DNA from: Methylomonas aurea
GTDB lineage: Bacteria > Pseudomonadota > Gammaproteobacteria > Methylococcales > Methylomonadaceae
Reading direction: 5' to 3'
NCBI RefSeq assembly: GCF_024505045.1
Contig: NZ_JANIBM010000002.1
Span: forward strand, 62,001-126,000
Length of the DNA: 64,000 nucleotides
In this document: positions 1 through 64,000 of the stretch, piece by piece
Layout: the number at the start of each line of letters is the position of its first letter
Position numbering within the stretch: the stretch's first letter is position 1
Made by a program: the position numbers and the translations under genes
Notes under the pieces: generated by a model
Told to the model about the DNA's origin: nothing
The model's database searches: none
The model's input: the letters and a program-made list of their open reading frames with translations, nothing else

Positions 1-227
1 CCTATAGCGAGGCGCGCAACATCATGTTCGCCAGAACCCACCATTTGTCGGCGCCGTGGACTATCGTCAAAGCCGACGATAAAAAACTGGCCAGAATCAA
101 TTTGATCAAGGATTTGCTGTTTCGGCTCGATTACAAAGGCAAGAACGAAGCTCTGGTGTTGCCGGATGCCAATATCGTGTTCAGTTACGAAGAAAGCTAT
201 TTGCACAACGGCATGATTGCGCCGTGA
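1..227 (+). CDS. ppk2: Polyphosphate kinase 2 (PPK2), C-terminal end, 5' truncated by window edge
   Basis: The reading frame enters from outside the window, with the first full codon at base 3, and ends at TGA 225-227. About 74 residues are visible. They carry the PPK2 C-terminal signature: YSEARNIMFARTH, then SAPWTIV, then ADDKKLARINLIKDLL. In the PPK2 family this segment closes the P-loop kinase fold and contains the basic lid helix. PPK2 enzymes use polyphosphate to phosphorylate nucleoside mono- or diphosphates in the cytoplasm. The subclass cannot be decided because the Walker motifs are outside the window. Nothing downstream on this strand continues the operon; a hairpin repeat follows within 70 bases. 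Confidence 0.85.
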   Translation, partial: YSEARNIMFARTHHLSAPWTIVKADDKKLARINLIKDLLFRLDYKGKNEALVLPDANIVFSYEESYLHNGMIAP

Positions 228-289
228 CCGGTCGCTCCGGTTAAGGCGAACTGGCCGATCGACTTTTTGGGTTTGCTCTGGTTTTCTCT

Positions 290-315
290 GGTTCCCACGG
301 TCCTCCGTGGGAACC
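290..315. repeat. Palindromic intergenic repeat (REP-like)
   Basis: GGTTCCCACGG and CCGTGGGAACC form a perfect 11-bp stem with a four-base loop. A partial second unit (GAGCGTGGGAAC) lies near 354-365. This GTTCCCACG/CGTGGGAAC type is a common dispersed palindrome in gammaproteobacteria. It lies between the convergent PPK2 and EF-hand genes and may act as a bidirectional terminator. Confidence 0.55.
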
Positions 316-380
316 CATAGCGCGTGTCGAAGTGGGCTGCGATTCTCCCGCCGGAGCGTGGGAACGAAGTAGTGTGCGCG

Positions 381-2621
381 CTATTTTTTCGCCTCGGCCG
401 GTTTGGCGGGGGCTGGCGGCGCGGGTTCGGCGGTTGCCGGTTCGGCTTTAGCCGCGGTTTCCGGCGCCTCCGGCTGCGGGCCGATATAGCCTTTATGCCA
501 GGCAAATGCCGCACCGGCCAGCAAAACCAGCAACAGTATCAGGCTGGGCCAAGGGCTTTTTTTCTCGCCGAAGGGATCGGCCAGCTGCCGTTCCGCGTCT
601 TTCGGCAGCTTGGCGACATCGGTCAGCAAATGGCCGAACGGAATGTTGATGTAGGCCTTGGCATTGACCGCCCAGCCGCACGCGTCCAGTAACGGCGCCA
701 AGTTGCGTTGGCGCAGCTTCAGCCAGGCGATGAACATCGACGGGCCGGAGATGGCCAGCAGCACGCCGACGATCGCCAGCGGCATTTGCCACCACAGCAG
801 TGCCATGAAACCGCTGACCACGGCGGCCAGCGCGGTACCGATCGCGCCGATCGCCAGGCCGATTGCGGCGAAGATACCGGCGAATTTGGCGACATCGAAC
901 GGCGCCGGCGGCGCCTTGCCTTGTTCGGCCTGGGTTCCGGCCTCGGCTACGCCTTTGAATGCGCCTTCGTGCGCCGCTTTGTCGCGGGCCGAGGCCGATT
1001 TTTCCAGCTGTTCGCCGACCATCCGGCCGACCCGTTTGTATGGCGCCCAGAAAGCTTCGCGGATACTGATCGGGTTTTCGACGATTTTGACGATGGTGGC
1101 GTCCCAATCCAGGCCGTCGCGGTCGTAAAACACGCCGTTGCGGCCGACGCGCAGATTGTCGCTGTCGCCGTCGGTGAAGGCGGCGACGATGGTCATGCTC
1201 CGGTTGTCGCCGGCGCGGCGGCATTCGCAGTAGGCCAGAAAGATTTTGCTCAATTCGGCCAGTTTGCTGTGCTGGGCGATGTCGTCGACTTTTACGCACA
1301 ATTGGCAGCTTCTGCCGTCCAGGTACAGCGTGCCGGCCTGGAAAATGGCGCGCGGTTGCGGGCAATAAAAATCGCGGAACGAGACGAAATTGTTCAGCAG
1401 CGTGTAAAGGTCGCGGTAGTAATGCTGCAAGCGTACCACCGAATCGATAGCCTCGGCTTCAGCCTTGACCGCCAGGTCCTGTTCGACCAGCGCGGTCAGC
1501 GTTGCTTGGGCGCCGCTTTCTAGTAAAAACTTGATCCGCTCCGGCCCCAAACTGTCGACGACCGTGGCCGGTTTTTGTTGCAGCCAGGTGCGGTAATCGG
1601 CAAACAGGCCGTTGACGTCCTGCCATTGCGCGTAGCTCAAACTGTCCAGTTCGCCGAGTAAGGGCTGCAATACCTGGGTTTTGAACTGGGCGACGGCGTC
1701 GCGCCAGGCCGGGTTCAGGCCCGCGTTGAGCGGCAATGCAGCGCCGGCGACGATGGCCGCCAAAGGCAATTGGGCCAGCTCAGCGTTGGCCGCCGACAGA
1801 TCGGTGCCGGCCAGTTGTTCGTAGCGGCTATCGGCCGGATTCAACAACGCGGCCGCACCGGCGTCGAATTCGGCCAGCTGGCAGCGGGTGAAATAATCGT
1901 CGATTTTCGGTTTCAGCTTGTCCAGCAAAGCCGCCGCCGCCTCGGTGTCGGCGATTTGTTTACGGATTTGCAAGGCTTCGGCATCGCAGTGCTGCCACCA
2001 CTCGTGGTAACTGGCGGCATCCTTGAAAAACAGTTCGATTTTTTCCAGATCGATACCCGGATCGCCGCAACGGTCGGCCACTTCGCCGCAGCAGGCCATG
2101 ACCTGCTCGATCAATTCGCTGCCGGCGGCGTCGGCTGCAGCTTTGGCCGGGATCACGCCGTCGCCGTTGAAGCGGGTGTCGGCGAAAATTTTGGCCATGT
2201 CGGCCAGATCGTCCTCGCCGATTTCGCTGGCATCGGCTTTGCCCAGGTTTTTCAGGATTTCCTTGGCCGAGGCCAGCAACTGTTTGCCTTCCGGATCCTG
2301 ATCGTTGATCGCCGCCAACGGTAGCACCGGCTTTTGTTGCACCAGGTCGGCCGGGTTTTTCAGCACCCGGCAGGCCCAACTGACCGCTGCCGACACCTCG
2401 TGCGCCCGGATCCTGCCGTCATGGTCGCTGTCGAGCAAATCCAGGGTTTTTTGGTCGAAGAACAGGCCGTGAGTCGGGCAACTCAGCGCCGCCCATAATT
2501 TCTGGTCCAGTTCCGGTAATGCCAGCAAGTCGCTGGTGCGCTTCAACTCGACTTGATCGAAACCACCCAGTTGGGCGAAACGCCATTTGTCGGCGGTGGG
2601 ACGGCTGGATACTTGGGGCAT
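381..2621 (-). CDS. EF-hand-containing membrane protein of unknown function
   Basis: 746 residues when started at the ATG at 2621, which has AGGAGA seven bases upstream; a GTG five codons earlier is less likely. A canonical EF-hand loop lies at residues about 64-75 (D-x-D-x-D-G-x-I-x-x-x-E, seen as DSDHDGRIRAHE), and a weaker calcium-loop-like segment (FNGDGVI) lies further on. The middle is soluble and Ala-rich. Hydrophobic segments at about 580-607 and 608-633 form a helical pair, a third lies near 693-708, and the tail is Pro/Ala/Glu-rich. This suggests a calcium-responsive protein anchored by a C-terminal membrane domain. It lies 54 bases downstream of the zincin-like gene and is probably cotranscribed with it. 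I do not recognise a characterised homologue. Confidence 0.8.
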   Translation of the reverse strand: MPQVSSRPTADKWRFAQLGGFDQVELKRTSDLLALPELDQKLWAALSCPTHGLFFDQKTLDLLDSDHDGRIRAHEVSAAVSWACRVLKNPADLVQQKPVLPLAAINDQDPEGKQLLASAKEILKNLGKADASEIGEDDLADMAKIFADTRFNGDGVIPAKAAADAAGSELIEQVMACCGEVADRCGDPGIDLEKIELFFKDAASYHEWWQHCDAEALQIRKQIADTEAAAALLDKLKPKIDDYFTRCQLAEFDAGAAALLNPADSRYEQLAGTDLSAANAELAQLPLAAIVAGAALPLNAGLNPAWRDAVAQFKTQVLQPLLGELDSLSYAQWQDVNGLFADYRTWLQQKPATVVDSLGPERIKFLLESGAQATLTALVEQDLAVKAEAEAIDSVVRLQHYYRDLYTLLNNFVSFRDFYCPQPRAIFQAGTLYLDGRSCQLCVKVDDIAQHSKLAELSKIFLAYCECRRAGDNRSMTIVAAFTDGDSDNLRVGRNGVFYDRDGLDWDATIVKIVENPISIREAFWAPYKRVGRMVGEQLEKSASARDKAAHEGAFKGVAEAGTQAEQGKAPPAPFDVAKFAGIFAAIGLAIGAIGTALAAVVSGFMALLWWQMPLAIVGVLLAISGPSMFIAWLKLRQRNLAPLLDACGWAVNAKAYINIPFGHLLTDVAKLPKDAERQLADPFGEKKSPWPSLILLLVLLAGAAFAWHKGYIGPQPEAPETAAKAEPATAEPAPPAPAKPAEAKK

Positions 2622-2675
2622 ACGCTTCTCCTGCACTCGTTATTTTTGTTATGGGGTTCACGATTCCAGCTAGTT

Positions 2676-3806
2676 TTACAGGCTTAATTCGCCCGATGCA
2701 ACTTGCTTTACCGGAATGCAGGCCGGGCAGGAGACCTGCAGCAATTCGCCGCTATGGCGGTGGCGGATCGGCCGGGCCCGGCCGTCGCTTTGGTTCATGG
2801 CTTGGAACAGGCGGTTTTCCTCGACTATCACTTCGTGCTCGTGTTCGAAAGGGTACAGTCCCGGCGCCAGGCCGCCGCCGGCGATGAAATGCGCGCTGTC
2901 CAGCAGCATCAATTTGGCGTGCAGCAATTCGTGCAACAAGGCATCGGCCGGGGCGATGCTGCAGGCCGGGGTGGCGTCGCAACCGGGATCGCCGAGCAAT
3001 TGCGCACCGAGGCGGGTGTCGAAATGGATGGTTACGCTGCTTATGCCGAATTGGTTACCAAAAGCCACGGTTTGCCAGGTGCCAGCCTGGTAATTCAACT
3101 CGATTTTTTGGCCGCGCAATTCGTCGATCAACGCGGCGGCCTGCGGATAACGCGAAAAATAGTCGGCGATGGTTTGCAGGTCGGCGCTTAGTGTGGCCGG
3201 GTCGCCTGATTTTTTTTGGTAGAGCGAAATGAGGAATTCGGCGATATCGGCGGCTACAGTGGCGTCGGTTGCTAGGGTGGGTTGTTTTTGGCTGTAGGCG
3301 GCAAGGACTTCCTCGGCCGAGGGCGGACGCCGGTGGCGCAAACGAATGACGCCGTCGCCGCGGTGGTCGGTTACGCCGGTTTGAACGGCGGCGGCCGGGC
3401 CGGGCAACTGCTGGCTGCCGGCGACCACGTTGACCGGCAGCAATTCGTCGGCGCCGACGCTGCGCGACACGGCGCTGAGGCCGATACAAAAACTCAATAC
3501 CAAACCCAATCCGCGCCGGCGGTTGCCGCCGGTCCAGGCTTGCTCGCCGCGGCGGGCGTCTTCCTTCAGAAACAGCGCATAACGTTCGGCGATGGCTTGC
3601 AATTCGGCGAAAGCCGCCGGATCGATCCGGCTCAGGTCGGCCTGGCACACCAGGGCCGGGCGGCCGCCGATTTGGCAGGGATGCAGAAAATTGCAATGCG
3701 GATGTTGCTGATACCAGCGGTTCAGCGCCGCCGCCAGGCCGGACAAATCGCCGGCCGGCGGCTGAGCGCCTAGAAAGGCTTGCTGTAAGAGGTCAATTTC
3801 GGTCAT
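2676..3806 (-). CDS. Zincin-like putative metallopeptidase with one membrane segment (M91-like)
   Basis: 376 residues from the ATG at 3806; the longer frame upstream adds an Arg/Cys-rich stretch unlike a real N-terminus. A hydrophobic segment at about residues 99-117 separates a ~98-residue N-terminal part from the rest. The motif HELLH at 292-296, within LLHELLHAKLM, matches the HExxH zinc site. Glu residues in HEHEVIVEEN (about 322-331) could supply the third ligand, as in NleD-like M91 peptidases. The M91 assignment rests on the HELxHA pattern only and is tentative; other zincin families are possible. The EF-hand protein follows 54 bases downstream on the same strand, which suggests a two-gene unit. 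Confidence 0.6.
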   Translation of the reverse strand: MTEIDLLQQAFLGAQPPAGDLSGLAAALNRWYQQHPHCNFLHPCQIGGRPALVCQADLSRIDPAAFAELQAIAERYALFLKEDARRGEQAWTGGNRRRGLGLVLSFCIGLSAVSRSVGADELLPVNVVAGSQQLPGPAAAVQTGVTDHRGDGVIRLRHRRPPSAEEVLAAYSQKQPTLATDATVAADIAEFLISLYQKKSGDPATLSADLQTIADYFSRYPQAAALIDELRGQKIELNYQAGTWQTVAFGNQFGISSVTIHFDTRLGAQLLGDPGCDATPACSIAPADALLHELLHAKLMLLDSAHFIAGGGLAPGLYPFEHEHEVIVEENRLFQAMNQSDGRARPIRHRHSGELLQVSCPACIPVKQVASGELSL

Positions 3807-3906
3807 GCGGCAACAGCCTGGTTTGGATTTGGCGGCGCGCGGCAAACCGGCGCCCAGTCGATTCGCCACTGTAACAGCGGCGCAACTTGGCCGGCAAGCC
3901 GCCACT

Positions 3907-4260
3907 GTCCGGCCGAGTCGGCTGTGGCGGGACTAACCGATGCAGCCGATTCGGCAAGCAATACAACGGCATAGCTAGTGCCGCCGCGGCCGATTCCGGT
4001 GGCCGTGTAATACGTTTGTATTACGTTTCATCAAACTGTAACGGACGCGTAACGAAAAACGCCGATTTGAACTGGAATAATTTGCCGCAACTGGAACAGC
4101 GCCGAAGGGTGCGGTGGTTCATCAAGTTTACGGATCGGCTAGGGATCAGGGACGGCACGCAGACGGAGCGGCGAGGGAAGAGGTTAGGGAGTAGGCGGCG
4201 GTGGCAAAAGGAGAGCGGCGCCATTTCGGTGCAAAAGTTGGACTTAGGAAGCGTGTAAAA
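3907..4260. other. Intergenic region between divergent units
   Basis: About 350 bases without a supported gene. It separates the minus-strand zincin-like gene from the riboswitch-led CTERM gene on the plus strand, so it must hold promoters for both directions. The clearest structure is the inverted repeat at 4007-4024. I could not assign a convincing -35/-10 pair. Confidence 0.5.
4007..4024. promoter_or_regulatory. Perfect inverted repeat, possible operator
   Basis: GTAATAC and GTATTAC are perfect 7-bp arms separated by GTTT. The AT-rich, compact dyad lies in the divergent promoter region and looks like a transcription-factor site rather than a terminator, since no T-run follows. Confidence 0.35.
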
Positions 4261-4329
4261 GCCAAACCCGTCGCGAGGCGGGGACGGAAAGCCACGGATG
4301 TTGCCGCCAGGCAAGATGGCCGGGTTGTC
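4261..4329 (+). ncRNA. Cyclic di-GMP-I riboswitch (GEMM class)
   Basis: The element opens with GCCAAACCCG, has a GCGAGGCG hairpin of tetraloop type, then the class signature GGGACGGAAAGCC (consensus GGGACGCAAAGCC), a variable second hairpin, and the closing strand GGCCGGGTTGTC. The order and spacing match the Vc2-type c-di-GMP-I aptamer. It ends about 40 bases before the start of the VPLPA-CTERM gene. I see no clear terminator hairpin after it, so control may act on translation initiation. A second copy lies at 9493-9558. Confidence 0.9.
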
Positions 4330-4369
4330 ACCTTGTGTATTTATGGTTTTTTAAAACATGAGGCTAAAA

Positions 4370-5143
4370 ATGAACAAATTCTCAAAAACTTTGGTTGCGG
4401 CCGCGCTGTTGGCCGGCGCCGGTGCGGCTAACGCGAGTATCTCGGTATTGGGTTCGACCGATGCGACCCGCGAGTTGTATTTCCAAGCCTACGACAGCGT
4501 TTCCAAGCTGACTTACAGCCTGGACTTGGGCATCACCCTGGCTCAGTTGATCCCTGAAGTCTCCAACGAGTCTTATACCGTGTTCCGCGATTTGAGCAGC
4601 GATGCCAACTGGACCGCAATGACTTCGGTAGCGACTTACAATCCGACCAACGTGCAATACGTGTTGGCAGTGGGACGTTCTTCGAAATTGTTCATCACCC
4701 AAAAAGAAGGTAATGCTCTACCTGCATACGACGCTCCGCTGACAACTAGTGGTGTGGCAACCGTAATTACCAATCATGCCAAGGAGATCAACGTCGGTTT
4801 GGCTAATGACGCATCGCTGAATGTCAGTAAATTGGTATCAGATACTGATGCACCTGGTAGCGGCCAATGGGCAACCGGTTTAGGCAATTTGCCTGACGAT
4901 ATTTGGGGTACTACCGGAGGTTCCGCTGCCGCAGTCGCCTTCGGCCAAAAAGCCGATTTCTGGTATGCGCAAGGTACCAACGTGACCAAAGCCGCCGGCC
5001 AATGGCTGCTGTCCGGCAATACCCTGGAATACAAAGTATTCCCGGTCAGCCAAGTGCCGCTGCCGGGCGCAGTCTGGATGTTCGGCGCCGGCCTGATGGG
5101 CCTGCTGCGTGCGACCCGCCGCAAATGGGCGGTTGCAGCGTAA
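4370..5143 (+). CDS. VPLPA-CTERM (PEP-CTERM class) surface protein, copy 1
   Basis: 257 residues, starting at the ATG at 4370 with GAGG six bases upstream; an in-frame ATG at 4358 overlaps that ribosome site and is less likely. It has a signal peptide (MNKFSKTLVAAALLAGAGAANA). The C-terminal sorting signal at residues 229-257 consists of VPLPGAVWMFGAGLMGLL followed by the basic tail RATRRK. This tripartite signal marks proteins processed by an exosortase and delivered to the cell surface or matrix; no exosortase gene lies in the window. The body is of unknown fold but resembles the CTERM protein at 29695-30630 (compare RELYFQAYDSVSKLTYSLDLG with SLVFSAVDDATKQTFILNLG). A c-di-GMP riboswitch precedes it, and the PstS-like gene follows after 66 bases. 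Confidence 0.85.
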   Translation: MNKFSKTLVAAALLAGAGAANASISVLGSTDATRELYFQAYDSVSKLTYSLDLGITLAQLIPEVSNESYTVFRDLSSDANWTAMTSVATYNPTNVQYVLAVGRSSKLFITQKEGNALPAYDAPLTTSGVATVITNHAKEINVGLANDASLNVSKLVSDTDAPGSGQWATGLGNLPDDIWGTTGGSAAAVAFGQKADFWYAQGTNVTKAAGQWLLSGNTLEYKVFPVSQVPLPGAVWMFGAGLMGLLRATRRKWAVAA

Positions 5144-5209
5144 ACCGTTTTACGGGCGGCGGTTAAGCCGCCGCCCGCTTTCCAGTTTTAATCCACACGA
5201 GACACGACC

Positions 5210-6814
5210 ATGAAAAAATTAGTATTAGGCGCGGCTATCTCCGCGGCAATGTTCGGCGCAGCGGCGCAAGCGGCGATCCCGACTATCGATCCGGCGACGA
5301 CCCGCGTGCTGTACATTTCCGGCGCTACTGCTGCCGCGACCTTTATCGACCGCCTGGTAACTTCAACCGCTGTCGATCCGGTCGATCGTATTTGCGACCC
5401 AAGCAGCCAGGTTTACCGTTTCAGAGATCCCGGCAACACCGAGCAATTCGCGCTTTACTGCAAAGCCAACAACACCGGCGCGGTCGGCGTAAAAAATCCC
5501 AACCTGCCAACTGGTCCGGCCAACGCCAACTTGTTGATCTATAAAGTCAACACCGGCGGTTCCGGCACTGGTGTGACTCCGGTGGCCCAAGCCACGCCGC
5601 TGGCCTTTTTAAACATCTCCAGCGGTTGCACCGAAATCAGCGCCGGCAATTTGAGCACGCCAGCCGATATTCAGTGCAGCAACATCAACAACAACCAAAT
5701 CCCGGACATGGGCTTGTCGGATGTCGATCCGATCCAGTTCAGAGGCAACAACGCGATTAACGGTGTCGATATCAGCGCCAACGACGTTGCCAAATTGACC
5801 GTCAAAGCCGCCTCCGCATTGAACTTCGGCGCGCCGGTAACCTGGGACTTGTACAGAACCCTGCAAGCCGCGCAAAAATTCACCAACGACCTGCCGGCAT
5901 CCTGCTTGATCGGCGACCGCAGCGAAGCTTGTATGCCTAGCCTGACTTCGGCGCAAATTGCTTCGATCCATGCCGGTAAATGGGATGAATGGAATGCGTT
6001 GAAAGTCGGTAACAGTGCCACTGCGCCCGGCTTGCACGATTGGGCCTTGACCCAAACCACGCCAGTATCGGCCTTCGGTGGCGGCTCGGTCACCATCGCT
6101 GACTTGGCGCCGGTGGATGCGCCGTTCCTGCACACTTGCCGTCGCGACGTCGGTTCAGGTACCCAAGCCCAATCCAACATCATCTTCCTGGGTGACGGTT
6201 GCTCGACCGCGGCATCCGCTTTAACTCCGGCCGAAGCCACAGATGGCGATTTCGCTGAAGGCGACGGCGTTGCAATCATTCACTCCAACACCAGTGCCGG
6301 CCGTGTGGATTCCTGCTTGCGCGACTTGCAGAACGGCAACGATGCCGCTTCCGGTTTCACCAACCAGTGGGGCAAGCGTTGGGCGATCGGTATTCTGTCC
6401 TTGGAAAGAGCCAACGCGGCTTACGAGTTCGTCAAAATCGACGGCGTAGCGCCAACTTTGGCAAATGCTGTCGAAGGCAAATATAAGGATTGGGCGGAAA
6501 ACACCTTCCAATACCGTAACAACACTTCGTCTCTGCCGTTGACCGGCGACAAGAAAACTCTGGCCGATGCGATCATCAAATCTGCCGGTTCGCCTTCGGT
6601 CATGGCCGATTTGAACGCCGGCTTCGTGCATACCTTCGGTAACGGCGCTTACTTGGCCGTTCCTTCCAACTTCGCTCCATCGAACGGCCGTTTCGACGCC
6701 GCCAGACCGGTGATCCCTTACAGCCACGCCGTCAAAACCGGCGCTACCACCTTCGCTCCGGCCAACGCTTGCCGCGTGCCGACCATCTGGGGCGGCGGCG
6801 CAAGCCAACTGTAA
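5210..6814 (+). CDS. Secreted PstS-like (periplasmic-binding-protein fold) protein, copy 1
   Basis: 534 residues with a clear signal peptide cleaved after about residue 21 (AAAQA/AIPT). Weak but ordered similarities to phosphate-binding PstS-type proteins are visible: VLYISGATAAA near the N-terminus; LTSAQIASIHAGKWDEWNAL, the PstS pattern of a lyase-fold helix then a 'nW' turn; RRDVGSGTQ, matching the R-x-x-G-S-G-T phosphate loop; and IDGVAPTLANAVEGKYKDWAE near the end. It contains many Cys residues, suggesting disulfides outside the cytoplasm. It is longer than typical PstS (about 340 aa) and has no pst transport genes nearby, so a structural or ligand-capturing surface role is more likely than phosphate import. 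The paralogue at 30696-32408 also follows a CTERM gene. Confidence 0.65.
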   Translation: MKKLVLGAAISAAMFGAAAQAAIPTIDPATTRVLYISGATAAATFIDRLVTSTAVDPVDRICDPSSQVYRFRDPGNTEQFALYCKANNTGAVGVKNPNLPTGPANANLLIYKVNTGGSGTGVTPVAQATPLAFLNISSGCTEISAGNLSTPADIQCSNINNNQIPDMGLSDVDPIQFRGNNAINGVDISANDVAKLTVKAASALNFGAPVTWDLYRTLQAAQKFTNDLPASCLIGDRSEACMPSLTSAQIASIHAGKWDEWNALKVGNSATAPGLHDWALTQTTPVSAFGGGSVTIADLAPVDAPFLHTCRRDVGSGTQAQSNIIFLGDGCSTAASALTPAEATDGDFAEGDGVAIIHSNTSAGRVDSCLRDLQNGNDAASGFTNQWGKRWAIGILSLERANAAYEFVKIDGVAPTLANAVEGKYKDWAENTFQYRNNTSSLPLTGDKKTLADAIIKSAGSPSVMADLNAGFVHTFGNGAYLAVPSNFAPSNGRFDAARPVIPYSHAVKTGATTFAPANACRVPTIWGGGASQL

Positions 6815-6873
6815 TCGGATAGTCGGTTAGCCGGGGCAATCCCGGCCGGAGCCAGGGACGGCTCCAAACCTGT

Positions 6874-6911
6874 AAAACCAGTCGTTTTCGGACGGCTGGT
6901 TTTGCCTTTTT
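6874..6911 (+). terminator. Intrinsic terminator after PstS-like gene
   Basis: AAAACCAG and CTGGTTTT form an 8-bp stem around a loop with further CG pairing, followed by GCCTTTTT. It closes the CTERM/PstS-like transcript before tpsB. Confidence 0.8.
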
Positions 6912-7034
6912 CAGGAGCCGTTATCGCGGGTGGCCGGTAACGGCGCTGTCATAAAGTTTTAACCTGGCCGCAATAGAATTTAGGGCTATCGGTTTTCAGC
7001 GGGAAAACCGGGCTTTGGGACACGATATCAACTT

Positions 7035-8687
7035 ATGCAGGACACCGGAACGATAGCGCGCAGGCCATGGCTCAGGCTGGTTTGCGCCGCAGCAACCCTG
7101 ATGGCGGTTGCACAGGCGAATGGGGCGGCGGCACAGGCAGTGCCGGAGCAAGCCGCAGCGGCGCAGGGTGCGGCGGAACCGCAAGCGCCGGCAACCTTCG
7201 ATTTGCTGGAATTGCGGGTCAAGGGCAACACCTTGCTCGATAAAAAACAACTGGAACGCACGGTCTACCGTTTCCTCGGCCCCAACAAGAGCATCGACAA
7301 CGTCGAAGCCGCTCGCGCCGCCTTGGAAGACCTGTACCGCAGCAACGGCTACCAGACCGTCGCGGTCGATATTCCGGAACAGGACGTCAAGAACGGCGTG
7401 GTCTATCTGCAAGTGTTAGAAGGCAAGGTCTCGCGCTTGCGGGTTAAAGACAGCCGCTATTTCTCGCTGGGCAAAATCAAGGCCGGCGTACCGGAACTGG
7501 CGGAAGGCAACGTGCCCAACTTCAAGAACATGCAACAGCAATTGACGCAATTGGCCGGGCAAAGCCCGGACCGGCAAATCGTGCCGGTGCTGCGCGCCGG
7601 GGAAACCCCCGGCACGCTGGAAGTGGATTTGAACGTCAAGGACGAACTGCCGGTTCACGGCAAGGTGGAATTGAACGGCCGCAATACCTCAAGCACCTCG
7701 CGCTTGCGGTTGGTGTCGTCGCTGCGTTACGACAACCTGTGGCAGGAGCTGCATAGCGCGTCGCTGATGTACCAGGTCTCGCCGGAAAACACCGCGGAAG
7801 TCGACGTCTGGGCCGGTACTTACGCGATGCCGCTGTTCGACGGCGACAGCCGGCTGGCCTTGTATGCGGTCAGCTCGTCTTCCAACGCGCAGATCGCCAA
7901 TGCCGGCGCCTTATCGGTGATCGGTATCGGTAACATTTACGGCGCCCGGCTGGTCAAGCCGTTGAAACCGTTGGCGGATTATTTCCATACCGCGACCTTG
8001 GGCATGGACTACAAGGACTTTCAGGAAGATTTGAATCTGCTCAGCGCCGATTCGATCAAGACGCCGATCAGCTATGTGCCGTTTCTGGCGCAATACAGCG
8101 GCAGCCTGCGCGGCGCCGAATCGTTTACCAGTTTCGATATAGGTGCACATTTCTCCTTCCGTGGTTTGGGCAATAACCAGAAGGAATTCGAGAACAAACG
8201 TTATTTGGCCAAAGCCAACTACATGTATTTGACCGGCGATCTGAAATTCCAGCACGACCTGCCGCTGGGTATGGAACTGTACAGCCACGTCGCGGCGCAG
8301 GTGGCCGATACGCCGCTGATCAGTAACGAGCAATTCTCGTTGGGCGGCGACGAAAGCGTGCGCGGCTATTTCGAGACCCAGGCGCTGGCCGACGATGCCG
8401 TGTTCGGTTCGCTGGAATTGCGCTCGCCGCATCTGGGGCCGAGCGACTGGGAGTTTCTGAACAAATTCAAGCTGCTGGGTTTTCTGGACGTCGGCCGCGG
8501 CTGGATCAAGAACGCGTTGCCGGGCAACGTCCGCAGCAATTTCCTCAGCGGCGGCGGCTTCGGCGTGCGCTTCCAGATGTGGCGCAAACTCAGCGGTGCG
8601 CTGGATATCGGCATTCCGTTCACGACCCTGGCGCCGGTGCAAAGCGGCGATCCGCGCGTGCATTTTAATATCGCAACCGAGTTTTAA
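7035..8687 (+). CDS. TpsB outer-membrane transporter (ShlB/FhaC family), copy 1
   Basis: 550 residues. After a signal peptide ending near AQANGAAAQA come a linker and two POTRA-type periplasmic segments (about 54-130 and 135-205, with FDLLELRVKGNTLL opening the first). A 16-stranded-barrel-type C-terminal half follows. The TpsB/Omp85 loop-6 motif VRGY is at residues 442-445, preceded by NEQFSLGGDES. The last residue is Phe, as expected for BAM-assembled barrels. It should secrete the giant TpsA encoded 0.9 kb downstream by recognising that protein's TPS domain. The start is an ATG with a poor ribosome site. It is homologous along its length to the TpsB at 49930-51570. Confidence 0.92.
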   Translation: MQDTGTIARRPWLRLVCAAATLMAVAQANGAAAQAVPEQAAAAQGAAEPQAPATFDLLELRVKGNTLLDKKQLERTVYRFLGPNKSIDNVEAARAALEDLYRSNGYQTVAVDIPEQDVKNGVVYLQVLEGKVSRLRVKDSRYFSLGKIKAGVPELAEGNVPNFKNMQQQLTQLAGQSPDRQIVPVLRAGETPGTLEVDLNVKDELPVHGKVELNGRNTSSTSRLRLVSSLRYDNLWQELHSASLMYQVSPENTAEVDVWAGTYAMPLFDGDSRLALYAVSSSSNAQIANAGALSVIGIGNIYGARLVKPLKPLADYFHTATLGMDYKDFQEDLNLLSADSIKTPISYVPFLAQYSGSLRGAESFTSFDIGAHFSFRGLGNNQKEFENKRYLAKANYMYLTGDLKFQHDLPLGMELYSHVAAQVADTPLISNEQFSLGGDESVRGYFETQALADDAVFGSLELRSPHLGPSDWEFLNKFKLLGFLDVGRGWIKNALPGNVRSNFLSGGGFGVRFQMWRKLSGALDIGIPFTTLAPVQSGDPRVHFNIATEF

Positions 8688-9060
8688 AATAGTATCCGCC
8701 GAGTTATTGTAATATTTTCGTAATTAATTATTAATGGTCTTATTTGGGTTTGTTTTTGTAGGTTAAACCTTGGTGGCTGTCATAATGTTGACATAATTGT
8801 TATTTAATACCTTGGTACAGTTATTAAATCGTACTGAGTATTTAAACTATAGCGGCGTGATATTTTCGAGTTACCGTATTTGCTTAGACGGCTATTTATA
8901 GGGTTGGTAAGGTTGAATTTGGTTTTGGCGTTAACGGCGCCATTATTTGGAAAATAGGGTTTAGATCGGGTGTTGAATAAATCCGCCTGTGTCACCTTTT
9001 TTCAAAGTTGGAAGCTTTATCCGGCGGACGTTGCGGTACCGGCAATGGCGCTAAATTAAG

Positions 9061-9139
9061 CCGTTCGTGGTGAGCATGTCGAGCCCTGATCGGCTCTTGG
9101 GTATAACCATTCACCCTTCGATACGCTCAGGGCGAACGG
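9061..9139. repeat. Dispersed imperfect inverted repeat
   Basis: The arms CCGTTCGTGGTGAGCATGTC and its inverse partner (ending TCAGGGCGAACGG) run about 23 bp with a few mismatches. The CGTTCGCCCTGAGC...GAAGGGTGAA type is a familiar intergenic repeat in many proteobacterial genomes. It is probably non-functional for tpsA. Confidence 0.6.
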
Positions 9140-9320
9140 TTAAGCCTTTACCTAACGACATTGGTGTGAGGGGGTGTTAATAAATTATCTCGATACGCCA
9201 AAGTTTAAATCGGGATACGCCGGATGGGAGTTTTAATGTTAGAAGTTTCCTGCAGACAATCCGAATTATCGGGTTGGTAGGATTCAGTTCGGGCTGGCTC
9301 GTAATATTGAGTTAATAAAA

Positions 9321-9359
9321 CTTGGTTTGGGATGGCTAGTACGCCAAAACCAAGCTTTT
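9321..9359 (+). terminator. Terminator-like hairpin upstream of riboswitch
   Basis: CTTGGTTTGG pairs with CCAAAACCAAG with one bulge, followed by CTTTT; the flanking AAAA on the left can extend the stem. It could insulate tpsA from tpsB read-through. Confidence 0.4.
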
Positions 9360-9492
9360 GCGGAAAACATTTTGCCGGCCCGAAAAATCGGCGCTAGGCG
9401 CAACGCCGTTCGCGAATCCGGCGCCGGCACGACGTCGCAAACAAAACCGAACCAACAAGTTTCAGGCAGGTTTTTTAGATTTTATTGTAAAT

Positions 9493-9558
9493 GCCAAACC
9501 CGTTGCGAAGCGGGGACGGAAAGCCGCGGGTCTCGTTGCCGAGACAGCCGGGTTGCCG
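9493..9558 (+). ncRNA. Cyclic di-GMP-I riboswitch (GEMM class) in the tpsA leader
   Basis: The core starts GCCAAACCCG, has the hairpin TTGCGAAG, then GGGGACGGAAAGCCGCGG, a second hairpin (TCTCGTTGCCGAGA), and the closing strand CAGCCGGGTTGCC. It matches the GEMM consensus as well as, or better than, the copy at 4261. It ends 41 bases before the tpsA ATG at 9600, which rules out the longer open frame that begins at 9327. Confidence 0.92.
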
Positions 9559-9599
9559 CCAGTACGCTGGTGAACTTAACCGATCGAGGCATCCGAGAC

Positions 9600-12500
9600 A
9601 TGGCCAAATCCGCGGCATTTCCACGGCAGACATCCTGCGAACCGTTCCGACTCAATCCTTTGGTGGCCTGCGTCCGCCTGGCGCTGGCCGGCGGCATGCT
9701 GGTGGGCGGCGCCCAGCCGGTCCGGGCCGAATTGCCGATTCCGGCGGCGGCCTGGGTTACCAGCGGCGCGGCGACCAGCCAGGTGATCGGCAATACCCTG
9801 CGTATCGACCAGACCACCGACAAAGCGATTCTGAACTGGGACCAGTTCAACGTCGGCCGGGAGAACACTGTGCAGTTCGTGCAGCCCAACAGCCAATCGA
9901 TTGCGCTGAATCGGATCAACCAGCACGACCCAAGCCGGATCTTCGGCCAGATCATTGCCAACGGCCAGATTTACCTGTACAACAAAAACGGTTTCGTGTT
10001 CGGTAAGGATGCGGTGATCAACACCAACACCGTGGTCGCGACCACGTTGAACATCAGCGATGAGATCTTCAACCGCGGCATCACCCGAGTATTCGACGAA
10101 AACAACAGTGCCGCGCTGGCGATCGAGCCGATGGCGCCGGGCGATACGCTCGACCCGAAAACCGCGAAAATTCTGATCGAGGCCGGCGCCAAGATTTCCA
10201 CCGATAACAACGGCCGGATCATCATCGTCGCACCGGAAATCGAAAACCGCGGTACGTTGACCAGCGGCAAGCAGGGCCAAATCATCCTGGCCGCCAGCCA
10301 GGACAAAGTCTATCTGCAAACCGCGAACAAGGACGATCCGTTCGCCGGCCTGGTCGTGGAAGTGGATACTGGCGGCAAGGTCACCAACGCCACGACCGGT
10401 AATATCGGCGTGCGCCAGGGCAACGTGACGATGGCCGGCTTCGTCGTCAACCAGCAAGGCCGGGTCAGTGCCACCACTTCGGTCAACGTCAACGGTTCGA
10501 TCCGCTTGCAAGCCGCCGAACAGAGCGGCGTACTGGGTTCGCGTCTGGTGGCAACCCGCACCGACCGCAGCAGCGATGCCGGCGACGGTTTGGGGACCAA
10601 GGCGACTGCGACGTTCGGCGCCAACAGCAGCACCGAAATTCTGGCTGACGCAGAAGGCGGCAGCGCCGCCGACGGCCAGGTGCAACCCGATTCCTATCTG
10701 GCCGCGACTGCCAATACCATCGTGGTCGAGGGCGGCGCCAACGTCAAAGTCCCCGGCGGCAAGGTTAACCTGACTGCGACCGACAATCTGGCCAAACCCA
10801 ATCTCGGCACCAAGGGCAGCATCCGCATCGACAGCGGCGCGGCTATCGACGTTTCCGGCTATAAAAACGTCGCGGTGGCGATGGAGCGCAACGTCGGCGA
10901 GGTTTCGGTGCAAAGTTTCGATTTGCGCGATGCGCCGCTGCAGAAGTCCGGCGTGTTGAAAGGGCAAACCGTGTATGTCGATTTGCGCGGCGATAGCCAA
11001 ATCATCGACACCGCCGGCGCCAAGGACCGCATCAGCCGCAGTATCCAGGAACGGCTGGCCGAAGGCGGCAGCATCACCCTGACCTCGGGCGGCGACATTG
11101 CCGTGAACGGTAACGCGACGTTCGATATTTCCGGCGGTTCGGTCAACTATGCCGACGGTTACGTCAACACCACCAAATTGATGAACCAGTACGGCCAGAT
11201 CGTCGATATCGGCGACGCCGACCCGAACGACCATTACATCGCGGTATTGGGCGTGGTTAACCAGACCCACAAAAAATGGGGTATCGAAAAGACCTATAAC
11301 TTGTTGGGAGCCGGCTCTTTCGCTCAGTTCGAACGCGGCTACAGCGAGGGCAAGAACGCCGGCAGCCTGAACCTGCAGACGGCGCAACTGGCCTGGAACG
11401 GCGATCTGACGGCCGGCTCGCAGGCCGGCATCTACCAGCGCGATTTGGCGAAACTGCCCGGCGCCGGCGAATTCAACATCGATTTGGCGCTGTTTTTGTC
11501 GGCGCAGGATGTCAAGTTCCAAACCGCTCCCGGTACCGTCCATATCGCGTCCGGCCAGGATTTTCCATTGAAAGGCGACGGCCGGCCGGCCGATTTGCTG
11601 ATCTCCACCGCCAAACTGCAACAATCCGGCGTCGGCAAAGTTTCGGTAAAAACATTGGGCAGTGCCACGGTCGGTGCGGACGTCAGTATCGCGATGCGGC
11701 CCACCGGCAGCCTGAGTCTGGATGCCGGTACGGTTAATTTCGCCGGCGATTTCAAAGCGGCCGGCGGCAGTATTACCTTGGCGGCGGCCAACAATGCCAA
11801 ATTGCCCGGTTCGGGCGGCTTATCGTTAGCCGGCAGCGCCGATCTGGACGTCTCCGGATTGTGGGTCAACGATTTGCAAAAAGGTTTCGATGCGGCGCCG
11901 ACCGACGCGTTGGCACTGGACGGCGGCCAAGTCACGCTTAAGTCGGAAGGCGATCTGACGGTCGCGGCCGGTTCCCGGATTCGGGCCGACGGCGGCGCCT
12001 GGCTGGCGTTGAACGGCGAGCTCGAAGCCGGCAAGGGCGGCGATATTACCTTGGCCGCCACGGCCAGCGGCCTGAGCTATCCGGTATTGCGCGTAGCCGG
12101 CGAAGTTTCGGCCTACGGCTTGGAACGCAACGGCAGTCTGACACTGGAGAGCGGCAAAATCGTGGTCGGTACGCCCGCGGCCGGCGAAGCCAATCAAGCT
12201 TTTGTGGTCGGTGCAGGCGGTTTCGACGCCTCCCGTTTCGCCGCTTTCAATACCGTCAATCTGGTTGCCAACACGGCCGGTGTTACCGTCAAATCTTCGA
12301 CCGATCTGAACTTGCGCGCCAGGAATCTGGTTTTGGCCGGCGATTACCTGAACCGTGCCACCGGTTCCGCATTGCGCGATTTCAGCCAAGTCGTCGAGTT
12401 ACCGGAACATTTGCGCCAGCCGATGGCGGTCAAACTGCAAGGTTTCACCGAAGTGGCACTGGAAACCGGCAGCGCGATCCGCGCCGATAAAGGTTCGACC

Positions 12501-15500
12501 GTCAGTCTGGTCAGTTCTGCCGGCAGCATTTACGTCGACGGCACTGTGCAAAGCGAGGGCGGCAAAATCAATCTGACCGCGACCTCGGTCAACGACCAGG
12601 AATACGACGACAAACAGGTGATCTGGTTGGGCTCGCACGCCAAATTGCTGGCGCAAGGCACCACCCGCTTGAATCCGGCCGACGTATTCGGCCGCCGTAC
12701 CGGTGTGGTATTGGACGGCGGCGAAGTCGTGTTCGACGCATTGCGCGGTGCGGTAGTTCTGGAAAACGGCTCTTTGATCGACGTTTCCGGCACCAGTGCC
12801 GAACTGGACATCCAGCAAAAAGGCAATCCCTTGGCGAATAATTTCGTCCGGCAGCGGATCGCATCGAATGCCGGCAAGGTCAAGGTTACCGCCGCCGAGG
12901 GGGCGGTACTGGAAGCCGATTTCCGCGCCAACGCTGGTTCGCCGTTGGCGCACGCCGGCAAGTTGGAGCTGGCGCTGGACCGGTTCCGCCGCAACCCGCC
13001 GTCGCAGCCGGAAATCCCGTTTCCGAGCAATCCGTTGGTCATCAACGTGACGCAGTCTTCCCGGCGCTGGTCGAATCAGGATCCTGTCTACGGCGAACGC
13101 TTCCCGCTGGAATTGAACGGCAAAATGTCGCTCAGCATCGACCGCTTCGCCGCCGGCGGTTTCAGCGATTTGAGCCTGACTGCGGACCAGGTCGTGTTCA
13201 GCGGCGCCGTCGATCTGCACGCCGGCGAGCGGATCAAAATCGACGCCGCCAAAATCAACGCGGCGGACATCGACGGCCAGGCCGCCGACGTCGAATTGCA
13301 TACGGTATTCCTGCAAATCGGCTCGTCGCTGAACCGGACGCTGGCCGATAGCGCCGATAGCGGTAGCGGCCGGTTTAGCGGCAATGCGCAATGGATACAG
13401 CTCAACGGCGCCACGCAATGGAACGGCTTCGAACGGATTGCCTTGAACAGCCAACACGACTTGCGCGCGGTCGGCATCCGCGAATCCGGCGACCAGCGCG
13501 ACTTCATCGGCGGCTTGGTGACGGCGGCGGATTTACATCTGCAAGCCAGCCAGATTTATCCGACCACATTGAGCAATTTCACCTTCGCGGTCAAAAACAA
13601 TGCCGACGGCAAGATCGTCATCACCGGTAACAATACCGACACCGATAACACGCCATTGTCGGCAGCCGGCCAATTGACCTTCGATGCGCCGGTGATTCGC
13701 CAAGCCGGCGCGATCAAGGCGCCGATGGGCACGATAACCCTGAAAGCCGGCCGCGAATTGACGCTCGAGCAAACCAGCCTGACCTCGGTTTCGGCTCGCA
13801 ACATGAAATTCGACCCGGCCAGCCAAACCTGGGTGGCCGGCGCCGATTTGACGATTCCGTTCGGCGTGACTCAGGGCGGCCTGGATTGGCTCTATCCGTT
13901 GGACGACGCCGGCCGCAAACTGGTGTTCGATACCGCGCCGGAAAAACGCTTGGTACTGTCGGCGCCGGACATCGATATCAAAACCGGTAGCACGGTCGAC
14001 GTGGCCGGCGGCGGCGATTTGTTGTCCTACGAGTTCCAACCCGGAGCCGGCGGTTCTTACGATTATTTGCAACCGGGCAGCCCGTCTTACCAAGGGGGCT
14101 TCGCGGTATTACCCGGTCTGGGTTCCGAGCTGGCGCCGTTCGACCATTACGAAAGCCAGTATTTGCCCTACGCCTTCGGCAGCAAGATTTACCTGGACGG
14201 CGGCTCCGGCCTGGCGGCCGGCGAGTACGTGATTTTGCCGGCCCGCTATGCGTTGTTGCCTGGGGCTTATCTGATTACGCCGCAGGCCGGGACCCAGGAT
14301 TTACCCGCCAGCCAGGCCACGATAGACGGCCGGGCCATCGTGCCGGGTTATCTGGTGCAGGCCGGTACCGGGATCCGCGACGCCCGCAGCAACGGTTACT
14401 TGATCGAAACCGGCGCCGACGTGCGGATGCGCTCCAGCTACGACATTCACACCGCCAACGATTTTTACCGGGAGCGGGCGCTCAAGAACGAACAGGCCGT
14501 GCCGCTGTTGCCCATGGACAGCGGCCAGATTTCGTTGGTCGCGCAGAACCAGTTGGTCATGGACGGCAAGTTTCTGGTCGAAGCGGCCAACGGCGGCAGA
14601 GGGGCGAAGATGGATATCGCCGCCAACCGCATCAGCGTGGTCGAGCAACTCAGCCAGGCGCCTGCGGCCGGCGTGCTGGAGATCCTGGATAGCGATCTGA
14701 GCGCTCTGAACGTGGACAGCCTGTTGCTGGGCGGTGCCCGCAGCCGTAACCAAAGCAAAGCCGGCGAAACCGATATCCAGGTTACCGCCAGCGAGGTGGT
14801 ATTCAGCGAGAACGTGGCGTTGAGCGGACCGGAAATCATGGCCACCGCGACCGGGTTGATCGATGTGCGCGCCGGCGCCGTGCTGGCGGCCGACAGAGCT
14901 GCCAACAGCGGCGACAGCGTGTTGAACATTGCCGGCGACGGCGCGATTCTGCGCGTGTCCGGCGACAAGCAAGTAGTATTCAACCGCAGCGAAACCTCGG
15001 CCGACGCCGCCGGCGGCGAACTGCGGGTCGCGGCCGGCGCCACGCTGAAATCGGCCAAATCGATGTTGTTGGGCGCGACCCGCTCCACCCAATTGCTGGG
15101 CGAACTGGAAATGGACGGCGGTTCGTTGAATCTGACCGCCAACACCATCAACCTCGGCGAAGTCGATGGCTTGAGCGGCAGCAACGCGCTGAACTGGTCC
15201 AACCGCAAATTGTCGGCGTTGGCGGTCGACGAGTTGGTGCTGACCGCACGCGATAGCGTCGGCGTCTACGGCAACTTGCATCGGGTCAAGGTCGACGGCT
15301 CGGCCGAGCTCGATCAAAACGGCGCCACCCGCGCCATCCATTTCGGCAGTTTGACCTTGAACGCGGCCGGTATTTCCGGATACGGCGCCGGCGGCGACCT
15401 CGCCCAATTGTCTGCCGATAGTCTGACGCTGCAAAACAGCGCCGGCGCGCAAAGTTCGCGCAGCGGTAGCGGCAGCGGCGTTTTGGCTTTATCCGCCGAC

Positions 15501-18500
15501 AGCCTGAAAGTCGGCGACGGTACCTTTGCCATCGACGGTTTTTCCCGCGTCGACGCCAACGCGGCCAAGGAATTCAGAGCGGCCGGTCAAGGCACGTTGC
15601 AAGTCGCTGCCGACTTGAATCTGGCTGTCGGCATGCTGGCCGCCGACGGCGGCAGCCGGACCAAGCTCGATGCGACCGGCCACGACGCGGTGTTCGCGGC
15701 CCTGGCTAGCGACGCTAAGGTCGCCAGCGGCCTGGGCGGCGCGATTAGTGCCGTCGCCGATAGCATAGATTTCAACGCCAAAGCGGTACTGGCGTCCGGG
15801 GCGCTGGAATTGCAGGCCTTGACCGGTGACGTGGTCATTGGCGCCGAAGCCGATATCGATCTGGCCGGCCGTAGCGTGCGTTTCGCGGATCAGAATAAAT
15901 ACACTGCCGGCGGTAGTTTCAAAGCTATTGCCGACCAGCAGCGGGTGGTCGTGCAACAGGGCGCGGTAATCGATGCCGACAGTGGCGGCGGCAACGCCCA
16001 GGGCGGCGACATCGTGTTACGAGCGCCGAACCAGTCCTTGGTATTGCAAGGCCAAATCCGCGCCAACGGCGGAACTACAACGATAGAAGTAGACCGTTTC
16101 GACGCCGGCGCCGATTTCGATACGCTGATGGCCATCGTCAACAACGCCGGTATCGACCGCTCGATTTATTTCCGGGTGCACAACGCCGATATCGAACAAC
16201 GGGCCGGCAACGTGATCGCCGCGCGTAAGGTTACTCTGGCCAGCGATAACGGCAGTGTCAGCCTGGCCGGCGCCATCGATGCCGATGCGGCCGACAACGG
16301 CGGCGAGATCAATATTTACGCCGGTGACGGCATCACGCTGCAAGGCGGCGCTGCGCTGTCGGCGGTCGGTATGGGCGAGGGCGCCAAGGGCGGCAAGGTA
16401 TTGTTGTCCGCGACCGATTCGGATAACGACGGTGCGGCCGGAATCGCTATCCGGTCCGGCGCGAACGTCGACGTCTCCGGCAACGGCGCGGCGGGCGGCA
16501 AAGTGGCGTTACGCGCCAGACGCACCGCCGACGGTATCGATATGCAACCGGTGGCCGGCACGGTGGCCGGATATACCAAGTTTTACGCCGAGGGCGTCCA
16601 GGTCTACGGCAATTCGCAGCTGGGCGACGACGGCGAAATCAACGCCGCCGACATCGAACAGATCAAGCAGGATACGGCGGACTACATGACGGCGCAGACC
16701 ATGCAAAAGGTCGCGGCGTTGGCGCCCGGCCTGCAGTTGTTGGCCGGCGTCGAAATCGATTACGACGGCAATCTGGCTTTGCAGGACCAATGGGATTTGG
16801 CCGATTGGCGCTACGGTAACCTTACCGACGGTAACGTCTGGAACGACACGCCGGGCCGGTTGGTGATCAAGGCCAGCGGCGATTTCAGCGTTAACCAGTC
16901 GCTGAGCGACGGCTTCAAAACCGAACTGTTCCGTTACCCGGCCGCGACCGGGACCGGCACCAATACCGCGCGGATCGTCGATAAATTGCAGGGCGGCTCG
17001 TCCTGGTCCTACAACATCGTGGCCGGCGCGGCCGGCGGTAGCGCCGATTTCAATGCCGTCGCCGACAGCGCTAGTTTGCATATTGCCGAAAATACCGTGA
17101 TTCGCACCGGCAGCGGCGACATGTGGATCGGCGCAGCCGGCGACATCAATTTCGCCGCCGGTTCGGCTTCGGTTTACAACGCCGGCCGACCGACCGAAGC
17201 CAGCCCGTTCGGCAACTTTAAAGACCGTTTCGTCGGCACCGCGTTTTATACCGAGTATCCGGTGGACGGCGGCGACCTGACCCTGACGGCCGGCGGTAAC
17301 ATCAACGGTGCGGTAACCGACAACAACTTCAATAACTGGCTGCTGCGGATCGGCAACTGGACCGCGGACGGCAGCCATGCCAAGGAAATTCCCACGGCCT
17401 GGGGCGTGGCCTTGGGCTACATCACGACCGGCGGCGGCAACAATCCGGCCAAGGCCAGTGCGCCGTTCTTCCAGCAAAACGTCGGCTCGTTCGGCGGCGG
17501 TAACGTTAATGTGGTTGCCGGCGGTTCGATCAGCAATCTGGACGTGATGATGCCGACCACCGGTAAGCAGGTCGGGACGCCGAACCCTACCGACAACACC
17601 AATCCGAACCGGTTCTATACCAATCAGGTTCAGGTCAACGGCGGCGGCACGCTGCAGGTCAATGCCGGCGCCGACATCGTCGGCGGTAACTATTACCTGG
17701 GCAAAGGCAGCGGCGCTATCGCCGCCGGCGGCAAAATCGGCGCGGCGGACTCTTCCGCCAGCGGTCCGAAATTGTTGGTCGGCGATACCCGGATCGATGT
17801 CAGCGCCCGCGCCGGCGTGGATTTGTCCGGCGTATCCGACCCGATGATTTTGCATAGCGGCGACGTCAACTTTTTCAGTTACGGCGCCGATAGCGGCGTC
17901 AACGTCGAGTCGCTGGCCGGCGATGTGGTATTGCATGCCGACGGCAACGTGTTCGGCCCGCCGGATTCCATCGTCAGCAGCGCCCAAGCCGAGCTGGCCC
18001 GAATCTACCCGGCAACCTTGACCGCCGTAGCGGTGACCGGTAGCGTGCGCATTGCCGACAAGATCGTGCTGTTCCCGGCGCCGGCCGCGCAACTGGCGCT
18101 GTTAGCCGGCGACAGCATCACGGCGGAGCAGGGAACGCAATTGTTCATGTCCGATTTCGACGTCAGCTTGTTGCCGACGGCGGTGTTGCCGGTGAAAAAG
18201 GACGAGGACGTGATGGCCACTATCGGCGCCAACATCGCCGAATCGCACGCCACCGAACCGGTGCACGCCGGCGACTCGCAACCGGTGCGTCTGGTATCCG
18301 GGCTCGGCAATATCGAGAACATCATTTTCACGTTGCCGAAACACGTGTTGCTGAGTTCCGGCAAGGACTTGGTGGACGTTTCGCTGGCGGCGCAGCACGT
18401 CGCTGCCGATAGCGTATCGTTGATCGAAGCGGCCCGCGATATCCGTTACAGTTCGTTGCGCAGCCCGAATACCGGCATCCTCACTCCCAACGAGAACAAG

Positions 18501-19706
18501 ATCGAAGTGGCCGGCGGCGGCGATGTCTTGATCAAAGCCGGCCGTAACATCGATTTGGGTGCCTCGGTCGGGGTCTCGACCACCGGCAATCTGTTCAACA
18601 CCAGTCTGGCCGATCGCGGCGCCAATTTGCATCTCCTGACCGGCGCCAACGGCGAACTGGACTATGCCGGTTTCATCGAAAAGATCATGCTGGACAATCC
18701 GCAGTACGCGGCCGAATTCGATAAAGCCAGCGGCGTGATTTTGGCCTTCATGCGCCAGCGTTTGCAGGACGATACGCTGGATCGCGCCGCCGCGTTGGCC
18801 GCCTTCGCCGAGTTGAACAGCCGCGATTTCGTCGAGATCCAACCGCAATTGAACGCTGCGCTGTTGCCGGTGCTGTTCGATGAAATCAAAGCGTCCGGCA
18901 CGGCAGCGGCGGGTAGCAGCGACCTCGGCAACCAGCGCGGCTTCGCTGCGATCGACAGCTTGTTTGCCGGCAGCAGCTGGCAGGGCGATTTGAGCATGTT
19001 CTTCAGCAAAATCCATACGCTGGACAACGGCAATATCAACATTCTGGCTCCGGGCGGCCAAGTCAACGTCGGTCTGGCGGTGTCGTTTGCCGGGGAGAAA
19101 GACGAATCCGAGCTGGGTATCGTGGCCTGGCGCGAGGGCGATATCAACGTCATGGTCCGCGACGACTTTTCGGTCAATACCTCACGGGCTTTCGTATTGG
19201 ATGGCGGCGATATTCTGGTCTGGTCGTCCGAAGGCAACATCGATGCCGGCCGCGGTGCCAAAACCGCGCTTTCGATTCCGCCGGTCGAGCCGACCTACGA
19301 CAAGAACGGCAATTTGACCAGCGAGCCGCCGGCGATCATTTCCGGCAGCGGTATCCGTACCGCGGCCAACTCGGCCGGCCGGACACCGGGCGACGTGTTC
19401 CTGTTCGCGCCCAAGGGCGTGGTCGACGCCGGCGAAGCCGGTATCGGCGGCAAGAACGTGTTCATCGCCGCGACGGCGGTACTCGGTGCGCAAAACATTC
19501 AGGTCAGCGGCGTCGGCACCGGCGTCCCGGTCGCGGCCACCGGCAGCGTCGCCGCCGGTTTGACCGGAACCAGCAACCTGAACGCCGGCGTCAGCCAGAT
19601 GGCGGAAAGCTCGGTCAACAACAGCGTCGGCAAGGACAACGGCAACTCCATCGCCAAGGCGATTTTGGGCATGCTCAGCGTCGAACTGTTGGGCTTCGGC
19701 GACTAG
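9600..19706 (+). CDS. Giant filamentous-haemagglutinin-type exoprotein TpsA, copy 1
   Basis: 3,368 residues from the ATG at 9600 (GAGG upstream, just after the riboswitch). The signal peptide is extended and ends around GGAQPVRA/ELPIP at residue 43. The TPS secretion domain follows (about 50-300), with ILNWDQFNVGRENTVQF, QSIALNRI and the NPNGI-like motif KNGFVFGKD. The rest is a long repetitive beta-helix rich in G, N, D and A, with recurring 'IDVSG', 'GGxITL' and 'AGGNI' rungs. The block LPARYALLPGAYLITP near residue 1545 and the distal conserved part resemble DUF3739-type haemagglutinin-family proteins. No C-terminal Cys pair is present; the chain ends ELLGFGD. It should be exported by TpsB and form a long surface fibre or adhesin. 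The same domain order is found in the protein at 32806-43179. Confidence 0.92.
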   Translation: MAKSAAFPRQTSCEPFRLNPLVACVRLALAGGMLVGGAQPVRAELPIPAAAWVTSGAATSQVIGNTLRIDQTTDKAILNWDQFNVGRENTVQFVQPNSQSIALNRINQHDPSRIFGQIIANGQIYLYNKNGFVFGKDAVINTNTVVATTLNISDEIFNRGITRVFDENNSAALAIEPMAPGDTLDPKTAKILIEAGAKISTDNNGRIIIVAPEIENRGTLTSGKQGQIILAASQDKVYLQTANKDDPFAGLVVEVDTGGKVTNATTGNIGVRQGNVTMAGFVVNQQGRVSATTSVNVNGSIRLQAAEQSGVLGSRLVATRTDRSSDAGDGLGTKATATFGANSSTEILADAEGGSAADGQVQPDSYLAATANTIVVEGGANVKVPGGKVNLTATDNLAKPNLGTKGSIRIDSGAAIDVSGYKNVAVAMERNVGEVSVQSFDLRDAPLQKSGVLKGQTVYVDLRGDSQIIDTAGAKDRISRSIQERLAEGGSITLTSGGDIAVNGNATFDISGGSVNYADGYVNTTKLMNQYGQIVDIGDADPNDHYIAVLGVVNQTHKKWGIEKTYNLLGAGSFAQFERGYSEGKNAGSLNLQTAQLAWNGDLTAGSQAGIYQRDLAKLPGAGEFNIDLALFLSAQDVKFQTAPGTVHIASGQDFPLKGDGRPADLLISTAKLQQSGVGKVSVKTLGSATVGADVSIAMRPTGSLSLDAGTVNFAGDFKAAGGSITLAAANNAKLPGSGGLSLAGSADLDVSGLWVNDLQKGFDAAPTDALALDGGQVTLKSEGDLTVAAGSRIRADGGAWLALNGELEAGKGGDITLAATASGLSYPVLRVAGEVSAYGLERNGSLTLESGKIVVGTPAAGEANQAFVVGAGGFDASRFAAFNTVNLVANTAGVTVKSSTDLNLRARNLVLAGDYLNRATGSALRDFSQVVELPEHLRQPMAVKLQGFTEVALETGSAIRADKGSTVSLVSSAGSIYVDGTVQSEGGKINLTATSVNDQEYDDKQVIWLGSHAKLLAQGTTRLNPADVFGRRTGVVLDGGEVVFDALRGAVVLENGSLIDVSGTSAELDIQQKGNPLANNFVRQRIASNAGKVKVTAAEGAVLEADFRANAGSPLAHAGKLELALDRFRRNPPSQPEIPFPSNPLVINVTQSSRRWSNQDPVYGERFPLELNGKMSLSIDRFAAGGFSDLSLTADQVVFSGAVDLHAGERIKIDAAKINAADIDGQAADVELHTVFLQIGSSLNRTLADSADSGSGRFSGNAQWIQLNGATQWNGFERIALNSQHDLRAVGIRESGDQRDFIGGLVTAADLHLQASQIYPTTLSNFTFAVKNNADGKIVITGNNTDTDNTPLSAAGQLTFDAPVIRQAGAIKAPMGTITLKAGRELTLEQTSLTSVSARNMKFDPASQTWVAGADLTIPFGVTQGGLDWLYPLDDAGRKLVFDTAPEKRLVLSAPDIDIKTGSTVDVAGGGDLLSYEFQPGAGGSYDYLQPGSPSYQGGFAVLPGLGSELAPFDHYESQYLPYAFGSKIYLDGGSGLAAGEYVILPARYALLPGAYLITPQAGTQDLPASQATIDGRAIVPGYLVQAGTGIRDARSNGYLIETGADVRMRSSYDIHTANDFYRERALKNEQAVPLLPMDSGQISLVAQNQLVMDGKFLVEAANGGRGAKMDIAANRISVVEQLSQAPAAGVLEILDSDLSALNVDSLLLGGARSRNQSKAGETDIQVTASEVVFSENVALSGPEIMATATGLIDVRAGAVLAADRAANSGDSVLNIAGDGAILRVSGDKQVVFNRSETSADAAGGELRVAAGATLKSAKSMLLGATRSTQLLGELEMDGGSLNLTANTINLGEVDGLSGSNALNWSNRKLSALAVDELVLTARDSVGVYGNLHRVKVDGSAELDQNGATRAIHFGSLTLNAAGISGYGAGGDLAQLSADSLTLQNSAGAQSSRSGSGSGVLALSADSLKVGDGTFAIDGFSRVDANAAKEFRAAGQGTLQVAADLNLAVGMLAADGGSRTKLDATGHDAVFAALASDAKVASGLGGAISAVADSIDFNAKAVLASGALELQALTGDVVIGAEADIDLAGRSVRFADQNKYTAGGSFKAIADQQRVVVQQGAVIDADSGGGNAQGGDIVLRAPNQSLVLQGQIRANGGTTTIEVDRFDAGADFDTLMAIVNNAGIDRSIYFRVHNADIEQRAGNVIAARKVTLASDNGSVSLAGAIDADAADNGGEINIYAGDGITLQGGAALSAVGMGEGAKGGKVLLSATDSDNDGAAGIAIRSGANVDVSGNGAAGGKVALRARRTADGIDMQPVAGTVAGYTKFYAEGVQVYGNSQLGDDGEINAADIEQIKQDTADYMTAQTMQKVAALAPGLQLLAGVEIDYDGNLALQDQWDLADWRYGNLTDGNVWNDTPGRLVIKASGDFSVNQSLSDGFKTELFRYPAATGTGTNTARIVDKLQGGSSWSYNIVAGAAGGSADFNAVADSASLHIAENTVIRTGSGDMWIGAAGDINFAAGSASVYNAGRPTEASPFGNFKDRFVGTAFYTEYPVDGGDLTLTAGGNINGAVTDNNFNNWLLRIGNWTADGSHAKEIPTAWGVALGYITTGGGNNPAKASAPFFQQNVGSFGGGNVNVVAGGSISNLDVMMPTTGKQVGTPNPTDNTNPNRFYTNQVQVNGGGTLQVNAGADIVGGNYYLGKGSGAIAAGGKIGAADSSASGPKLLVGDTRIDVSARAGVDLSGVSDPMILHSGDVNFFSYGADSGVNVESLAGDVVLHADGNVFGPPDSIVSSAQAELARIYPATLTAVAVTGSVRIADKIVLFPAPAAQLALLAGDSITAEQGTQLFMSDFDVSLLPTAVLPVKKDEDVMATIGANIAESHATEPVHAGDSQPVRLVSGLGNIENIIFTLPKHVLLSSGKDLVDVSLAAQHVAADSVSLIEAARDIRYSSLRSPNTGILTPNENKIEVAGGGDVLIKAGRNIDLGASVGVSTTGNLFNTSLADRGANLHLLTGANGELDYAGFIEKIMLDNPQYAAEFDKASGVILAFMRQRLQDDTLDRAAALAAFAELNSRDFVEIQPQLNAALLPVLFDEIKASGTAAAGSSDLGNQRGFAAIDSLFAGSSWQGDLSMFFSKIHTLDNGNINILAPGGQVNVGLAVSFAGEKDESELGIVAWREGDINVMVRDDFSVNTSRAFVLDGGDILVWSSEGNIDAGRGAKTALSIPPVEPTYDKNGNLTSEPPAIISGSGIRTAANSAGRTPGDVFLFAPKGVVDAGEAGIGGKNVFIAATAVLGAQNIQVSGVGTGVPVAATGSVAAGLTGTSNLNAGVSQMAESSVNNSVGKDNGNSIAKAILGMLSVELLGFGD

Positions 19707-19871
19707 CCGAAGCCGGCGAAATTGGCTGGTTTGACTGGTTCGAGCGGTCCCCCGTGGCAACCAGGGGAGTCCGGGCCGCAATTGGATCTGTCGGTAAATT
19801 TCAGGAAAATGTCATAAAAATGTAAAGAAAAGTCGGGATAATTCGCTAAGTACCTTGTTTTGAGAGAGAAA

Positions 19872-21659
19872 ATGAAGCGGATTGCCCTGTTAATGTTGGC
19901 CCTGTCGTTGATGCCCGGATTGGCGCAAGCCTGGTGGAACGACGACTGGGGTTATCGCAAGAAAATCACGATCGACGCGCAGCAGTTGCAGCAAAGCGGC
20001 GTCAAGCCGGTGGCCGAAGGCTTGGTGCCGGTGCGGCTGCATACCGGCAATTTCGGTTTCTTTGCCGATCTGGCCGAGAACGGCAAGGATTTGCGGTTTT
20101 TGGCGGCCGACGACAAGACGCCGTTGAAGTACTTCATCGAGAAAATCGATACACTCAACGAGATGGCCCTGATCTGGGTCAAGCTGCCCAAAGATATCGC
20201 CTCGGCCGACGAGGCGATGTTCTGGATGTATTACGGTAACCCGAAGGCGGTCGACGCCCAGGACGGCGCCGGCATTTTCGACGTGGCCCAGGCCGTGGCT
20301 TACCACTTCGACGCCGATGCGGTCAAAGACGCCACGGCTTACGCCAACCAGCCGGCCGCTGCGACCTCGACCCGAATCGAAGGCGGTGCCGTCGGTGACG
20401 CCGGTGCGTTTAACGGCAGCCAGGCGGTGAAGATCGCCGCGACCCCGGCCTTGCCAATGGCGGTCGAGTTCGGTTGGACCGTGTCGGCCTGGGTCAAGAT
20501 CGACCAAGCTCAAACCGATGGCGTGATCTTTCAGCGCGACGGCCTGACGCTGTCCGTTAGAGGCCAGACGCCGGTATTGGACGTTAACCGTAAGGAATTG
20601 GTCAGCCCGAACGATCTGAATCTGGCGACCTGGCAATTCCTGGCGGTTAGCGCCAGCAAGGAAGGTTTTACTTTGTTCGTCGACGGCAAGCCGATGGGCG
20701 TGTTGCCGGCCAGCGTGCCAACTCTACTCGGCGACAGCAGCATCGGCGCGGCGGTGGACGGTTCCCGCGGCTTTGCCGGCGCGATCGACGAATTCGGTAT
20801 CGCCAAGGTCACCCGCGACCAAAATTATTTGCAATTCGCCGCGCTGATGCAGGGCCAGTCTTCGGCGTTGTTGAACTACGGCGAGGACAGCACGCCGGAC
20901 AGCGAAGAGGGCGGCGAATCTTATCTGATGGCGACGCTGGACAACGTCACGGTGGACGGTTGGGTCATCATCGGCATTCTGGCGGTGATGTTCGCCATCA
21001 GTACCCTGGTGATGGTCAGCAAGGCTATCGTACTGAATCGGACCCGGCGCGAGAACCGCAAATTCGAGGAAGCCTTCAGCCGCTTGGGCGTCAGCAATAT
21101 CGCCAATCTGGACCATCAGGACGAAGAAGGTCAGGAGGATTACGACGAATCGCCGCTGTTGTTATCGCTGACCGGAAACCACGCCGAGTTCGCCGGTTCG
21201 TCGATCTACCGCATCTACCATATCGGCGTCCAGGAAATGAATAAACGTCTGGCCAAGGGCGTCGGCGCTGACGCCCACGACCAAGCCTTGTCTGCGCAAG
21301 CCTTGAATGCGGTGAAGGCGTCGATGGACGGCGTGTTGGTGCGGGAACTGCAAAAGTTGAATTCGCAAATGGTGCTATTGACCATCGCCATTTCCGGCGG
21401 ACCTTTCCTCGGGCTGCTGGGTACCGTGGTCGGGGTCATGATCACCTTCGCCGCGATTGCCGCCAGCGGCGAGGTCAACGTCAACGCGATTGCGCCCGGT
21501 ATCGCCGCGGCGTTGGCTGCTACCGTCGCCGGTCTCGGCGTCGCGATTCCGGCGCTGTTCGGCTACAACTACTTGGGCAGCCAAATCAAAATGGTCACCG
21601 CCGACATGCAGGTGTTCGTCGACGAATTCATCGCCAAACTCGCCGAACAGCATAGCTGA
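19872..21659 (+). CDS. DUF2341-LamG-ExbB/TolQ fusion: proton channel with extracytoplasmic domain, copy 1
   Basis: 595 residues from the ATG at 19872 (GAGAGAG upstream); a TTG four codons earlier is unlikely. A signal peptide (residues 1-20) is followed by WWNDDWGYRKKI and a DUF2341-type domain (about 20-130), then a LamG/concanavalin-like fold (about 175-325, with GWTVSAWVKI and a strand pattern ending IDEFGI). The first transmembrane helix is at about 363-386. A cytoplasmic segment (390-498) leads to the MotA/TolQ/ExbB core (about 500-590), with GGPFLGLLGTVVGVMITF and the last helix pair ending ALFGYNYL. ExbB-type proteins couple proton flow to TonB. Here the channel carries a periplasmic, possibly glycan-binding, domain. 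exbD, tonB and a porin gene follow in order. Confidence 0.88.
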   Translation: MKRIALLMLALSLMPGLAQAWWNDDWGYRKKITIDAQQLQQSGVKPVAEGLVPVRLHTGNFGFFADLAENGKDLRFLAADDKTPLKYFIEKIDTLNEMALIWVKLPKDIASADEAMFWMYYGNPKAVDAQDGAGIFDVAQAVAYHFDADAVKDATAYANQPAAATSTRIEGGAVGDAGAFNGSQAVKIAATPALPMAVEFGWTVSAWVKIDQAQTDGVIFQRDGLTLSVRGQTPVLDVNRKELVSPNDLNLATWQFLAVSASKEGFTLFVDGKPMGVLPASVPTLLGDSSIGAAVDGSRGFAGAIDEFGIAKVTRDQNYLQFAALMQGQSSALLNYGEDSTPDSEEGGESYLMATLDNVTVDGWVIIGILAVMFAISTLVMVSKAIVLNRTRRENRKFEEAFSRLGVSNIANLDHQDEEGQEDYDESPLLLSLTGNHAEFAGSSIYRIYHIGVQEMNKRLAKGVGADAHDQALSAQALNAVKASMDGVLVRELQKLNSQMVLLTIAISGGPFLGLLGTVVGVMITFAAIAASGEVNVNAIAPGIAAALAATVAGLGVAIPALFGYNYLGSQIKMVTADMQVFVDEFIAKLAEQHS

Positions 21660-21747
21660 TACCGCCAATTCGTAGCATACGCAGCGCCTACCTGGCGGAC
21701 ATCTGCCGGTAAGTGCCGCGCAAGCTACGCAATCACGAGAATATTCA

Positions 21748-22152
21748 ATGAAAGTTCAAGAAGAAAACGCCGCATACGACGAAATCAACGTCACGCCGAT
21801 GCTGGACCTGGCTTACGTGTTATTGGTGGTGTTCATCCTGATGACCACTGCCGCGGTGCAGGGCGTCCAGGTCAATCTGCCCAAGGCCAGCAACACGCCG
21901 AGTTTGTCCAAACCGCAAACCAAGGCCATCACCGTCACTGCCGACGGCACCATTTTTCTGGATACGTTTCCGGTGACGATGGAGCAGCTGGAATCGACCC
22001 TGCTGCAATACAAGGCGGCGAATCCGGAATTGCCGGTGGTGGTCAAGGGCGATGCCACGGTGCAATACCAGAGCGTGGTCGACATTCTGGCCTTGCTGGG
22101 CCGATTGGAAATCACCCAGGTCGGTTTGGTGACGCAAAATCTGGTCAAGTAA
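21748..22152 (+). CDS. exbD: ExbD/TolR-family biopolymer transport protein, copy 1
   Basis: 134 residues. A short cytoplasmic N-terminus is followed by a single membrane helix, with the essential protonatable Asp at residue 20 in INVTPMLDLAYVLL. A periplasmic TolR/ExbD domain follows (about 45-134), ending VGLVTQNLVK. With the ExbB-type protein upstream it forms a proton-driven stator-like complex in the inner membrane. The 88-base gap to exbB is the longest spacing before tonB; tonB follows after 10 bases. The paralogue at 45369-45773 is very similar. Confidence 0.93.
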   Translation: MKVQEENAAYDEINVTPMLDLAYVLLVVFILMTTAAVQGVQVNLPKASNTPSLSKPQTKAITVTADGTIFLDTFPVTMEQLESTLLQYKAANPELPVVVKGDATVQYQSVVDILALLGRLEITQVGLVTQNLVK

Positions 22153-22162
22153 AGCAAGTGCC

Positions 22163-22825
22163 ATGTCCAGACCCAAACATTTCCGGGTGTACATCCCGCG
22201 CATCGTCGGCGCGCTCTTGGCCGGTTTGGCGATTTTTTACATCGTCAAAATCATAATGGATTTTATCGATAAAAAGCCGACGAAAACCGAAAAGAAAATC
22301 CAGCCGATCACGTTGCTGAAACCGCCGCCGCCACCTCCGCCGCCGCCGAAAGTGGAGAAGCCGCCCGAGCCGGAAATCAAGGAAAAAATCAAGGAACCGG
22401 AGCCGGAACCCGAGCCTGAACCGGAACCCGAGCCGGAACAGGCGCCGCCGCGCGATTTGGGGCTGGACGCCGAAGGCGCGGCCGGTTCCGACGGTTTCGG
22501 CTTGGCGGCGCGCAAGGGCGGTACCGGCCTGTTCGGCGGCGGCAGCGGCAATCCTTACGCTTGGTATGGCGGCCTGATCAAGAATGGCATTGCCAATCTG
22601 CTGGGCAACCACGAGGAACTGCGGCGCAAGGGCTATACCGCCATCGTCAAGGTCTGGTTGAAGGCCGACGGCGCCGTGGAGCGGATCGAATTGGCCAAGG
22701 GCAGCAACGACGCCGAAATCGACGAACTGTTGAGCCGTTTGCTGAACAAGTTCGACCGGGTCGCGGAACCGCCGCCGCCCGGCATGCAGCAACCGGTCAA
22801 ATTGAAGATTTCATCGAGAATTTAA
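22163..22825 (+). CDS. TonB-family energy transducer, copy 1
   Basis: 220 residues. An N-terminal membrane anchor (about 12-33) is followed by a polyproline run (about 53-62), an alternating Glu-Pro stretch (about 78-93) that can span the periplasm, and a TonB C-terminal domain (about 155-220, YTAIVKVWLKADGAVERIEL). Between the linker and that domain is a conserved block, GSDGFGLAARKGG, also present in copy 2 and not typical of classical TonB. It should transmit force from the ExbB/ExbD complex to an outer-membrane partner. No TonB-dependent receptor is encoded in the window; the next gene, 21 bases on, is a porin-like protein. Confidence 0.88.
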   Translation: MSRPKHFRVYIPRIVGALLAGLAIFYIVKIIMDFIDKKPTKTEKKIQPITLLKPPPPPPPPPKVEKPPEPEIKEKIKEPEPEPEPEPEPEPEQAPPRDLGLDAEGAAGSDGFGLAARKGGTGLFGGGSGNPYAWYGGLIKNGIANLLGNHEELRRKGYTAIVKVWLKADGAVERIELAKGSNDAEIDELLSRLLNKFDRVAEPPPPGMQQPVKLKISSRI

Positions 22826-22846
22826 AACCATAGGTAGAACAAAACA

Positions 22847-24541
22847 ATGGCGAACAAAACACGGCTGATGGCCTTGGCGCTGTCGGGGGTGATCGGCAGC
22901 GTCCAGGCCGGCGAGAAGGAAGAATTGCTGAAGCTGCGCAACACCACCACCAATTTGATCAAGCAATTGGTGAAGCAGGGCATTTTGACCGACAAGGCGG
23001 CCAACGAAATGATCAAGCAGGCCGAAGTCGAGGCCGGCCAGCAGGCCGCCGCCGCCAAAGCCGCCGGCGAGAAGGAGACCGTGCCGGCCGATGAAGTGCG
23101 GGTGGCTTACGTGCCGGATTTCGTCAAGGACGAAATTCGCCAGCAAGTGCGCAGCGAACTGCGCGAAGAAGTGGTCGGCGACGTGATGCAAAAAGCCAAG
23201 AACGAACAATGGGGCTTGCCGAATGCGTTGCCGGAATGGACCCGCAAGTTCAAATTGTCCGGCGATTTGCGCTTGCGCTCGCAGCACGATTACCAGGCGC
23301 CGGACAATATTCCTAACTCCTATCTGGATTACCAGGCCATCAACAATGCCGGCGGCGTGACCAATGCCGGTCTGGATGCGTTTTACAACACCACAGAAGA
23401 CCGCCAGCGTTTCCGGGAAAGGTTGCGGATCGGCATCGATGCCAACGTCACCGACAACTTGAAAGCCGGCGTCAGGCTGGCGACCGGCAACCAGCGCGAT
23501 CCGGTATCGACCAACCAGGATCTGGCCAACTACGGCAACCGTTACGATTTCACGGTCGACCGCGCCTATCTGCAATACGATGCGATCGACGACAACAAAT
23601 TCAAATGGCTGACGCTAAGCGGCGGCCGGATCAAGAGTCCATGGTATACCGGCGGCGGCGAATTCACCGGCGGTAGCGAGTTGCTGTGGGATGTCGATTT
23701 GTCGTTCGAGGGTTTCGCGGCGACATGGCGCCACCACTTGGGCGATTCCGGCAGATTGATGGATGCGGGAGACCAGAGCCACCAGGCTTATCTGACGGTC
23801 GGCGCGTTTCCGTTACAGGAAAGCAGTTTCAGCAGCGACAAGTGGCTGATCGGCGGCCAGGCCGGCATGGATTGGGCCTTCACCAATCAGGATAATTTGA
23901 AGTTGGGTGTGGCCTATTACGATTACGTCAACCTGCAGGCCAAGCAAAATACCACCGCATCCGGCACCTGCGAAACCAACAATCGGGCCAATACCGCCTC
24001 GCGGCCGGAATTCATGCAGGGCGGCAATACTTTGGCGACTATCTGCAAGGAAGGTACCCGGCTGGCGCCCGGCACGTTGCCGGCCATGGTCGGGTTGGCG
24101 TCGGATTTCAACATCGTCAATATCAATGCCTCGTACGATATGGCCTTGTTCGCTCCGTACCATCTGCGCTTCAGCGGCGATTACGCCAAGAACATCGGCT
24201 TCGACGCACAGGAAGTCAGCCGCTTGTACGGCTCCCCGGTTGAAGCCAAGACCACGGCCTGGCAGTTCCGCGCCGATTTCGGTTGGCCCAAAGCCGAAGT
24301 GGCCGGCCACTGGAACGTATTCGCCGCCTATAAATACGTCGGCCGCGACGCGGTGCTGGATGCGTTTACCGATTCCGACTTTCATTTGGGCGGCACCAAC
24401 TTTAAAGGCTGGTTCATCGGCGGCAACTACGGTTTGATGAAAAACGTCTGGTTGACCGGACGCTGGCTGACGGCCGATATGATCAGCGGCCCGACCTGGG
24501 GCGTCGACGTTTTGCAAATGGATATCAACACCCAGTTCTAG
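22847..24541 (+). CDS. Porin_5-type putative outer-membrane porin, copy 1
   Basis: 564 residues with a signal peptide ending near SVQA (residue 21). A helical periplasmic N-terminal region (22-130) includes a coiled-coil-prone segment and a conserved block (about 84-131) built around VAYVPDFVKDEIRQQVR and ending GLPNALPEW. The remaining ~430 residues are a beta-barrel with alternating aromatic strands, ending MDINTQF with the usual terminal Phe. The 'putative porin' (Porin_5) family fits in length and layout. The substrate is unknown. Its place directly after tonB, repeated in copy 2, makes it the best candidate outer-membrane partner of this TonB. Confidence 0.82.
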   Translation: MANKTRLMALALSGVIGSVQAGEKEELLKLRNTTTNLIKQLVKQGILTDKAANEMIKQAEVEAGQQAAAAKAAGEKETVPADEVRVAYVPDFVKDEIRQQVRSELREEVVGDVMQKAKNEQWGLPNALPEWTRKFKLSGDLRLRSQHDYQAPDNIPNSYLDYQAINNAGGVTNAGLDAFYNTTEDRQRFRERLRIGIDANVTDNLKAGVRLATGNQRDPVSTNQDLANYGNRYDFTVDRAYLQYDAIDDNKFKWLTLSGGRIKSPWYTGGGEFTGGSELLWDVDLSFEGFAATWRHHLGDSGRLMDAGDQSHQAYLTVGAFPLQESSFSSDKWLIGGQAGMDWAFTNQDNLKLGVAYYDYVNLQAKQNTTASGTCETNNRANTASRPEFMQGGNTLATICKEGTRLAPGTLPAMVGLASDFNIVNINASYDMALFAPYHLRFSGDYAKNIGFDAQEVSRLYGSPVEAKTTAWQFRADFGWPKAEVAGHWNVFAAYKYVGRDAVLDAFTDSDFHLGGTNFKGWFIGGNYGLMKNVWLTGRWLTADMISGPTWGVDVLQMDINTQF

Positions 24542-24554
24542 GCGAGGAGGCGAC

Positions 24555-25226
24555 ATGAAACGGCACCACATTGCCGGACGTATACCGGCAGGATTGTTGC
24601 TGGCCCTGGCGGTTTCGGCGGCGGTTTCGGCGGCGGTTTCGGCGGCGCCGCGCGAGGCCGGCAAGGACAGCGGCGCGGTATTGAAGTTGCAGGGCATGGT
24701 GAAAAGTCTGACCGCCGAGCGCGACGCGGCCAAGGCCGAAACCGCCAAACTGAACGAGCAGCTCAAGCAGTTCGAACAACTGAAGAAAGACCATGCCGCC
24801 GCCGTCGCGGCCAAGGAACAACTCGGCAGCGAATTGTCGGCCCAGCGCAACGCCGCCGGCGAAGTGCGCGAACGTCTGGAAAAATCCAACGCCCGCTTGC
24901 AGGAAGCCTTCGAAAAAAACCGGGAGGCCAATCAGGCCAAAACCGATTTGGCCGGGCAACTGGCGGCGTTGAAAAGCAAACAGCAAGCCACCGAGCAACA
25001 GCTAAGCGTTTGCGGCGACCATAACCTGAAGCTGTATGAAGCCGGAAAGGACTTGCTGCAGCGCTACCAGAACAAGGGCGCGCTGTCCGGTTTGCTGGAG
25101 CAGGAAGCGCTGTTGCAGTTCAATAGCGTGGAAATGGAAAACCTCGTCCAGGAATACGAAGATAAATTGCGTGCCGGCAAGCTGGCGGAACAATCCGCCG
25201 CCGAAACCGGCAATCCCGTCCAATAG
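24555..25226 (+). CDS. Secreted coiled-coil protein, copy 1
   Basis: 223 residues with AGGAGG-like ribosome site directly upstream and only 13 bases after the porin stop. The signal peptide contains three tandem AVSA units encoded by a 12-bp repeat. Residues about 45-150 form a long heptad coiled coil (LTAERDAAKAETAKLNEQLK and onwards), followed by a short conserved-looking tail with one Cys. It probably bridges or scaffolds envelope components in the periplasm. The corresponding gene in copy 2 (49127-49933) has the same plan but is longer. No enzymatic motif is seen. Confidence 0.75.
   Translation: MKRHHIAGRIPAGLLLALAVSAAVSAAVSAAPREAGKDSGAVLKLQGMVKSLTAERDAAKAETAKLNEQLKQFEQLKKDHAAAVAAKEQLGSELSAQRNAAGEVRERLEKSNARLQEAFEKNREANQAKTDLAGQLAALKSKQQATEQQLSVCGDHNLKLYEAGKDLLQRYQNKGALSGLLEQEALLQFNSVEMENLVQEYEDKLRAGKLAEQSAAETGNPVQ
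24609..24644 (+). repeat. Three tandem 12-bp units inside a signal peptide
   Basis: GCGGTTTCGGCG occurs three times in succession, giving repeated AVSA in the hydrophobic core of the signal peptide. Unit gain or loss would keep the frame and change core length by four residues. Confidence 0.85.
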
Positions 25227-25396
25227 CCCTACGCGGCGCCGGGGGTGCGGCGACATGTCGCACCTGTTTGCCGGCCAAATTCCCGAAGCGGGTACCAGTT
25301 TGGCCGCGCAAATAAGTTAAAATCGGCCAGGCAGCGTTTTTAAAGCAGCTAAGGAATCGCTGATCGAATGTCCGCGTCGCCTGCAGCACTGCGACA

Positions 25397-25424
25397 TTGT
25401 CGATGTAAGATCTTGATTTATAAG
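25397..25424 (+). promoter_or_regulatory. Candidate sigma-70 promoter for the TPR lipoprotein
   Basis: TTGTCG (-35) and TATAAG (-10) are separated by 16 bases, about 90 bases before the TPR start. The 289-base gap after the coiled-coil gene supports a separate promoter here. Confidence 0.35.
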
Positions 25425-25515
25425 ATCCCGCGCAGGATTGCCGCGGCAGGTCTGCAATCGCCAGCTTCGACCGGCGCGTCCGAAACAACCACACGCAAGA
25501 ATCATCGAGATACTC

Positions 25516-27900
25516 ATGACAACACATAAATTTTTAAAGAATCTGGGCATTGTTGTTTTGACGACCGGATTGGTAGCCTGTAACGGCGCCGAGGAACGGA
25601 AAGCGAAATACATGGAAGAGGGTAAGCAGTTGTTTCAAGCGGGCGATTACGAGAAAGCCCAATTGGCCTTTAAAAACGTTCTGCAAATCGATCCGAAAGA
25701 CGCCGAGAGCCGGTTCCAAATGGCCGAAGCGTTGAGCAAGCAAGGCAAAATCGAAGCGGCCTTCAAGGAGTACAGTTCCGTCGTTGCCAGCAACGAAAAC
25801 CACGTTATGGCGCGGGTGCGGGTCGGCCAGTTGCTGCTGCTGAACCGGATGGTCGACGATGCCGAGAAAATGGCCGGCGAAGCGTTGGCGAAGGAACCCG
25901 ACAACGTCGAGGCGCTGGTGTTGCTGGCCGGCGTGCAATCGGCCAAGAACAATAACGACGGCGCCATCGCCTCGGTCGAGCGCGCGTTGAAACAAAGCCC
26001 GGACGACGTGCCGGCCACGTTGATGATGGCGTCGATCCAAACCCGGCTGGATAAAACCGACCAGGCCATTGCCATGTTGCAACAGGCCATCGCCAAAAAA
26101 GCCGACAATGTGCCGCTGCGCAGCATGTTGGCCGGCCTCTATGCCAAATCCAAACAAGCGGCCGAAGCGGAAAGTACCTTGGCCGAGATCGTCAAGATCG
26201 AACCGCAGCAACTGCAGCATTACCGCAGCCTGGCGCTGTTCCAAATCAGTACCCAGCAAGTCGACAAGGCCGAGGCGACCTTACGCAACGCCGTCGCACA
26301 AATGCCGGACAACGATACTGCAAAAACCTATCTGATCGATTTTCTGATGGAAAAACGCAGTCCGGAAGTGGCAATTGCCGAGCTGTTGCCGATGATCGAG
26401 CAAAAACCGGATGCCTACGAATTGAAATTCAAACTGGCCAACATCCATCTGGCCAAGAAAGAATTCGATAAGACCGAAGCCACTTTGAAAGAGATTGTCG
26501 ACCGCGACAAGTTGGGTCCGAACGGTATCACCGCCCGCAATAAACTGGCGGCCCTGTATGCCTTGACCAAACGCGGCGACGAAGCCAAAGGCCTGATCAA
26601 GGAAGTGCTGGAGAACAATCCGCGCGATGCCGAGGCATTGACCATGCGCGGCCAGTTCGCGTTGGCGGAAAACCGGATTCCGGACGCAATCGCCGATTTC
26701 CGCGCGGTGCTGGTCGACCAGCCCAACAACACCGGCGTGTTGAAAATGCTGGCGGCGGCGCACCTGCGTAACAACGAAGACGAACTGGCGCGCGAAAACA
26801 TGGAAAAAGTCGTGTCGCTGGCCCCGGCCGACGAAACCGCGCAACTGGATTTGGTCGGCCTGTTCTTGAAAAGCAACAAGCCCGAGCAAGCCAAACAGCA
26901 GTTGGAAACCTTGCTGAAAGCCAATCCGAAAAGCCTGAAGGGTCTGGAAGCCTTGTTCAAGCTGGAAGTGACGCAAAAACATTGGGACAAGGCCCAAGCC
27001 GCGGCCAAGCAGGTTCAGGAGTTGAACGACAAGGACGCTACCGGTTTTTACATGTCCGGTTTGGCCTACCAAGCGGAAAACAAGCTGGCGGAAAGCGTGG
27101 AAGCCTTCCAAAAGGCGCTGGAACGTAAACCCGATGCGGTGGAACCGTTGACCGAAATGGTAAAAAGCTACTTGGTGCTGAAGCAATCGGACAAGGCCCT
27201 GGCCAAGTTGCAACAGGTGGTCAAACAACAGCCGGACCATTTCGTCGCCTACAACCTGATCGGCGGCGCCTATCTGAACGAGCAAAAGTTCGCCGAAGCC
27301 AAAGCCGCTTACCAAAAGGCGCAATCGATCAAACCCGACTGGTACAGCCCGTACCGCAACCTGGCCTTGATCGAACTGGCGCAAAAGAACAAAGCCGGAG
27401 CGATCGATATTTATAAAAAAGGTATCGAGAAAACCGGCGGCGCGATGGAGCTGGTCGACGATCTGGCCCGTTTGTACCACCGCGAAGGCCAGAACCAGGA
27501 AGTGTTGGCCCTGTACGAAGCCTCTTATAAACAGCATCCGGATTCGGCCGTTGCCGTTAACAATCTCGCCAGCTACCTGTCGGATTTTGCTGCGACGCCG
27601 GAAAATCTGGAACGGGCGGCGAAACTGGCCGAACCGCTGCTGAAAACCAACAACCCGAACATGCTGGATACCGTGGCCTGGATCGCTTACAAGCAGGGCA
27701 ATTACGACAAGGCCAAGGAAATCATGACCAAAGCGATCGAACGCGACGCGCAATCGCCGATCAGCAACTACCACATGGGCATGATTTATTACAAACAAAA
27801 CGACCCGGTCAAAGCCCGCGAGTATCTGCAAAAAGCGGTGGACAAAAAAGTCGAGTTCGACGGCTTGGCCGAAGCCAAGGAAGTGCTCGGCAAGTTATAA
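25516..27900 (+). CDS. prsT: TPR-repeat lipoprotein, PrsT-like (PEP-CTERM-associated)
   Basis: 794 residues from the ATG at 25516. It is a lipoprotein: the signal peptide ends LVAC with the lipidated Cys at residue 22; the longer upstream frame would bury this signal. The mature protein is almost entirely tetratricopeptide repeats (about 20), starting KYMEEGKQLFQAGDYEKAQL and ending with a final repeat near DPVKAREYLQKAV. Length and layout resemble the PEP-CTERM system TPR protein PrsT, which accompanies exosortase loci. It probably acts in the periplasm at the outer or inner membrane as an assembly scaffold for surface polymer or protein export. It has no counterpart in copy 2. A strong terminator follows. 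Confidence 0.75.
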   Translation: MTTHKFLKNLGIVVLTTGLVACNGAEERKAKYMEEGKQLFQAGDYEKAQLAFKNVLQIDPKDAESRFQMAEALSKQGKIEAAFKEYSSVVASNENHVMARVRVGQLLLLNRMVDDAEKMAGEALAKEPDNVEALVLLAGVQSAKNNNDGAIASVERALKQSPDDVPATLMMASIQTRLDKTDQAIAMLQQAIAKKADNVPLRSMLAGLYAKSKQAAEAESTLAEIVKIEPQQLQHYRSLALFQISTQQVDKAEATLRNAVAQMPDNDTAKTYLIDFLMEKRSPEVAIAELLPMIEQKPDAYELKFKLANIHLAKKEFDKTEATLKEIVDRDKLGPNGITARNKLAALYALTKRGDEAKGLIKEVLENNPRDAEALTMRGQFALAENRIPDAIADFRAVLVDQPNNTGVLKMLAAAHLRNNEDELARENMEKVVSLAPADETAQLDLVGLFLKSNKPEQAKQQLETLLKANPKSLKGLEALFKLEVTQKHWDKAQAAAKQVQELNDKDATGFYMSGLAYQAENKLAESVEAFQKALERKPDAVEPLTEMVKSYLVLKQSDKALAKLQQVVKQQPDHFVAYNLIGGAYLNEQKFAEAKAAYQKAQSIKPDWYSPYRNLALIELAQKNKAGAIDIYKKGIEKTGGAMELVDDLARLYHREGQNQEVLALYEASYKQHPDSAVAVNNLASYLSDFAATPENLERAAKLAEPLLKTNNPNMLDTVAWIAYKQGNYDKAKEIMTKAIERDAQSPISNYHMGMIYYKQNDPVKAREYLQKAVDKKVEFDGLAEAKEVLGKL

Positions 27901-27926
27901 CCTGAACCGCTTGCCGGAGCCGAAAA

Positions 27927-27957
27927 GCGCCGTCCCATTGGGGCGGCGTTTTTTTTT
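27927..27957 (+). terminator. Intrinsic terminator after the TPR gene
   Basis: GCGCCG-TCCC and GGGG-CGGCG pair around ATT, followed by nine T residues. It ends copy 1. Confidence 0.9.
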
Positions 27958-28139
27958 GCCCGTTGAATAATTGCTGTTACGTCGGGTTTTGGAAACGTCG
28001 ATGCAGAAGCGAGGTAATAGTTGGACGAGGTGTCGCGTGCGCCGATAGCGCAAAACGTGCTGCCGGCATGTTGCGGCATTGGTCGATTCGAAACAGATAA
28101 CCAGGCGCCGCCGCCAAGGTTTTGCCCACTCGGGCCCGG

Positions 28140-28167
28140 AAAAAAGATTCCCGCAACAGCGGGAATC
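28140..28167 (-). terminator. Intrinsic terminator for the rhodanese-like gene
   Basis: On the minus strand GATTCCCGC pairs perfectly with GCGGGAATC around a four-base loop, followed by six T residues. It lies about 40 bases past the stop codon. Confidence 0.85.
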
Positions 28168-28203
28168 CGTAGGCATATCGAAAAAGCGCCCGGTCGGTTT
28201 GGT

Positions 28204-29013
28204 TTAGTCGTCGGCGTCGCGTTTGGATTTGTGGCCCGGTTTGGCCTTGACCGGGTATAGCGACAACAAGGGCCGGTACAGCTTGTTTTTTTGCAGCTTG
28301 GTTTCGGTAGGCAGGCCCTGATAGAACGCCCAGCCGTCGCGGTCGTCGCCGTTGACCACGCCGTCGTTGTTCAAATCCAGCGCAACCAACGGTTGGGTCG
28401 GTGTGGCACCGGTATAAGCGTATTTGGGCTGGCCGTTATAACCTTCCCAGATGTTTCTGACATTGGTGTAGTTGCCGTATTTGGCCAATGCGTTCGCCGC
28501 CTGCACGCTGCGGTGGCCGGTCGCGCATAGGATGTAAAGCGGCTGGTCCTTGTCCGGGAACAGCGATTCGACATAGTCGACGAAGTTTTGAATCGGCAAG
28601 GTGCCGTCCTTGGCGGACTGGTCGAGCAGGAAGCCCACTTCCGGATCGACCGAAATATCGTAGCCGATGTAGTCGGTTTGATCGTTAGCCTGGCTCGGGC
28701 TGCCGGTCACATGCGGAAACGGAATGCTGTAAGCGCCCACCGGGTGGCCCGCTACATATTCTTCGATCCGGCGCACGTCCAGAATGACCGGTTTTTTCCG
28801 GCTGTGCTCGCTGTCGCCTATATCGTCGTCATGTTGTTTCGCTTCTTCGTTCCAGCGGTTCTGGCTGACGTCCAGCCAGGCGCGGGCCGAACTGATCTCG
28901 GAATGGTATAGCACCGGATAGCCGTAACGGTTGCCGGTGGTTTCCGCAGTTGCTGTAGCTGCGTAGCCGGTACCCAGTACCGACAGGATGGCGATGGTTA
29001 AGCTCTGTTTCAT
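28204..29013 (-). CDS. Exported rhodanese-like protein with dockerin-type calcium loop
   Basis: 269 residues from the ATG at 29013, with AAGGAAGA upstream; the longer frame crosses the sigma-54 promoter. A signal peptide (to about residue 23, ATAETT) is followed by a rhodanese domain (about 75-195), with the acidic motif ILDVRRIEEYVAGH and the catalytic loop CATGHRS, Cys163 being the sulfur acceptor. A calcium loop of dockerin/EF type (DLNNDGVVNGDD, 213-224) follows, then a basic tail. Rhodanese domains carry persulfide sulfur; the exported location suggests periplasmic sulfur transfer or a redox/sensing role. It lies between the two surface-system copies, on the opposite strand, under a sigma-54 promoter. 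Confidence 0.85.
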   Translation of the reverse strand: MKQSLTIAILSVLGTGYAATATAETTGNRYGYPVLYHSEISSARAWLDVSQNRWNEEAKQHDDDIGDSEHSRKKPVILDVRRIEEYVAGHPVGAYSIPFPHVTGSPSQANDQTDYIGYDISVDPEVGFLLDQSAKDGTLPIQNFVDYVESLFPDKDQPLYILCATGHRSVQAANALAKYGNYTNVRNIWEGYNGQPKYAYTGATPTQPLVALDLNNDGVVNGDDRDGWAFYQGLPTETKLQKNKLYRPLLSLYPVKAKPGHKSKRDADD

Positions 29014-29075
29014 GATGGATCTTCCTTTTCGTTGAAATTTTAGCGTTGGGTGTCGTTTACTCCCACCAGTGCATT

Positions 29076-29091
29076 TGCAATACCGGTGCCA
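29076..29091 (-). promoter_or_regulatory. Sigma-54 (-24/-12) promoter of the rhodanese-like gene
   Basis: Read on the minus strand: TGGCAC, five bases, TTGCA. This is an exact match to the -24/-12 consensus with GG and GC ten bases apart. It lies about 63 bases upstream of the ATG at 29013. Transcription would need RpoN and an enhancer-binding activator. Confidence 0.8.
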
Positions 29092-29293
29092 AGCGCTGAG
29101 CCCGGTTGCGGATCGGCAGAAAAATTGCTTGGCATATAAGGTAGAGCGGCTATCGCTGCGGAGTCCGGGCCGAGTCGGAGCGGGAAAAATTCGCTTTGTC
29201 AATCGGAGCGAGGTGGTTCGCTCTGGTGGATTTTCAGCACACCGGCAACAGCTGTTGTTGAAAGCTCAGCAGGGACAGGGCAGAACCGATTTT

Positions 29294-29314
29294 CCGGCGC
29301 ACGCCGGTTTTTTT
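29294..29314 (+). terminator. Orphan intrinsic terminator
   Basis: CCGGC/GCCGG stem with a four-base loop followed by seven T residues; outer ACCGA/TCGGT can extend it. No plus-strand gene precedes it, which hints at a small untranslated transcript or a decayed gene. Confidence 0.55.
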
Positions 29315-29509
29315 CGGTCACGCCTAAAAAAACAGAGGGAATAAGTATGCATAAAGCCATTGTACTTAGGTACAGGTGCTTGGTTTTGTTACGAAAATGT
29401 TTCCAGCACGTTGGCCGCCAATTTCCGGATTGCCGGCAAAATCCCCCATCAATCCCGCGTAATTTCTATTGCTGAGCTGCTTGTATAGCAACAGCCGATC
29501 AGCAGTGGT

Positions 29510-29525
29510 TGCTGAAATATCAGCA
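29510..29525. promoter_or_regulatory. Palindrome TGCTGA-N4-TCAGCA, putative activator site
   Basis: Perfect 6-bp arms around AATA, ending 54 bases before the sigma-54 -24 element at 29580. That is the usual position for an enhancer-binding protein. A near-identical palindrome lies at 43331-43346, ahead of another sigma-54 promoter. Confidence 0.5.
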
Positions 29526-29579
29526 GAATCCCGTCTTCGCTTTTGCCGAAAACTGTTAAGTATCACGCATTTATCGTGT

Positions 29580-29595
29580 TGGCACGGTTGCTGCT
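29580..29595 (+). promoter_or_regulatory. Sigma-54 (-24/-12) promoter of CTERM gene, copy 2
   Basis: TGGCAC, five bases, CTGCT; GG and GC are ten bases apart, and the -24 half is perfect while the -12 half has C for the first T. It lies about 100 bases before the ATG at 29695. Confidence 0.7.
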
Positions 29596-29694
29596 GGTTC
29601 AGGTTGGCGAGAAATCGCGCTTTCTAAATCTTCAGCTTTACGGTTTTTGCCAATGACTGGCGGGCCTGTTTCTAATCTGACTTGAGGTAATCAC

Positions 29695-30630
29695 ATGAAG
29701 ACAACGTACAAACTTGCGGCGGCGATATCGTTCGCGCTGTTTGCCGGTAACGCGGCGGCAGCGATCGACACCGGCTTCGGTTTTGCAACCGGCGACGCCA
29801 AACCAGGTTCCTTGGTGTTCAGCGCGGTGGACGATGCCACCAAACAAACGTTTATCCTGAACCTGGGCTTGGCGACCACGACCGGCGTCAGCGGCTTGAA
29901 TTACGCCGATTTTGCCGGCAACAAGCCTGGTGCGGCAGGATTTTCGACGCTACTGAGCGATGCGTTGGCGGCTAACGGCGGCAAGCTGGTTTGGAATCTG
30001 AGCAGCTACAGCCAATTCGGCAGCTTCATCAGCAACGTGGCCAATTTGCGCTGGTCGGTATTGGCCGGTTACGAGAAGGACAACGTTGCCGGTTCCAACT
30101 ACGACAAGTTGGGAGTCGAGCCAGGCTTCGAAGGCTTGTATGCAGATGCCTATAGCACGCAATGGGGGGCATTAGTTACCGCGCCGGGTGTTGGTTCACT
30201 GAATCCGTCTGGGACTGCCGCACTTGAGCTGAATCCCAGTGAAACCGGTACCACCGGAGCTTATCTGGCGGCGGTAAATGCCAAGATTGCCGCGGAAGGC
30301 GAAGACGCTGACGTGGCCTCTCTCGACCCGGTTAACGGCGTCGCCTTTTACGATACAAAAGTAGATGGGTGGCAAGGCGCATTGTTGTCCGGCGTGCCGA
30401 CCAAAAATGGCGCCGGCGAGTACGACTTCATCTGGGCGACCAATCCGTTCGCCGACGGTAAAAACCAGTTCACCTCGCTGGGTAAATTCATCTTGGGCAC
30501 CGACAACACGCTGACCTTTAGTTCTCCTGTCGCCGCGGTGCCGGTGCCGGGTGCGGTCTGGCTGTTCGGTTCGGCGCTGGCCGGCCTATTGGGGGTAACT
30601 CGCCGTAAAACCGGCGCGCTAGCGGTTTAA
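29695..30630 (+). CDS. VPLPA-type CTERM surface protein, copy 2
   Basis: 311 residues with a signal peptide (MKTTYKLAAAISFALFAGN...AAA) and TTGAGGTAA upstream of the ATG. The sorting signal at residues 282-311 is VPVPGAVWLFGSALAGLL followed by GVTRRK. The body resembles the CTERM protein at 4370 in its first half (VFSAVDDATKQTFILNLGLA) and in a Trp-containing segment (LRWSVLAGYEKD), so the two are paralogues. It should be processed by an exosortase encoded elsewhere and displayed on the surface. It is driven by a sigma-54 promoter, in contrast to the riboswitch-led paralogue. The PstS-like gene follows after 65 bases, as in copy 1. Confidence 0.85.
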   Translation: MKTTYKLAAAISFALFAGNAAAAIDTGFGFATGDAKPGSLVFSAVDDATKQTFILNLGLATTTGVSGLNYADFAGNKPGAAGFSTLLSDALAANGGKLVWNLSSYSQFGSFISNVANLRWSVLAGYEKDNVAGSNYDKLGVEPGFEGLYADAYSTQWGALVTAPGVGSLNPSGTAALELNPSETGTTGAYLAAVNAKIAAEGEDADVASLDPVNGVAFYDTKVDGWQGALLSGVPTKNGAGEYDFIWATNPFADGKNQFTSLGKFILGTDNTLTFSSPVAAVPVPGAVWLFGSALAGLLGVTRRKTGALAV

Positions 30631-30695
30631 GCGTTTGGGCGGCAAGCCTGGCCTTGCCGCCTCACAAGGAAATCAATTTTTTGAGGATTCATGTA

Positions 30696-32408
30696 ATGAC
30701 ACAAGCACACACCATAAAAACGCTGGCCGCGGCCGTCTCGTTGTTGGCGGTAGCGCAAAGCGCAAACGCGCTGACGCCTTGGGATAACGGCCCGGCCGAA
30801 GTCAAAATCTTTACTTCCGGCGGCGCCGCGCAGGACCGCGCCATCGAAGAAGCCATCAAATTCGGTTTGGCGGCGCCGGGCACCTTGGACGTGTTCCAGG
30901 ATCTGCAAGGCACCAACAAAGGTCGCCGCTTCCAGGGCTTTTACTTTACCGGCGCCGCCAGTTTGCCGGCCGGATTGGCCGGTAAACGGATTTACGTCGA
31001 AAAACGCTCCTTGGGCGCGGCCGGTTACGGCGTCGTGCCACTGGCCGGTAACATCGGTCTGGACCATCTGGATATTTTCCTGCCCAACAAAGGCGACGGT
31101 ACCTTCGGTTCCAGTCAGTCGGGCGCATGGCAGGCCGACGGCGCCAAATTCTGGAAAGCCGAGATCACCAATACCGGCGGTACCTCCGGCCAATCGGCCT
31201 GGAACAACTATCTGGTGCAAAACCAATTGTCCGACGGCGGTTTTACCGGCGTCGACGCGCCGGCCTTGTTGGCGCCCGGTACCGACAATTATCCGGAAGT
31301 GGTCAAGGAGCCCAGCACCAACGCCAATGCCGCCGGCTGGAACACCAGCCTGACGCCGGCGGCGTTAACCGCCAACAATATCGCCCGGATACCGACCGGC
31401 GGTCTGGTCTACGGCATCGGCGTCCCGTTGGATTTTTATAAGGTGTTGCAAGTCGCGCAATACAAAAGCGGCCAATTGCCGGCCGATACCCTGGCCAATA
31501 TCGGCAAATACGACGACGAGAGTTACATCCCGTCTTTGAGCCGGGATTTTCTGGCTAGCCTGTTGGCCGGCAGTATCAAAAATTGGAGCGACGTCAAAAT
31601 CGTCGACCGTAGCGTGGCCGGCCAACCGGTATTGGCTTTGACCGACGCTACTATCGTTGGTGCGGCTGGCGTTGCGTTGCCGCCTTCGACTAAGGTCGCG
31701 ATCGGCCGGCGTAACAAGGGAGCGGCAATCAGTGCGGTGCCTTATGCCAAAATCCTGGGTTATCCCTATGTGCAGGGCGCTACGGCACCCAAGGCAGCGA
31801 CTTTGAATACCGCGGCAATCGATAACGGTGCGACCGCGCCGATCGCAAAAAATCCGGGTGGCGCCAACGCTACCGACGCCTTGCTGGTCGATTGGCAAAA
31901 CGGTACCAACACCAGCGGTTTCAATCCGGCTTTGAAGAAATTCTGGGGTTTTGCCGTTCACGGCGGCGATCGCAACGCCAACGTCAGCCAGCCTTGGCGT
32001 TACGTCCGTGTCGACGGCGCGGCGCCAACCATCGCCAACGTGGCTAACGGCAGTTACCCATTGTGGGCGGAAGGCGAAGTCCTGATTCGGCCGGCCAGTG
32101 CGATCGGCGCCGATAAAGTTGCCGCGCTGGAAGCCTTCGCCAGCGCCCTGGCCAACGTCTCGGTACTGAAAACCGTCAATACCAATGCGGTGTTGCCGTT
32201 CGGCCAATCCGGCGTGTTTGCCACCACCAAAACCGACAGCACCGCTGCGATATCGGTGCCGTTCGATGCGGAAAACCCGGTCGTACCGTTATCTCACGTG
32301 ACACCTAATGGCTTCACCAGCCTGGGCGTGGCGCCGGTGGCGTTCAACAACGGCGTTGCCAACCCGGATTTCGCCGGCACCACCAATAGCGTCATCGAGC
32401 TGAAGTAA
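30696..32408 (+). CDS. Secreted PstS-like protein, copy 2
   Basis: 570 residues from the ATG at 30696 (GAGG upstream); the frame upstream lacks a signal-peptide-like start. The signal peptide ends near QSANA (residue 25). PstS-like marks are in the same order as in copy 1: SRDFLASLLAGSIKNWSDV, then GRRNKGAA in place of the RxxGSGT loop, and RVDGAAPTIANVANGSYPLW, the 'pt-e-i-x-x-G-x-Y-P' turn typical of phosphate-binding proteins. The phosphate-loop residues GSGT are not conserved here, so the ligand probably differs. It lacks the many Cys residues of copy 1. It is cotranscribed with the CTERM gene, and tpsA2 follows after a 397-base leader. Confidence 0.65.
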   Translation: MTQAHTIKTLAAAVSLLAVAQSANALTPWDNGPAEVKIFTSGGAAQDRAIEEAIKFGLAAPGTLDVFQDLQGTNKGRRFQGFYFTGAASLPAGLAGKRIYVEKRSLGAAGYGVVPLAGNIGLDHLDIFLPNKGDGTFGSSQSGAWQADGAKFWKAEITNTGGTSGQSAWNNYLVQNQLSDGGFTGVDAPALLAPGTDNYPEVVKEPSTNANAAGWNTSLTPAALTANNIARIPTGGLVYGIGVPLDFYKVLQVAQYKSGQLPADTLANIGKYDDESYIPSLSRDFLASLLAGSIKNWSDVKIVDRSVAGQPVLALTDATIVGAAGVALPPSTKVAIGRRNKGAAISAVPYAKILGYPYVQGATAPKAATLNTAAIDNGATAPIAKNPGGANATDALLVDWQNGTNTSGFNPALKKFWGFAVHGGDRNANVSQPWRYVRVDGAAPTIANVANGSYPLWAEGEVLIRPASAIGADKVAALEAFASALANVSVLKTVNTNAVLPFGQSGVFATTKTDSTAAISVPFDAENPVVPLSHVTPNGFTSLGVAPVAFNNGVANPDFAGTTNSVIELK

Positions 32409-32805
32409 GCAGCAACTTTAACCATATGGAGTAAGAACGGCCAGGGAAGGCCAACCAGCCAGGGACGATGTGGGCGATAAGGAGCCGCCCGAAACGGATT
32501 TTTTCAGGAACGGCCACAAGGAAACCGGGAGGGCCGACAGGATAGGGATAGCGTATTGGGCTGCGTCGGCTTTGGCTTTTACAAGTTGCGGGCGGCGCGG
32601 CTTAATTTTTGCCGGCTACCGCCGATTGTTCCGCCACCGGTATCGGTTCGGCCAGACGGACGGCGTAAGGCCATGGAGTCCGCACACATCGCTTATTCGC
32701 CGGAGCCCATTGTTCCGCTGCCGGATAAACGATTTTTGTGGTTTCCCGAGTTCGAATGCGGTCCGGATTTAGCGGGCCGCCAGCCATTTCAGAATCCGAT
32801 TTGTT
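32409..32805 (+). other. Long leader upstream of tpsA copy 2
   Basis: 397 bases with no supported gene. A segment at about 32441-32510 (GGCCAACCAGCCAGGGACGA and following) loosely recalls a GEMM aptamer but lacks the GGGACGxAAAGCC core. No sigma-54 motif or strong terminator was found. Confidence 0.45.
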
Positions 32806-35800
32806 ATGAGACATCAGCCCTTGTTGAGTTCCGACCTTCCCCTCAGTCAGCCCAAACCCTTGGCCGTGGCGATACGCAGTCTGATCGCCGGCGGTTTGGT
32901 GTTCGGCGCCGGTGCGGCGCCGGCCGCGGCGGACTCGCCGCTGCCGGAAGCGTTAAATCCGGCGGCTTTGGCCAGCAGCGGCCAGGCCAGCGCCTCGGTG
33001 ACCGGCACCGCGATGACGATCAACCAGGCCACCAACAAGGCCGTGCTGGATTGGAAATCGTTCAACATCGATAAAGGCTACAGCGTCGAATTCAAACAAC
33101 CCAGTTCCACCTCGATTGCGCTGAACAACATCCACCAGCAGGACGCCAGCAAAATCTTCGGCTCGTTGACCGCGAACGGCCAGGTCTACCTGATCAACCA
33201 AAACGGCTTTTTGTTCGGCAAGGATTCCCAAGTCAACGTCAATGCGTTGGTGGCCAGTACCTTGAAGATCAGCCAGGCCGATTTCGAAGCCGGCATCACC
33301 AAGGTATTCGATTTAAACAAGAACACCAATAACTTTGCCAACAGTGCCGCGGCGTTGAAGGGCAACGGCGAATTGTTTTTGAAGAACGCCAACGGCGAAT
33401 ACGTCAAAGACGCGGCCGGCAACAAGGTCAAAATCGAGATTTTCGTGCAACAGGGTGCCAGCATCAAAACCCGTGGCGAAGGCGGCCGGGTGATACTGGC
33501 TGCGCCCAGCATCACCAACGCCGGCACCATCGAAACCCCGGACGGCCAGACCATCCTCGCCGCCGCGACCGATAAGGTGTACCTGCAGGAAGCCAGCGAC
33601 GATCCGAATGTGCGCGGCCTGTTGGTCGAAGTCGGCACCGGCGGCGACGTCAACAACGTCGGCAAAATCATCGCCCAACGCGGCAATGCCAGCCTGATCG
33701 GTTTTGCGGTCAACCAGAAAGGGATTGCCTCGGCGACGACCTCGGTGCAATTGAACGGCTCGGTACGCTTGTTGGCGCGGGAAGGTATCCAAACCCCAAG
33801 TTCGGTCGGCGGCAAATTGCTCGGCAAGTCGACCAAGCGCAACAGCGTATTGCCCGGCCAGGAACAGTTGGGCACCAGCGCTACCGTCGATCTGGCGGAA
33901 AACAGCCGCACCAGCGTCGATCTCGATACCGACAAAACCCTGACCGCGATCGACGCTCAGGAACAGACGCCGTCGTACATCCAGGTCAGCGCCCACAAAG
34001 TCTACATGCGCAACGGTTCGCTGATCGAAGCCAAATCCGGCGATGTCGAGTTACAGGCGTTGGATAACCTGTCGAATCCGGCCGAAAAAGGCAGCGCCAG
34101 AATTTTCCTCGATAGCGGCGCCAAGATCGATGTCTCCGGCGTCAAAAACGTCGCGCAGTCGGCCGACAGCAACGTGGTCGAAGTCGAATTGCGCAAGAAC
34201 GAATTGCGCGATGCGCCGCTGCAACGCGACGGCGTGTTGTACGGTAAAAAAGTCAAAGTCGACATCCGCGACGCGCATCTGGTCTACGACGCGGACGGCA
34301 AATTGGTCAGCGCCGCAATTCCGGTGGCCGATATCAAAGGCGCGGTCGATCGGGTCGCGAAAAACATCGACCAGCGCAGCACCTCGGGCGGCAGCATTAG
34401 CCTGCTCTCCAGCGGCGACGTTGTCGCCAAGGCCGGCAGCACGCTGGACGTGTCCGGCGGCTCGGTGGCCTACCAGGGCGGCAATATCGTCACCAGTAAC
34501 CTGGCGGCGGGCAACCGGATATTCAATATCGCCGATGCCGATCCGGACTTGGCCTACGACAGTCTGTTCAATTACCAGCACTACAGTCCGGGCTACGTCG
34601 AAGGCAAGGCCGGCGGCCAACTGCAGATCAACGCCTACGAAGCCTTGCTGGAAGGTACACTGCAAGGCCGCACCGTCACCGGCGCCCTGCAGCGCCATCC
34701 CGAACAATGGGCGGCCGGTAGCAGTTTGCTGATCGATTTGATCAACGGCAACGATTTCAGCAAACAGAATGTGACCTTCGACAGCCGGGCCGTGGTGCAG
34801 TCGCTGGGACCGACCGATCCGATCCCGCGCCGCAACAGCGGTAATCCGGCGCCGGTGGCATTGAATATCAATTCCGATACCTTGCGCAACGCCGGCTTTC
34901 GCAATCTGACCGTGCGCGCCAACGGCGATCTGTTGCTGGCCGACGGCAACCGCATCGATCTGCCGGCCGGCGCCAGCCTGGATCTGACTGCGCGCAATTT
35001 CGAGCTGCGCGGCAGTATCGTCGCGCCGTCCGGCAGCGTCAATTTGCAACCGGTGGTGATGGGCCAGGTCATCCAGCCGGCCGCGATCAGATTGGCCGCC
35101 GGCGCCTCGATCGATGTCAGCGGTTTGTGGATCAACGATGGTTTGGACATGCAACAGGGGCGGGGCTTAAGCCCGATTGCGATCGATGCCGGCAGCGTCA
35201 ATTTGCGCAGCGAACAGCGCGATCTGATCTTGGAAACCGGCAGCCGCATCGTTGCCGACGGCGGCGCCTGGCGCAAGGCCAATAGCCACGTGGAAGCCGG
35301 CCAGGCCGGCAGCATAGTCTTGCGCGCGCAAACCCATTTGGCCGGCGTGACACCGGCCAGCCTGATTTTGAACGGTAACCTGCAAGCCTGGGGTTTGGCC
35401 CAGGGCGGCAAACTGCATCTGGAAAGCAACGAAGTCGTGATCGGTTCCGCCGGCGATGCGCCGCCACGCGCCGGCACGGCAAAACCTCTGCTGCTGGCGC
35501 CGGGCTTTTTTCAGCAGGGCGGTTTCGCCGATTTCGATATCGTGGCCAACCGCTATGGGCTGAAAGTCGCCGATAACGTCCGGATCGAATTGCAGCCGCG
35601 CAACCGGCAATTGCTGGCCTCGTCCGGGGCCGCGGCGTCGGGCAGCAAGTTGGTGGATGTCAGCCGGGAGATCAGTCTGCCCGAACATTTGCGCAAACCG
35701 GTCAGTCTCAACTTGTCCTACGCCGAAATCGCCCAGCACAGCCCCGGCGAACATCTCAGCATCGGTAACGGCGCCTCGATTCGTACCGGCATCGGCGGCT

Positions 35801-38800
35801 CGGTGACGCTGAATTCTTCGACTTCGATTTTCCTGAACGGTGTGATCGATACGCCGGCCGGGGATATTGCGTTGAACATCGTCAATCCGCCGTTGGTCAT
35901 CGGCTTCGACGACGCCCAGGGCATCTGGTTGGGTAGCGAAAGCCGCTTGAGCGCCAGAGGCGCGTTGCTACGCCAACCCAGCGCCGCCGGACTGTTGGCC
36001 GGCCAGGTGCTGGCCGGCGGCAGCGTGACGTTGGCCGCCAACCGCGGCTATATCGTCGGCAGAGCCGGTTCGCAGATCGATGTCTCCGGTAGCGCGGCGG
36101 AGCTGGATATTCCGCAACTGCGCAACGGCCGCCAGACTTACGTCAGACAGACTATCGCCTCGGCCGGCGGCAGCATCGATCTGACCGCCGGCGAAGGCAT
36201 GCTGGCCGACACGGCGCTGCATGCCGCCAGTGGCGGCGCGGGTGCGGCCGGCGGCAGCCTGACGGTGGCGCTGGATCGCGGTTTGCGCGGCAAACCGGAG
36301 CTTCCGATCAACGGCAGCTTATTTCCGGACGACAGAAAACCGAATCAGCCGTACCGGATCGAAATCTCAGCGGCGGACGCCAACAGCGTTCCGGACGGTT
36401 TGGCGACCGGAGCCGCTATCGACCCGGCGCTATTCGGCGGCCGGGCCTTATTCAACAGCCGGCTGATCAATGCCGCCGGCTTCGATTCGTTGGCGTTCGA
36501 AGCCGACAGCACGCGAGTCGGCGGCCAATTGAATAGCGGCATCCTGTTCAAAGGCAATGTCGAATTGCGCAGCGGCCGCCAAATCGTATTGGATACGCCC
36601 AGCCTGCAAAGCGACGGCGGTACGGTGCAACTCAATAGCGTCTATCTGGCGCTGGGTTCGTCGCAGAGCCGGGTGGGCGCCAACACCGCGCCTGCGGCCA
36701 GCGCCGGTAGCGGCCGATTTACCGCTAACGCCAAAGCCGTCGATCTGGTCGGCGGCCTGGCCTTCAACGGTTTCGATGCGATACGGATCAATAGCAGCGG
36801 CGATATGCGCCTGCGCGGCCTGCTCGGCTCTACCCAAAAAGACTACATCGGCCGTTTGAACGTGGCCGGCGATTTGACCTTACAGGCCAACCAACTCTAT
36901 CCGGGCACGCTGACCGCATACCTGATCGACGCCGGCAGCCGTTCCGTTACCTTTCTGAACAGTGTAGCTAGCCAAACGCCGGTGTATTCGGCCGGTGGCA
37001 GCCTGACCGTCAATGCCGCCAACATTTACCAGCGCGGCACGCTGAAAGCGCCGTTCGGCAGTTTGACTTTAAACGCGGCCAATACCCTGCAGTTGGCAGT
37101 CGGCAGCGTGACTTCGGTATCCGCGGACGGCTTGCTGGTGCCGTTCGGCCGCGGTTCCGGCGGTACCGACTGGCTGTATCCGCTGGATTCCGGCCAAACC
37201 GCCAATATCGTGGTCAATGCGCCGCCGGAGAAAAGCCTGCATTTGACCGGCACGGATGTCGACCTGCAACAGGGCGCGCTGATCGACCTGTCCGGCGGCG
37301 GCGATCTCTATGCCTACGAATTCATCCCCGGTCCGGGCGGCAGCAAAGACGCACTGGCGGCCGGCAACGGCAGCTTTGCAGTACTGCCCGGTTTCAATTC
37401 CAGCCTGACGCCGTACGATCCGCTGGAATCGGCGGGTTCCGGCCTGCACAACGGCGATAGTGTGTATCTGGCGGCCGGCAGCGGTCTGGCCGAGGGTTGG
37501 TATACCTTGTTGCCGGCGCGTTATGCCTTGTTGCCCGGCGCTTATCTGGTAACGCCGGTGGCCGGCAGCCAGGATGCGGTGGTCAATACCACCAATAACG
37601 CCGGCAGTCCGGTCGTGGTCGGCCGCTACGGCGTGGCCGGTACGGCGATTGCCGACAACCGCAGCAGCAGCTTTCTCGTCGAACCCGGCGCCATTGCCCG
37701 CACCCGCTCGCAATACATCGACTATTACGCCGGCAAATTCTTTTCCGACAAAGCCGCAGCCGCCGGCCAAGCGGCGCCGCAATTGCCGGGCGACGCCGGC
37801 AGCCTGGTGCTTTCCGCGCAACGCAGCTTGAAACTGGCGGCGGATTTGGCGGCGCAACCGGCCCTGCGCGGCGCCGGCGGCCAAGTCGATATTACCGGCA
37901 ACCGTTTGGCCGTGGTCGGTAACAGCGCCGATCTGGCCGGTCTGGACAGCGGCACGGTGGGCCTGCTGGCTTCGGACTTGAATAAATTCAATGCGCCCAG
38001 CCTGTTGTTGGGCGGCCAGCGCAGCAAGGAGGCCAAAGGCCAACGCCTGACCGTCTCCACCAATAAACTGACGGTGGCCGGCAATGCCGTATTGCAGGGC
38101 CAGGAAATCCTGCTGGCCGCCACCGATTTGGTCCAGGTCGCCGCCGGCGCTCAATTGCTCGGCATAGGCTCGGACGGCCAGGGCGGCGGCCAATTGCTGG
38201 TTTCGAATGCGGCAGGCGGCAGCGACGGCGCGTTGTTGCGGGTCGCTGCCGGCGGCCAGGCCGAAGTCAGCCGCGATCAAACCGTCAGCGGCAACCGCGG
38301 CGAATTGGTCGTGGATGCCGGTGCGTTGATCAAGACCTCCGGTTCGGCGCTGCTGGATGCGACCAAAAACACCGTATTCGACGGTAGCATCGATATGGCG
38401 GGCGCTGCGTTGGCCCTGAACGCCGGCCGCATCAGCATCGGTGCCGCACCGGCCAACACGCCCGGCCTGGTGTTGGCCAACACCGCATTCGATCTGAAAG
38501 AGTTGCGCCTGAACAGCCGCGGCGATTTCGATATTTACGGCGGCGTCGATCTGGACGTCGACAACTTGCTGATCTCGGCCGCAGCGATCAACGGCTTTGC
38601 CAATCAGGGCGCCGCAGCGAATATCAACGCTGATTCGATCGTGCTGACCAACCTGGGCGCCAGCAGCAACCGCAGCGGCAGCGGTAACGGCACCTTGAAT
38701 TTGAATGCGGACGACATTCGTTTGGGCGCCGGCAGTTACCGCATCAGCGGCTTCGATAATGTCAATTTCAAAGCCAACGCCGGTATCGGCGGCATCGGCC

Positions 38801-41800
38801 AGATCGTCGATCCGGCAACGGGTAACAGCCGGTTCGCCGATCCCGGCAAATTAAAGGTGGCCGGCAATCTGACGCTGGACGCGGCCTACATCGGCGGCGG
38901 TAACGGCGCGACGACCAGTATCGATGCCGGCGGTTACCGGGTCGATTTGCTGGCCGGCAGTGCGTTGCCTGCCCAGTTGACTCCGGGTTTGGGTGGGCAA
39001 TGGTCCATCACCGGCGACAGTATCCAAGGCAGCGGCCGGTTTTTGCTGCCGTCCGGTAGCTTGAGCCTGCAAGCGCTGAACGGATCGGTCGCTCTCGAAA
39101 GCGGCAGCGTGGTCGATTTGTCCGGCCGGGCTCTGGCCTTCGCCGACGCGGTCAAATACTCCGCCGGCGGCAATTTGGCCCTGCAGGCCAGCAACGGCGA
39201 CGTGGCGCTGAAATCCGGCACCCAAATCAATCTCGGCGGCGGCCAACGCAGCGTGAACGGTGCAACCTACCAGGCCGCCGACGCCGGCCGAATGCTCGTC
39301 AGCGCGGTTCAAGGCAAATTCGATTGGCAAGGCACTATCGACGGCAAAGCCACGCTGCATACCGATGCTAATTTCAAGCAGGCCAGCCTGGCGCTGGACG
39401 TTAAAGATCTGGGCGATATTTCCACGTTGAGCGCAAAACTGGCTCAGGCTGGCTTTGCCGAACAAGTGGCTTTGAAACAAAGCAGCGGCGATATCTTGCT
39501 GAATGACGGCAATACCTTGAGCGCTCGCCAATTGGTTTTAGAGGCCGATCAGGGCGCCGTAACGATTGCGGGTACTTTGAACGCTTCCGCCGCCAAGGCC
39601 GGCAGCATCGACGTTTATGGCCGCAATGGCATCAACCTGGCCGCGACCGGCCGCATCCTGGCCCAGGCCACGGCCAGCGGCGAAAGCGGCGGCCAAGTCG
39701 CGCTGGATACGCTGCACCGCGACGATGCCGGCAGCGGTTTGCTGGACTTGTCGGCGGCGGGCGGTTTGATAGACCTATCGGGCGCTGCCGGCGCTAGCGG
39801 CGGTGCGCTGCATTTGCGTAGCGGACGCAACGGCAACCAAGTCAACATTTCGGCTATCGATGCGACGATTACCGGTGCCGATCCGCTGCGCAGCGCAGTC
39901 GAAGCCGTGCGGGTTTATGCCGGCGTATCGACGATTACCAGCGACCTTATCGCTACCTGGCGCGACCAAACCGCCGAGTTCATGCAAAACCGGCCGGTAT
40001 TGAGCGGTCTGTCGGCCGCCAATTTGGAGCTGCTGCCCGGTATTGAGGTGCGTAGCAGCGGAAATCTGGCGCTGGCTGACAATTGGGATTTCATGGCCGG
40101 CCAGTGGGCCGATAATGCCATCGACTGGCATTCGGACTGGCGCTACGGCGACCGGCAATTGCCCGGTTTCCTGACTTTGCGCGCCGCCGGACAATTGAAC
40201 GTCAACGCTTCGCTGAGCGACGCCTTTGCCAATACGTCGTTGCCGGGCCAGGAACAACAGGATCTGGAAGCGGCGTTGGGCAGTAAACTGCTGAGCAAAG
40301 ACTTGCTGCAACCCGGCCTGTCCTGGAGTTACAAGCTGATTGCCGGGCAGGACGTGAATCTGGCGGCCGCTCGCGGCGCTGAGCAGGTCAAAGTCAGAAC
40401 CGGGACCGGATCGATCGACATCGACGCCGGCGGCAGTATCCGTTTCCTGCCGAAAACCGGCGATAGCCAGGCCGCGGCGGCGGTTTACACGATGGGTACC
40501 GCCGCGCTCTACAGTCGCAACCAGTTGTTGAAAGGCGAGATTCCGGGCATCCCGGCGCAAAATGCCGGCGAGAGCGTGCAAAATTATTTGGCCCGCCTCA
40601 GCCCGGAGCAATTGAACCGGGTATTGCGTTACGGTTTGCTGGATCAGGACAGCATCGTGCAGGGCATTGCCTTGTATGCCGAGTTTCCGACTCAAGGCGG
40701 CAACATCGGTTTGCGCGCCGGCGGCGATATCAGCGGCATCCAAACCGGCCAGAGCATCGGCGATTGGCTGGTGCGCGACGGCCAATGGCAGGCCGGCAGC
40801 GATACCAACCAAGCCACGGCCTGGGGCATCAATATCAGCGGCAACCGCGATTTCGAGCAACTGGAACCCGATGCCGACGGCAATATGCTGTTTGCCGGCG
40901 CCAACCGCTACTTCAATCAGAACGTTGGCGCCTTGGCCGGCGGTAACGTCAATGTCGTTGCCGGCGGCAATATCAATAATCTGTCGGTGATGATTCCCAC
41001 CACCGGCAAACCGCTCGGCACGATAGACGCAAACGGCCGCTGGTTGCAGACCGGCACCTTTATCAACGGCGGCGGCGACCTCAGCGTGGTTGCCGGTAAC
41101 GATATCGTCGCCGGCGAGTTTTACGCCGGCCGCGGCCGCGCCGAGCTGATCGCCGGCGGCAGCATTGCCAAAGGCGCCGTGCCGGGGTCGGCGCAAACCG
41201 TCGGCGTCATGCTGGATGTCGGCGACGCCGAGTTCCAGGTCAGGGCTCGCCGCGATATCGAATTGGCCGCCGCGTTGAGTCCGACCGCGCTGAAACAGAA
41301 GATTCCGAGTTTTCCCGGCGACGGCGTCGATAGCCGGTTCTTCAGCTATACCGCGCACAGCGCCGTAAACCTGACCTCAATCGCCGGCAATCTGTTTTTC
41401 CAAAACGACTACGACGCGATCAAAGCTGTAAAGAAATTGTCGTCTAACGATGGCAGCGGATTCGAGTATTTCGTATACCCGGCGACGCTAAGGGCAGCGG
41501 CGCTGAGCGGCGATGTCCGCATCAACGGTTCCATGACCCTGTTTCCCGATGCGGCCGGCGATCTGGAATTGCTGGCCAACGGTAACATCGGCTCGGATAC
41601 GCCGCTGGCATTGGCGAAAAAGATCAGCGTCAACATGTCCGATACCGATCCGGCTTTATTGCCCGGCATTGCCAATCCGGCGCGGAATTTGGACGGCGAT
41701 TACGTGTCCGGCAACATTCAGGCGCAACAGTTGCTGGATGCCAATTCGCCGAAGCCGGCGACGATACATGCGGCGGTGCCGGTGCATCTGCACGACCAGA

Positions 41801-43179
41801 CTCGGCCGCTGATCGTGGCGAAAACCGGCAGCATCGGCTTTGCCGCCGGTCTGGAGGCGACTTTCCATATGCCGCAGGCGGCCAGTTTCATCGCCGGCCG
41901 CGACATCAACAACCTGTCGGTCAACGGCCAGAATTTATCGAGCAGCGATGCCACGTTGATTATGGCCGGCGGCAACATCAATTTCGATACCGTCACCGAC
42001 AGCAACGGCAACGTGGTGTTCACCCGCAACAATCCGCAATTCTTCCGCCTGGGCGGACCCGGCCATTTGCAGGTGGTAGCTGGCGGCGACGTGGTGTTGG
42101 GCAGTTCCGGCGGGATTCAGACTGTCGGCAATTTATTGAATCCGGGCTTAGGCAACATCGGCGCCAGCATCGATTTGCTGGCCGGTACCGCCGGCGGCAT
42201 CGATCTGGCCGGATTCGCCGATAAATACCGTGCGTTGTATCCCGAATGGTTAAACGGTCTGGACAACTTGACCTCATCGGAAAGTCAGCGTTATCTCGGT
42301 AACGTGCTGGCGGTACTGTTCACCGAAATCGACCAATCGGCCAAAGCGGCCGCCGCGGCAGGGGAGGGCCAACGGGCCGCGCAGTATAAACGCGGTTTCG
42401 ATGCGATTCAGGCCTTGTTCCCGAATGCCGAATATAGCGGCGATGTCAGTCTGGTGTTCAGCGCCGTGAAAACGCTGGCCGGCGGTAGCATCAACATCGC
42501 GGTGCCGGGCGGCAAGCTCGACGTCGGCCTGACCGGGAAAAAAGCCGCCGACGAATTGGGTATCGTCGTGCAACAGGCCGGCAATCTCAATATCTTTACC
42601 CGCGACAACGTCAACGTCAACCAATCGCGGGTGTTTACCCTGGGCGGCGGCAACATCGTGGCCTGGTCTTCCAAAGGCGATATCGACGCCGGCAAGGGTG
42701 CCAAGTCAGCCTTGTCGGCGCCGAAGCCGATCACCTCGGTCGATGCCAACGGCAACATCGTCACGGTATTTCCGCCGATCATTTCCGGTAGCGGGATCCA
42801 GGCCATCGGCGGCGGCAACGTCACGCTGGCGGCGCCGCAAGGCGTGGTCGACGCCGGCGAGGCCGGCATCAGCGGCGGCGACATCACCATCGCCGCCACC
42901 GCCGTGATCGGCGCTTCCAACATTCAGGCCAGCGGTACCTCGACCGGCGTACCTACTGCCGTGGCTGCGCCGGTCGTGCCGACCGGCGCCGATAGCGCCG
43001 CCGCCGGTGCCGCCAGATCGGCCGGGGAAGCGCCGGCCGCCGGCAACAAGGATGCCGACGGCAAAAACGGCGGCGGCGACAAAAAAGCGCCGGTCGCAGT
43101 GCTGAGTACCGATATCGTCGGTTACGGCCAGTGCAGCGTCGGCGATATCCGCGACGGCAAGGCCGGTTGCGGCGGTTAA
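32806..43179 (+). CDS. Giant filamentous-haemagglutinin-type exoprotein TpsA, copy 2
   Basis: 3,457 residues. The signal peptide is extended (about 1-42, ending AAPAAA/DSPLPE). The TPS domain has VLDWKSFNIDKGYSVEF, TSIALNNI and the NPNGI-like NQNGFLFGKD. The body is the same kind of beta-helix as copy 1, with TLLPARYALLPGAYLVTP near residue 1567 and a matching distal conserved region (NQNVGALAGGNVNVVAGG). The C-terminus differs: a Gly/Ala/Lys-rich stretch and then YGQC-SVGDIRDGKAG-CGG, a Cys pair eleven residues apart. Paired C-terminal cysteines anchor the HMW1 adhesin of Haemophilus in its TpsB pore, so this protein may stay tethered to the cell. The start has a weak ribosome site. Confidence 0.9.
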   Translation: MRHQPLLSSDLPLSQPKPLAVAIRSLIAGGLVFGAGAAPAAADSPLPEALNPAALASSGQASASVTGTAMTINQATNKAVLDWKSFNIDKGYSVEFKQPSSTSIALNNIHQQDASKIFGSLTANGQVYLINQNGFLFGKDSQVNVNALVASTLKISQADFEAGITKVFDLNKNTNNFANSAAALKGNGELFLKNANGEYVKDAAGNKVKIEIFVQQGASIKTRGEGGRVILAAPSITNAGTIETPDGQTILAAATDKVYLQEASDDPNVRGLLVEVGTGGDVNNVGKIIAQRGNASLIGFAVNQKGIASATTSVQLNGSVRLLAREGIQTPSSVGGKLLGKSTKRNSVLPGQEQLGTSATVDLAENSRTSVDLDTDKTLTAIDAQEQTPSYIQVSAHKVYMRNGSLIEAKSGDVELQALDNLSNPAEKGSARIFLDSGAKIDVSGVKNVAQSADSNVVEVELRKNELRDAPLQRDGVLYGKKVKVDIRDAHLVYDADGKLVSAAIPVADIKGAVDRVAKNIDQRSTSGGSISLLSSGDVVAKAGSTLDVSGGSVAYQGGNIVTSNLAAGNRIFNIADADPDLAYDSLFNYQHYSPGYVEGKAGGQLQINAYEALLEGTLQGRTVTGALQRHPEQWAAGSSLLIDLINGNDFSKQNVTFDSRAVVQSLGPTDPIPRRNSGNPAPVALNINSDTLRNAGFRNLTVRANGDLLLADGNRIDLPAGASLDLTARNFELRGSIVAPSGSVNLQPVVMGQVIQPAAIRLAAGASIDVSGLWINDGLDMQQGRGLSPIAIDAGSVNLRSEQRDLILETGSRIVADGGAWRKANSHVEAGQAGSIVLRAQTHLAGVTPASLILNGNLQAWGLAQGGKLHLESNEVVIGSAGDAPPRAGTAKPLLLAPGFFQQGGFADFDIVANRYGLKVADNVRIELQPRNRQLLASSGAAASGSKLVDVSREISLPEHLRKPVSLNLSYAEIAQHSPGEHLSIGNGASIRTGIGGSVTLNSSTSIFLNGVIDTPAGDIALNIVNPPLVIGFDDAQGIWLGSESRLSARGALLRQPSAAGLLAGQVLAGGSVTLAANRGYIVGRAGSQIDVSGSAAELDIPQLRNGRQTYVRQTIASAGGSIDLTAGEGMLADTALHAASGGAGAAGGSLTVALDRGLRGKPELPINGSLFPDDRKPNQPYRIEISAADANSVPDGLATGAAIDPALFGGRALFNSRLINAAGFDSLAFEADSTRVGGQLNSGILFKGNVELRSGRQIVLDTPSLQSDGGTVQLNSVYLALGSSQSRVGANTAPAASAGSGRFTANAKAVDLVGGLAFNGFDAIRINSSGDMRLRGLLGSTQKDYIGRLNVAGDLTLQANQLYPGTLTAYLIDAGSRSVTFLNSVASQTPVYSAGGSLTVNAANIYQRGTLKAPFGSLTLNAANTLQLAVGSVTSVSADGLLVPFGRGSGGTDWLYPLDSGQTANIVVNAPPEKSLHLTGTDVDLQQGALIDLSGGGDLYAYEFIPGPGGSKDALAAGNGSFAVLPGFNSSLTPYDPLESAGSGLHNGDSVYLAAGSGLAEGWYTLLPARYALLPGAYLVTPVAGSQDAVVNTTNNAGSPVVVGRYGVAGTAIADNRSSSFLVEPGAIARTRSQYIDYYAGKFFSDKAAAAGQAAPQLPGDAGSLVLSAQRSLKLAADLAAQPALRGAGGQVDITGNRLAVVGNSADLAGLDSGTVGLLASDLNKFNAPSLLLGGQRSKEAKGQRLTVSTNKLTVAGNAVLQGQEILLAATDLVQVAAGAQLLGIGSDGQGGGQLLVSNAAGGSDGALLRVAAGGQAEVSRDQTVSGNRGELVVDAGALIKTSGSALLDATKNTVFDGSIDMAGAALALNAGRISIGAAPANTPGLVLANTAFDLKELRLNSRGDFDIYGGVDLDVDNLLISAAAINGFANQGAAANINADSIVLTNLGASSNRSGSGNGTLNLNADDIRLGAGSYRISGFDNVNFKANAGIGGIGQIVDPATGNSRFADPGKLKVAGNLTLDAAYIGGGNGATTSIDAGGYRVDLLAGSALPAQLTPGLGGQWSITGDSIQGSGRFLLPSGSLSLQALNGSVALESGSVVDLSGRALAFADAVKYSAGGNLALQASNGDVALKSGTQINLGGGQRSVNGATYQAADAGRMLVSAVQGKFDWQGTIDGKATLHTDANFKQASLALDVKDLGDISTLSAKLAQAGFAEQVALKQSSGDILLNDGNTLSARQLVLEADQGAVTIAGTLNASAAKAGSIDVYGRNGINLAATGRILAQATASGESGGQVALDTLHRDDAGSGLLDLSAAGGLIDLSGAAGASGGALHLRSGRNGNQVNISAIDATITGADPLRSAVEAVRVYAGVSTITSDLIATWRDQTAEFMQNRPVLSGLSAANLELLPGIEVRSSGNLALADNWDFMAGQWADNAIDWHSDWRYGDRQLPGFLTLRAAGQLNVNASLSDAFANTSLPGQEQQDLEAALGSKLLSKDLLQPGLSWSYKLIAGQDVNLAAARGAEQVKVRTGTGSIDIDAGGSIRFLPKTGDSQAAAAVYTMGTAALYSRNQLLKGEIPGIPAQNAGESVQNYLARLSPEQLNRVLRYGLLDQDSIVQGIALYAEFPTQGGNIGLRAGGDISGIQTGQSIGDWLVRDGQWQAGSDTNQATAWGINISGNRDFEQLEPDADGNMLFAGANRYFNQNVGALAGGNVNVVAGGNINNLSVMIPTTGKPLGTIDANGRWLQTGTFINGGGDLSVVAGNDIVAGEFYAGRGRAELIAGGSIAKGAVPGSAQTVGVMLDVGDAEFQVRARRDIELAAALSPTALKQKIPSFPGDGVDSRFFSYTAHSAVNLTSIAGNLFFQNDYDAIKAVKKLSSNDGSGFEYFVYPATLRAAALSGDVRINGSMTLFPDAAGDLELLANGNIGSDTPLALAKKISVNMSDTDPALLPGIANPARNLDGDYVSGNIQAQQLLDANSPKPATIHAAVPVHLHDQTRPLIVAKTGSIGFAAGLEATFHMPQAASFIAGRDINNLSVNGQNLSSSDATLIMAGGNINFDTVTDSNGNVVFTRNNPQFFRLGGPGHLQVVAGGDVVLGSSGGIQTVGNLLNPGLGNIGASIDLLAGTAGGIDLAGFADKYRALYPEWLNGLDNLTSSESQRYLGNVLAVLFTEIDQSAKAAAAAGEGQRAAQYKRGFDAIQALFPNAEYSGDVSLVFSAVKTLAGGSINIAVPGGKLDVGLTGKKAADELGIVVQQAGNLNIFTRDNVNVNQSRVFTLGGGNIVAWSSKGDIDAGKGAKSALSAPKPITSVDANGNIVTVFPPIISGSGIQAIGGGNVTLAAPQGVVDAGEAGISGGDITIAATAVIGASNIQASGTSTGVPTAVAAPVVPTGADSAAAGAARSAGEAPAAGNKDADGKNGGGDKKAPVAVLSTDIVGYGQCSVGDIRDGKAGCGG

Positions 43180-43202
43180 ACCGCCATAGCGCCCGCCAAG
43201 GC

Positions 43203-43231
43203 AAATCCCGGCTCAGGCCGGGATTTTTTTT
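43203..43231 (+). terminator. Intrinsic terminator after tpsA2
   Basis: AAATCCCGGC and GCCGGGATTT form a perfect 10-bp stem with loop TCAG, followed by a T-run to 43231. It separates tpsA2 from the exbB2 operon. Confidence 0.93.
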
Positions 43232-43330
43232 GCCGGAACACGGCGGCCTGTTGGGTGGAAGGCAAAGCGTGTTGCCGGGCCAGCAATGTTGCGGCGACTG
43301 TTGGAATATCAGCACATGATCAGCAACAAA

Positions 43331-43346
43331 TGCTGTTAAATCAGCA
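43331..43346. promoter_or_regulatory. Palindrome TGCTGT-N4-TCAGCA, putative activator site
   Basis: One mismatch from a perfect dyad and nearly the same as the palindrome at 29510. It ends 50 bases before the -24 element at 43397. Two more TCAGCA half-sites lie just upstream (43307-43325). Confidence 0.5.
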
Positions 43347-43396
43347 GGACATAAGCAGTCTTAAGGGTAAGTCATTGATTATTGGAAAATTCTGAT

Positions 43397-43412
43397 TGGC
43401 ACGCTTACTGCA
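43397..43412 (+). promoter_or_regulatory. Sigma-54 (-24/-12) promoter of the exbB2 operon
   Basis: TGGCACG, four bases, CTGCA; GG and GC are ten bases apart with one deviation in the -12 half. It lies about 110 bases before the ATG at 43524, after the tpsA2 terminator. Confidence 0.75.
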
Positions 43413-43523
43413 AAATCTAAAGCAAGCCGCTGTTACCAAGCGTTCATGAGCCGCTTAGGCAAATCCGATTAGCTTGCGACCGAGCGGCGATTCGCCTAGC
43501 CATAATTTCGATTGCAGAATTCA

Positions 43524-45365
43524 ATGTTTAAAAAGTCATACCTGTTCGGCTGTGCCGTTTTGTGTTTTCCATTGCTCGCCCAAGCCTGGTGGAACGACGA
43601 CTGGAACTCGCGCCGGCAAGTAGCGGTGGATGCATCGGCGACCGGAGCCGACATCCAGGAAACCTTGGCCGAGGTGCCGGTGCTGGTGCGGCTGCACGCC
43701 GGCAACTTCGGCTACTTTGCCGAGCTGGCCGAGAACGGCCGCGACTTGCGTGCATTGAAAGACGACCAAAACCCGTTGGCCTACCAGGTCGAGCAGGTCG
43801 ACGCCTTGAGCGAAATCGGCCTGGTCTGGGTCAAGCTGCCGCAAGTGCGCGGCGGCGTCGCCACCGACGACTTCTGGCTGTACTACGGCAACGCCAATGC
43901 CGCGGACGGTTCGGACGGCAAGGGCTTGTACGATCTCGCCCAGGGCCTGGTGTACCACTTCAACGCCGCCGATACCCTGCCGCAGGATGCCACCGCCTAC
44001 GCCTCCCATGCCAGCGATTCCAAAGCCAGCATTCAAGCCGCCGGCTGGATTGGCGCCGCCGCCCAATTCACGGGTAGCGGGCCGATTACGGTAAATCCCT
44101 TGCCGCAATTGGCTTTTGCCGCCGACAAAGGCTGGACTTTCTCCGCCTGGCTGAAGATCGACCAGGCCAACCCGGCCGCGACCCTGCTCAGTGCCCAAGC
44201 CCCCGGCTTCGATCTGCGCTTGAACCTGCAAGGCAATACGCTAACTGCCGTGGCCGGTAACGCCAGCACCCCGGCGGCATCGCTGACTTTAGGAAAGTGG
44301 CAGCACATCTCCCTGGTGCTGCGCCCGGAAAACCTGGCCGCCTACACCGGTGTCAAGGCCGCGCAAAACCCCGCCAGTTACGCGCCGCCGCAAATCCTGG
44401 AACTGTACCTCGACGGCGTTTCGGTCGGTACGGTCAAAACCCAATTGAGTGCCGGCCAACCCGCGATTCGCCTCGGTGACAACTATCAAGGCTGGCTGGA
44501 CGAAGTGCAGATCGCCGCCACCGCCCGTAGCGCCGACTGGCTCAAATTCGCCTACCGCAGCCAAAGCCCGGATTTCGCCGTGCTCAGCCACGGCCAGGAC
44601 GAGTCCAACAGCAGCGGCGACGGCGGCCACTTCATGGTCATCGTCCAAAACGTTACCGTCGACGGCTGGGTCGTGATCGGTTTAACCCTGATCATGCTGA
44701 TTGTCGCCGTCATCGTCATGGTCAGCAAAACCCTGGTCATCAACCGGATCGGCAAGGACAACCGCGCTTTTCTCGACCAATACCGCCGGCTGGATCCGAA
44801 CAGTCTGGGCTCTCTCGACCAGGACGAAACCGCCGAGGAACAGGAATTGGGCGAGTCGGATCTGCTGACCGCTCTGGTCGGCAAACATGACCACTTCCAG
44901 AGTTCGGTGCTGTACCACCTGTACCACACCGCGATCCAGGAACTGAACAAACTGCAAGGCAACGCCGACCAGGTGGTGACCCGCGAAGCTTGGGATTATC
45001 TGCGGGTCAAGCTCGACAGCCAGATCGTCCACGAAGGCCAACGCCTGAACCGGCATATGGTGCTGCTGACCATCGCCATCGCCGGCGGCCCGTTCCTGGG
45101 CCTGCTGGGCACCGTGGTCGGGGTGATGATCACCTTCGCCGCCATCGCCGCCTCGGGCGACGTCAACATCAATTCCATCGCCCCCGGTATCGCCGCCGCC
45201 TTGCTGGCGACCGTGGCCGGCCTGGCCGTCGCGATCCCGGCGCTGTTTGCCTACAACTACCTGTTGACCCAGATCAAAGACATTACCGCCAGCATGCGGG
45301 TTTTTGCCGATGAGTTTCTGGCCATTTTATCCATGCGCGCCGCCCGCCAGGCGGCAGGGAACTAA
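43524..45365 (+). CDS. DUF2341-LamG-ExbB/TolQ fusion proton channel, copy 2
   Basis: 613 residues from the ATG at 43524; a TTG four codons upstream is less likely. The layout is the same as copy 1: signal peptide ending AQA, WWNDDWNSRRQ, DUF2341-type domain, LamG-like domain with GWTFSAWLKI and WLDEVQIA, a membrane helix starting VDGWVVIGLTLIM, a cytoplasmic segment, and the ExbB core with GGPFLGLLGTVVGVMITF ending ALFAYNYLL. The ExbB part is far better conserved between copies than the ectodomain, which suggests the two sense different ligands while driving the same kind of motor. exbD follows after three bases. Confidence 0.88.
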   Translation: MFKKSYLFGCAVLCFPLLAQAWWNDDWNSRRQVAVDASATGADIQETLAEVPVLVRLHAGNFGYFAELAENGRDLRALKDDQNPLAYQVEQVDALSEIGLVWVKLPQVRGGVATDDFWLYYGNANAADGSDGKGLYDLAQGLVYHFNAADTLPQDATAYASHASDSKASIQAAGWIGAAAQFTGSGPITVNPLPQLAFAADKGWTFSAWLKIDQANPAATLLSAQAPGFDLRLNLQGNTLTAVAGNASTPAASLTLGKWQHISLVLRPENLAAYTGVKAAQNPASYAPPQILELYLDGVSVGTVKTQLSAGQPAIRLGDNYQGWLDEVQIAATARSADWLKFAYRSQSPDFAVLSHGQDESNSSGDGGHFMVIVQNVTVDGWVVIGLTLIMLIVAVIVMVSKTLVINRIGKDNRAFLDQYRRLDPNSLGSLDQDETAEEQELGESDLLTALVGKHDHFQSSVLYHLYHTAIQELNKLQGNADQVVTREAWDYLRVKLDSQIVHEGQRLNRHMVLLTIAIAGGPFLGLLGTVVGVMITFAAIAASGDVNINSIAPGIAAALLATVAGLAVAIPALFAYNYLLTQIKDITASMRVFADEFLAILSMRAARQAAGN

Positions 45366-45368
45366 GCG

Positions 45369-45773
45369 ATGAAAGTCGAAGAAGAAGGCAAGGTATACGA
45401 CGACATCAACATCACGCCGATGCTGGACGTGGCCTACGTGCTATTGCTGATTTTCATCATCATGACCACCGCCACCGTGCAGGGCATCACCGTCAATTTA
45501 CCCAAGGCCAGCAGCACGCCGAGCCTGTCCAAACCCAAGACCAAGGCGATTTCGATCACCCCGGACGGCAGCGTTTATCTCGACACCTACCCGGTGTCGT
45601 TGCAGGAACTGGAAACCCGGCTGGCGCAGTACAAGGCGGCGACGCCGGACCTGCCGGTGGTGGTCAAAGCCGATGCCAGCGTGCAGTACCAGAAGGTGAT
45701 CGAGGTACTGGATATTGTCACCCGGTTGCAGATTAGTCAGTTGGGGTTGGTGACGCAGAAGTTGGTGAAGTGA
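45369..45773 (+). CDS. exbD: ExbD/TolR-family biopolymer transport protein, copy 2
   Basis: 134 residues, the same length as copy 1 and closely similar throughout. The essential Asp is residue 20 in INITPMLDVAYVLL, and the periplasmic domain ends LGLVTQKLVK. The three-base spacing to the ExbB-type gene indicates translational coupling. tonB, adjacent in copy 1, is here 495 bases away because a repeat element lies between them. Confidence 0.93.
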   Translation: MKVEEEGKVYDDINITPMLDVAYVLLLIFIIMTTATVQGITVNLPKASSTPSLSKPKTKAISITPDGSVYLDTYPVSLQELETRLAQYKAATPDLPVVVKADASVQYQKVIEVLDIVTRLQISQLGLVTQKLVK

Positions 45774-45780
45774 GGGGAGA

Positions 45781-46050
45781 TGGTGTCGCTGGCGCGACGG
45801 CGGGTTTGAATGCCGGTTCGCGGACCGGCGGCCGCGATACTTTCTTTTGCGTGGCCAAAAGAAAGTATCCAAAGAAAAGGCCACCCCGCTGCCGCTTGAG
45901 TCCTGCGCGCCGTCGGGTTTGAACGGGGTTTTCCGAAGGGGCTTCCCAGCCCCTGCGGAAAACGCGATGCATCCCTGCATCGCCCCTACGGGCTGATCCG
46001 TTCAAACCCGCCGGTGCTCGGCGCGGCAAAGGGGGAAGGAGACGCCCCGG
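45781..46050. repeat. Dispersed repeat element, copy A
   Basis: Begins with a GCTGGCGCGACG segment and contains a perfect 14-bp hairpin, GATACTTTCTTTTG/CAAAAGAAAGTATC (45836-45869). It continues AAAGAAAAGGCCACCCC and ends with CGGTGCTCGGCGCGGCAAAG. The same order appears in copy B downstream of tonB2, in the same orientation. Confidence 0.75.
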
Positions 46051-46090
46051 TGTTTGAAGTCACCCGGCGTAACGTGGCCGCAGGCGTAGG

Positions 46091-46113
46091 GTGGGCACGG
46101 TTTTTGTGCCCAC
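46091..46113. repeat. Palindromic repeat in the tonB2 leader
   Basis: GTGGGCAC and GTGCCCAC are perfect 8-bp arms around GGTTTTT. This is a common dispersed palindrome type and part of the 495-base insertion between exbD2 and tonB2. Confidence 0.55.
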
Positions 46114-46268
46114 GCGGCATAAAGCTGAACCAAGCTGCGTAGTAGGCCGGAATAAGTGCAATGTTTCCGGCACCGCGTGCTGATGCGGAATCCCAGCGGC
46201 TTGCCTAGGCCAGGGTGAATAGAGAGCAGGCAACCTCGGGTGCTGTGACAACGAATGATTGAAGCGAG

Positions 46269-46943
46269 ATGACAAACAAATACGCCTGGCTCCGGCGCTT
46301 GCCGGTGGTGTTGGGAATAGGGTTGAGCCTGTTGATCGGTTTGGGCGTGTGGTGGCTGGCGGATAAGTTCGAGAAGCCGCCGCAGACCAAAAAGCAGGTG
46401 CAACAGATCACGGTGATCCAGCCGCCGCCTCCGCCGCCCCCGCCGCCGGAGCAACCGCCGCCTCCCCCGGAGGAGATCAAGGAAGAGAAGATCGAAGAAC
46501 CTGAGCCGGAACCGGAGCCGGAACCTGCGCCGGAGCCGGACGAAGCGCCGCCGGCCGAGGATTTGGGGGTGGATGCCGACGGTACTGCCGGCAGCGACGG
46601 CTTTGGTTTGCAAGCCCGCAAGGGCGGCCGCTCGATCCTCGGCGGCGGTGGCGGCAACGCCATCCTCTGGTACGGCGGCCAGATCCAGCGCCAGGTCGAG
46701 ACCGGCCTGCAAAATCTGCTGGCCGACACGCCGGCAGCGCAAGCCGGCTACAGCGTGATCCTGGAAATCTGGGTCGGCCCGGACGGCCGCATCAGCCGCG
46801 GCGAACTGGCCAGCGGCAGCGGTAAAGTCGAAGTCGACCAGGCCCTGCGCACCGCGCTGCCGCGACTGCGCGCCAGCGTCGGCCGGCCGCCGCCGGAAAG
46901 CATGCCGCAACCGATTCGGATTCGGTTGAATTCGAGGGTTTAA
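46269..46943 (+). CDS. TonB-family energy transducer, copy 2
   Basis: 224 residues. A membrane anchor (about 12-31, VVLGIGLSLLIGLGVWWLA) is followed by polyproline runs (about 53-68), a Glu-Pro linker, the conserved block GSDGFGLQARKGG, and a TonB C-terminal domain with YSVILEIWVGPDGRISRGEL. It ends IRIRLNSRV. It pairs with the ExbB/ExbD proteins encoded upstream. Unlike copy 1, the gene is bracketed by two direct copies of a repeat element, so its coupling to exbD and to the porin gene has been loosened and it may need its own promoter. Confidence 0.87.
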   Translation: MTNKYAWLRRLPVVLGIGLSLLIGLGVWWLADKFEKPPQTKKQVQQITVIQPPPPPPPPPEQPPPPPEEIKEEKIEEPEPEPEPEPAPEPDEAPPAEDLGVDADGTAGSDGFGLQARKGGRSILGGGGGNAILWYGGQIQRQVETGLQNLLADTPAAQAGYSVILEIWVGPDGRISRGELASGSGKVEVDQALRTALPRLRASVGRPPPESMPQPIRIRLNSRV

Positions 46944-46968
46944 GCGATATCGCTTCAGTCCTTCGAGT

Positions 46969-47180
46969 GGTGTTGCTGGCGCGACGCCTGATTTTAATGT
47001 CGGTTTCACGAAACACACCCATGTGTTTCGCCCTGTGGGTGCTGCGCATGCAAATCGGCGCTCCTGCCGATTTGTCGGCCCGACAGCCGAGTGACTTTTC
47101 TTTGCTTGGCCAAAGAAAAGTCACCAAAAGAAAGGCCACCCCACCGGTGCTCGGCGCGGCAAAGGGGATGGTGCTGCCGG
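46969..47180. repeat. Dispersed repeat element, copy B
   Basis: Starts with TTGCTGGCGCGACG and holds a perfect 14-bp hairpin, GTGACTTTTCTTTG/CAAAGAAAAGTCAC (47091-47124). It continues AAAGGCCACCCC and CGGTGCTCGGCGCGGCAAAG, as in copy A. It fills most of the 300 bases between tonB2 and the porin gene. Confidence 0.75.
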
Positions 47181-47243
47181 CAACTTGGAAACGAAATCAT
47201 TTAGCGGCTTTGGCCTGAATTTGAAGAACTTGTAATAGAACCT

Positions 47244-49115
47244 ATGAACACCGTAAGCAAACCCCTGGCCCTTGTTTTGACCGGCAGTCTGGCCGCCGGC
47301 ACCGGTCTGGCGCAGGCCGCCACCCCAGCCCCGGCCGACGCCGTGATTCCGGTCAAGAAGTCCACTTTGGTCAACCTGGTCGATCTGCTGGTACAGCGCG
47401 GCGTGATCAATCAAGCCGAAGGCCAGGGCCTGGTGCAGGCGGCCGAACAGGAAGCCGCCGCGGCGCAGGCCGAAACCGGCCATGCCAAGCCAACTGCCGC
47501 GACGGGATCAAGCGACGCCCAGACCGCTGCCGACTGGTCCGGCGAGCCGGCCAATGTCCCGGGTAAGTCCGGCAAGACCAAGCACGTCGGCTACGTGCCG
47601 GAGTTCGTCAAAAAAGAAATCCGCGACCAGGTGCGTGCCGAGCTGAAGGCCGAGGTGTTGCAGGACGTGAAACGCGATGCCAAGGACGAAGGCTGGGGCA
47701 TTCCCGGCGCGCTGCCGGAGTGGGTGGCGGCGATTCATCCCAGCTTCGATGTGCGCATCCGTTTCGCCGACGAGTTTTACGGCAAGGACAATGTAGGCGG
47801 GGTCGAGAACGTCGGCCTCGATCCCGTCGGTAACTTCGTCGGCCCGTACAACTGGCTGGCGATCAACCGCGCCGCCACCGGCAATCAGGCCGGCTTGACC
47901 ACCCAGGTTTCGTTGAATCCGAACGAGGCCATTCTCAACAATCAAAAAGACCGGCTGCGGCTGCGGGAACGCTTTCGCCTCGGTTTCGAAGCCAATCTGG
48001 CCGACGGTCTGAAAGCCGGAGTGCGCTTCGCCACCAGCAACATCAACAACCCGGTCTCGAACGACCAGACCCTGGGCAACACCGGGCAGTCCTACCAGTT
48101 CGCGATCGACCGCGCCTTCCTGCAGTACGACTTTCTGGACGAACGTAAGACTAACTGGTTCAGCTTGTATGCCGGCCGTATCATTAATCCCTTCGTCTCC
48201 ACCGACGTGGTGTTCGATCCCGACCTCAGTTTCGAAGGGCTGGCCGGCAGCTTCCGGCTGCCGTTCAACCGCGGCAGCAACAAACTGGCCGGCTACAAGG
48301 CGCCGAACCCCACCGCCCGCTTCGGCTTGAACCAGGGCCAGCAGACGCCGGACAGTCTGTTCGTCACGCTGGGCGTGTTCCCGTTGCAGGACATTGACGT
48401 CTCGGTCAACGACAAATGGCTCTATGCCGGCCAGGTCGGCGCCGACTGGCTGGTCTGGCATGACTCGCGGTTGAATCTGGCGGCGTCGTATTACGAGTTC
48501 CAGAATGTCCAGGCCCGGCGCAATCCGGTCGGCAGCCATGCCTACGACTGGACCGCGCCGCAGTTCGTGCAAAAGGGTAATTCGATGGTGGCGATCAGCG
48601 ACGCCAACACCTTGTTGCCGAACTGCACCGACACCGTGGGCTGCTTGTTCGGCCTGGCATCCGAGTTCAAGGTGTTCAACGCCACGGCGATGTTCGACTA
48701 TGCCGGCTTCGGCGATACCCATGTCCTGTTCACCGCCGATTATGCTCAGAACCTGGGCTTCAACCGGCAGAAAATCCTGAGCGAGTTCGGCACCGCCTTC
48801 GCCAGTACCGACCTGCAGCCGCGCACCAAGGCCTACCAGGTGCGGGTCGACGTCGGTGCGCCGGAATTGCGGCGCTGGGCGGACTGGAACGTCAATCTGG
48901 CCTACCGCTACGTGCAGCGCGATGCGGTATTGGATGCCTTCACCGACTCGATCTTCCACCAGGGCGGCACCGACGCCAAGGGTTGGGTGATGGGCGTGCA
49001 ATACGGCCTGGCCAAGAGCACTTGGCTCAACCTGCGCTGGTTCAGCACCGACGCCATCGACGGTCCCCGCTACAGCATCGACACCGTCAACGTCGATCTC
49101 AACGCACACTTCTAG
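47244..49115 (+). CDS. Porin_5-type putative outer-membrane porin, copy 2
   Basis: 623 residues with a signal peptide ending near GLAQA (residue 25). The periplasmic N-terminal region carries the same block as copy 1 (about 114-160: VGYVPEFVKKEIRDQVR and GIPGALPEW), preceded by a 40-residue Ala/Glu/Gln-rich stretch. The beta-barrel covers the rest and ends VDLNAHF with terminal Phe. It is about 60 residues longer than copy 1, mainly in the N-terminal region and a few loops. It lies directly after tonB2 and 11 bases before the coiled-coil gene. Confidence 0.82.
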   Translation: MNTVSKPLALVLTGSLAAGTGLAQAATPAPADAVIPVKKSTLVNLVDLLVQRGVINQAEGQGLVQAAEQEAAAAQAETGHAKPTAATGSSDAQTAADWSGEPANVPGKSGKTKHVGYVPEFVKKEIRDQVRAELKAEVLQDVKRDAKDEGWGIPGALPEWVAAIHPSFDVRIRFADEFYGKDNVGGVENVGLDPVGNFVGPYNWLAINRAATGNQAGLTTQVSLNPNEAILNNQKDRLRLRERFRLGFEANLADGLKAGVRFATSNINNPVSNDQTLGNTGQSYQFAIDRAFLQYDFLDERKTNWFSLYAGRIINPFVSTDVVFDPDLSFEGLAGSFRLPFNRGSNKLAGYKAPNPTARFGLNQGQQTPDSLFVTLGVFPLQDIDVSVNDKWLYAGQVGADWLVWHDSRLNLAASYYEFQNVQARRNPVGSHAYDWTAPQFVQKGNSMVAISDANTLLPNCTDTVGCLFGLASEFKVFNATAMFDYAGFGDTHVLFTADYAQNLGFNRQKILSEFGTAFASTDLQPRTKAYQVRVDVGAPELRRWADWNVNLAYRYVQRDAVLDAFTDSIFHQGGTDAKGWVMGVQYGLAKSTWLNLRWFSTDAIDGPRYSIDTVNVDLNAHF

Positions 49116-49126
49116 GAGGGCGGGCG

Positions 49127-49933
49127 ATGGCTAAGCAACAACCCTGGCGCCGGATTTATTTACCGCCCTTATGCTTGCTACTGTTGTTGGCGGGCATTGA
49201 AACCAGTGACGCCGAACCCAAAGCCGCCGCGCCGGGAGGCGACGCGCTCAGAAAGGCTCAGGGCCTGATCCGCCAGCTCAGCCAGGAAAAGCAGGCGCTG
49301 GAGACCGAGAAAACGGCCTGGCTGGGCGAGAAGGCCGCGCTGGAAGGGCAGTTGCAGACCCTGCAGCAGCAGGTTCGGCTACTGCCGGCGCTGCAAGAGC
49401 AGGTTGAACGTTATAAAGCAGGTCTGGAAGCGGTGCGCGGCAATCTGGAAGGCCAATTGGCGCAGCAGCGCCAGCGCGAACAGGCCCTGGTGCAAAAACA
49501 CAACGAGGTGGTGGCGAAAGCCCGCGACATTCGCGACGACAACCAGTTGCTGGTGCAGGCGGTGCAGGAACGGGAACAATGGATTGCACAATGCGCCGGC
49601 CTGAACCAGCAGTTGCGTGAGCTGAACCAGAAAGTGGTCGACGGTTACGAACAGAAAGGCCTGTGGCAGCAACTGGCCGAACTGGAACCGATCACCGGCA
49701 TCGCCAAGGTTGATACGCAAAACCGGGCGGAAGAATACCGTTACCAACTGAAGCAGTTGAAAGTGACGCCGTTCGAGGCCACCGTTTCCCGCGGTGGCGA
49801 CAGCCAGCCCGTGGTCGAGCCAAGCCCCGCCCACGAATTGCAGGGGGGCGCGGAGCAAGCCGTTCCTGCCGGCACGTCCGTGGCTACGCAGCAGGCCGCT
49901 GAGCCGGTGCCGTCTGCGGAGGTCGAGCGATGA
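49127..49933 (+). CDS. Secreted coiled-coil protein, copy 2
   Basis: 268 residues from the ATG at 49127, with AGGAGG overlapping the porin stop codon; the longer frame runs back into the porin gene and is excluded. The hydrophobic N-terminus (YLPPLCLLLLLAGIETSDA) acts as signal peptide. A long heptad coiled coil covers about residues 45-170 (LIRQLSQEKQALETEKTAWL onwards), followed by a conserved-looking tail (KVVDGYEQKGLWQQLAELEP) comparable to YQNKGALSGLLEQEA of copy 1. The stop overlaps the start of tpsB2 by four bases (ATGA), coupling their translation. Confidence 0.75.
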   Translation: MAKQQPWRRIYLPPLCLLLLLAGIETSDAEPKAAAPGGDALRKAQGLIRQLSQEKQALETEKTAWLGEKAALEGQLQTLQQQVRLLPALQEQVERYKAGLEAVRGNLEGQLAQQRQREQALVQKHNEVVAKARDIRDDNQLLVQAVQEREQWIAQCAGLNQQLRELNQKVVDGYEQKGLWQQLAELEPITGIAKVDTQNRAEEYRYQLKQLKVTPFEATVSRGGDSQPVVEPSPAHELQGGAEQAVPAGTSVATQQAAEPVPSAEVER

Positions 49934-51570
49934 GGCGTTCCGCAGCGTTAACGCCGGTCTGGCTGGCTGTTTTCGGCGTGTTCCATGCCGCTGCCAACGC
50001 AGCTAGCGGTTCGGCCGGCCCGGCCGCAGCCGATGCAGCCGACACCGCCGCGCAATGGGCCGGCGAAGCGCAACCGCGCTTCGACGTGCTGGACTTTCAG
50101 ATCGACGGCAACAGCCTGCTCGACGACGAAACCCTGGAAAAGGCGGTATATCCCTATTTGGGGCCGGAGAAAACCGTGGCCGACGTCGAACAGGCTCGGG
50201 CCGCATTGGAAGAAGCCTACCGCACGGCCGGTTACCCGACCGTGGTGGTGTCGATCCCGGAGCAGGACGTCAACGAAGCCAGCGTACGGCTGATGGTGGT
50301 GGAGGGCAGTATCGAGACTTTGCATATCAGTGGCTCGCGCTATTTCGATCTAGGCAAGATCCGCGCCGGCGTGCCGGCCTTAGCGGAAGGCCGGGCGCCG
50401 CATATGCCGCAGGTGCAGGAGCAGATCAACGCGCTGGCCAAACAATCCGGCGACCGTTCGATCACGCCGGTATTCCGTGCCGGTTCGACCCCGGGCAAGA
50501 TGGAGGTGGAACTGAAGGTCAAGGACGAACTGCCGCTGCACGGCAGCCTGGAGCTGAACAGCCGCAATTCGGAACAGACCAGCTATACTCGGCTGCAAGG
50601 GGCACTGCGCTACGACAATCTGTGGCAGAAGTTCCACAGCGCTTCGCTGCAATACCAGGTCTCGCCGCAGAACGCCGAGGAGGTCGAAGTATGGTCCGGC
50701 ACTTACGTGCTGCCGACCGGCTGGGCCGACACCCGGCTGGCGTTGTACGGCATCGGCATCAGTTCCAGCACCCAGCTCGGTGTCAACGTCGGCGGCCTGT
50801 CGGTGGTCGGTGCCGGTTCGATCTACGGCGCCCGCCTGGTGAAGCCGCTGGACAGCACCAGCGACGGCGTGCTGCACAGCCTGAGTTTCGGTGTGGATTA
50901 CAAGAACTTCGGCCAGCAGATCGCCCAGTTTGCCGACAGCGCCAGCCCGATCAGTTACGCCGCTTTCGTCGCCGGCTACGACGGCGTGCGCCGCGGCGAC
51001 GGCCATGCCAGTAGTCTGAATTTGACCGCTCACTTCAGCTTTCGCGGCCTGGTTAACGACGCCGAACAATTCGAAAGTAAACGTGCCGGCGCCACGCCCA
51101 ATTTTCTTTACCTGACTGCCGATCTGAAACACCAGCAGCAGCTTCCGGCGGATTTTCGCTTACTGGCCCGGGCCGGCGGCCAGGCCAGCGCGGCGCGACT
51201 AATCAGCAACGAACAATTCTCGGCCGGCGGCCCGCTCAGCGTCAGGGGCTACCACCAGACCCAGCTGCTGGGGGACCACGGCGTCAATCTGTCGCTGGAG
51301 CTATACAGCCCGCACCTGCTGCCGGGCGAGTTCGAAGCGGCGCAAAACCTGCGCCTGCTCGGCTTCATCGACTGGGCCCATTTGTGGACCGATGCGCCGA
51401 TCGCACCGACTCCCGCCCAGGATACCTTGGCTGCAGCCGGCGTCGGCCTGCGTCTGCAATTGCTGAAACGCCTCAGCGGCGAACTGGACTGGGCCTACCC
51501 GTTCCACGCCCACGGCGCCGTCGACATCGGTCAACAACGGCTCGATTTTAGGATGGCTTATGAGTTTTAA
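49930..51570 (+). CDS. TpsB outer-membrane transporter (ShlB/FhaC family), copy 2
   Basis: 546 residues. The order is signal peptide, a short Ala-rich linker, two POTRA-type segments (FDVLDFQIDGNSLL opening the first), then a barrel. VRGY is at residues 438-441 after NEQFSAGGPLS, and the chain ends RMAYEF with terminal Phe. It is similar along its length to the TpsB at 7035-8687, including YDNLWQ and YQVSP. It is the probable exporter of the TpsA at 32806, although it lies 6.7 kb beyond that gene's end, at the end of the exbB2 operon. In copy 1 the tpsB gene lies upstream of tpsA instead. Confidence 0.92.
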   Translation: MRRSAALTPVWLAVFGVFHAAANAASGSAGPAAADAADTAAQWAGEAQPRFDVLDFQIDGNSLLDDETLEKAVYPYLGPEKTVADVEQARAALEEAYRTAGYPTVVVSIPEQDVNEASVRLMVVEGSIETLHISGSRYFDLGKIRAGVPALAEGRAPHMPQVQEQINALAKQSGDRSITPVFRAGSTPGKMEVELKVKDELPLHGSLELNSRNSEQTSYTRLQGALRYDNLWQKFHSASLQYQVSPQNAEEVEVWSGTYVLPTGWADTRLALYGIGISSSTQLGVNVGGLSVVGAGSIYGARLVKPLDSTSDGVLHSLSFGVDYKNFGQQIAQFADSASPISYAAFVAGYDGVRRGDGHASSLNLTAHFSFRGLVNDAEQFESKRAGATPNFLYLTADLKHQQQLPADFRLLARAGGQASAARLISNEQFSAGGPLSVRGYHQTQLLGDHGVNLSLELYSPHLLPGEFEAAQNLRLLGFIDWAHLWTDAPIAPTPAQDTLAAAGVGLRLQLLKRLSGELDWAYPFHAHGAVDIGQQRLDFRMAYEF

Positions 51571-51942
51571 CCATCAGATTGGGCATGTGGCCGCACAAAA
51601 GCAACAGTCAAGCAACAGCGACTGTTGGTATTTCAACTTTTGGCGCTGGGTTTTTGCTCCGATTCGGTCAGTTTGCTGCTTAGTCCGAACCGATAGGCTG
51701 ACTCGCGAGCAGCGGATAAGCAATAACGTGCGCCGAATTGGCCTGGCGAGTACGCGTTGGGCCGCTCGGCAAGCCTGCTAGCCAATCGAGATGCGCCGTT
51801 TCGGCATAAATCGATACGGATATCGATTTTTTGGAATGGAATCTGCTATCCAGATCACGGTATTGCCCGGGCTTGCCCTTTTTTGCCGAACCCGGCCGGC
51901 GAGCGGCATTTGGTAACAACTTAGACGTTTACATGAACAGTT
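51571..51942. other. Intergenic region between surface system and sulfur locus
   Basis: 372 bases without a supported gene. Two dyads are visible: CAACAGTC/GACTGTTG (51602-51627, 8-bp arms, 10-base loop) and the AT-rich hairpin at 51808-51832. The promoter of the sigma-54 activator gene should lie here. Confidence 0.5.
51808..51832 (+). terminator. AT-rich hairpin with T-run
   Basis: AAATCGATA pairs perfectly with TATCGATTT around CGGA, followed by three more T residues. The stem is weak in GC, so it may instead be a protein site. Confidence 0.4.
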
Positions 51943-53064
51943 ATGGATACAGTGCTTAACCGCGATTTCGACAACCCGGCGGCGGATACCGCCGCGCCGT
52001 TACTGGCATTCGACGAATCGCAATCCAGAAAGCTGGCGTTATCTACCCGCGCCACGGCAATGGTGTTCGAAGATCCGGTGTCCAGGCGTTTGTTGGAACA
52101 AATCGAAAGGATTGCGCCAAGCGATGCTACGGTACTGGTGATCGGCGAGACCGGTACCGGCAAGGAATTGGTGGCCCGCCATATTCATGCGTTGAGCAAA
52201 CGCAGCAAATATATGTTCGGGGCTTTGAATTGCGCGGCGCTGAGCGAGAATTTGATCGAAAGCGAACTGTTCGGTCACGAGAAAGGTGCGTTTACCGGGG
52301 CATTGACATCGAAAGAAGGCTGGTTCGAAACCGCCGACAAAGGCAGCTTGTTTCTGGACGAAATCGGCGATTTGCCGCTGGGTCTGCAAGCCAAGTTGCT
52401 CCGGGTGTTGCAGGAACGCGAGGTGGTCAAAGTCGGTTCGCGCCAACCGAAACCGGTCGACGTGCGCATCATCGCCGCGACCAATATCAACCTGGAAGAG
52501 GCGGTGGCGGCCCAGCATTTTCGCGCCGATTTGTATTATCGCTTCAATGTCGCGACGATTCATTTGATGCCGCTGCGCGAACGCCCCGGCGATATTCTGC
52601 CTTTGGCGCGGCACTTTCTGAAAATCTACGGCGAACGCCTCGGCCACGACGACGTGAAATTGTCGCCCGGCGCGGAATTGGCGTTGCTGAATTACGATTG
52701 GCCCGGCAATATCCGCGAGCTGGAAAACGCAATCCACCGCACCTTGCTGGTTTGTCCCGGCAACCGGCTTGGACCGGAAGACTTCAAACTGTCCGGCGTG
52801 CGCACTCCCGAGCATGTGCCGTCGGTATCGGTCGATTCGCTGGAAACCGCGCTGGAACGGCTGTGCGAGCAAGCGCCGCCGAAATTGTTCGAAATTATCG
52901 AAGAAACCGTGATTCGCACCGCGTTCGGCTATTGCGAAAAGAACCAAGTGCAGACTGCGAAATTGTTGGATATCAGCCGCAACGTGCTGCGCCATAAGCT
53001 CGAGCTTTACGGCATGTTGCAGCAGGTCGGCAAGCGCGGGTCGCTGCTGCATCTGGAGCGGTAA
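51943..53064 (+). CDS. Sigma-54-dependent activator without receiver domain (SfnR-like)
   Basis: 373 residues. A short N-terminus with no receiver or PAS domain is followed directly by an AAA+ sigma-54 interaction domain: Walker A GETGTGKE (68-75), the sigma-54 contact loop GAFTGA (115-120), Walker B GSLFLDE (134-140), and DLYYRFNV near 196-203. A Fis-type helix-turn-helix ends the protein (QTAKLLDISRNVLRHKLELYG). Size and layout match SfnR, the Pseudomonas activator of organosulfur genes made under sulfate limitation. The sulfur genes downstream support that reading. It could equally serve the sigma-54 promoters upstream in this window. Activity is probably set by its expression level, since no sensory domain is present. 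Confidence 0.8.
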   Translation: MDTVLNRDFDNPAADTAAPLLAFDESQSRKLALSTRATAMVFEDPVSRRLLEQIERIAPSDATVLVIGETGTGKELVARHIHALSKRSKYMFGALNCAALSENLIESELFGHEKGAFTGALTSKEGWFETADKGSLFLDEIGDLPLGLQAKLLRVLQEREVVKVGSRQPKPVDVRIIAATNINLEEAVAAQHFRADLYYRFNVATIHLMPLRERPGDILPLARHFLKIYGERLGHDDVKLSPGAELALLNYDWPGNIRELENAIHRTLLVCPGNRLGPEDFKLSGVRTPEHVPSVSVDSLETALERLCEQAPPKLFEIIEETVIRTAFGYCEKNQVQTAKLLDISRNVLRHKLELYGMLQQVGKRGSLLHLER

Positions 53065-53346
53065 ACCGGTCCTGCGCGCGATCGGCGGGTAGGCTGCCGC
53101 CGGTCTTCGATCGATCCCTTCTTTATCTCGGCACGCACTGCGCCGTTGAAGGCATATCGTCATGCCAAGGCCGAATCATTCCCATCCTTCGCTGGTGCTT
53201 CAGCATCTTTTTCCGAATAGCCGATGCTTGTTTATCTGTTTTTTAGATGAATAAATCGATATTTACCGTTTCAAATGACCATTTGTTTTCCGTACCATGC
53301 TCCGCAACGGGACTTAACACAAGCATTTGAAACCTTCGGAGGCCAA
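53065..53346. other. Intergenic region before the YezD gene
   Basis: 282 bases. The last 120 are AT-rich (53220-53290) with a small dyad CAAAT-N4-ATTTG, which suits an activator-dependent promoter such as a CysB-type site. No gene is supported. Confidence 0.4.
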
Positions 53347-53532
53347 ATGGATATCCAGTTCGAAACCGAACACGCCAAGTCGGCGCAGCAGCAGGAATTG
53401 GTGCAGCAGATCGTATCGATTTTGCAAGGGCTGCGCTTCGGTTCAGTGGAAATCGTGGTTCACGACGGCCGGGTTGTGCAAATCGAAAAGCACGAAAAAT
53501 TCAGAGTCAAAACTGGGGCAAGCGCTCACTAA
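53347..53532 (+). CDS. YezD-family small protein (DUF2292)
   Basis: 61 residues from the ATG at 53347, with GGAGG five bases upstream; the longer frame before it has no ribosome site. The family signature is clear: LRFGSVEIVVHDGRVVQIE followed by a basic KHEKFRVK. YezD proteins are short and cytoplasmic, of unknown biochemical function, and are often found beside sulfate or sulfonate uptake and assimilation genes in proteobacteria and firmicutes. Its place between the SfnR-like activator and the sulfate transporter agrees with a role under sulfur limitation. Confidence 0.85.
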   Translation: MDIQFETEHAKSAQQQELVQQIVSILQGLRFGSVEIVVHDGRVVQIEKHEKFRVKTGASAH

Positions 53533-53651
53533 ATATCTACCGCACCGGCGGCGATTAAAATAAACGATTAACCGATAACCGACCGGATCGCCGGAAGTTA
53601 CCGGGTCAGGAACCCTGTTTCCTTAACCGATACCACAACAACGGGTTAAAC

Positions 53652-55157
53652 ATGAAACGTAAACAAATCAGCGCGCTATCGGCGACCGGCGCGATCGGCT
53701 TACTGCTCAGCTTAACTGGGAGCGCCGGCGCAGAGGATTACTACCGGCCGACCAAAGGCTACCGCGTGGAGCCGGCACCCGATACGCCGGCTTATGTCAG
53801 AAACTTGAGCAAGACCCAATTCGAACAATTCCGCAATGTAGAGTGGCTCGACGTCGGTCTGGATTTTCGCAGCCGTTACGAATACCGGGAAAACGATTAC
53901 CGGCCGGTGGGGGCAACCAACAGCGGAGTTTACCGGCCCGATCCCGACAATATCTGGTTATTGAGAACACGGGCTTTCCTAGGGGTAAAGGATATTCTCG
54001 ATCCGCTGCGCTTTGTCCTGGAATTGGAGGACGCCCGCAGTTATAACGGCCTCTACAGCCGGACCGACGCCGACGTCAACGAATTCGAAATGATCCAGGG
54101 CTACGCCGAGTTGTATTTTGCCAATGCCTTGGGCCATAACCGGCCGATCAGCATTCGCGCCGGCCGCCAGCATCTGGAGCTACTGGACCGGCGCTTGGTC
54201 GGTAACAACGAATTCCGCAATACCACCAACAATTTCGAAGGTTACCGGGTACGCTTCGGCAAGCGCCAAAACAATTGGGACCTGGATACCTTCGTATTTC
54301 AACCGGTCGACCGCTTGAAATACGAATTCGACCAGCCCGACGAAGACACTTGGTTCTACGGCGCGGTATTCAGTTGGAAGCAATGGTCGGACTATGTGAC
54401 GATCCAGCCGTATTTTCTGGGTAAGCACGTCGATGGCGATCCGCGCAATCCGATCAACGCCAACCGCAAGGCCGATGCCGATATTTATTCGCCGGGTTTA
54501 CGGGTCTACGGTTTGTTTTGGGACAGCGGCTTCGATTTCGATGCCGATATCACCAAACAGTTCGGCCATCAGGGGCGCTTGACCGGAACCAACCGCAACA
54601 ACTATTCGCAGATCGTCGAGCAGCACGACGCTTTGGCTTATTCGTTAGAGCTGGGTTACACCTTCGACCACGACTGGAAACCGCGCGCCAGCGTGTATTA
54701 CGGTTACGGTACCGGCGATAAAACCGGCGGCGACCGCACCAATCAACGCTTCGACGCTTTTTACGGCTTTAACCAGCCTTGGTCGCGTAACGACTATTAC
54801 TCGTGGGACAACATTCATGCCCCCAAGGCGCGGCTGGAATTTACGCCTTATACCGATGTGCGGATCGATACCGGTTACAACGCCTATTGGCTGGAGAGCG
54901 ATGCCGGCGGTTGGCGGCGGGCCGGTTTGGGTAACGGCAACGGCAAGACCTTCATGGGCCACGAGTTCGACATCCGCTTGCGCCACAAGTTGAACGCTTT
55001 TGTGGATTGGAGCGTGAGTTACGCCCATTACACGCCCGGAGAGTATACGACTTCGTTGGCCAGAGCCAATGGGCCTTATACCAACGAGCCGAGCAACTTC
55101 TTTTATTTCGAAGTTTCGCTGAACGCATTCGGCGACGGCAAGCCCAAATATAAATAA
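53652..55157 (+). CDS. Alginate-export-family outer-membrane porin in the sulfur locus
   Basis: 501 residues with a signal peptide ending near TGSAGA/EDYYRP (residue 27). The mature protein is a beta-barrel of the alginate_export type: LDVGLDFRSRYEYRENDYRP starts the barrel, IRAGRQHLELLDRRLVG is the characteristic 'GRQ' strand, and paired aromatic strands continue to NFFYFEVSLNAFGDGKPKYK. Members of the family conduct many anionic solutes, not only alginate. No alginate genes are nearby, so passage of sulfate or organosulfur compounds is the likely job. The gene lies between yezD and sbp. Confidence 0.8.
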   Translation: MKRKQISALSATGAIGLLLSLTGSAGAEDYYRPTKGYRVEPAPDTPAYVRNLSKTQFEQFRNVEWLDVGLDFRSRYEYRENDYRPVGATNSGVYRPDPDNIWLLRTRAFLGVKDILDPLRFVLELEDARSYNGLYSRTDADVNEFEMIQGYAELYFANALGHNRPISIRAGRQHLELLDRRLVGNNEFRNTTNNFEGYRVRFGKRQNNWDLDTFVFQPVDRLKYEFDQPDEDTWFYGAVFSWKQWSDYVTIQPYFLGKHVDGDPRNPINANRKADADIYSPGLRVYGLFWDSGFDFDADITKQFGHQGRLTGTNRNNYSQIVEQHDALAYSLELGYTFDHDWKPRASVYYGYGTGDKTGGDRTNQRFDAFYGFNQPWSRNDYYSWDNIHAPKARLEFTPYTDVRIDTGYNAYWLESDAGGWRRAGLGNGNGKTFMGHEFDIRLRHKLNAFVDWSVSYAHYTPGEYTTSLARANGPYTNEPSNFFYFEVSLNAFGDGKPKYK

Positions 55158-55181
55158 GCGTTAAGTACCCGGCTGGGACGC

Positions 55182-55201
55182 TTGGCCGGCCAGTCGGCCA
55201 A
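55182..55201. repeat. Short inverted repeat after the porin gene
   Basis: TTGGCCG and CGGCCAA are perfect 7-bp arms around GCCAGT. No T-run follows, so it is at best a weak or Rho-assisted terminator or an mRNA-stabilising structure. Confidence 0.35.
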
Positions 55202-55360
55202 ACGGGGCGGAGCCATGGGTTTTTATATCCATAAATAAGATATGTATCTCTAAAACTATCATTTTAAATCAGATAAAAGGCCGCGTAACATATCGCCAAA
55301 GGTGTTAAAGCCGGGCGTTTCGGCGGCCGAGTACCGAATAAATCTCTTAGAGGAGTCATT

Positions 55361-56365
55361 ATGAAGCTGAGTTATACCGTTAAATCTCTGCTGATCGCAT
55401 TAGGCCTGCTGACTAGCGCTACTGCGGCGGCGGACCGAACCATCCTGAACGTGTCGTACGACCCGACCCGCGAGTTCTATCAGGATTTCAACAAGGAATT
55501 CATCAAGTATTGGAAAGAAAAAACCGGCGAGGACGTCAACGTCCAGCAATCGCACGGCGGCGGCGGCAAACAGACCAGGGCGGTGATCGACGGCCTGGAA
55601 GCGGACGTGGTGACCTTGGCGTTGTCCTACGACATCGACCAGATCGCCGAAAAAGCCAATTTGCTGCCGAAAGACTGGCAAAAACGCCTGCCGGAAAACA
55701 GCTTGCCTTACACCTCCACCATCGTGTTCCTGGTGCGTAAAGGCAACCCGAAAGGTATCAAGGACTGGGGCGATCTGACCAAGGAAGGTTTGCAAGTGAT
55801 CACCCCCAACCCGAAAACCTCAGGCGGCGCCCGCTACAACTATCTGGCGGCCTGGGCTTACGGCGAGAAAAAATTCGGCAGCAAGGACGCCGCCAAGGAT
55901 TTCGTCAAAAAACTGTTTAAAAACGTACCGGTGCTGGATTCCGGCGCGCGCGGTTCGACCACGACCTTTATTCAACGCGGCATCGGCGACGTGCTGATTA
56001 CCTGGGAAAACGAAGCCTTCCTGGCCTTGAAGGAATTCGGCGCCAGCGAATATGAAATCGTCGTGCCGCCGACCAGCATCAAAGCCGAAACCCCGGTGAC
56101 CGTGGTCGACAAAGTGGTCAAGAAAAACGGCACCCAGGACTTGGCCGAAGCGTACTTGAATTATCTGTACACTCCCATCGGCCAAAAATTGGTGGCCAAG
56201 CATTTCTATAGGCCGTCGCATCCCGAGCACGCCGACGCTGAAGATCTGAAACGCTTCCCGAAACTGGAATTGTTCACAGTCAGTGAGCGCTTCGGCAGCT
56301 GGGCGCAGGTGCAGAAAGAACACTTCGACGACGGCGCCAATTTCGACCAGATCTATACGCCTTGA
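55361..56365 (+). CDS. sbp: Sulfate ABC transporter, periplasmic sulfate-binding protein
   Basis: 334 residues with a signal peptide cleaved near TAAA/DRTIL (residue 24) and a good GAGGAG ribosome site. Diagnostic sulfate-binding motifs are present: [10 protein letters not shown] at the N-terminus, [18 protein letters not shown], and [16 protein letters not shown]. The protein captures sulfate (or thiosulfate) in the periplasm and delivers it to CysT/CysW. The region upstream (about 55220-55290) is AT-rich, as expected for a CysB-activated promoter. It is the first gene of the transporter run. Confidence 0.95.
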
Positions 56366-56491
56366 TACTACACGGCGGGGCATCGGAATGGCGGATGCCC
56401 CGCCGCGTTACCGGCTTAGCGCCGGCTCGCGAAAAACGGATGAGAGATATCACACCGCTGTTTTTTCCAACTAAAGCCTGATACCGAACTT

Positions 56492-57319
56492 ATGCCACAA
56501 AGCCACATCATGCCCGGATTTCGTCCCGCGCTGGGATTCACCTTGCTCTACCTGACGCTGATCGTCTTGATTCCGCTCAGCGCGTTGCTGCTGAAATCGT
56601 TGAATCTGAGTCCGGAGCAGTATTGGGGGATTTTGACCAATAAACGGGTCATCGCCTCGTTTCAAGTCAGCTTCGGCGCGGCCTTAATCGCGGCCGCCGT
56701 GGCCGCCGCGTTGGGCTTTGTCATCGCCTGGACCCTGGTGCGTTATCCGTTTCCCGGCAAAAAACTGTTCGACGCGCTGATCGACTTGCCGTTTGCCTTG
56801 CCGACCGCCGTGGCCGGCATCGTGTTGGCGACGATTTACGAACCCAAAGGTTGGATCGGCAAATGGGTGATCGAAGCTACCGGTGTGCAGATTGCGTTCA
56901 AGCCGTTGGGCATTGTGTTCGCGTTGATTTTCATCGGCTTGCCGTTCGTGGTGCGTACCGTCGAGCCTGTATTGCAGGAATTCGATCTGGCCATGGAAGA
57001 GGCCGCCGCCAGCCTGGGCGCCAGCCGCTGGCAGGCTTTCATCAAAGTGATTTTTCCGAACATTCTACCGGCGACCATTACCGGTTTTGCCTTGGCTTTT
57101 GCCCGCGGCGTCGGCGAGTACGGCTCGGTGATTTTTATCGCCGGCAACATGCCCTACATCTCGGAAGTGGTGCCGCTGTTAATCATCACCAAGCTCGAAC
57201 AATACGACTATGCCGGTGCCACGGCAATAGGCCTGACCATGCTGGTGATTTCGTTCCTGTTGTTGTTATTAATCAATAGCCTGCAATGGTGGGTGCGCCG
57301 CCGTAGCGGCCAACTTTAA
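56492..57319 (+). CDS. cysT: Sulfate ABC transporter permease CysT (CysU)
   Basis: 275 residues with about six membrane helices. The permease EAA loop is visible: [38 protein letters not shown] is the conserved CysT helix-loop. It forms the transmembrane channel with CysW for sulfate uptake. A second Met at residue 7 is possible as start. cysW begins 10 bases after its stop with GGAG before it. Confidence 0.95.
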
Positions 57320-57329
57320 GGAGACGGGG

Positions 57330-58202
57330 ATGAGTGCGATTTCCTCAGCAGTAGGCCAACCCGCCAGGGCTTTAGCTTTGAAAGATGCCGACTGGGTGCG
57401 GTTGGCCTTGATCGGCATCAGTCTGGCGACTATCGGCCTGTTTTTGGTATTGCCGCTGGCGACGGTATTGATCAATGCCTTCAGCAAAGGCTGGACGGCA
57501 TACAGCACCAGCTTGCATCATCCGGACGCCTTGGCGGCGATGCGTTTGACGTTACTGACCGCGGCCATCACGGTGCCGTTGACCACTGTGTTCGGGGTGT
57601 CGGCGGCCTGGGCCATCGCCCGTTTCGAGTTTCGCGGCAAAAGCCTGCTGATTACCTTGATCGATCTGCCGTTTTCGGTGTCGCCGGTGATCGCCGGGTT
57701 GATTTATGTACTGATCTTCGGCTCGCAAGGCTGGTTGGGGCCGCTTTTGGCGGAACATAACATCAAGATTATCTTCGCCGTGCCCGGCATCGTCCTGGCG
57801 ACCTTGTTCGTGACTTTTCCATTCGTCGCCCGCGAATTGATCCCGCTGATGCAGGAAATCGGCCACGAAGAGGAAGAGGCGGCGTTGTCGCTGGGCGCCA
57901 GCGGCTGGCAGACCTTTTTCAAGATTACCTTGCCCAACATCAAATGGGGCTTGCTGTACGGCGTGCTGCTCTGTAATGCCAGAGCGATGGGCGAGTTCGG
58001 CGCAGTGTCGGTCGTATCCGGCCATATTCGCGGCCTGACCAATACGCTGCCGCTGCACGTCGAGGTTAGTTACAACGAATACGACTTCGTCGGCGCCTTT
58101 GCCAGCGCGTCGATCCTGGCCGGTTTGGCGATCGTGACCTTGATCTTCAAGACCCTGCTGGAATGGAAACAAAACGAAGAACGGAAGAAGGCGAAGGAAT
58201 AA
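57330..58202 (+). CDS. cysW: Sulfate ABC transporter permease CysW
   Basis: 290 residues with about six membrane helices and the EAA motif [39 protein letters not shown] and [20 protein letters not shown] are typical CysW segments. It is the second half of the membrane channel. A repeat element of about 100 bases, then cysA, follows. Confidence 0.95.
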
Positions 58203-58217
58203 AAATCGAAACAACGT

Positions 58218-58314
58218 AGGTCGGGTTACGACTGCATGGATGCAGGAGGTAGGGCAACGCAGGAGCGGTTACCGAGCCGCTAGGCGCTTGTGCCCTATGG
58301 GTATAACCCGACCT
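58218..58314. repeat. Inverted repeat element between cysW and cysA
   Basis: AGGTCGGGTTA and TAACCCGACCT form perfect 11-bp arms around a ~75-base centre that itself holds TGCAT/ATGCA and AGCGG/CCGCT dyads. It is a dispersed intergenic repeat type that can fold into a cruciform RNA. It may lower cysA expression relative to the permeases. Confidence 0.6.
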
Positions 58315-58359
58315 TCGGCCTGCAAGTCTATGGCTAAGTTAGATTCACAGAGGCACAAA

Positions 58360-59403
58360 ATGAGCATCACCCTACAAAACATCAGCAAACAGTTCGGCGA
58401 TTTCAAAGCGCTGGACAACATCAACCTGGATATTCCGGAAGGCGAACTGGTGGCGCTGTTGGGGCCGTCCGGCTGCGGCAAAACCACCTTGCTGCGCATC
58501 ATCGCCGGCCTGGAGCAGGCCGACCAGGGCGAGGTTTATTTAAAAGGCGACAACGTCACCCAGCAACCGGTCAAAAACCGGCAGATCGGTTTCGTGTTTC
58601 AACATTACGCTTTGTTCCGGCACATGACGGTGTTCGACAACATCGCCTTCGGCTTGCGCGTCAAATCGCACCGGGATAGGCCCAGCGAAGCGATCATCCG
58701 CAAGAAGGTTCACGATTTGCTGAATCTGGTGCAACTGGATTGGCTGCACGACCGCTTTCCGGACCAATTGTCCGGCGGCCAGCGCCAGCGCATCGCCTTG
58801 GCGCGAGCGTTGGCGGTCGAGCCGTCGGTCTTGTTGCTGGACGAGCCGTTCGGCGCGCTGGACGCCAGCGTGCGCAAGGATTTAAGGCTGTGGTTGCGGC
58901 ATTTGCACCACGAATTGAACGTAACCAGCATCTTCGTCACCCACGACCAGGAAGAGGCGATGGAAGTCTCGAGCCAGATCGTGGTGTTGAACCATGGCAA
59001 GATCGAGCAGAAGGGCACGCCGAGCGAAATCTACGACCATCCGGCCAGCGATTTCGTTTCCCGTTTCATCGGCCAGACCAATGTGTTCAAACTCGACGAG
59101 GAAGAACATTTCTGGCTCAAGCAAAGCGGCGTGATCGTCGACGAGTCGCAAGGCATCGTCGCCCATGTCCGGCCGCACAATATCGGTATCGAGAAACCGG
59201 TCGACCAGGCCAAGGCCCCGGTTTATCTGAAAGATTGGCAGCATCTGGGCGGCACGATCCGGCTGGAATTGAACCGCGACGGCGCCAACGGTTCCGGTGC
59301 GACCATTTACGCCGAAATGCCGAACGAACAGTTCCGCGAGCTGGCGTTACAAAAGGGCGATCGGGTCGCGCTACGGATCAAACATGCGCATTGGTTCAAC
59401 TGA
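58360..59403 (+). CDS. cysA: Sulfate ABC transporter ATP-binding protein CysA
   Basis: 347 residues from the ATG at 58360 (AGAGG upstream); the longer frame reads through the repeat element. Motifs: Walker [11 protein letters not shown]-loop FQHYALF, signature [16 protein letters not shown], Walker [13 protein letters not shown], and switch His in [10 protein letters not shown]-terminal TOBE-like domain ([11 protein letters not shown] onwards) follows. It energises the CysT/CysW channel. All catalytic residues are present. Confidence 0.95.
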
Positions 59404-59437
59404 TGACTAGCCGGCTTCCGCAAAGGAGTGTGAATCG

Positions 59438-60340
59438 ATGAATTTCAGCCAATTGGAATTGCTGCGGTTGTTGCCGGAAACCCAGTTCAACCTGTCCAAA
59501 GCCGCGGACAAGGTCAATATCGTCCAATCCGCCGCCAGTCGCCATATCCAGTTGTTGGAGGAGGAATTGGGCTCGCCGCTGCTGGAGCGCCACGGCAAGA
59601 AAATCCTGGGCTTTACGCCGCTGGGCGAACGGGTGATGAAGGAAATCGAAGGCATCGATCTGGCCAAACGCAACATCCAGACCATCGCCGACGACTACCA
59701 GGCCAACCGCAACGGTGCGTTGCACATCGCGACCACCCATACTCAGGCCAAGTACTTGTTGCCGGAGCCGATCCGCAAGTTTCGGGCGCAATTTCCCGGC
59801 GTGACGATTTACATGGTGCAGTCGTCGCCGGGCGAAATCATCGATTTGTTGTATCGGCACGAAGCCGATATCGCGATTTGTACCGAAAAAATGGAGGACA
59901 GCGAGAAGCTGGTGATCAAGCCGTGCTACGAATGGAACCACGTCGCGATCGTGCCGCAGGGACATGCGCTGGCTGCGGCCAAGGTGACGCTGGAGAAGCT
60001 GGCCTCGTATCCGTTATTGACCTATTCGCCCGGTTATACCGGCCGCTCCAACATCGAAAAAGCCTTTGCCAAGCACGGTTTGGAATTGGATATCACCTTG
60101 TCCGCGGCCGACTCGGATGTGATCAAAACCTACGTCAGGCTTGGTCTGGGGGTGGGCATCATTTCCGGTGCTTCGTACGAGCCGGGCAACGATAGCGATC
60201 TGGTCTGTATCGACTTGGCGCATTTGATTCCACGCTCGATGACCAAATTGGCGTATCTTAAGCAACTGTATCTGCCCACTTATTTACGTTGCTTTATCGA
60301 TGAATTGCTAAATGCCGGCATCGGCCGGCCTGCTGCTTGA
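59438..60340 (+). CDS. cysB: LysR-family sulfur regulator, CysB-like
   Basis: 300 residues. The helix-turn-helix is at about 19-50 ([27 protein letters not shown]). The co-inducer domain carries the CysB-type segments [30 protein letters not shown] and [15 protein letters not shown]; the THTQA segment is diagnostic of CysB/Cbl. N-acetylserine and sulfate or adenylyl-sulfate are the usual effectors. It lies 34 bases after cysA and just before cysK, so it probably controls the whole locus and may autoregulate. Cbl-type function cannot be excluded from sequence alone. Confidence 0.9.
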
Positions 60341-60419
60341 GAAAGCGCTGCGGACAATGAGAGGGGATTTTTTCAACGCGTTACAGGCATTCGCGCCGCT
60401 CCGGCGCAAGGACATCAAC

Positions 60420-61393
<974 letters not shown>

Positions 61394-61397
<4 letters not shown>

Positions 61398-62323
61398 ATC
61401 TGAGCGATACCGCTTGCGGCTGGGGTATCGACGCGCTGGTCGCCGAGTTGCGCGATCTGCGCGTGAAATCGCTGGAACACCGCCAGCGCCGCGAGCATCC
61501 GCCGAAGTTGCCGTCGCGGCGCATCCTCGGGCCTATCGTCGACAATCTGGGCGCGGTGCTGTTTCCCAACCGTCTTGGCCAGGAGGATTTGAACGACGAA
61601 GGCATCGATTACTTCGTCGGCCATACCCTGGACAGCCTGTTGCGGCAATTGCACCGGCAAGTGGCGTTGGAGTTGCGTTTCGTCGCCGAACAAAATGGCA
61701 GCTCTACCGAAGTCAAACAGCAGGCCGCCGAAATTACCCGCGAGTTTGCCAAACAATTGCCGAAAATCCGGTTGTTGATCGATAGCGATATTCAGGCTGC
61801 GTACGAAGGCGATCCGGCCGCGCGGAGCTCGGACGAGGTGTTGGTGTGTTATCCGGGCATTACCGCGGCTATCCACCACCGGGTCGCGCACGAGTTATAC
61901 CGCTTGGGCGCGCCGCTGGTGGCGCGGGTGATTGCCGAGCTGGCGCACTCGGCGACCGGTATCGACATCCATCCCGGCGCCCAGATCGCCGACAGTTTTT
62001 TTATCGACCACGGCACCGGCGTCGTGATCGGCGAGACCGCCGTGATCGGCAGCCGGGTGCGGGTCTACCAGGCCGTGACGCTGGGCGCGAAACGCTTCGA
62101 GAAAGACGACAACGGCATGCTGGTCAAGGGCAATGCCCGCCATCCTATCGTCGAGGATGATGTGGTGATTTATGCCGGCGCGACGATATTGGGCCGGATT
62201 ACGATAGGCAAGGGCTCGATCATCGGCGGCAACGTCTGGTTGACCCACAGCGTGCCGCCGGGTAGCCATGTCAGCCAAGGCCAAACCCGCACCGAAATTT
62301 TCGCCGCCGGCGGCGGAATTTGA
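61394..62323 (+). CDS. cysE: Serine O-acetyltransferase, EpsC type
   Basis: 309 residues. A long helical N-terminal domain (about 1-190) is followed by a left-handed beta-helix of hexapeptide repeats ([57 protein letters not shown]) with the catalytic His in the DHG turn. It makes O-acetylserine from serine and acetyl-CoA. The length and N-terminus fit the EpsC subfamily rather than the 270-residue enterobacterial CysE. The last strand ends with a GGGI tail that can dock into CysK (a C-terminal Ile is required for that complex). EpsC-type genes often neighbour family 2A encapsulins. Confidence 0.93.
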
Positions 62324-62505
62324 AGTTTTTTATAAAAAAATCGGTTTAACCGAAAACTTTTTTACCGAACGCATTTTCAATGCGCTGCCAACAAAATTTT
62401 ACGAAAAAACAACGAGATAAAATGAATTGGCTGCGCGTAACGCGTTTTCTTAATTTCGCTAAACGTTATTTTTAGATAAGCATATTCAGTAACTCGATAA
62501 CGGCC

Positions 62506-62548
62506 GCTGGTTCAGAGTCGGCGCGGCTTGACAGCCTTTCGAACCAGC
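62506..62548 (+). ncRNA. Structured 5' leader hairpin upstream of encapsulin
   Basis: GCTGGTTC and GAACCAGC are perfect 8-bp arms enclosing a second small hairpin (GGCTTGACAGCC). It precedes the intrinsic terminator by about 40 bases, an arrangement like an attenuator or riboswitch platform. No known class was recognised. Confidence 0.4.
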
Positions 62549-62589
62549 CAGTATCTTGATATTAATCATCCGCTGACCGGACCACCGGA

Positions 62590-62643
62590 AGCCAATGAAT
62601 CTTGACCGTTTTAATGACGGCCGAGGCTCATTGGCTTTTTTTT
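62590..62643 (+). terminator. Intrinsic terminator or attenuator before encapsulin
   Basis: AGCCAATGA and TCATTGGCT are a perfect 9-bp stem enclosing an inner CCGT/ACGG hairpin, followed by eight T residues. It lies 105 bases before the encapsulin ATG, so either it ends an upstream transcript or it attenuates the encapsulin mRNA. Confidence 0.8.
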
Positions 62644-62748
62644 GGCCTGAAGAAAAGTAATGTTCCGGGCCGGTTTCCGCTGCGGCGGATGCAAAAAAGA
62701 ATCGCCACGGCGATTTTCAATTACCACTACACCACTTAGGGAGTTGTT

Positions 62749-63666
62749 ATGTCGGATATCCATGAAGCCCATACCGCGTTAGGCGACGTCGCCGCGCGCA
62801 CTTTATCGAACGCCACCAAAACCGTGCCGATGATGGGCACGATTACGCCGCGCTGGCTGGTTCACCTGTTGCCTTGGGTACCGGTCGAAGCGGGTATTTA
62901 TCGGGTCAACAAAGTTAAAAGCGAAACCAGCATTGCCGTCGATTGCTCCAGCCTGGACGAGAAAGTGCTGCCGCAAACCTTCGTCGATTACGAAGAGTGG
63001 GGCCGCGAATACCGCCTGAATGCGGTCAACACCGTATTGGACGTGCACACCCGCGTCGCCGACTTGTATAGCAGCCCGCACAACCAAATCCACGAGCAAT
63101 TGCGGCTGACCATCGAAACCGTCAAAGAGCGCCAGGAGAGCGAACTGATCAACAACGCCGAATACGGTCTGTTGAATAACGTCGCCGAGTCGCAAAAGGT
63201 CAAAACCCGCAAGGGCTCGCCAACCCCGGACGATCTGGACGAACTGATCGCCCGGGTCTGGAAGGAACCGGCGTTTTTCCTGGCGCATCCGCGCGCCATA
63301 GCCGCCTTCGGCCGTGAAGCCACCCGTCGCGGCACGCCGCCGCCGACCGTGTCTTTGTTCGGTTCGCAGTTCCTGACTTGGCGGGGATTGCCGTTGATTC
63401 CGACCGACAAGCTGAAAATCACCAACGGTAAAACCAACATCCTGTTGCTGCGTACCGGCGAAAGCCGCCAAGGCGTAGTCGGTTTGTACCAACCGAATCT
63501 GACCGACGAACTGAGCATGGGCTTGTCGGTCCGCTTCATGGGCATCAACCACAAAGCGATTGCGTCCTATTTGGTGTCGCTGTATTGCTCGCTGGCGATT
63601 TTGACCGACGATGCGATCGGCGTGCTCGAAAACGTCGAAGTGGACAACTACTATGACTACGCCTAA
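62749..63666 (+). CDS. Family 2A encapsulin shell protein (SrpI-like)
   Basis: 305 residues, with GGGAG upstream of the ATG. The sequence is of the family 2A type: N-terminal arm with RTLSNATKTVPMMG, then the HK97-type core with TITPRWLVHLLPWVPVEAGI, DEKVLPQTFVDYEEWGREY (E-loop region), and a C-terminal part with MGINHKAIASYLVSLYCSLA. No cyclic-nucleotide-binding insertion is present, which separates 2A from 2B. These shells assemble into icosahedral protein nanocompartments that in characterised cases enclose a cysteine desulfurase under sulfur limitation. The desulfurase start overlaps its last codons by 14 bases, so the pair is translationally coupled. Confidence 0.93.
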   Translation: MSDIHEAHTALGDVAARTLSNATKTVPMMGTITPRWLVHLLPWVPVEAGIYRVNKVKSETSIAVDCSSLDEKVLPQTFVDYEEWGREYRLNAVNTVLDVHTRVADLYSSPHNQIHEQLRLTIETVKERQESELINNAEYGLLNNVAESQKVKTRKGSPTPDDLDELIARVWKEPAFFLAHPRAIAAFGREATRRGTPPPTVSLFGSQFLTWRGLPLIPTDKLKITNGKTNILLLRTGESRQGVVGLYQPNLTDELSMGLSVRFMGINHKAIASYLVSLYCSLAILTDDAIGVLENVEVDNYYDYA

Positions 63667-64000
63667 TCCGGATTTGGCCGCGTTGGCGCAACAAGCGTTG
63701 AATGGCGGCCCGGCGCCGGCCGGTCTGCCGGACGCGGCGGAACTGACCCGCTTGGCCAACCTGTACTTCAGCGCTACGCCGACGACCGACGGCGCAGCCA
63801 TCGACAACGTGCCGCCATCAGCGGCGGCGGCAGCGCCGTCGTTTCATTCGGTACCGGCCGGCTTTAACCGCCGTCCGGGCATCGACGACGGTTTTGTGCC
63901 CACGGCGCCGAGTGCGGCCGCGTTTGGCGAGCACTACAGCGATGCGATCGACAATGTCCCGCATTCGGCAGCCACTTTGGCGCCGGCCGCAAACGTAGCC
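63653..64000 (+). CDS. Encapsulated cysteine desulfurase, N-terminal cargo-loading region (3' cut by window edge)
   Basis: 116 codons are visible from the ATG at 63653, inside the end of the encapsulin gene. The segment is low-complexity and disordered (Ala, Pro, Gly-rich), with LAALAQQAL at the start and a short helix LTRLANLYFSA at about 31-41. Two copies of AIDNVP-x-SAA occur at residues 49-58 and 98-107. The catalytic PLP domain would follow beyond the window. In family 2A systems the desulfurase carries just such a long disordered N-terminal domain, which directs it into the shell. The assignment rests on this domain and the gene order; the catalytic Lys and Cys cannot be seen. Confidence 0.82.
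   Translation, partial: MTTPNPDLAALAQQALNGGPAPAGLPDAAELTRLANLYFSATPTTDGAAIDNVPPSAAAAAPSFHSVPAGFNRRPGIDDGFVPTAPSAAAFGEHYSDAIDNVPHSAATLAPAANVA

Follow-up and report, generated by a model that had tools for sequence, protein, structure and literature searches.

The closest described counterpart of the locus studied here is the Pdt/PUMA3 locus of Pseudomonas aeruginosa (lapA, lapB, pdtA, phdA, pdtB, exbB2, exbD2, tonB4, PA0696, PA0697), in which the run pdtA-phdA-pdtB-exbB2-exbD2-tonB4-PA0696 brings together two-partner secretion (TPS), ExbBD, TonB and a putative porin. In the portions of the literature available to us this locus is phosphate-regulated with PhoB-bound promoters, it is additionally controlled by VreAIR, its TonB part is called uncharacterised, and a CTERM protein or exosortase partner is not described (PMC2729926, PMC7035377, PMC4971064). 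According to the accessible part of a further report, low phosphate raises PdtA and PA0696, and the alkaline phosphatases LapA and LapB are encoded beside pdtA (PMC9769906). In HxuABC of Haemophilus influenzae a TPS exoprotein likewise works with TonB-dependent uptake, but the transporter in the available text is an ordinary TonB-dependent one for heme, and neither a private ExbBD-TonB nor a porin or PstS-like protein is mentioned there (PMC5422565). The DING protein of Pseudomonas is secreted, and its gene psp lies directly beside a 4083-aa haemagglutinin gene, i.e. DING genes there also adjoin a giant TpsA, as stated in the part of the source at hand (PMC2225411). Open-licence PubMed Central full texts yielded no literature on DUF3739, and none on TPS together with PEP-CTERM.

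We analysed a window of 64,000 nucleotides from Methylomonas aurea (NZ_JANIBM010000002.1, positions 62,001 to 126,000) that carries two copies of a related arrangement. The initial annotation knew of no earlier system that couples TPS to a TonB motor of its own and to exosortase substrates; as regards TPS and the TonB motor, the Pdt layout, in the published portions cited above, speaks against this, and TPS, ExbBD, TonB and porin follow one another here as in those gene lists (PMC2729926, PMC7035377). Gene order and annotation, together with genes for STN domains in relatives among the alphaproteobacteria, suggest homology with Pdt/PUMA3.

A nine-gene unit inherited together

All features with coordinates below lie on the plus strand. 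Copy 1 comprises CTERM1, a putative exosortase-sorted surface protein (4370-5143), a PstS/DING-like binding protein (PstS1, 5210-6814), TpsB1 (7035-8687), the giant exoprotein TpsA1 (9600-19706), a DUF2341-LamG-ExbB fusion (19872-21659), ExbD1 (21748-22152), TonB1 (22163-22825), a Porin_5 protein (22847-24541) and a coiled-coil protein (24555-25226) that appears to be exported, as judged by eye from its N-terminus. TpsA1 probably begins at 9600 with an ATG; a TTG at 9327 only marks the limit of the reading frame. Copy 2, in which all nine genes have open reading frames, runs from CTERM2 (29695-30630) through the second PstS/DING-like protein (PstS2, 30696-32408), TpsA2 (32806-43179), the ExbB fusion (43524-45365), ExbD2 (45369-45773), TonB2 (46269-46943), Porin_5 (47244-49115) and a coiled-coil protein, by eye again apparently exported (49127-49933), to TpsB2 (49930-51570). 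A PrsT-type TPR gene (25438-27900; TIGR02917 331.4 bits, cut-off 312.2) neighbours copy 1 outside the core, and such a gene also lies behind nine other Methylomonas type-1 loci. Neither this gene nor the LamG domain of the fusion protein figures in the initial annotation.

The proposed one-to-one pairing of the nine genes is borne out by alignment, with local identities of 32.0% for CTERM, 30.0% for the PstS-like protein, 50.5% for TpsB, 40.8% for TpsA, 45.3% for DUF2341-ExbB, 66.4% for ExbD, 51.0% for TonB, 43.7% for Porin_5 and 27.0% for the coiled coil (range 27-66%). Scores exceed those of shuffled partners (5 shuffles for TpsA, 50 for each of the other eight pairs) by 12.7 SD for CTERM up to 393 SD for TpsA. 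The near-identical order that had been claimed holds for eight genes; TpsB alone changes place, preceding TpsA in copy 1 and standing last in copy 2. The gaps between the CTERM and PstS-like genes are indeed 66 bases (5144-5209) and 65 bases (30631-30695), the latter presuming that PstS2 starts with the ATG at 30696.

In both copies Pfam identifies POTRA_2 and ShlB in TpsB and, in TpsA, an N-terminal TPS domain (PF05860; 85.2 bits in TpsA1, 71.1 in TpsA2, cut-off 33.5), i.e. the hallmarks of two-partner secretion, together with DUF3739, which lies near the C-terminus in TpsA1. The domains of ExbB, ExbD and TonB likewise exceed their cut-offs (TonB_2 29.5 and 29.4 bits, cut-off 22), LamG sits between DUF2341 and MotA_ExbB in the fusion protein, and the porin of each copy matches Porin_5. 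Among the core genes Pfam finds no TonB-dependent receptor with plug and barrel, the only barrels being Porin_5 and TpsB, and there is no cognate ABC transporter.

A survey of 369 genomes, of which 24 contain a full-length Porin_5 and are termed system genomes, places this arrangement in a wider context. Full-length Porin_5 occurs in 23/23 genomes with DUF2341-ExbB vs 1/346 others (Fisher 1.1e-35, ignoring kinship), the PstS-like protein in 21/24 system genomes vs 1/345 others, and DUF3739-TpsA in 23/24 vs none of the 33 others searched; TpsA and TpsB are hardly ever missing from the cassette. Cassette types also agree gene by gene, many of the loci being related: ExbD 74/74, TonB 73/73, coiled coil 63/63, TpsB 34/34, Porin_5 65/67 and TpsA 60/62. 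The components are kept together well beyond this window, so that the scattered distribution named as a refutation is not borne out. The nine genes form one unit, inherited together over many families and kept across Gammaproteobacteria. The place of TpsB varies among loci, and the loci of G050 and G027 are split, the motor genes of G050 lying ~12 kb from TpsA. The suggestion that CTERM and PstS-like genes are chance neighbours in Methylomonas was overturned by their pairing in the wider survey, where they adjoin in other genera.

A simple, recent local duplication of 22 kb did not stand up to this comparison: the closest loci of each copy are found in other genomes, the type-1 clade includes other families, and kin of copy 2 are present in other genera. 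The nearest named loci are those of Methylomonas, several genomes of which have one full-length Porin_5 gene only. Copies 1 and 2 are old paralogous lineages with different control.

Regulatory sites differ between the copies

Four Pho-box-like sites lie in the window, all on the plus strand and all upstream of copy-1 genes. Three match the consensus at 15/18, located ~345 bases 5' of the CTERM1 ATG (4025-4042), 5' of TpsB1 (6946-6963) and 5' of ExbB1 (19809-19826), and the fourth at 14/18 in the TpsB1-TpsA1 gap, ~820 bases 5' of TpsA1 (8777-8794). The TpsB1 and ExbB1 sites are followed exactly 10 bases downstream by the -10-like hexamers TAGAAT and GATAAT, respectively. Shuffled sequence gives 0.13 matches of at least 15/18 (3 observed) and 1.13 of at least 14/18 (4 observed). 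A mismatch count had made a single site of this kind look like chance (2 found vs 2.3 expected); the boxes are convincing because of the full 18-base consensus, the shuffles and the control genes. Over all loci, which come from related genomes, matches of at least 14/18 precede CTERM in 10/41, TpsB in 10/43, TpsA in 6/43 and ExbB in 13/55 cases (shuffle means 0.17, 0.33, 1.0 and 0.33), some on the minus strand (5/10, 2/10 and 1/6 for CTERM, TpsB and TpsA). The control genes are nearly free of them: PstS-like 1/43, ExbD 0/58, TonB 0/56, Porin_5 1/60 and coiled coil 1/62. A site resembling the ExbB1 box is also found 5' of ExbB in other type-1 loci, and the genome's own PstS-type gene (L184) has two overlapping Pho boxes 11 bases apart. 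Pho boxes upstream of transcription units, as expected of a PhoB regulon, occur in copy 1 only.

Copy 2 instead combines sigma-54-like sites with palindrome pairs spaced exactly 32 bp apart. A pair of TGCTGANNNNTCAGCA (29224-29271), a further perfect TGCTGANNNNTCAGCA (29510-29525) and a -24/-12-like site (29580-29595) precede CTERM2; another pair (43299-43346) and site (43397-43412) precede ExbB2. Both sites match the sigma-54 consensus at 11/12. Two further matches, elsewhere and on the minus strand, bring the total for this pattern in the window to four, and across all loci it occurs upstream of CTERM in only 3/41 and of ExbB in only 3/55 cases (shuffles 0.10 and 0.40). Among palindrome pairs with spacings between 17 and 60, 15 have the 32-bp spacing and 6 any other, and 32-bp pairs are found only in copy 2's own lineage. 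The type-2 loci G005b, G012b, G017b, G023b and G002c, whose TpsA is divergent or distant, have neither 32-bp pairs nor, upstream of the genes examined, Pho boxes at 14/18. Behind copy 2 lies a gene for a sigma-54-dependent activator (51943-53064; Sigma54_activat, PF00158, 234 bits), a candidate regulator of this copy; a related gene lies behind TpsB2 in G002 and G015.

Binding protein, CTERM tail and porin

By profile comparison, the PstS-like family appears to be distantly related to PstS and DING proteins. Its profile reaches an hhalign probability of 95.6% with PBP_like_2/PstS proteins and, among PDB chains, matches those of phosphate-binding and DING proteins with best E-values of 7e-6 and 7e-5; an earlier comparison with 18 sequences had given 73% and 0.041, and the values rose with broader sampling. 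Individually, PstS1 and PstS2 have no Pfam match at E 0.01 and PstS2 a weak NCBIfam match alone (E 0.018); only 7/24 family members match PF12849 (PBP_like_2) at E 0.01, and the G195 member exceeds the gathering cut-off. The family shares with DING/PstS proteins, in type 1, the SGT anion loop (RRDVGSGT in PstS1), presumably involved in binding, and probably also the PBP_like_2 superfamily; it differs in its length of ~530 residues, its remote sequence and its pairing with a CTERM protein. We take LapA and LapB of the Pdt locus to be DING-like as well. The type-2 proteins examined lack the SGT loop, PstS2 having RRNKGAAIS. The PstS-like protein is missing from 3/24 system genomes (G313 being complete) and from 7/7 alphaproteobacterial or verrucomicrobial genomes tested, and binding is therefore not the universal core.

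The CTERM tails resemble exosortase substrates in their VPxP-hydrophobic-RR C-terminus and in the presence of exosortase, two being encoded in the genome itself. They differ from curated PEP-CTERM proteins in falling just below the cut-off (PF07589; 19.4 and 17.0 vs 20.7 bits) and in being encoded within a TPS and TonB cassette. The exosortase link gained support, since 21/24 system genomes have an exosortase and in one genome without it, G027, the CTERM-protein domain is kept while the tail is different. The porins carry a conserved N-terminal segment, VRVAYVPDFVK in copy 1 and KHVGYVPEFVK in copy 2, a candidate TonB-box-like element; a hydrophobic-x-hydrophobic pair precedes it in 73/102 porins only. 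A PDB sequence search with Porin_5 gave no match.

A proposed capture machine and its alternatives

We propose, with a probability of about 0.5, that each copy encodes a TonB-driven surface machine for nutrient capture, linked to phosphate in copy 1, whose control signals, like its binding protein, point to a role in gathering scarce external phosphate. Each copy would form one envelope-spanning machine. TpsB would export TpsA (~3,400 residues), which would remain on the cell surface, and the CTERM protein, sorted by exosortase, would keep the PstS/DING-like protein on the surface or within the matrix, where it may bind an anion, in copy 1 phosphate or a phosphorylated compound. The DUF2341-LamG-ExbB/ExbD motor would power the private TonB, which might act on the Porin_5 channel via its TonB-box-like N-terminal segment and so let the captured nutrient enter the periplasm, with the coiled-coil protein bridging TonB, porin and cell wall. 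PhoB would switch on copy 1 at phosphate starvation, and a sigma-54 activator, probably that encoded at 51943-53064, would switch on copy 2. The loss of the phosphate-type loop from its binding protein makes another nutrient or signal the likely target of copy 2. A more specific version, a new kind of TonB-driven uptake, is less probable: a giant TPS filament and an exosortase-anchored DING/PstS-like protein would capture phosphate compounds outside, a TonB-gated Porin_5 would replace the plug receptor, the DUF2341-LamG head of ExbB would sense or grip the envelope, and the duplicated machine would have been re-tuned to different nutrients through regulator (PhoB or sigma-54 activator) and binding loop.

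Alternatively, the private TonB motor might serve export, helping TpsA to be assembled, released or retracted by way of TpsB or Porin_5, in a phosphate-starvation adhesin or matrix system rather than in uptake. Many TPS exoproteins are adhesins according to the available text of PMC5422565, TpsA and TpsB are nearly always present, and CTERM partner and PrsT point to exosortase and matrix. It is nevertheless hard to account in this way for a porin and a phosphate-type binding protein, and the motor genes of G050 stand apart from TpsA. TPS export is not known to depend on energy supplied at the outer membrane, and we regard this explanation as unlikely. Signalling as in PUMA3, where the TonB module would mainly sense a surface-bound ligand and signal to a regulator with little transport, is more doubtful still. 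It draws on the alphaproteobacterial loci L064, L069, L070 and L078 with STN-domain genes within ~10 kb of TpsB-ExbB; in L064, L069 and L078 a TonB_2 match, over the cut-off only in L078, follows STN in the same protein, and in L070 TpsB is closely preceded by genes for TonB, ECF sigma and FecR. In the window, however, a Pfam scan of 29/32 ORFs revealed neither STN nor ECF sigma nor FecR domains, such as would mark VreA-VreI-VreR signalling genes, and Pho boxes (copy 1) and sigma-54-like sites (copy 2) are found instead.

The variable position of TpsB and the split loci could also mean that Porin_5, TPS and TonB modules are mere neighbours with independent roles in a surface-gene region, but near-perfect co-occurrence over 369 genomes and the agreement of cassette types make this highly improbable. 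The single Porin_5 gene of several Methylomonas genomes would fit a decaying or redundant copy 2; its nine open genes, its own conserved operators and its kin in other genera leave this the slimmest chance.

The capture machine that we favour would offer a coherent and testable role for two uncharacterised neighbours of the phosphate-regulated Pdt secretion system of Pseudomonas, its TonB module and its porin. It gives a name to a conserved nine-gene unit whose two paralogous copies, under what appear to be two regulators, constitute a natural experiment. If the proposal is true, a plug-less porin joins the list of TonB targets.

Composition and co-inheritance of the nine-gene cassette

Both cassette copies lie on the plus strand of one contig (positions 62001-126000 form the window) in a genome of 4.8 Mb. 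Copy 1 (4370-25226) encodes, in order, the CTERM protein, the PstS-like protein, TpsB, TpsA, DUF2341-ExbB, ExbD, TonB, Porin_5 and a coiled-coil protein, and copy 2 (29695-51570) keeps this order except for TpsB, which comes last. The nine protein pairs listed by the initial annotation are present at the named positions with homology well beyond chance, and its CTERM/PstS-like gaps of 66 and 65 bases are correct. Pfam confirms the domains of both copies, including TPS and DUF3739 in each TpsA, and in addition detects LamG between DUF2341 and the ExbB channel. The ExbD2-TonB2 spacer (45774-46268) measures 495 bases, the equivalent copy 1 gap 10 bases; it holds inverted repeats with 14-nt perfect arms (45836-45869) and 36-nt arms (45907-46017). 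Between the copies, a minus-strand gene (28204-29202) encodes a Rhodanese-domain protein, with a relative at the same place in genome G002, which carries a tandem cassette pair as in the window.

A protein scan with DUF2341-ExbB yielded 87 confirmed places, of which the best 80 were analysed as loci. These span Gamma-, Beta- and Alphaproteobacteria and one Verrucomicrobia bin, the nearest named loci being from Methylomonas. Among these best 80, ExbD follows ExbB in 73, the other seven stopping at or within 0.2 kb past the ExbB match; a Porin_5 match, in some cases cut by a contig end, follows in 64, and in the remaining 16 the sequence stops less than 1.3 kb past the ExbB match.

Co-occurrence was then determined in 369 evenly drawn gammaproteobacterial genomes. 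Full-length Porin_5 (E below 1e-100) is found in 24 genomes from 16 families (the system genomes) and DUF2341-ExbB, the motor (E up to 1e-30), in 23, every one among these 24. The sole exception, G239, is a 64% complete assembly; in the other motor-less genomes, Porin_5 matches are never more than partial and cover mainly the barrel region (30 genomes). At most 1.6 kb separates the two genes in 21 of the 23 motor genomes; in G050 the distance is about 26 kb, and in G110 they are on separate small contigs. The PstS-like family occurs in 21 of 24 system genomes versus 1 of 345 others, missing from G144 (85% complete), G260 (82% complete) and G313 (complete), and DUF3739-TpsA, whose open frames mostly span 3,400-3,600 codons, in 23 of 24 versus none of 33 other genomes searched.

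When loci of 23 system genomes were compared, our own genome excluded, 20 contained the PstS-like gene, 15 of them with a CTERM-protein gene immediately 5'. Four of the other five begin within 0.8 kb of the PstS-like gene, so that the CTERM gene may lie outside; in G288 none is found at its place beside the PstS-like gene. Methylomonas loci of the copy 1 type (type 1) with enough upstream sequence mostly share the copy 1 order, and in two of them (G009, G021a) CTERM and PstS-like genes were not seen 5' of TpsB. The initial annotation had proposed that the genes work as one machine, an idea that a scattered distribution of the components in related genomes would have contradicted. We find them co-distributed, so the proposal withstands this check; we put the probability that the nine genes form one conserved machine at about 0.95.

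Additional DUF2341-ExbB/ExbD/TonB triads exist in G027 (locus L177, 7980-11140) and G189 (locus L176), with no porin or TpsA in the 20 kb covered and with long branches in the ExbB tree. G377 harbours a PstS-like member (locus L162, 7885-9705); the ExbB motor, Porin_5 and DUF3739-TpsA were not found in that genome.

Two lineages

In a quick, unrooted ExbB tree of 130 DUF2341-ExbB rows, copy 1 groups with Thiogranum, Thiohalobacter and other Methylomonas in a clade of 44 rows, and copy 2 with Methylovulum, Methylobacter, Methylomicrobium and other Methylomonas in one of 48 rows (SH-aLRT 99 for both). A similarly quick, unrooted Porin_5 tree places copy 1 closest to G020, L053 and G002, and copy 2 closest to G002. 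The copies belong to two old lineages. Cassette type agrees in 34/34 TpsB, 60/62 TpsA, 74/74 ExbD, 73/73 TonB, 65/67 Porin_5 and 63/63 coiled-coil genes, counted over loci with a strong ExbB match, many of them related or entered via two collections. Thus, the cassettes are inherited whole, as units.

Different regulatory sites in the two copies

An 18-base Pho-box consensus gives three matches scoring at least 15 in the window versus a mean of 0.13 in 60 shuffles (largest 2), and four scoring at least 14 versus 1.13 (largest 5). Each of the four is a plus-strand site in the gap 5' of CTERM1, TpsB1, TpsA1 or ExbB1, and two are followed exactly 10 bases 3' by TAGAAT or GATAAT. Across the available loci, sites scoring at least 14 precede CTERM in 10/41, TpsB in 10/43, TpsA in 6/43 and ExbB in 13/55 upstream regions (shuffle means 0.17, 0.33, 1.0 and 0.33), and the remaining genes in 0/58 (ExbD), 0/56 (TonB), 1/60 (Porin_5), 1/62 (coiled coil) and 1/43 (PstS-like). 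Five of the CTERM, two of the TpsB and one of the TpsA matches are on the minus strand, which may reflect chance or relatedness; the 13 ExbB matches are all plus. None of the matches lies in a type-2 (copy 2 type) Methylomonas locus, and copy 2 has none of at least 14. As a positive control, the PstS-type gene of the same genome (L184) carries two Pho boxes 11 bases apart; several other PstS-type genes checked have none. Copy 1 is very likely part of the phosphate response.

Sigma-54-like sites precede CTERM2 and ExbB2; the minus strand of the window has two more matches, and over all loci the pattern is found upstream of 3/41 CTERM and 3/55 ExbB genes versus 0.10 and 0.40 in shuffles. Copy 2 also carries 16-base palindromes, TGCTGANNNNTCAGCA, which at up to three mismatches number 41 in the window versus 19.9 expected. 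In 143 sequences, many overlapping, pairs with at most four mismatches in total are spaced by exactly 32 bp 15 times, and the remaining spacings between 17 and 60 together account for six. Every one of the 15 lies upstream of a type-2 CTERM or ExbB gene, at 13 distinct places in nine genomes once doublets are removed. The two window pairs are not independent because the motif was derived from the window; the pairs outside it are independent.

A sigma-54 activator gene (51943-53064; PF00158) is located 3' of TpsB2, as are its relatives in G002 and G015. Sulfate transport and cysteine genes follow downstream, a neighbourhood that hints at sulfur and is no proof of it. Between the activator and the sulfate transport genes, 53652-55157 encodes an Alginate_exp-family outer membrane barrel (PF13372, 257 bits), and G002 and G020 carry a related gene in that context. 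A Family 2A encapsulin shell protein (62749-63666; NF041162, 532.7 bits, cut-off 380) is encoded 3' of CysK- and CysE-like genes; no gene for a cysteine desulfurase was noted among the window genes.

Binding protein, exosortase link and known relatives

PstS-like 1 as a lone query gave no sequence-search match. A class-wide profile matches the PBP_like_2/PstS alignment with 95.6% probability and phosphate-binding chains in the PDB (best E 7e-6), the DING proteins 2v3q and 3w9v being among the matches (E about 7e-5); PBP_like_2 is matched in 7 of 24 members. A GSGT loop behind an invariant arginine is present in 11/11 type-1 or betaproteobacterial rows of the PstS-like alignment and in 0/7 type-2-associated rows; in other families the PstS-like proteins commonly, though not always, show SGT or SGS. 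The family occurs in 9/9 named gamma- and betaproteobacterial versus 0/7 alphaproteobacterial or verrucomicrobial genomes tested.

Exosortase genes are found in 21 of 24 system genomes versus 9 of 33 others (eight over the cut-off). In almost every locus, the CTERM protein adjoining PstS-like has a VPxP/PEP-type tail at its end; the G357 frame is disrupted close to its end, next to an unread base. The complete genome G027 has no exosortase, and both its CTERM relatives retain the domain (profile positions 11-231) with the tail replaced by a different one, which we take to be PKD-like. This joint loss, seen in one genome, gives the strongest support for a functional tail. The gene at 25438-27900 encodes a TPR protein of the PrsT type (XrtA/PEP-CTERM system; over cut-off), and such a gene also lies 3' of type-1 loci in nine other Methylomonas genomes.

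The Pdt locus of P. aeruginosa shares the order of TPS genes, ExbB, ExbD, TonB and porin with the nine-gene unit: pdtA, phdA, pdtB, exbB2, exbD2, tonB4 and PA0696, a putative porin. The publications on it report that PhoB binds the vreA, pdtA and phdA promoters and that phdA through PA0701 are transcribed from one promoter, and they term the TonB system uncharacterised (PMC2729926, PMC7035377, PMC4971064). PdtA and PA0696 are reported to accumulate under low phosphate (PMC9769906). The zebrafish work offers no phenotype for the module, since induced virulence in embryos was kept in all tpsA, tpsB, tonB-homologue and PA0696 mutants tested (PMC2729926). For P. fluorescens, a study describes a DING gene, psp, adjoining the gene of a 4083-residue haemagglutinin, with the psp product secreted at low phosphate (PMC2225411). 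Four alphaproteobacterial loci have STN-domain genes near the cassette, and one of them also ECF sigma and FecR genes, which ties the family to PUMA3. A 2025 paper treats DUF2341 as an unexplained extra domain of ExbB-like proteins (PMC12505986), and the portions of the open-licence literature searched yielded no description of the nine-gene unit.

Alongside the observed composition, co-inheritance, regulatory sites and family ties, a mechanism can be proposed in which TpsA would be displayed on the cell surface, the PstS-like protein would perform capture and TonB would act on Porin_5. By a simple pattern, 94 of 102 distinct porins have a conserved N-terminal segment, VRVxYVPxxVKxEIR, flanked by a variable linker and the barrel; from its resemblance, our guess is that this is a TonB box. 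The chances are about even that the cassette would serve nutrient uptake through Porin_5 using TonB energy.
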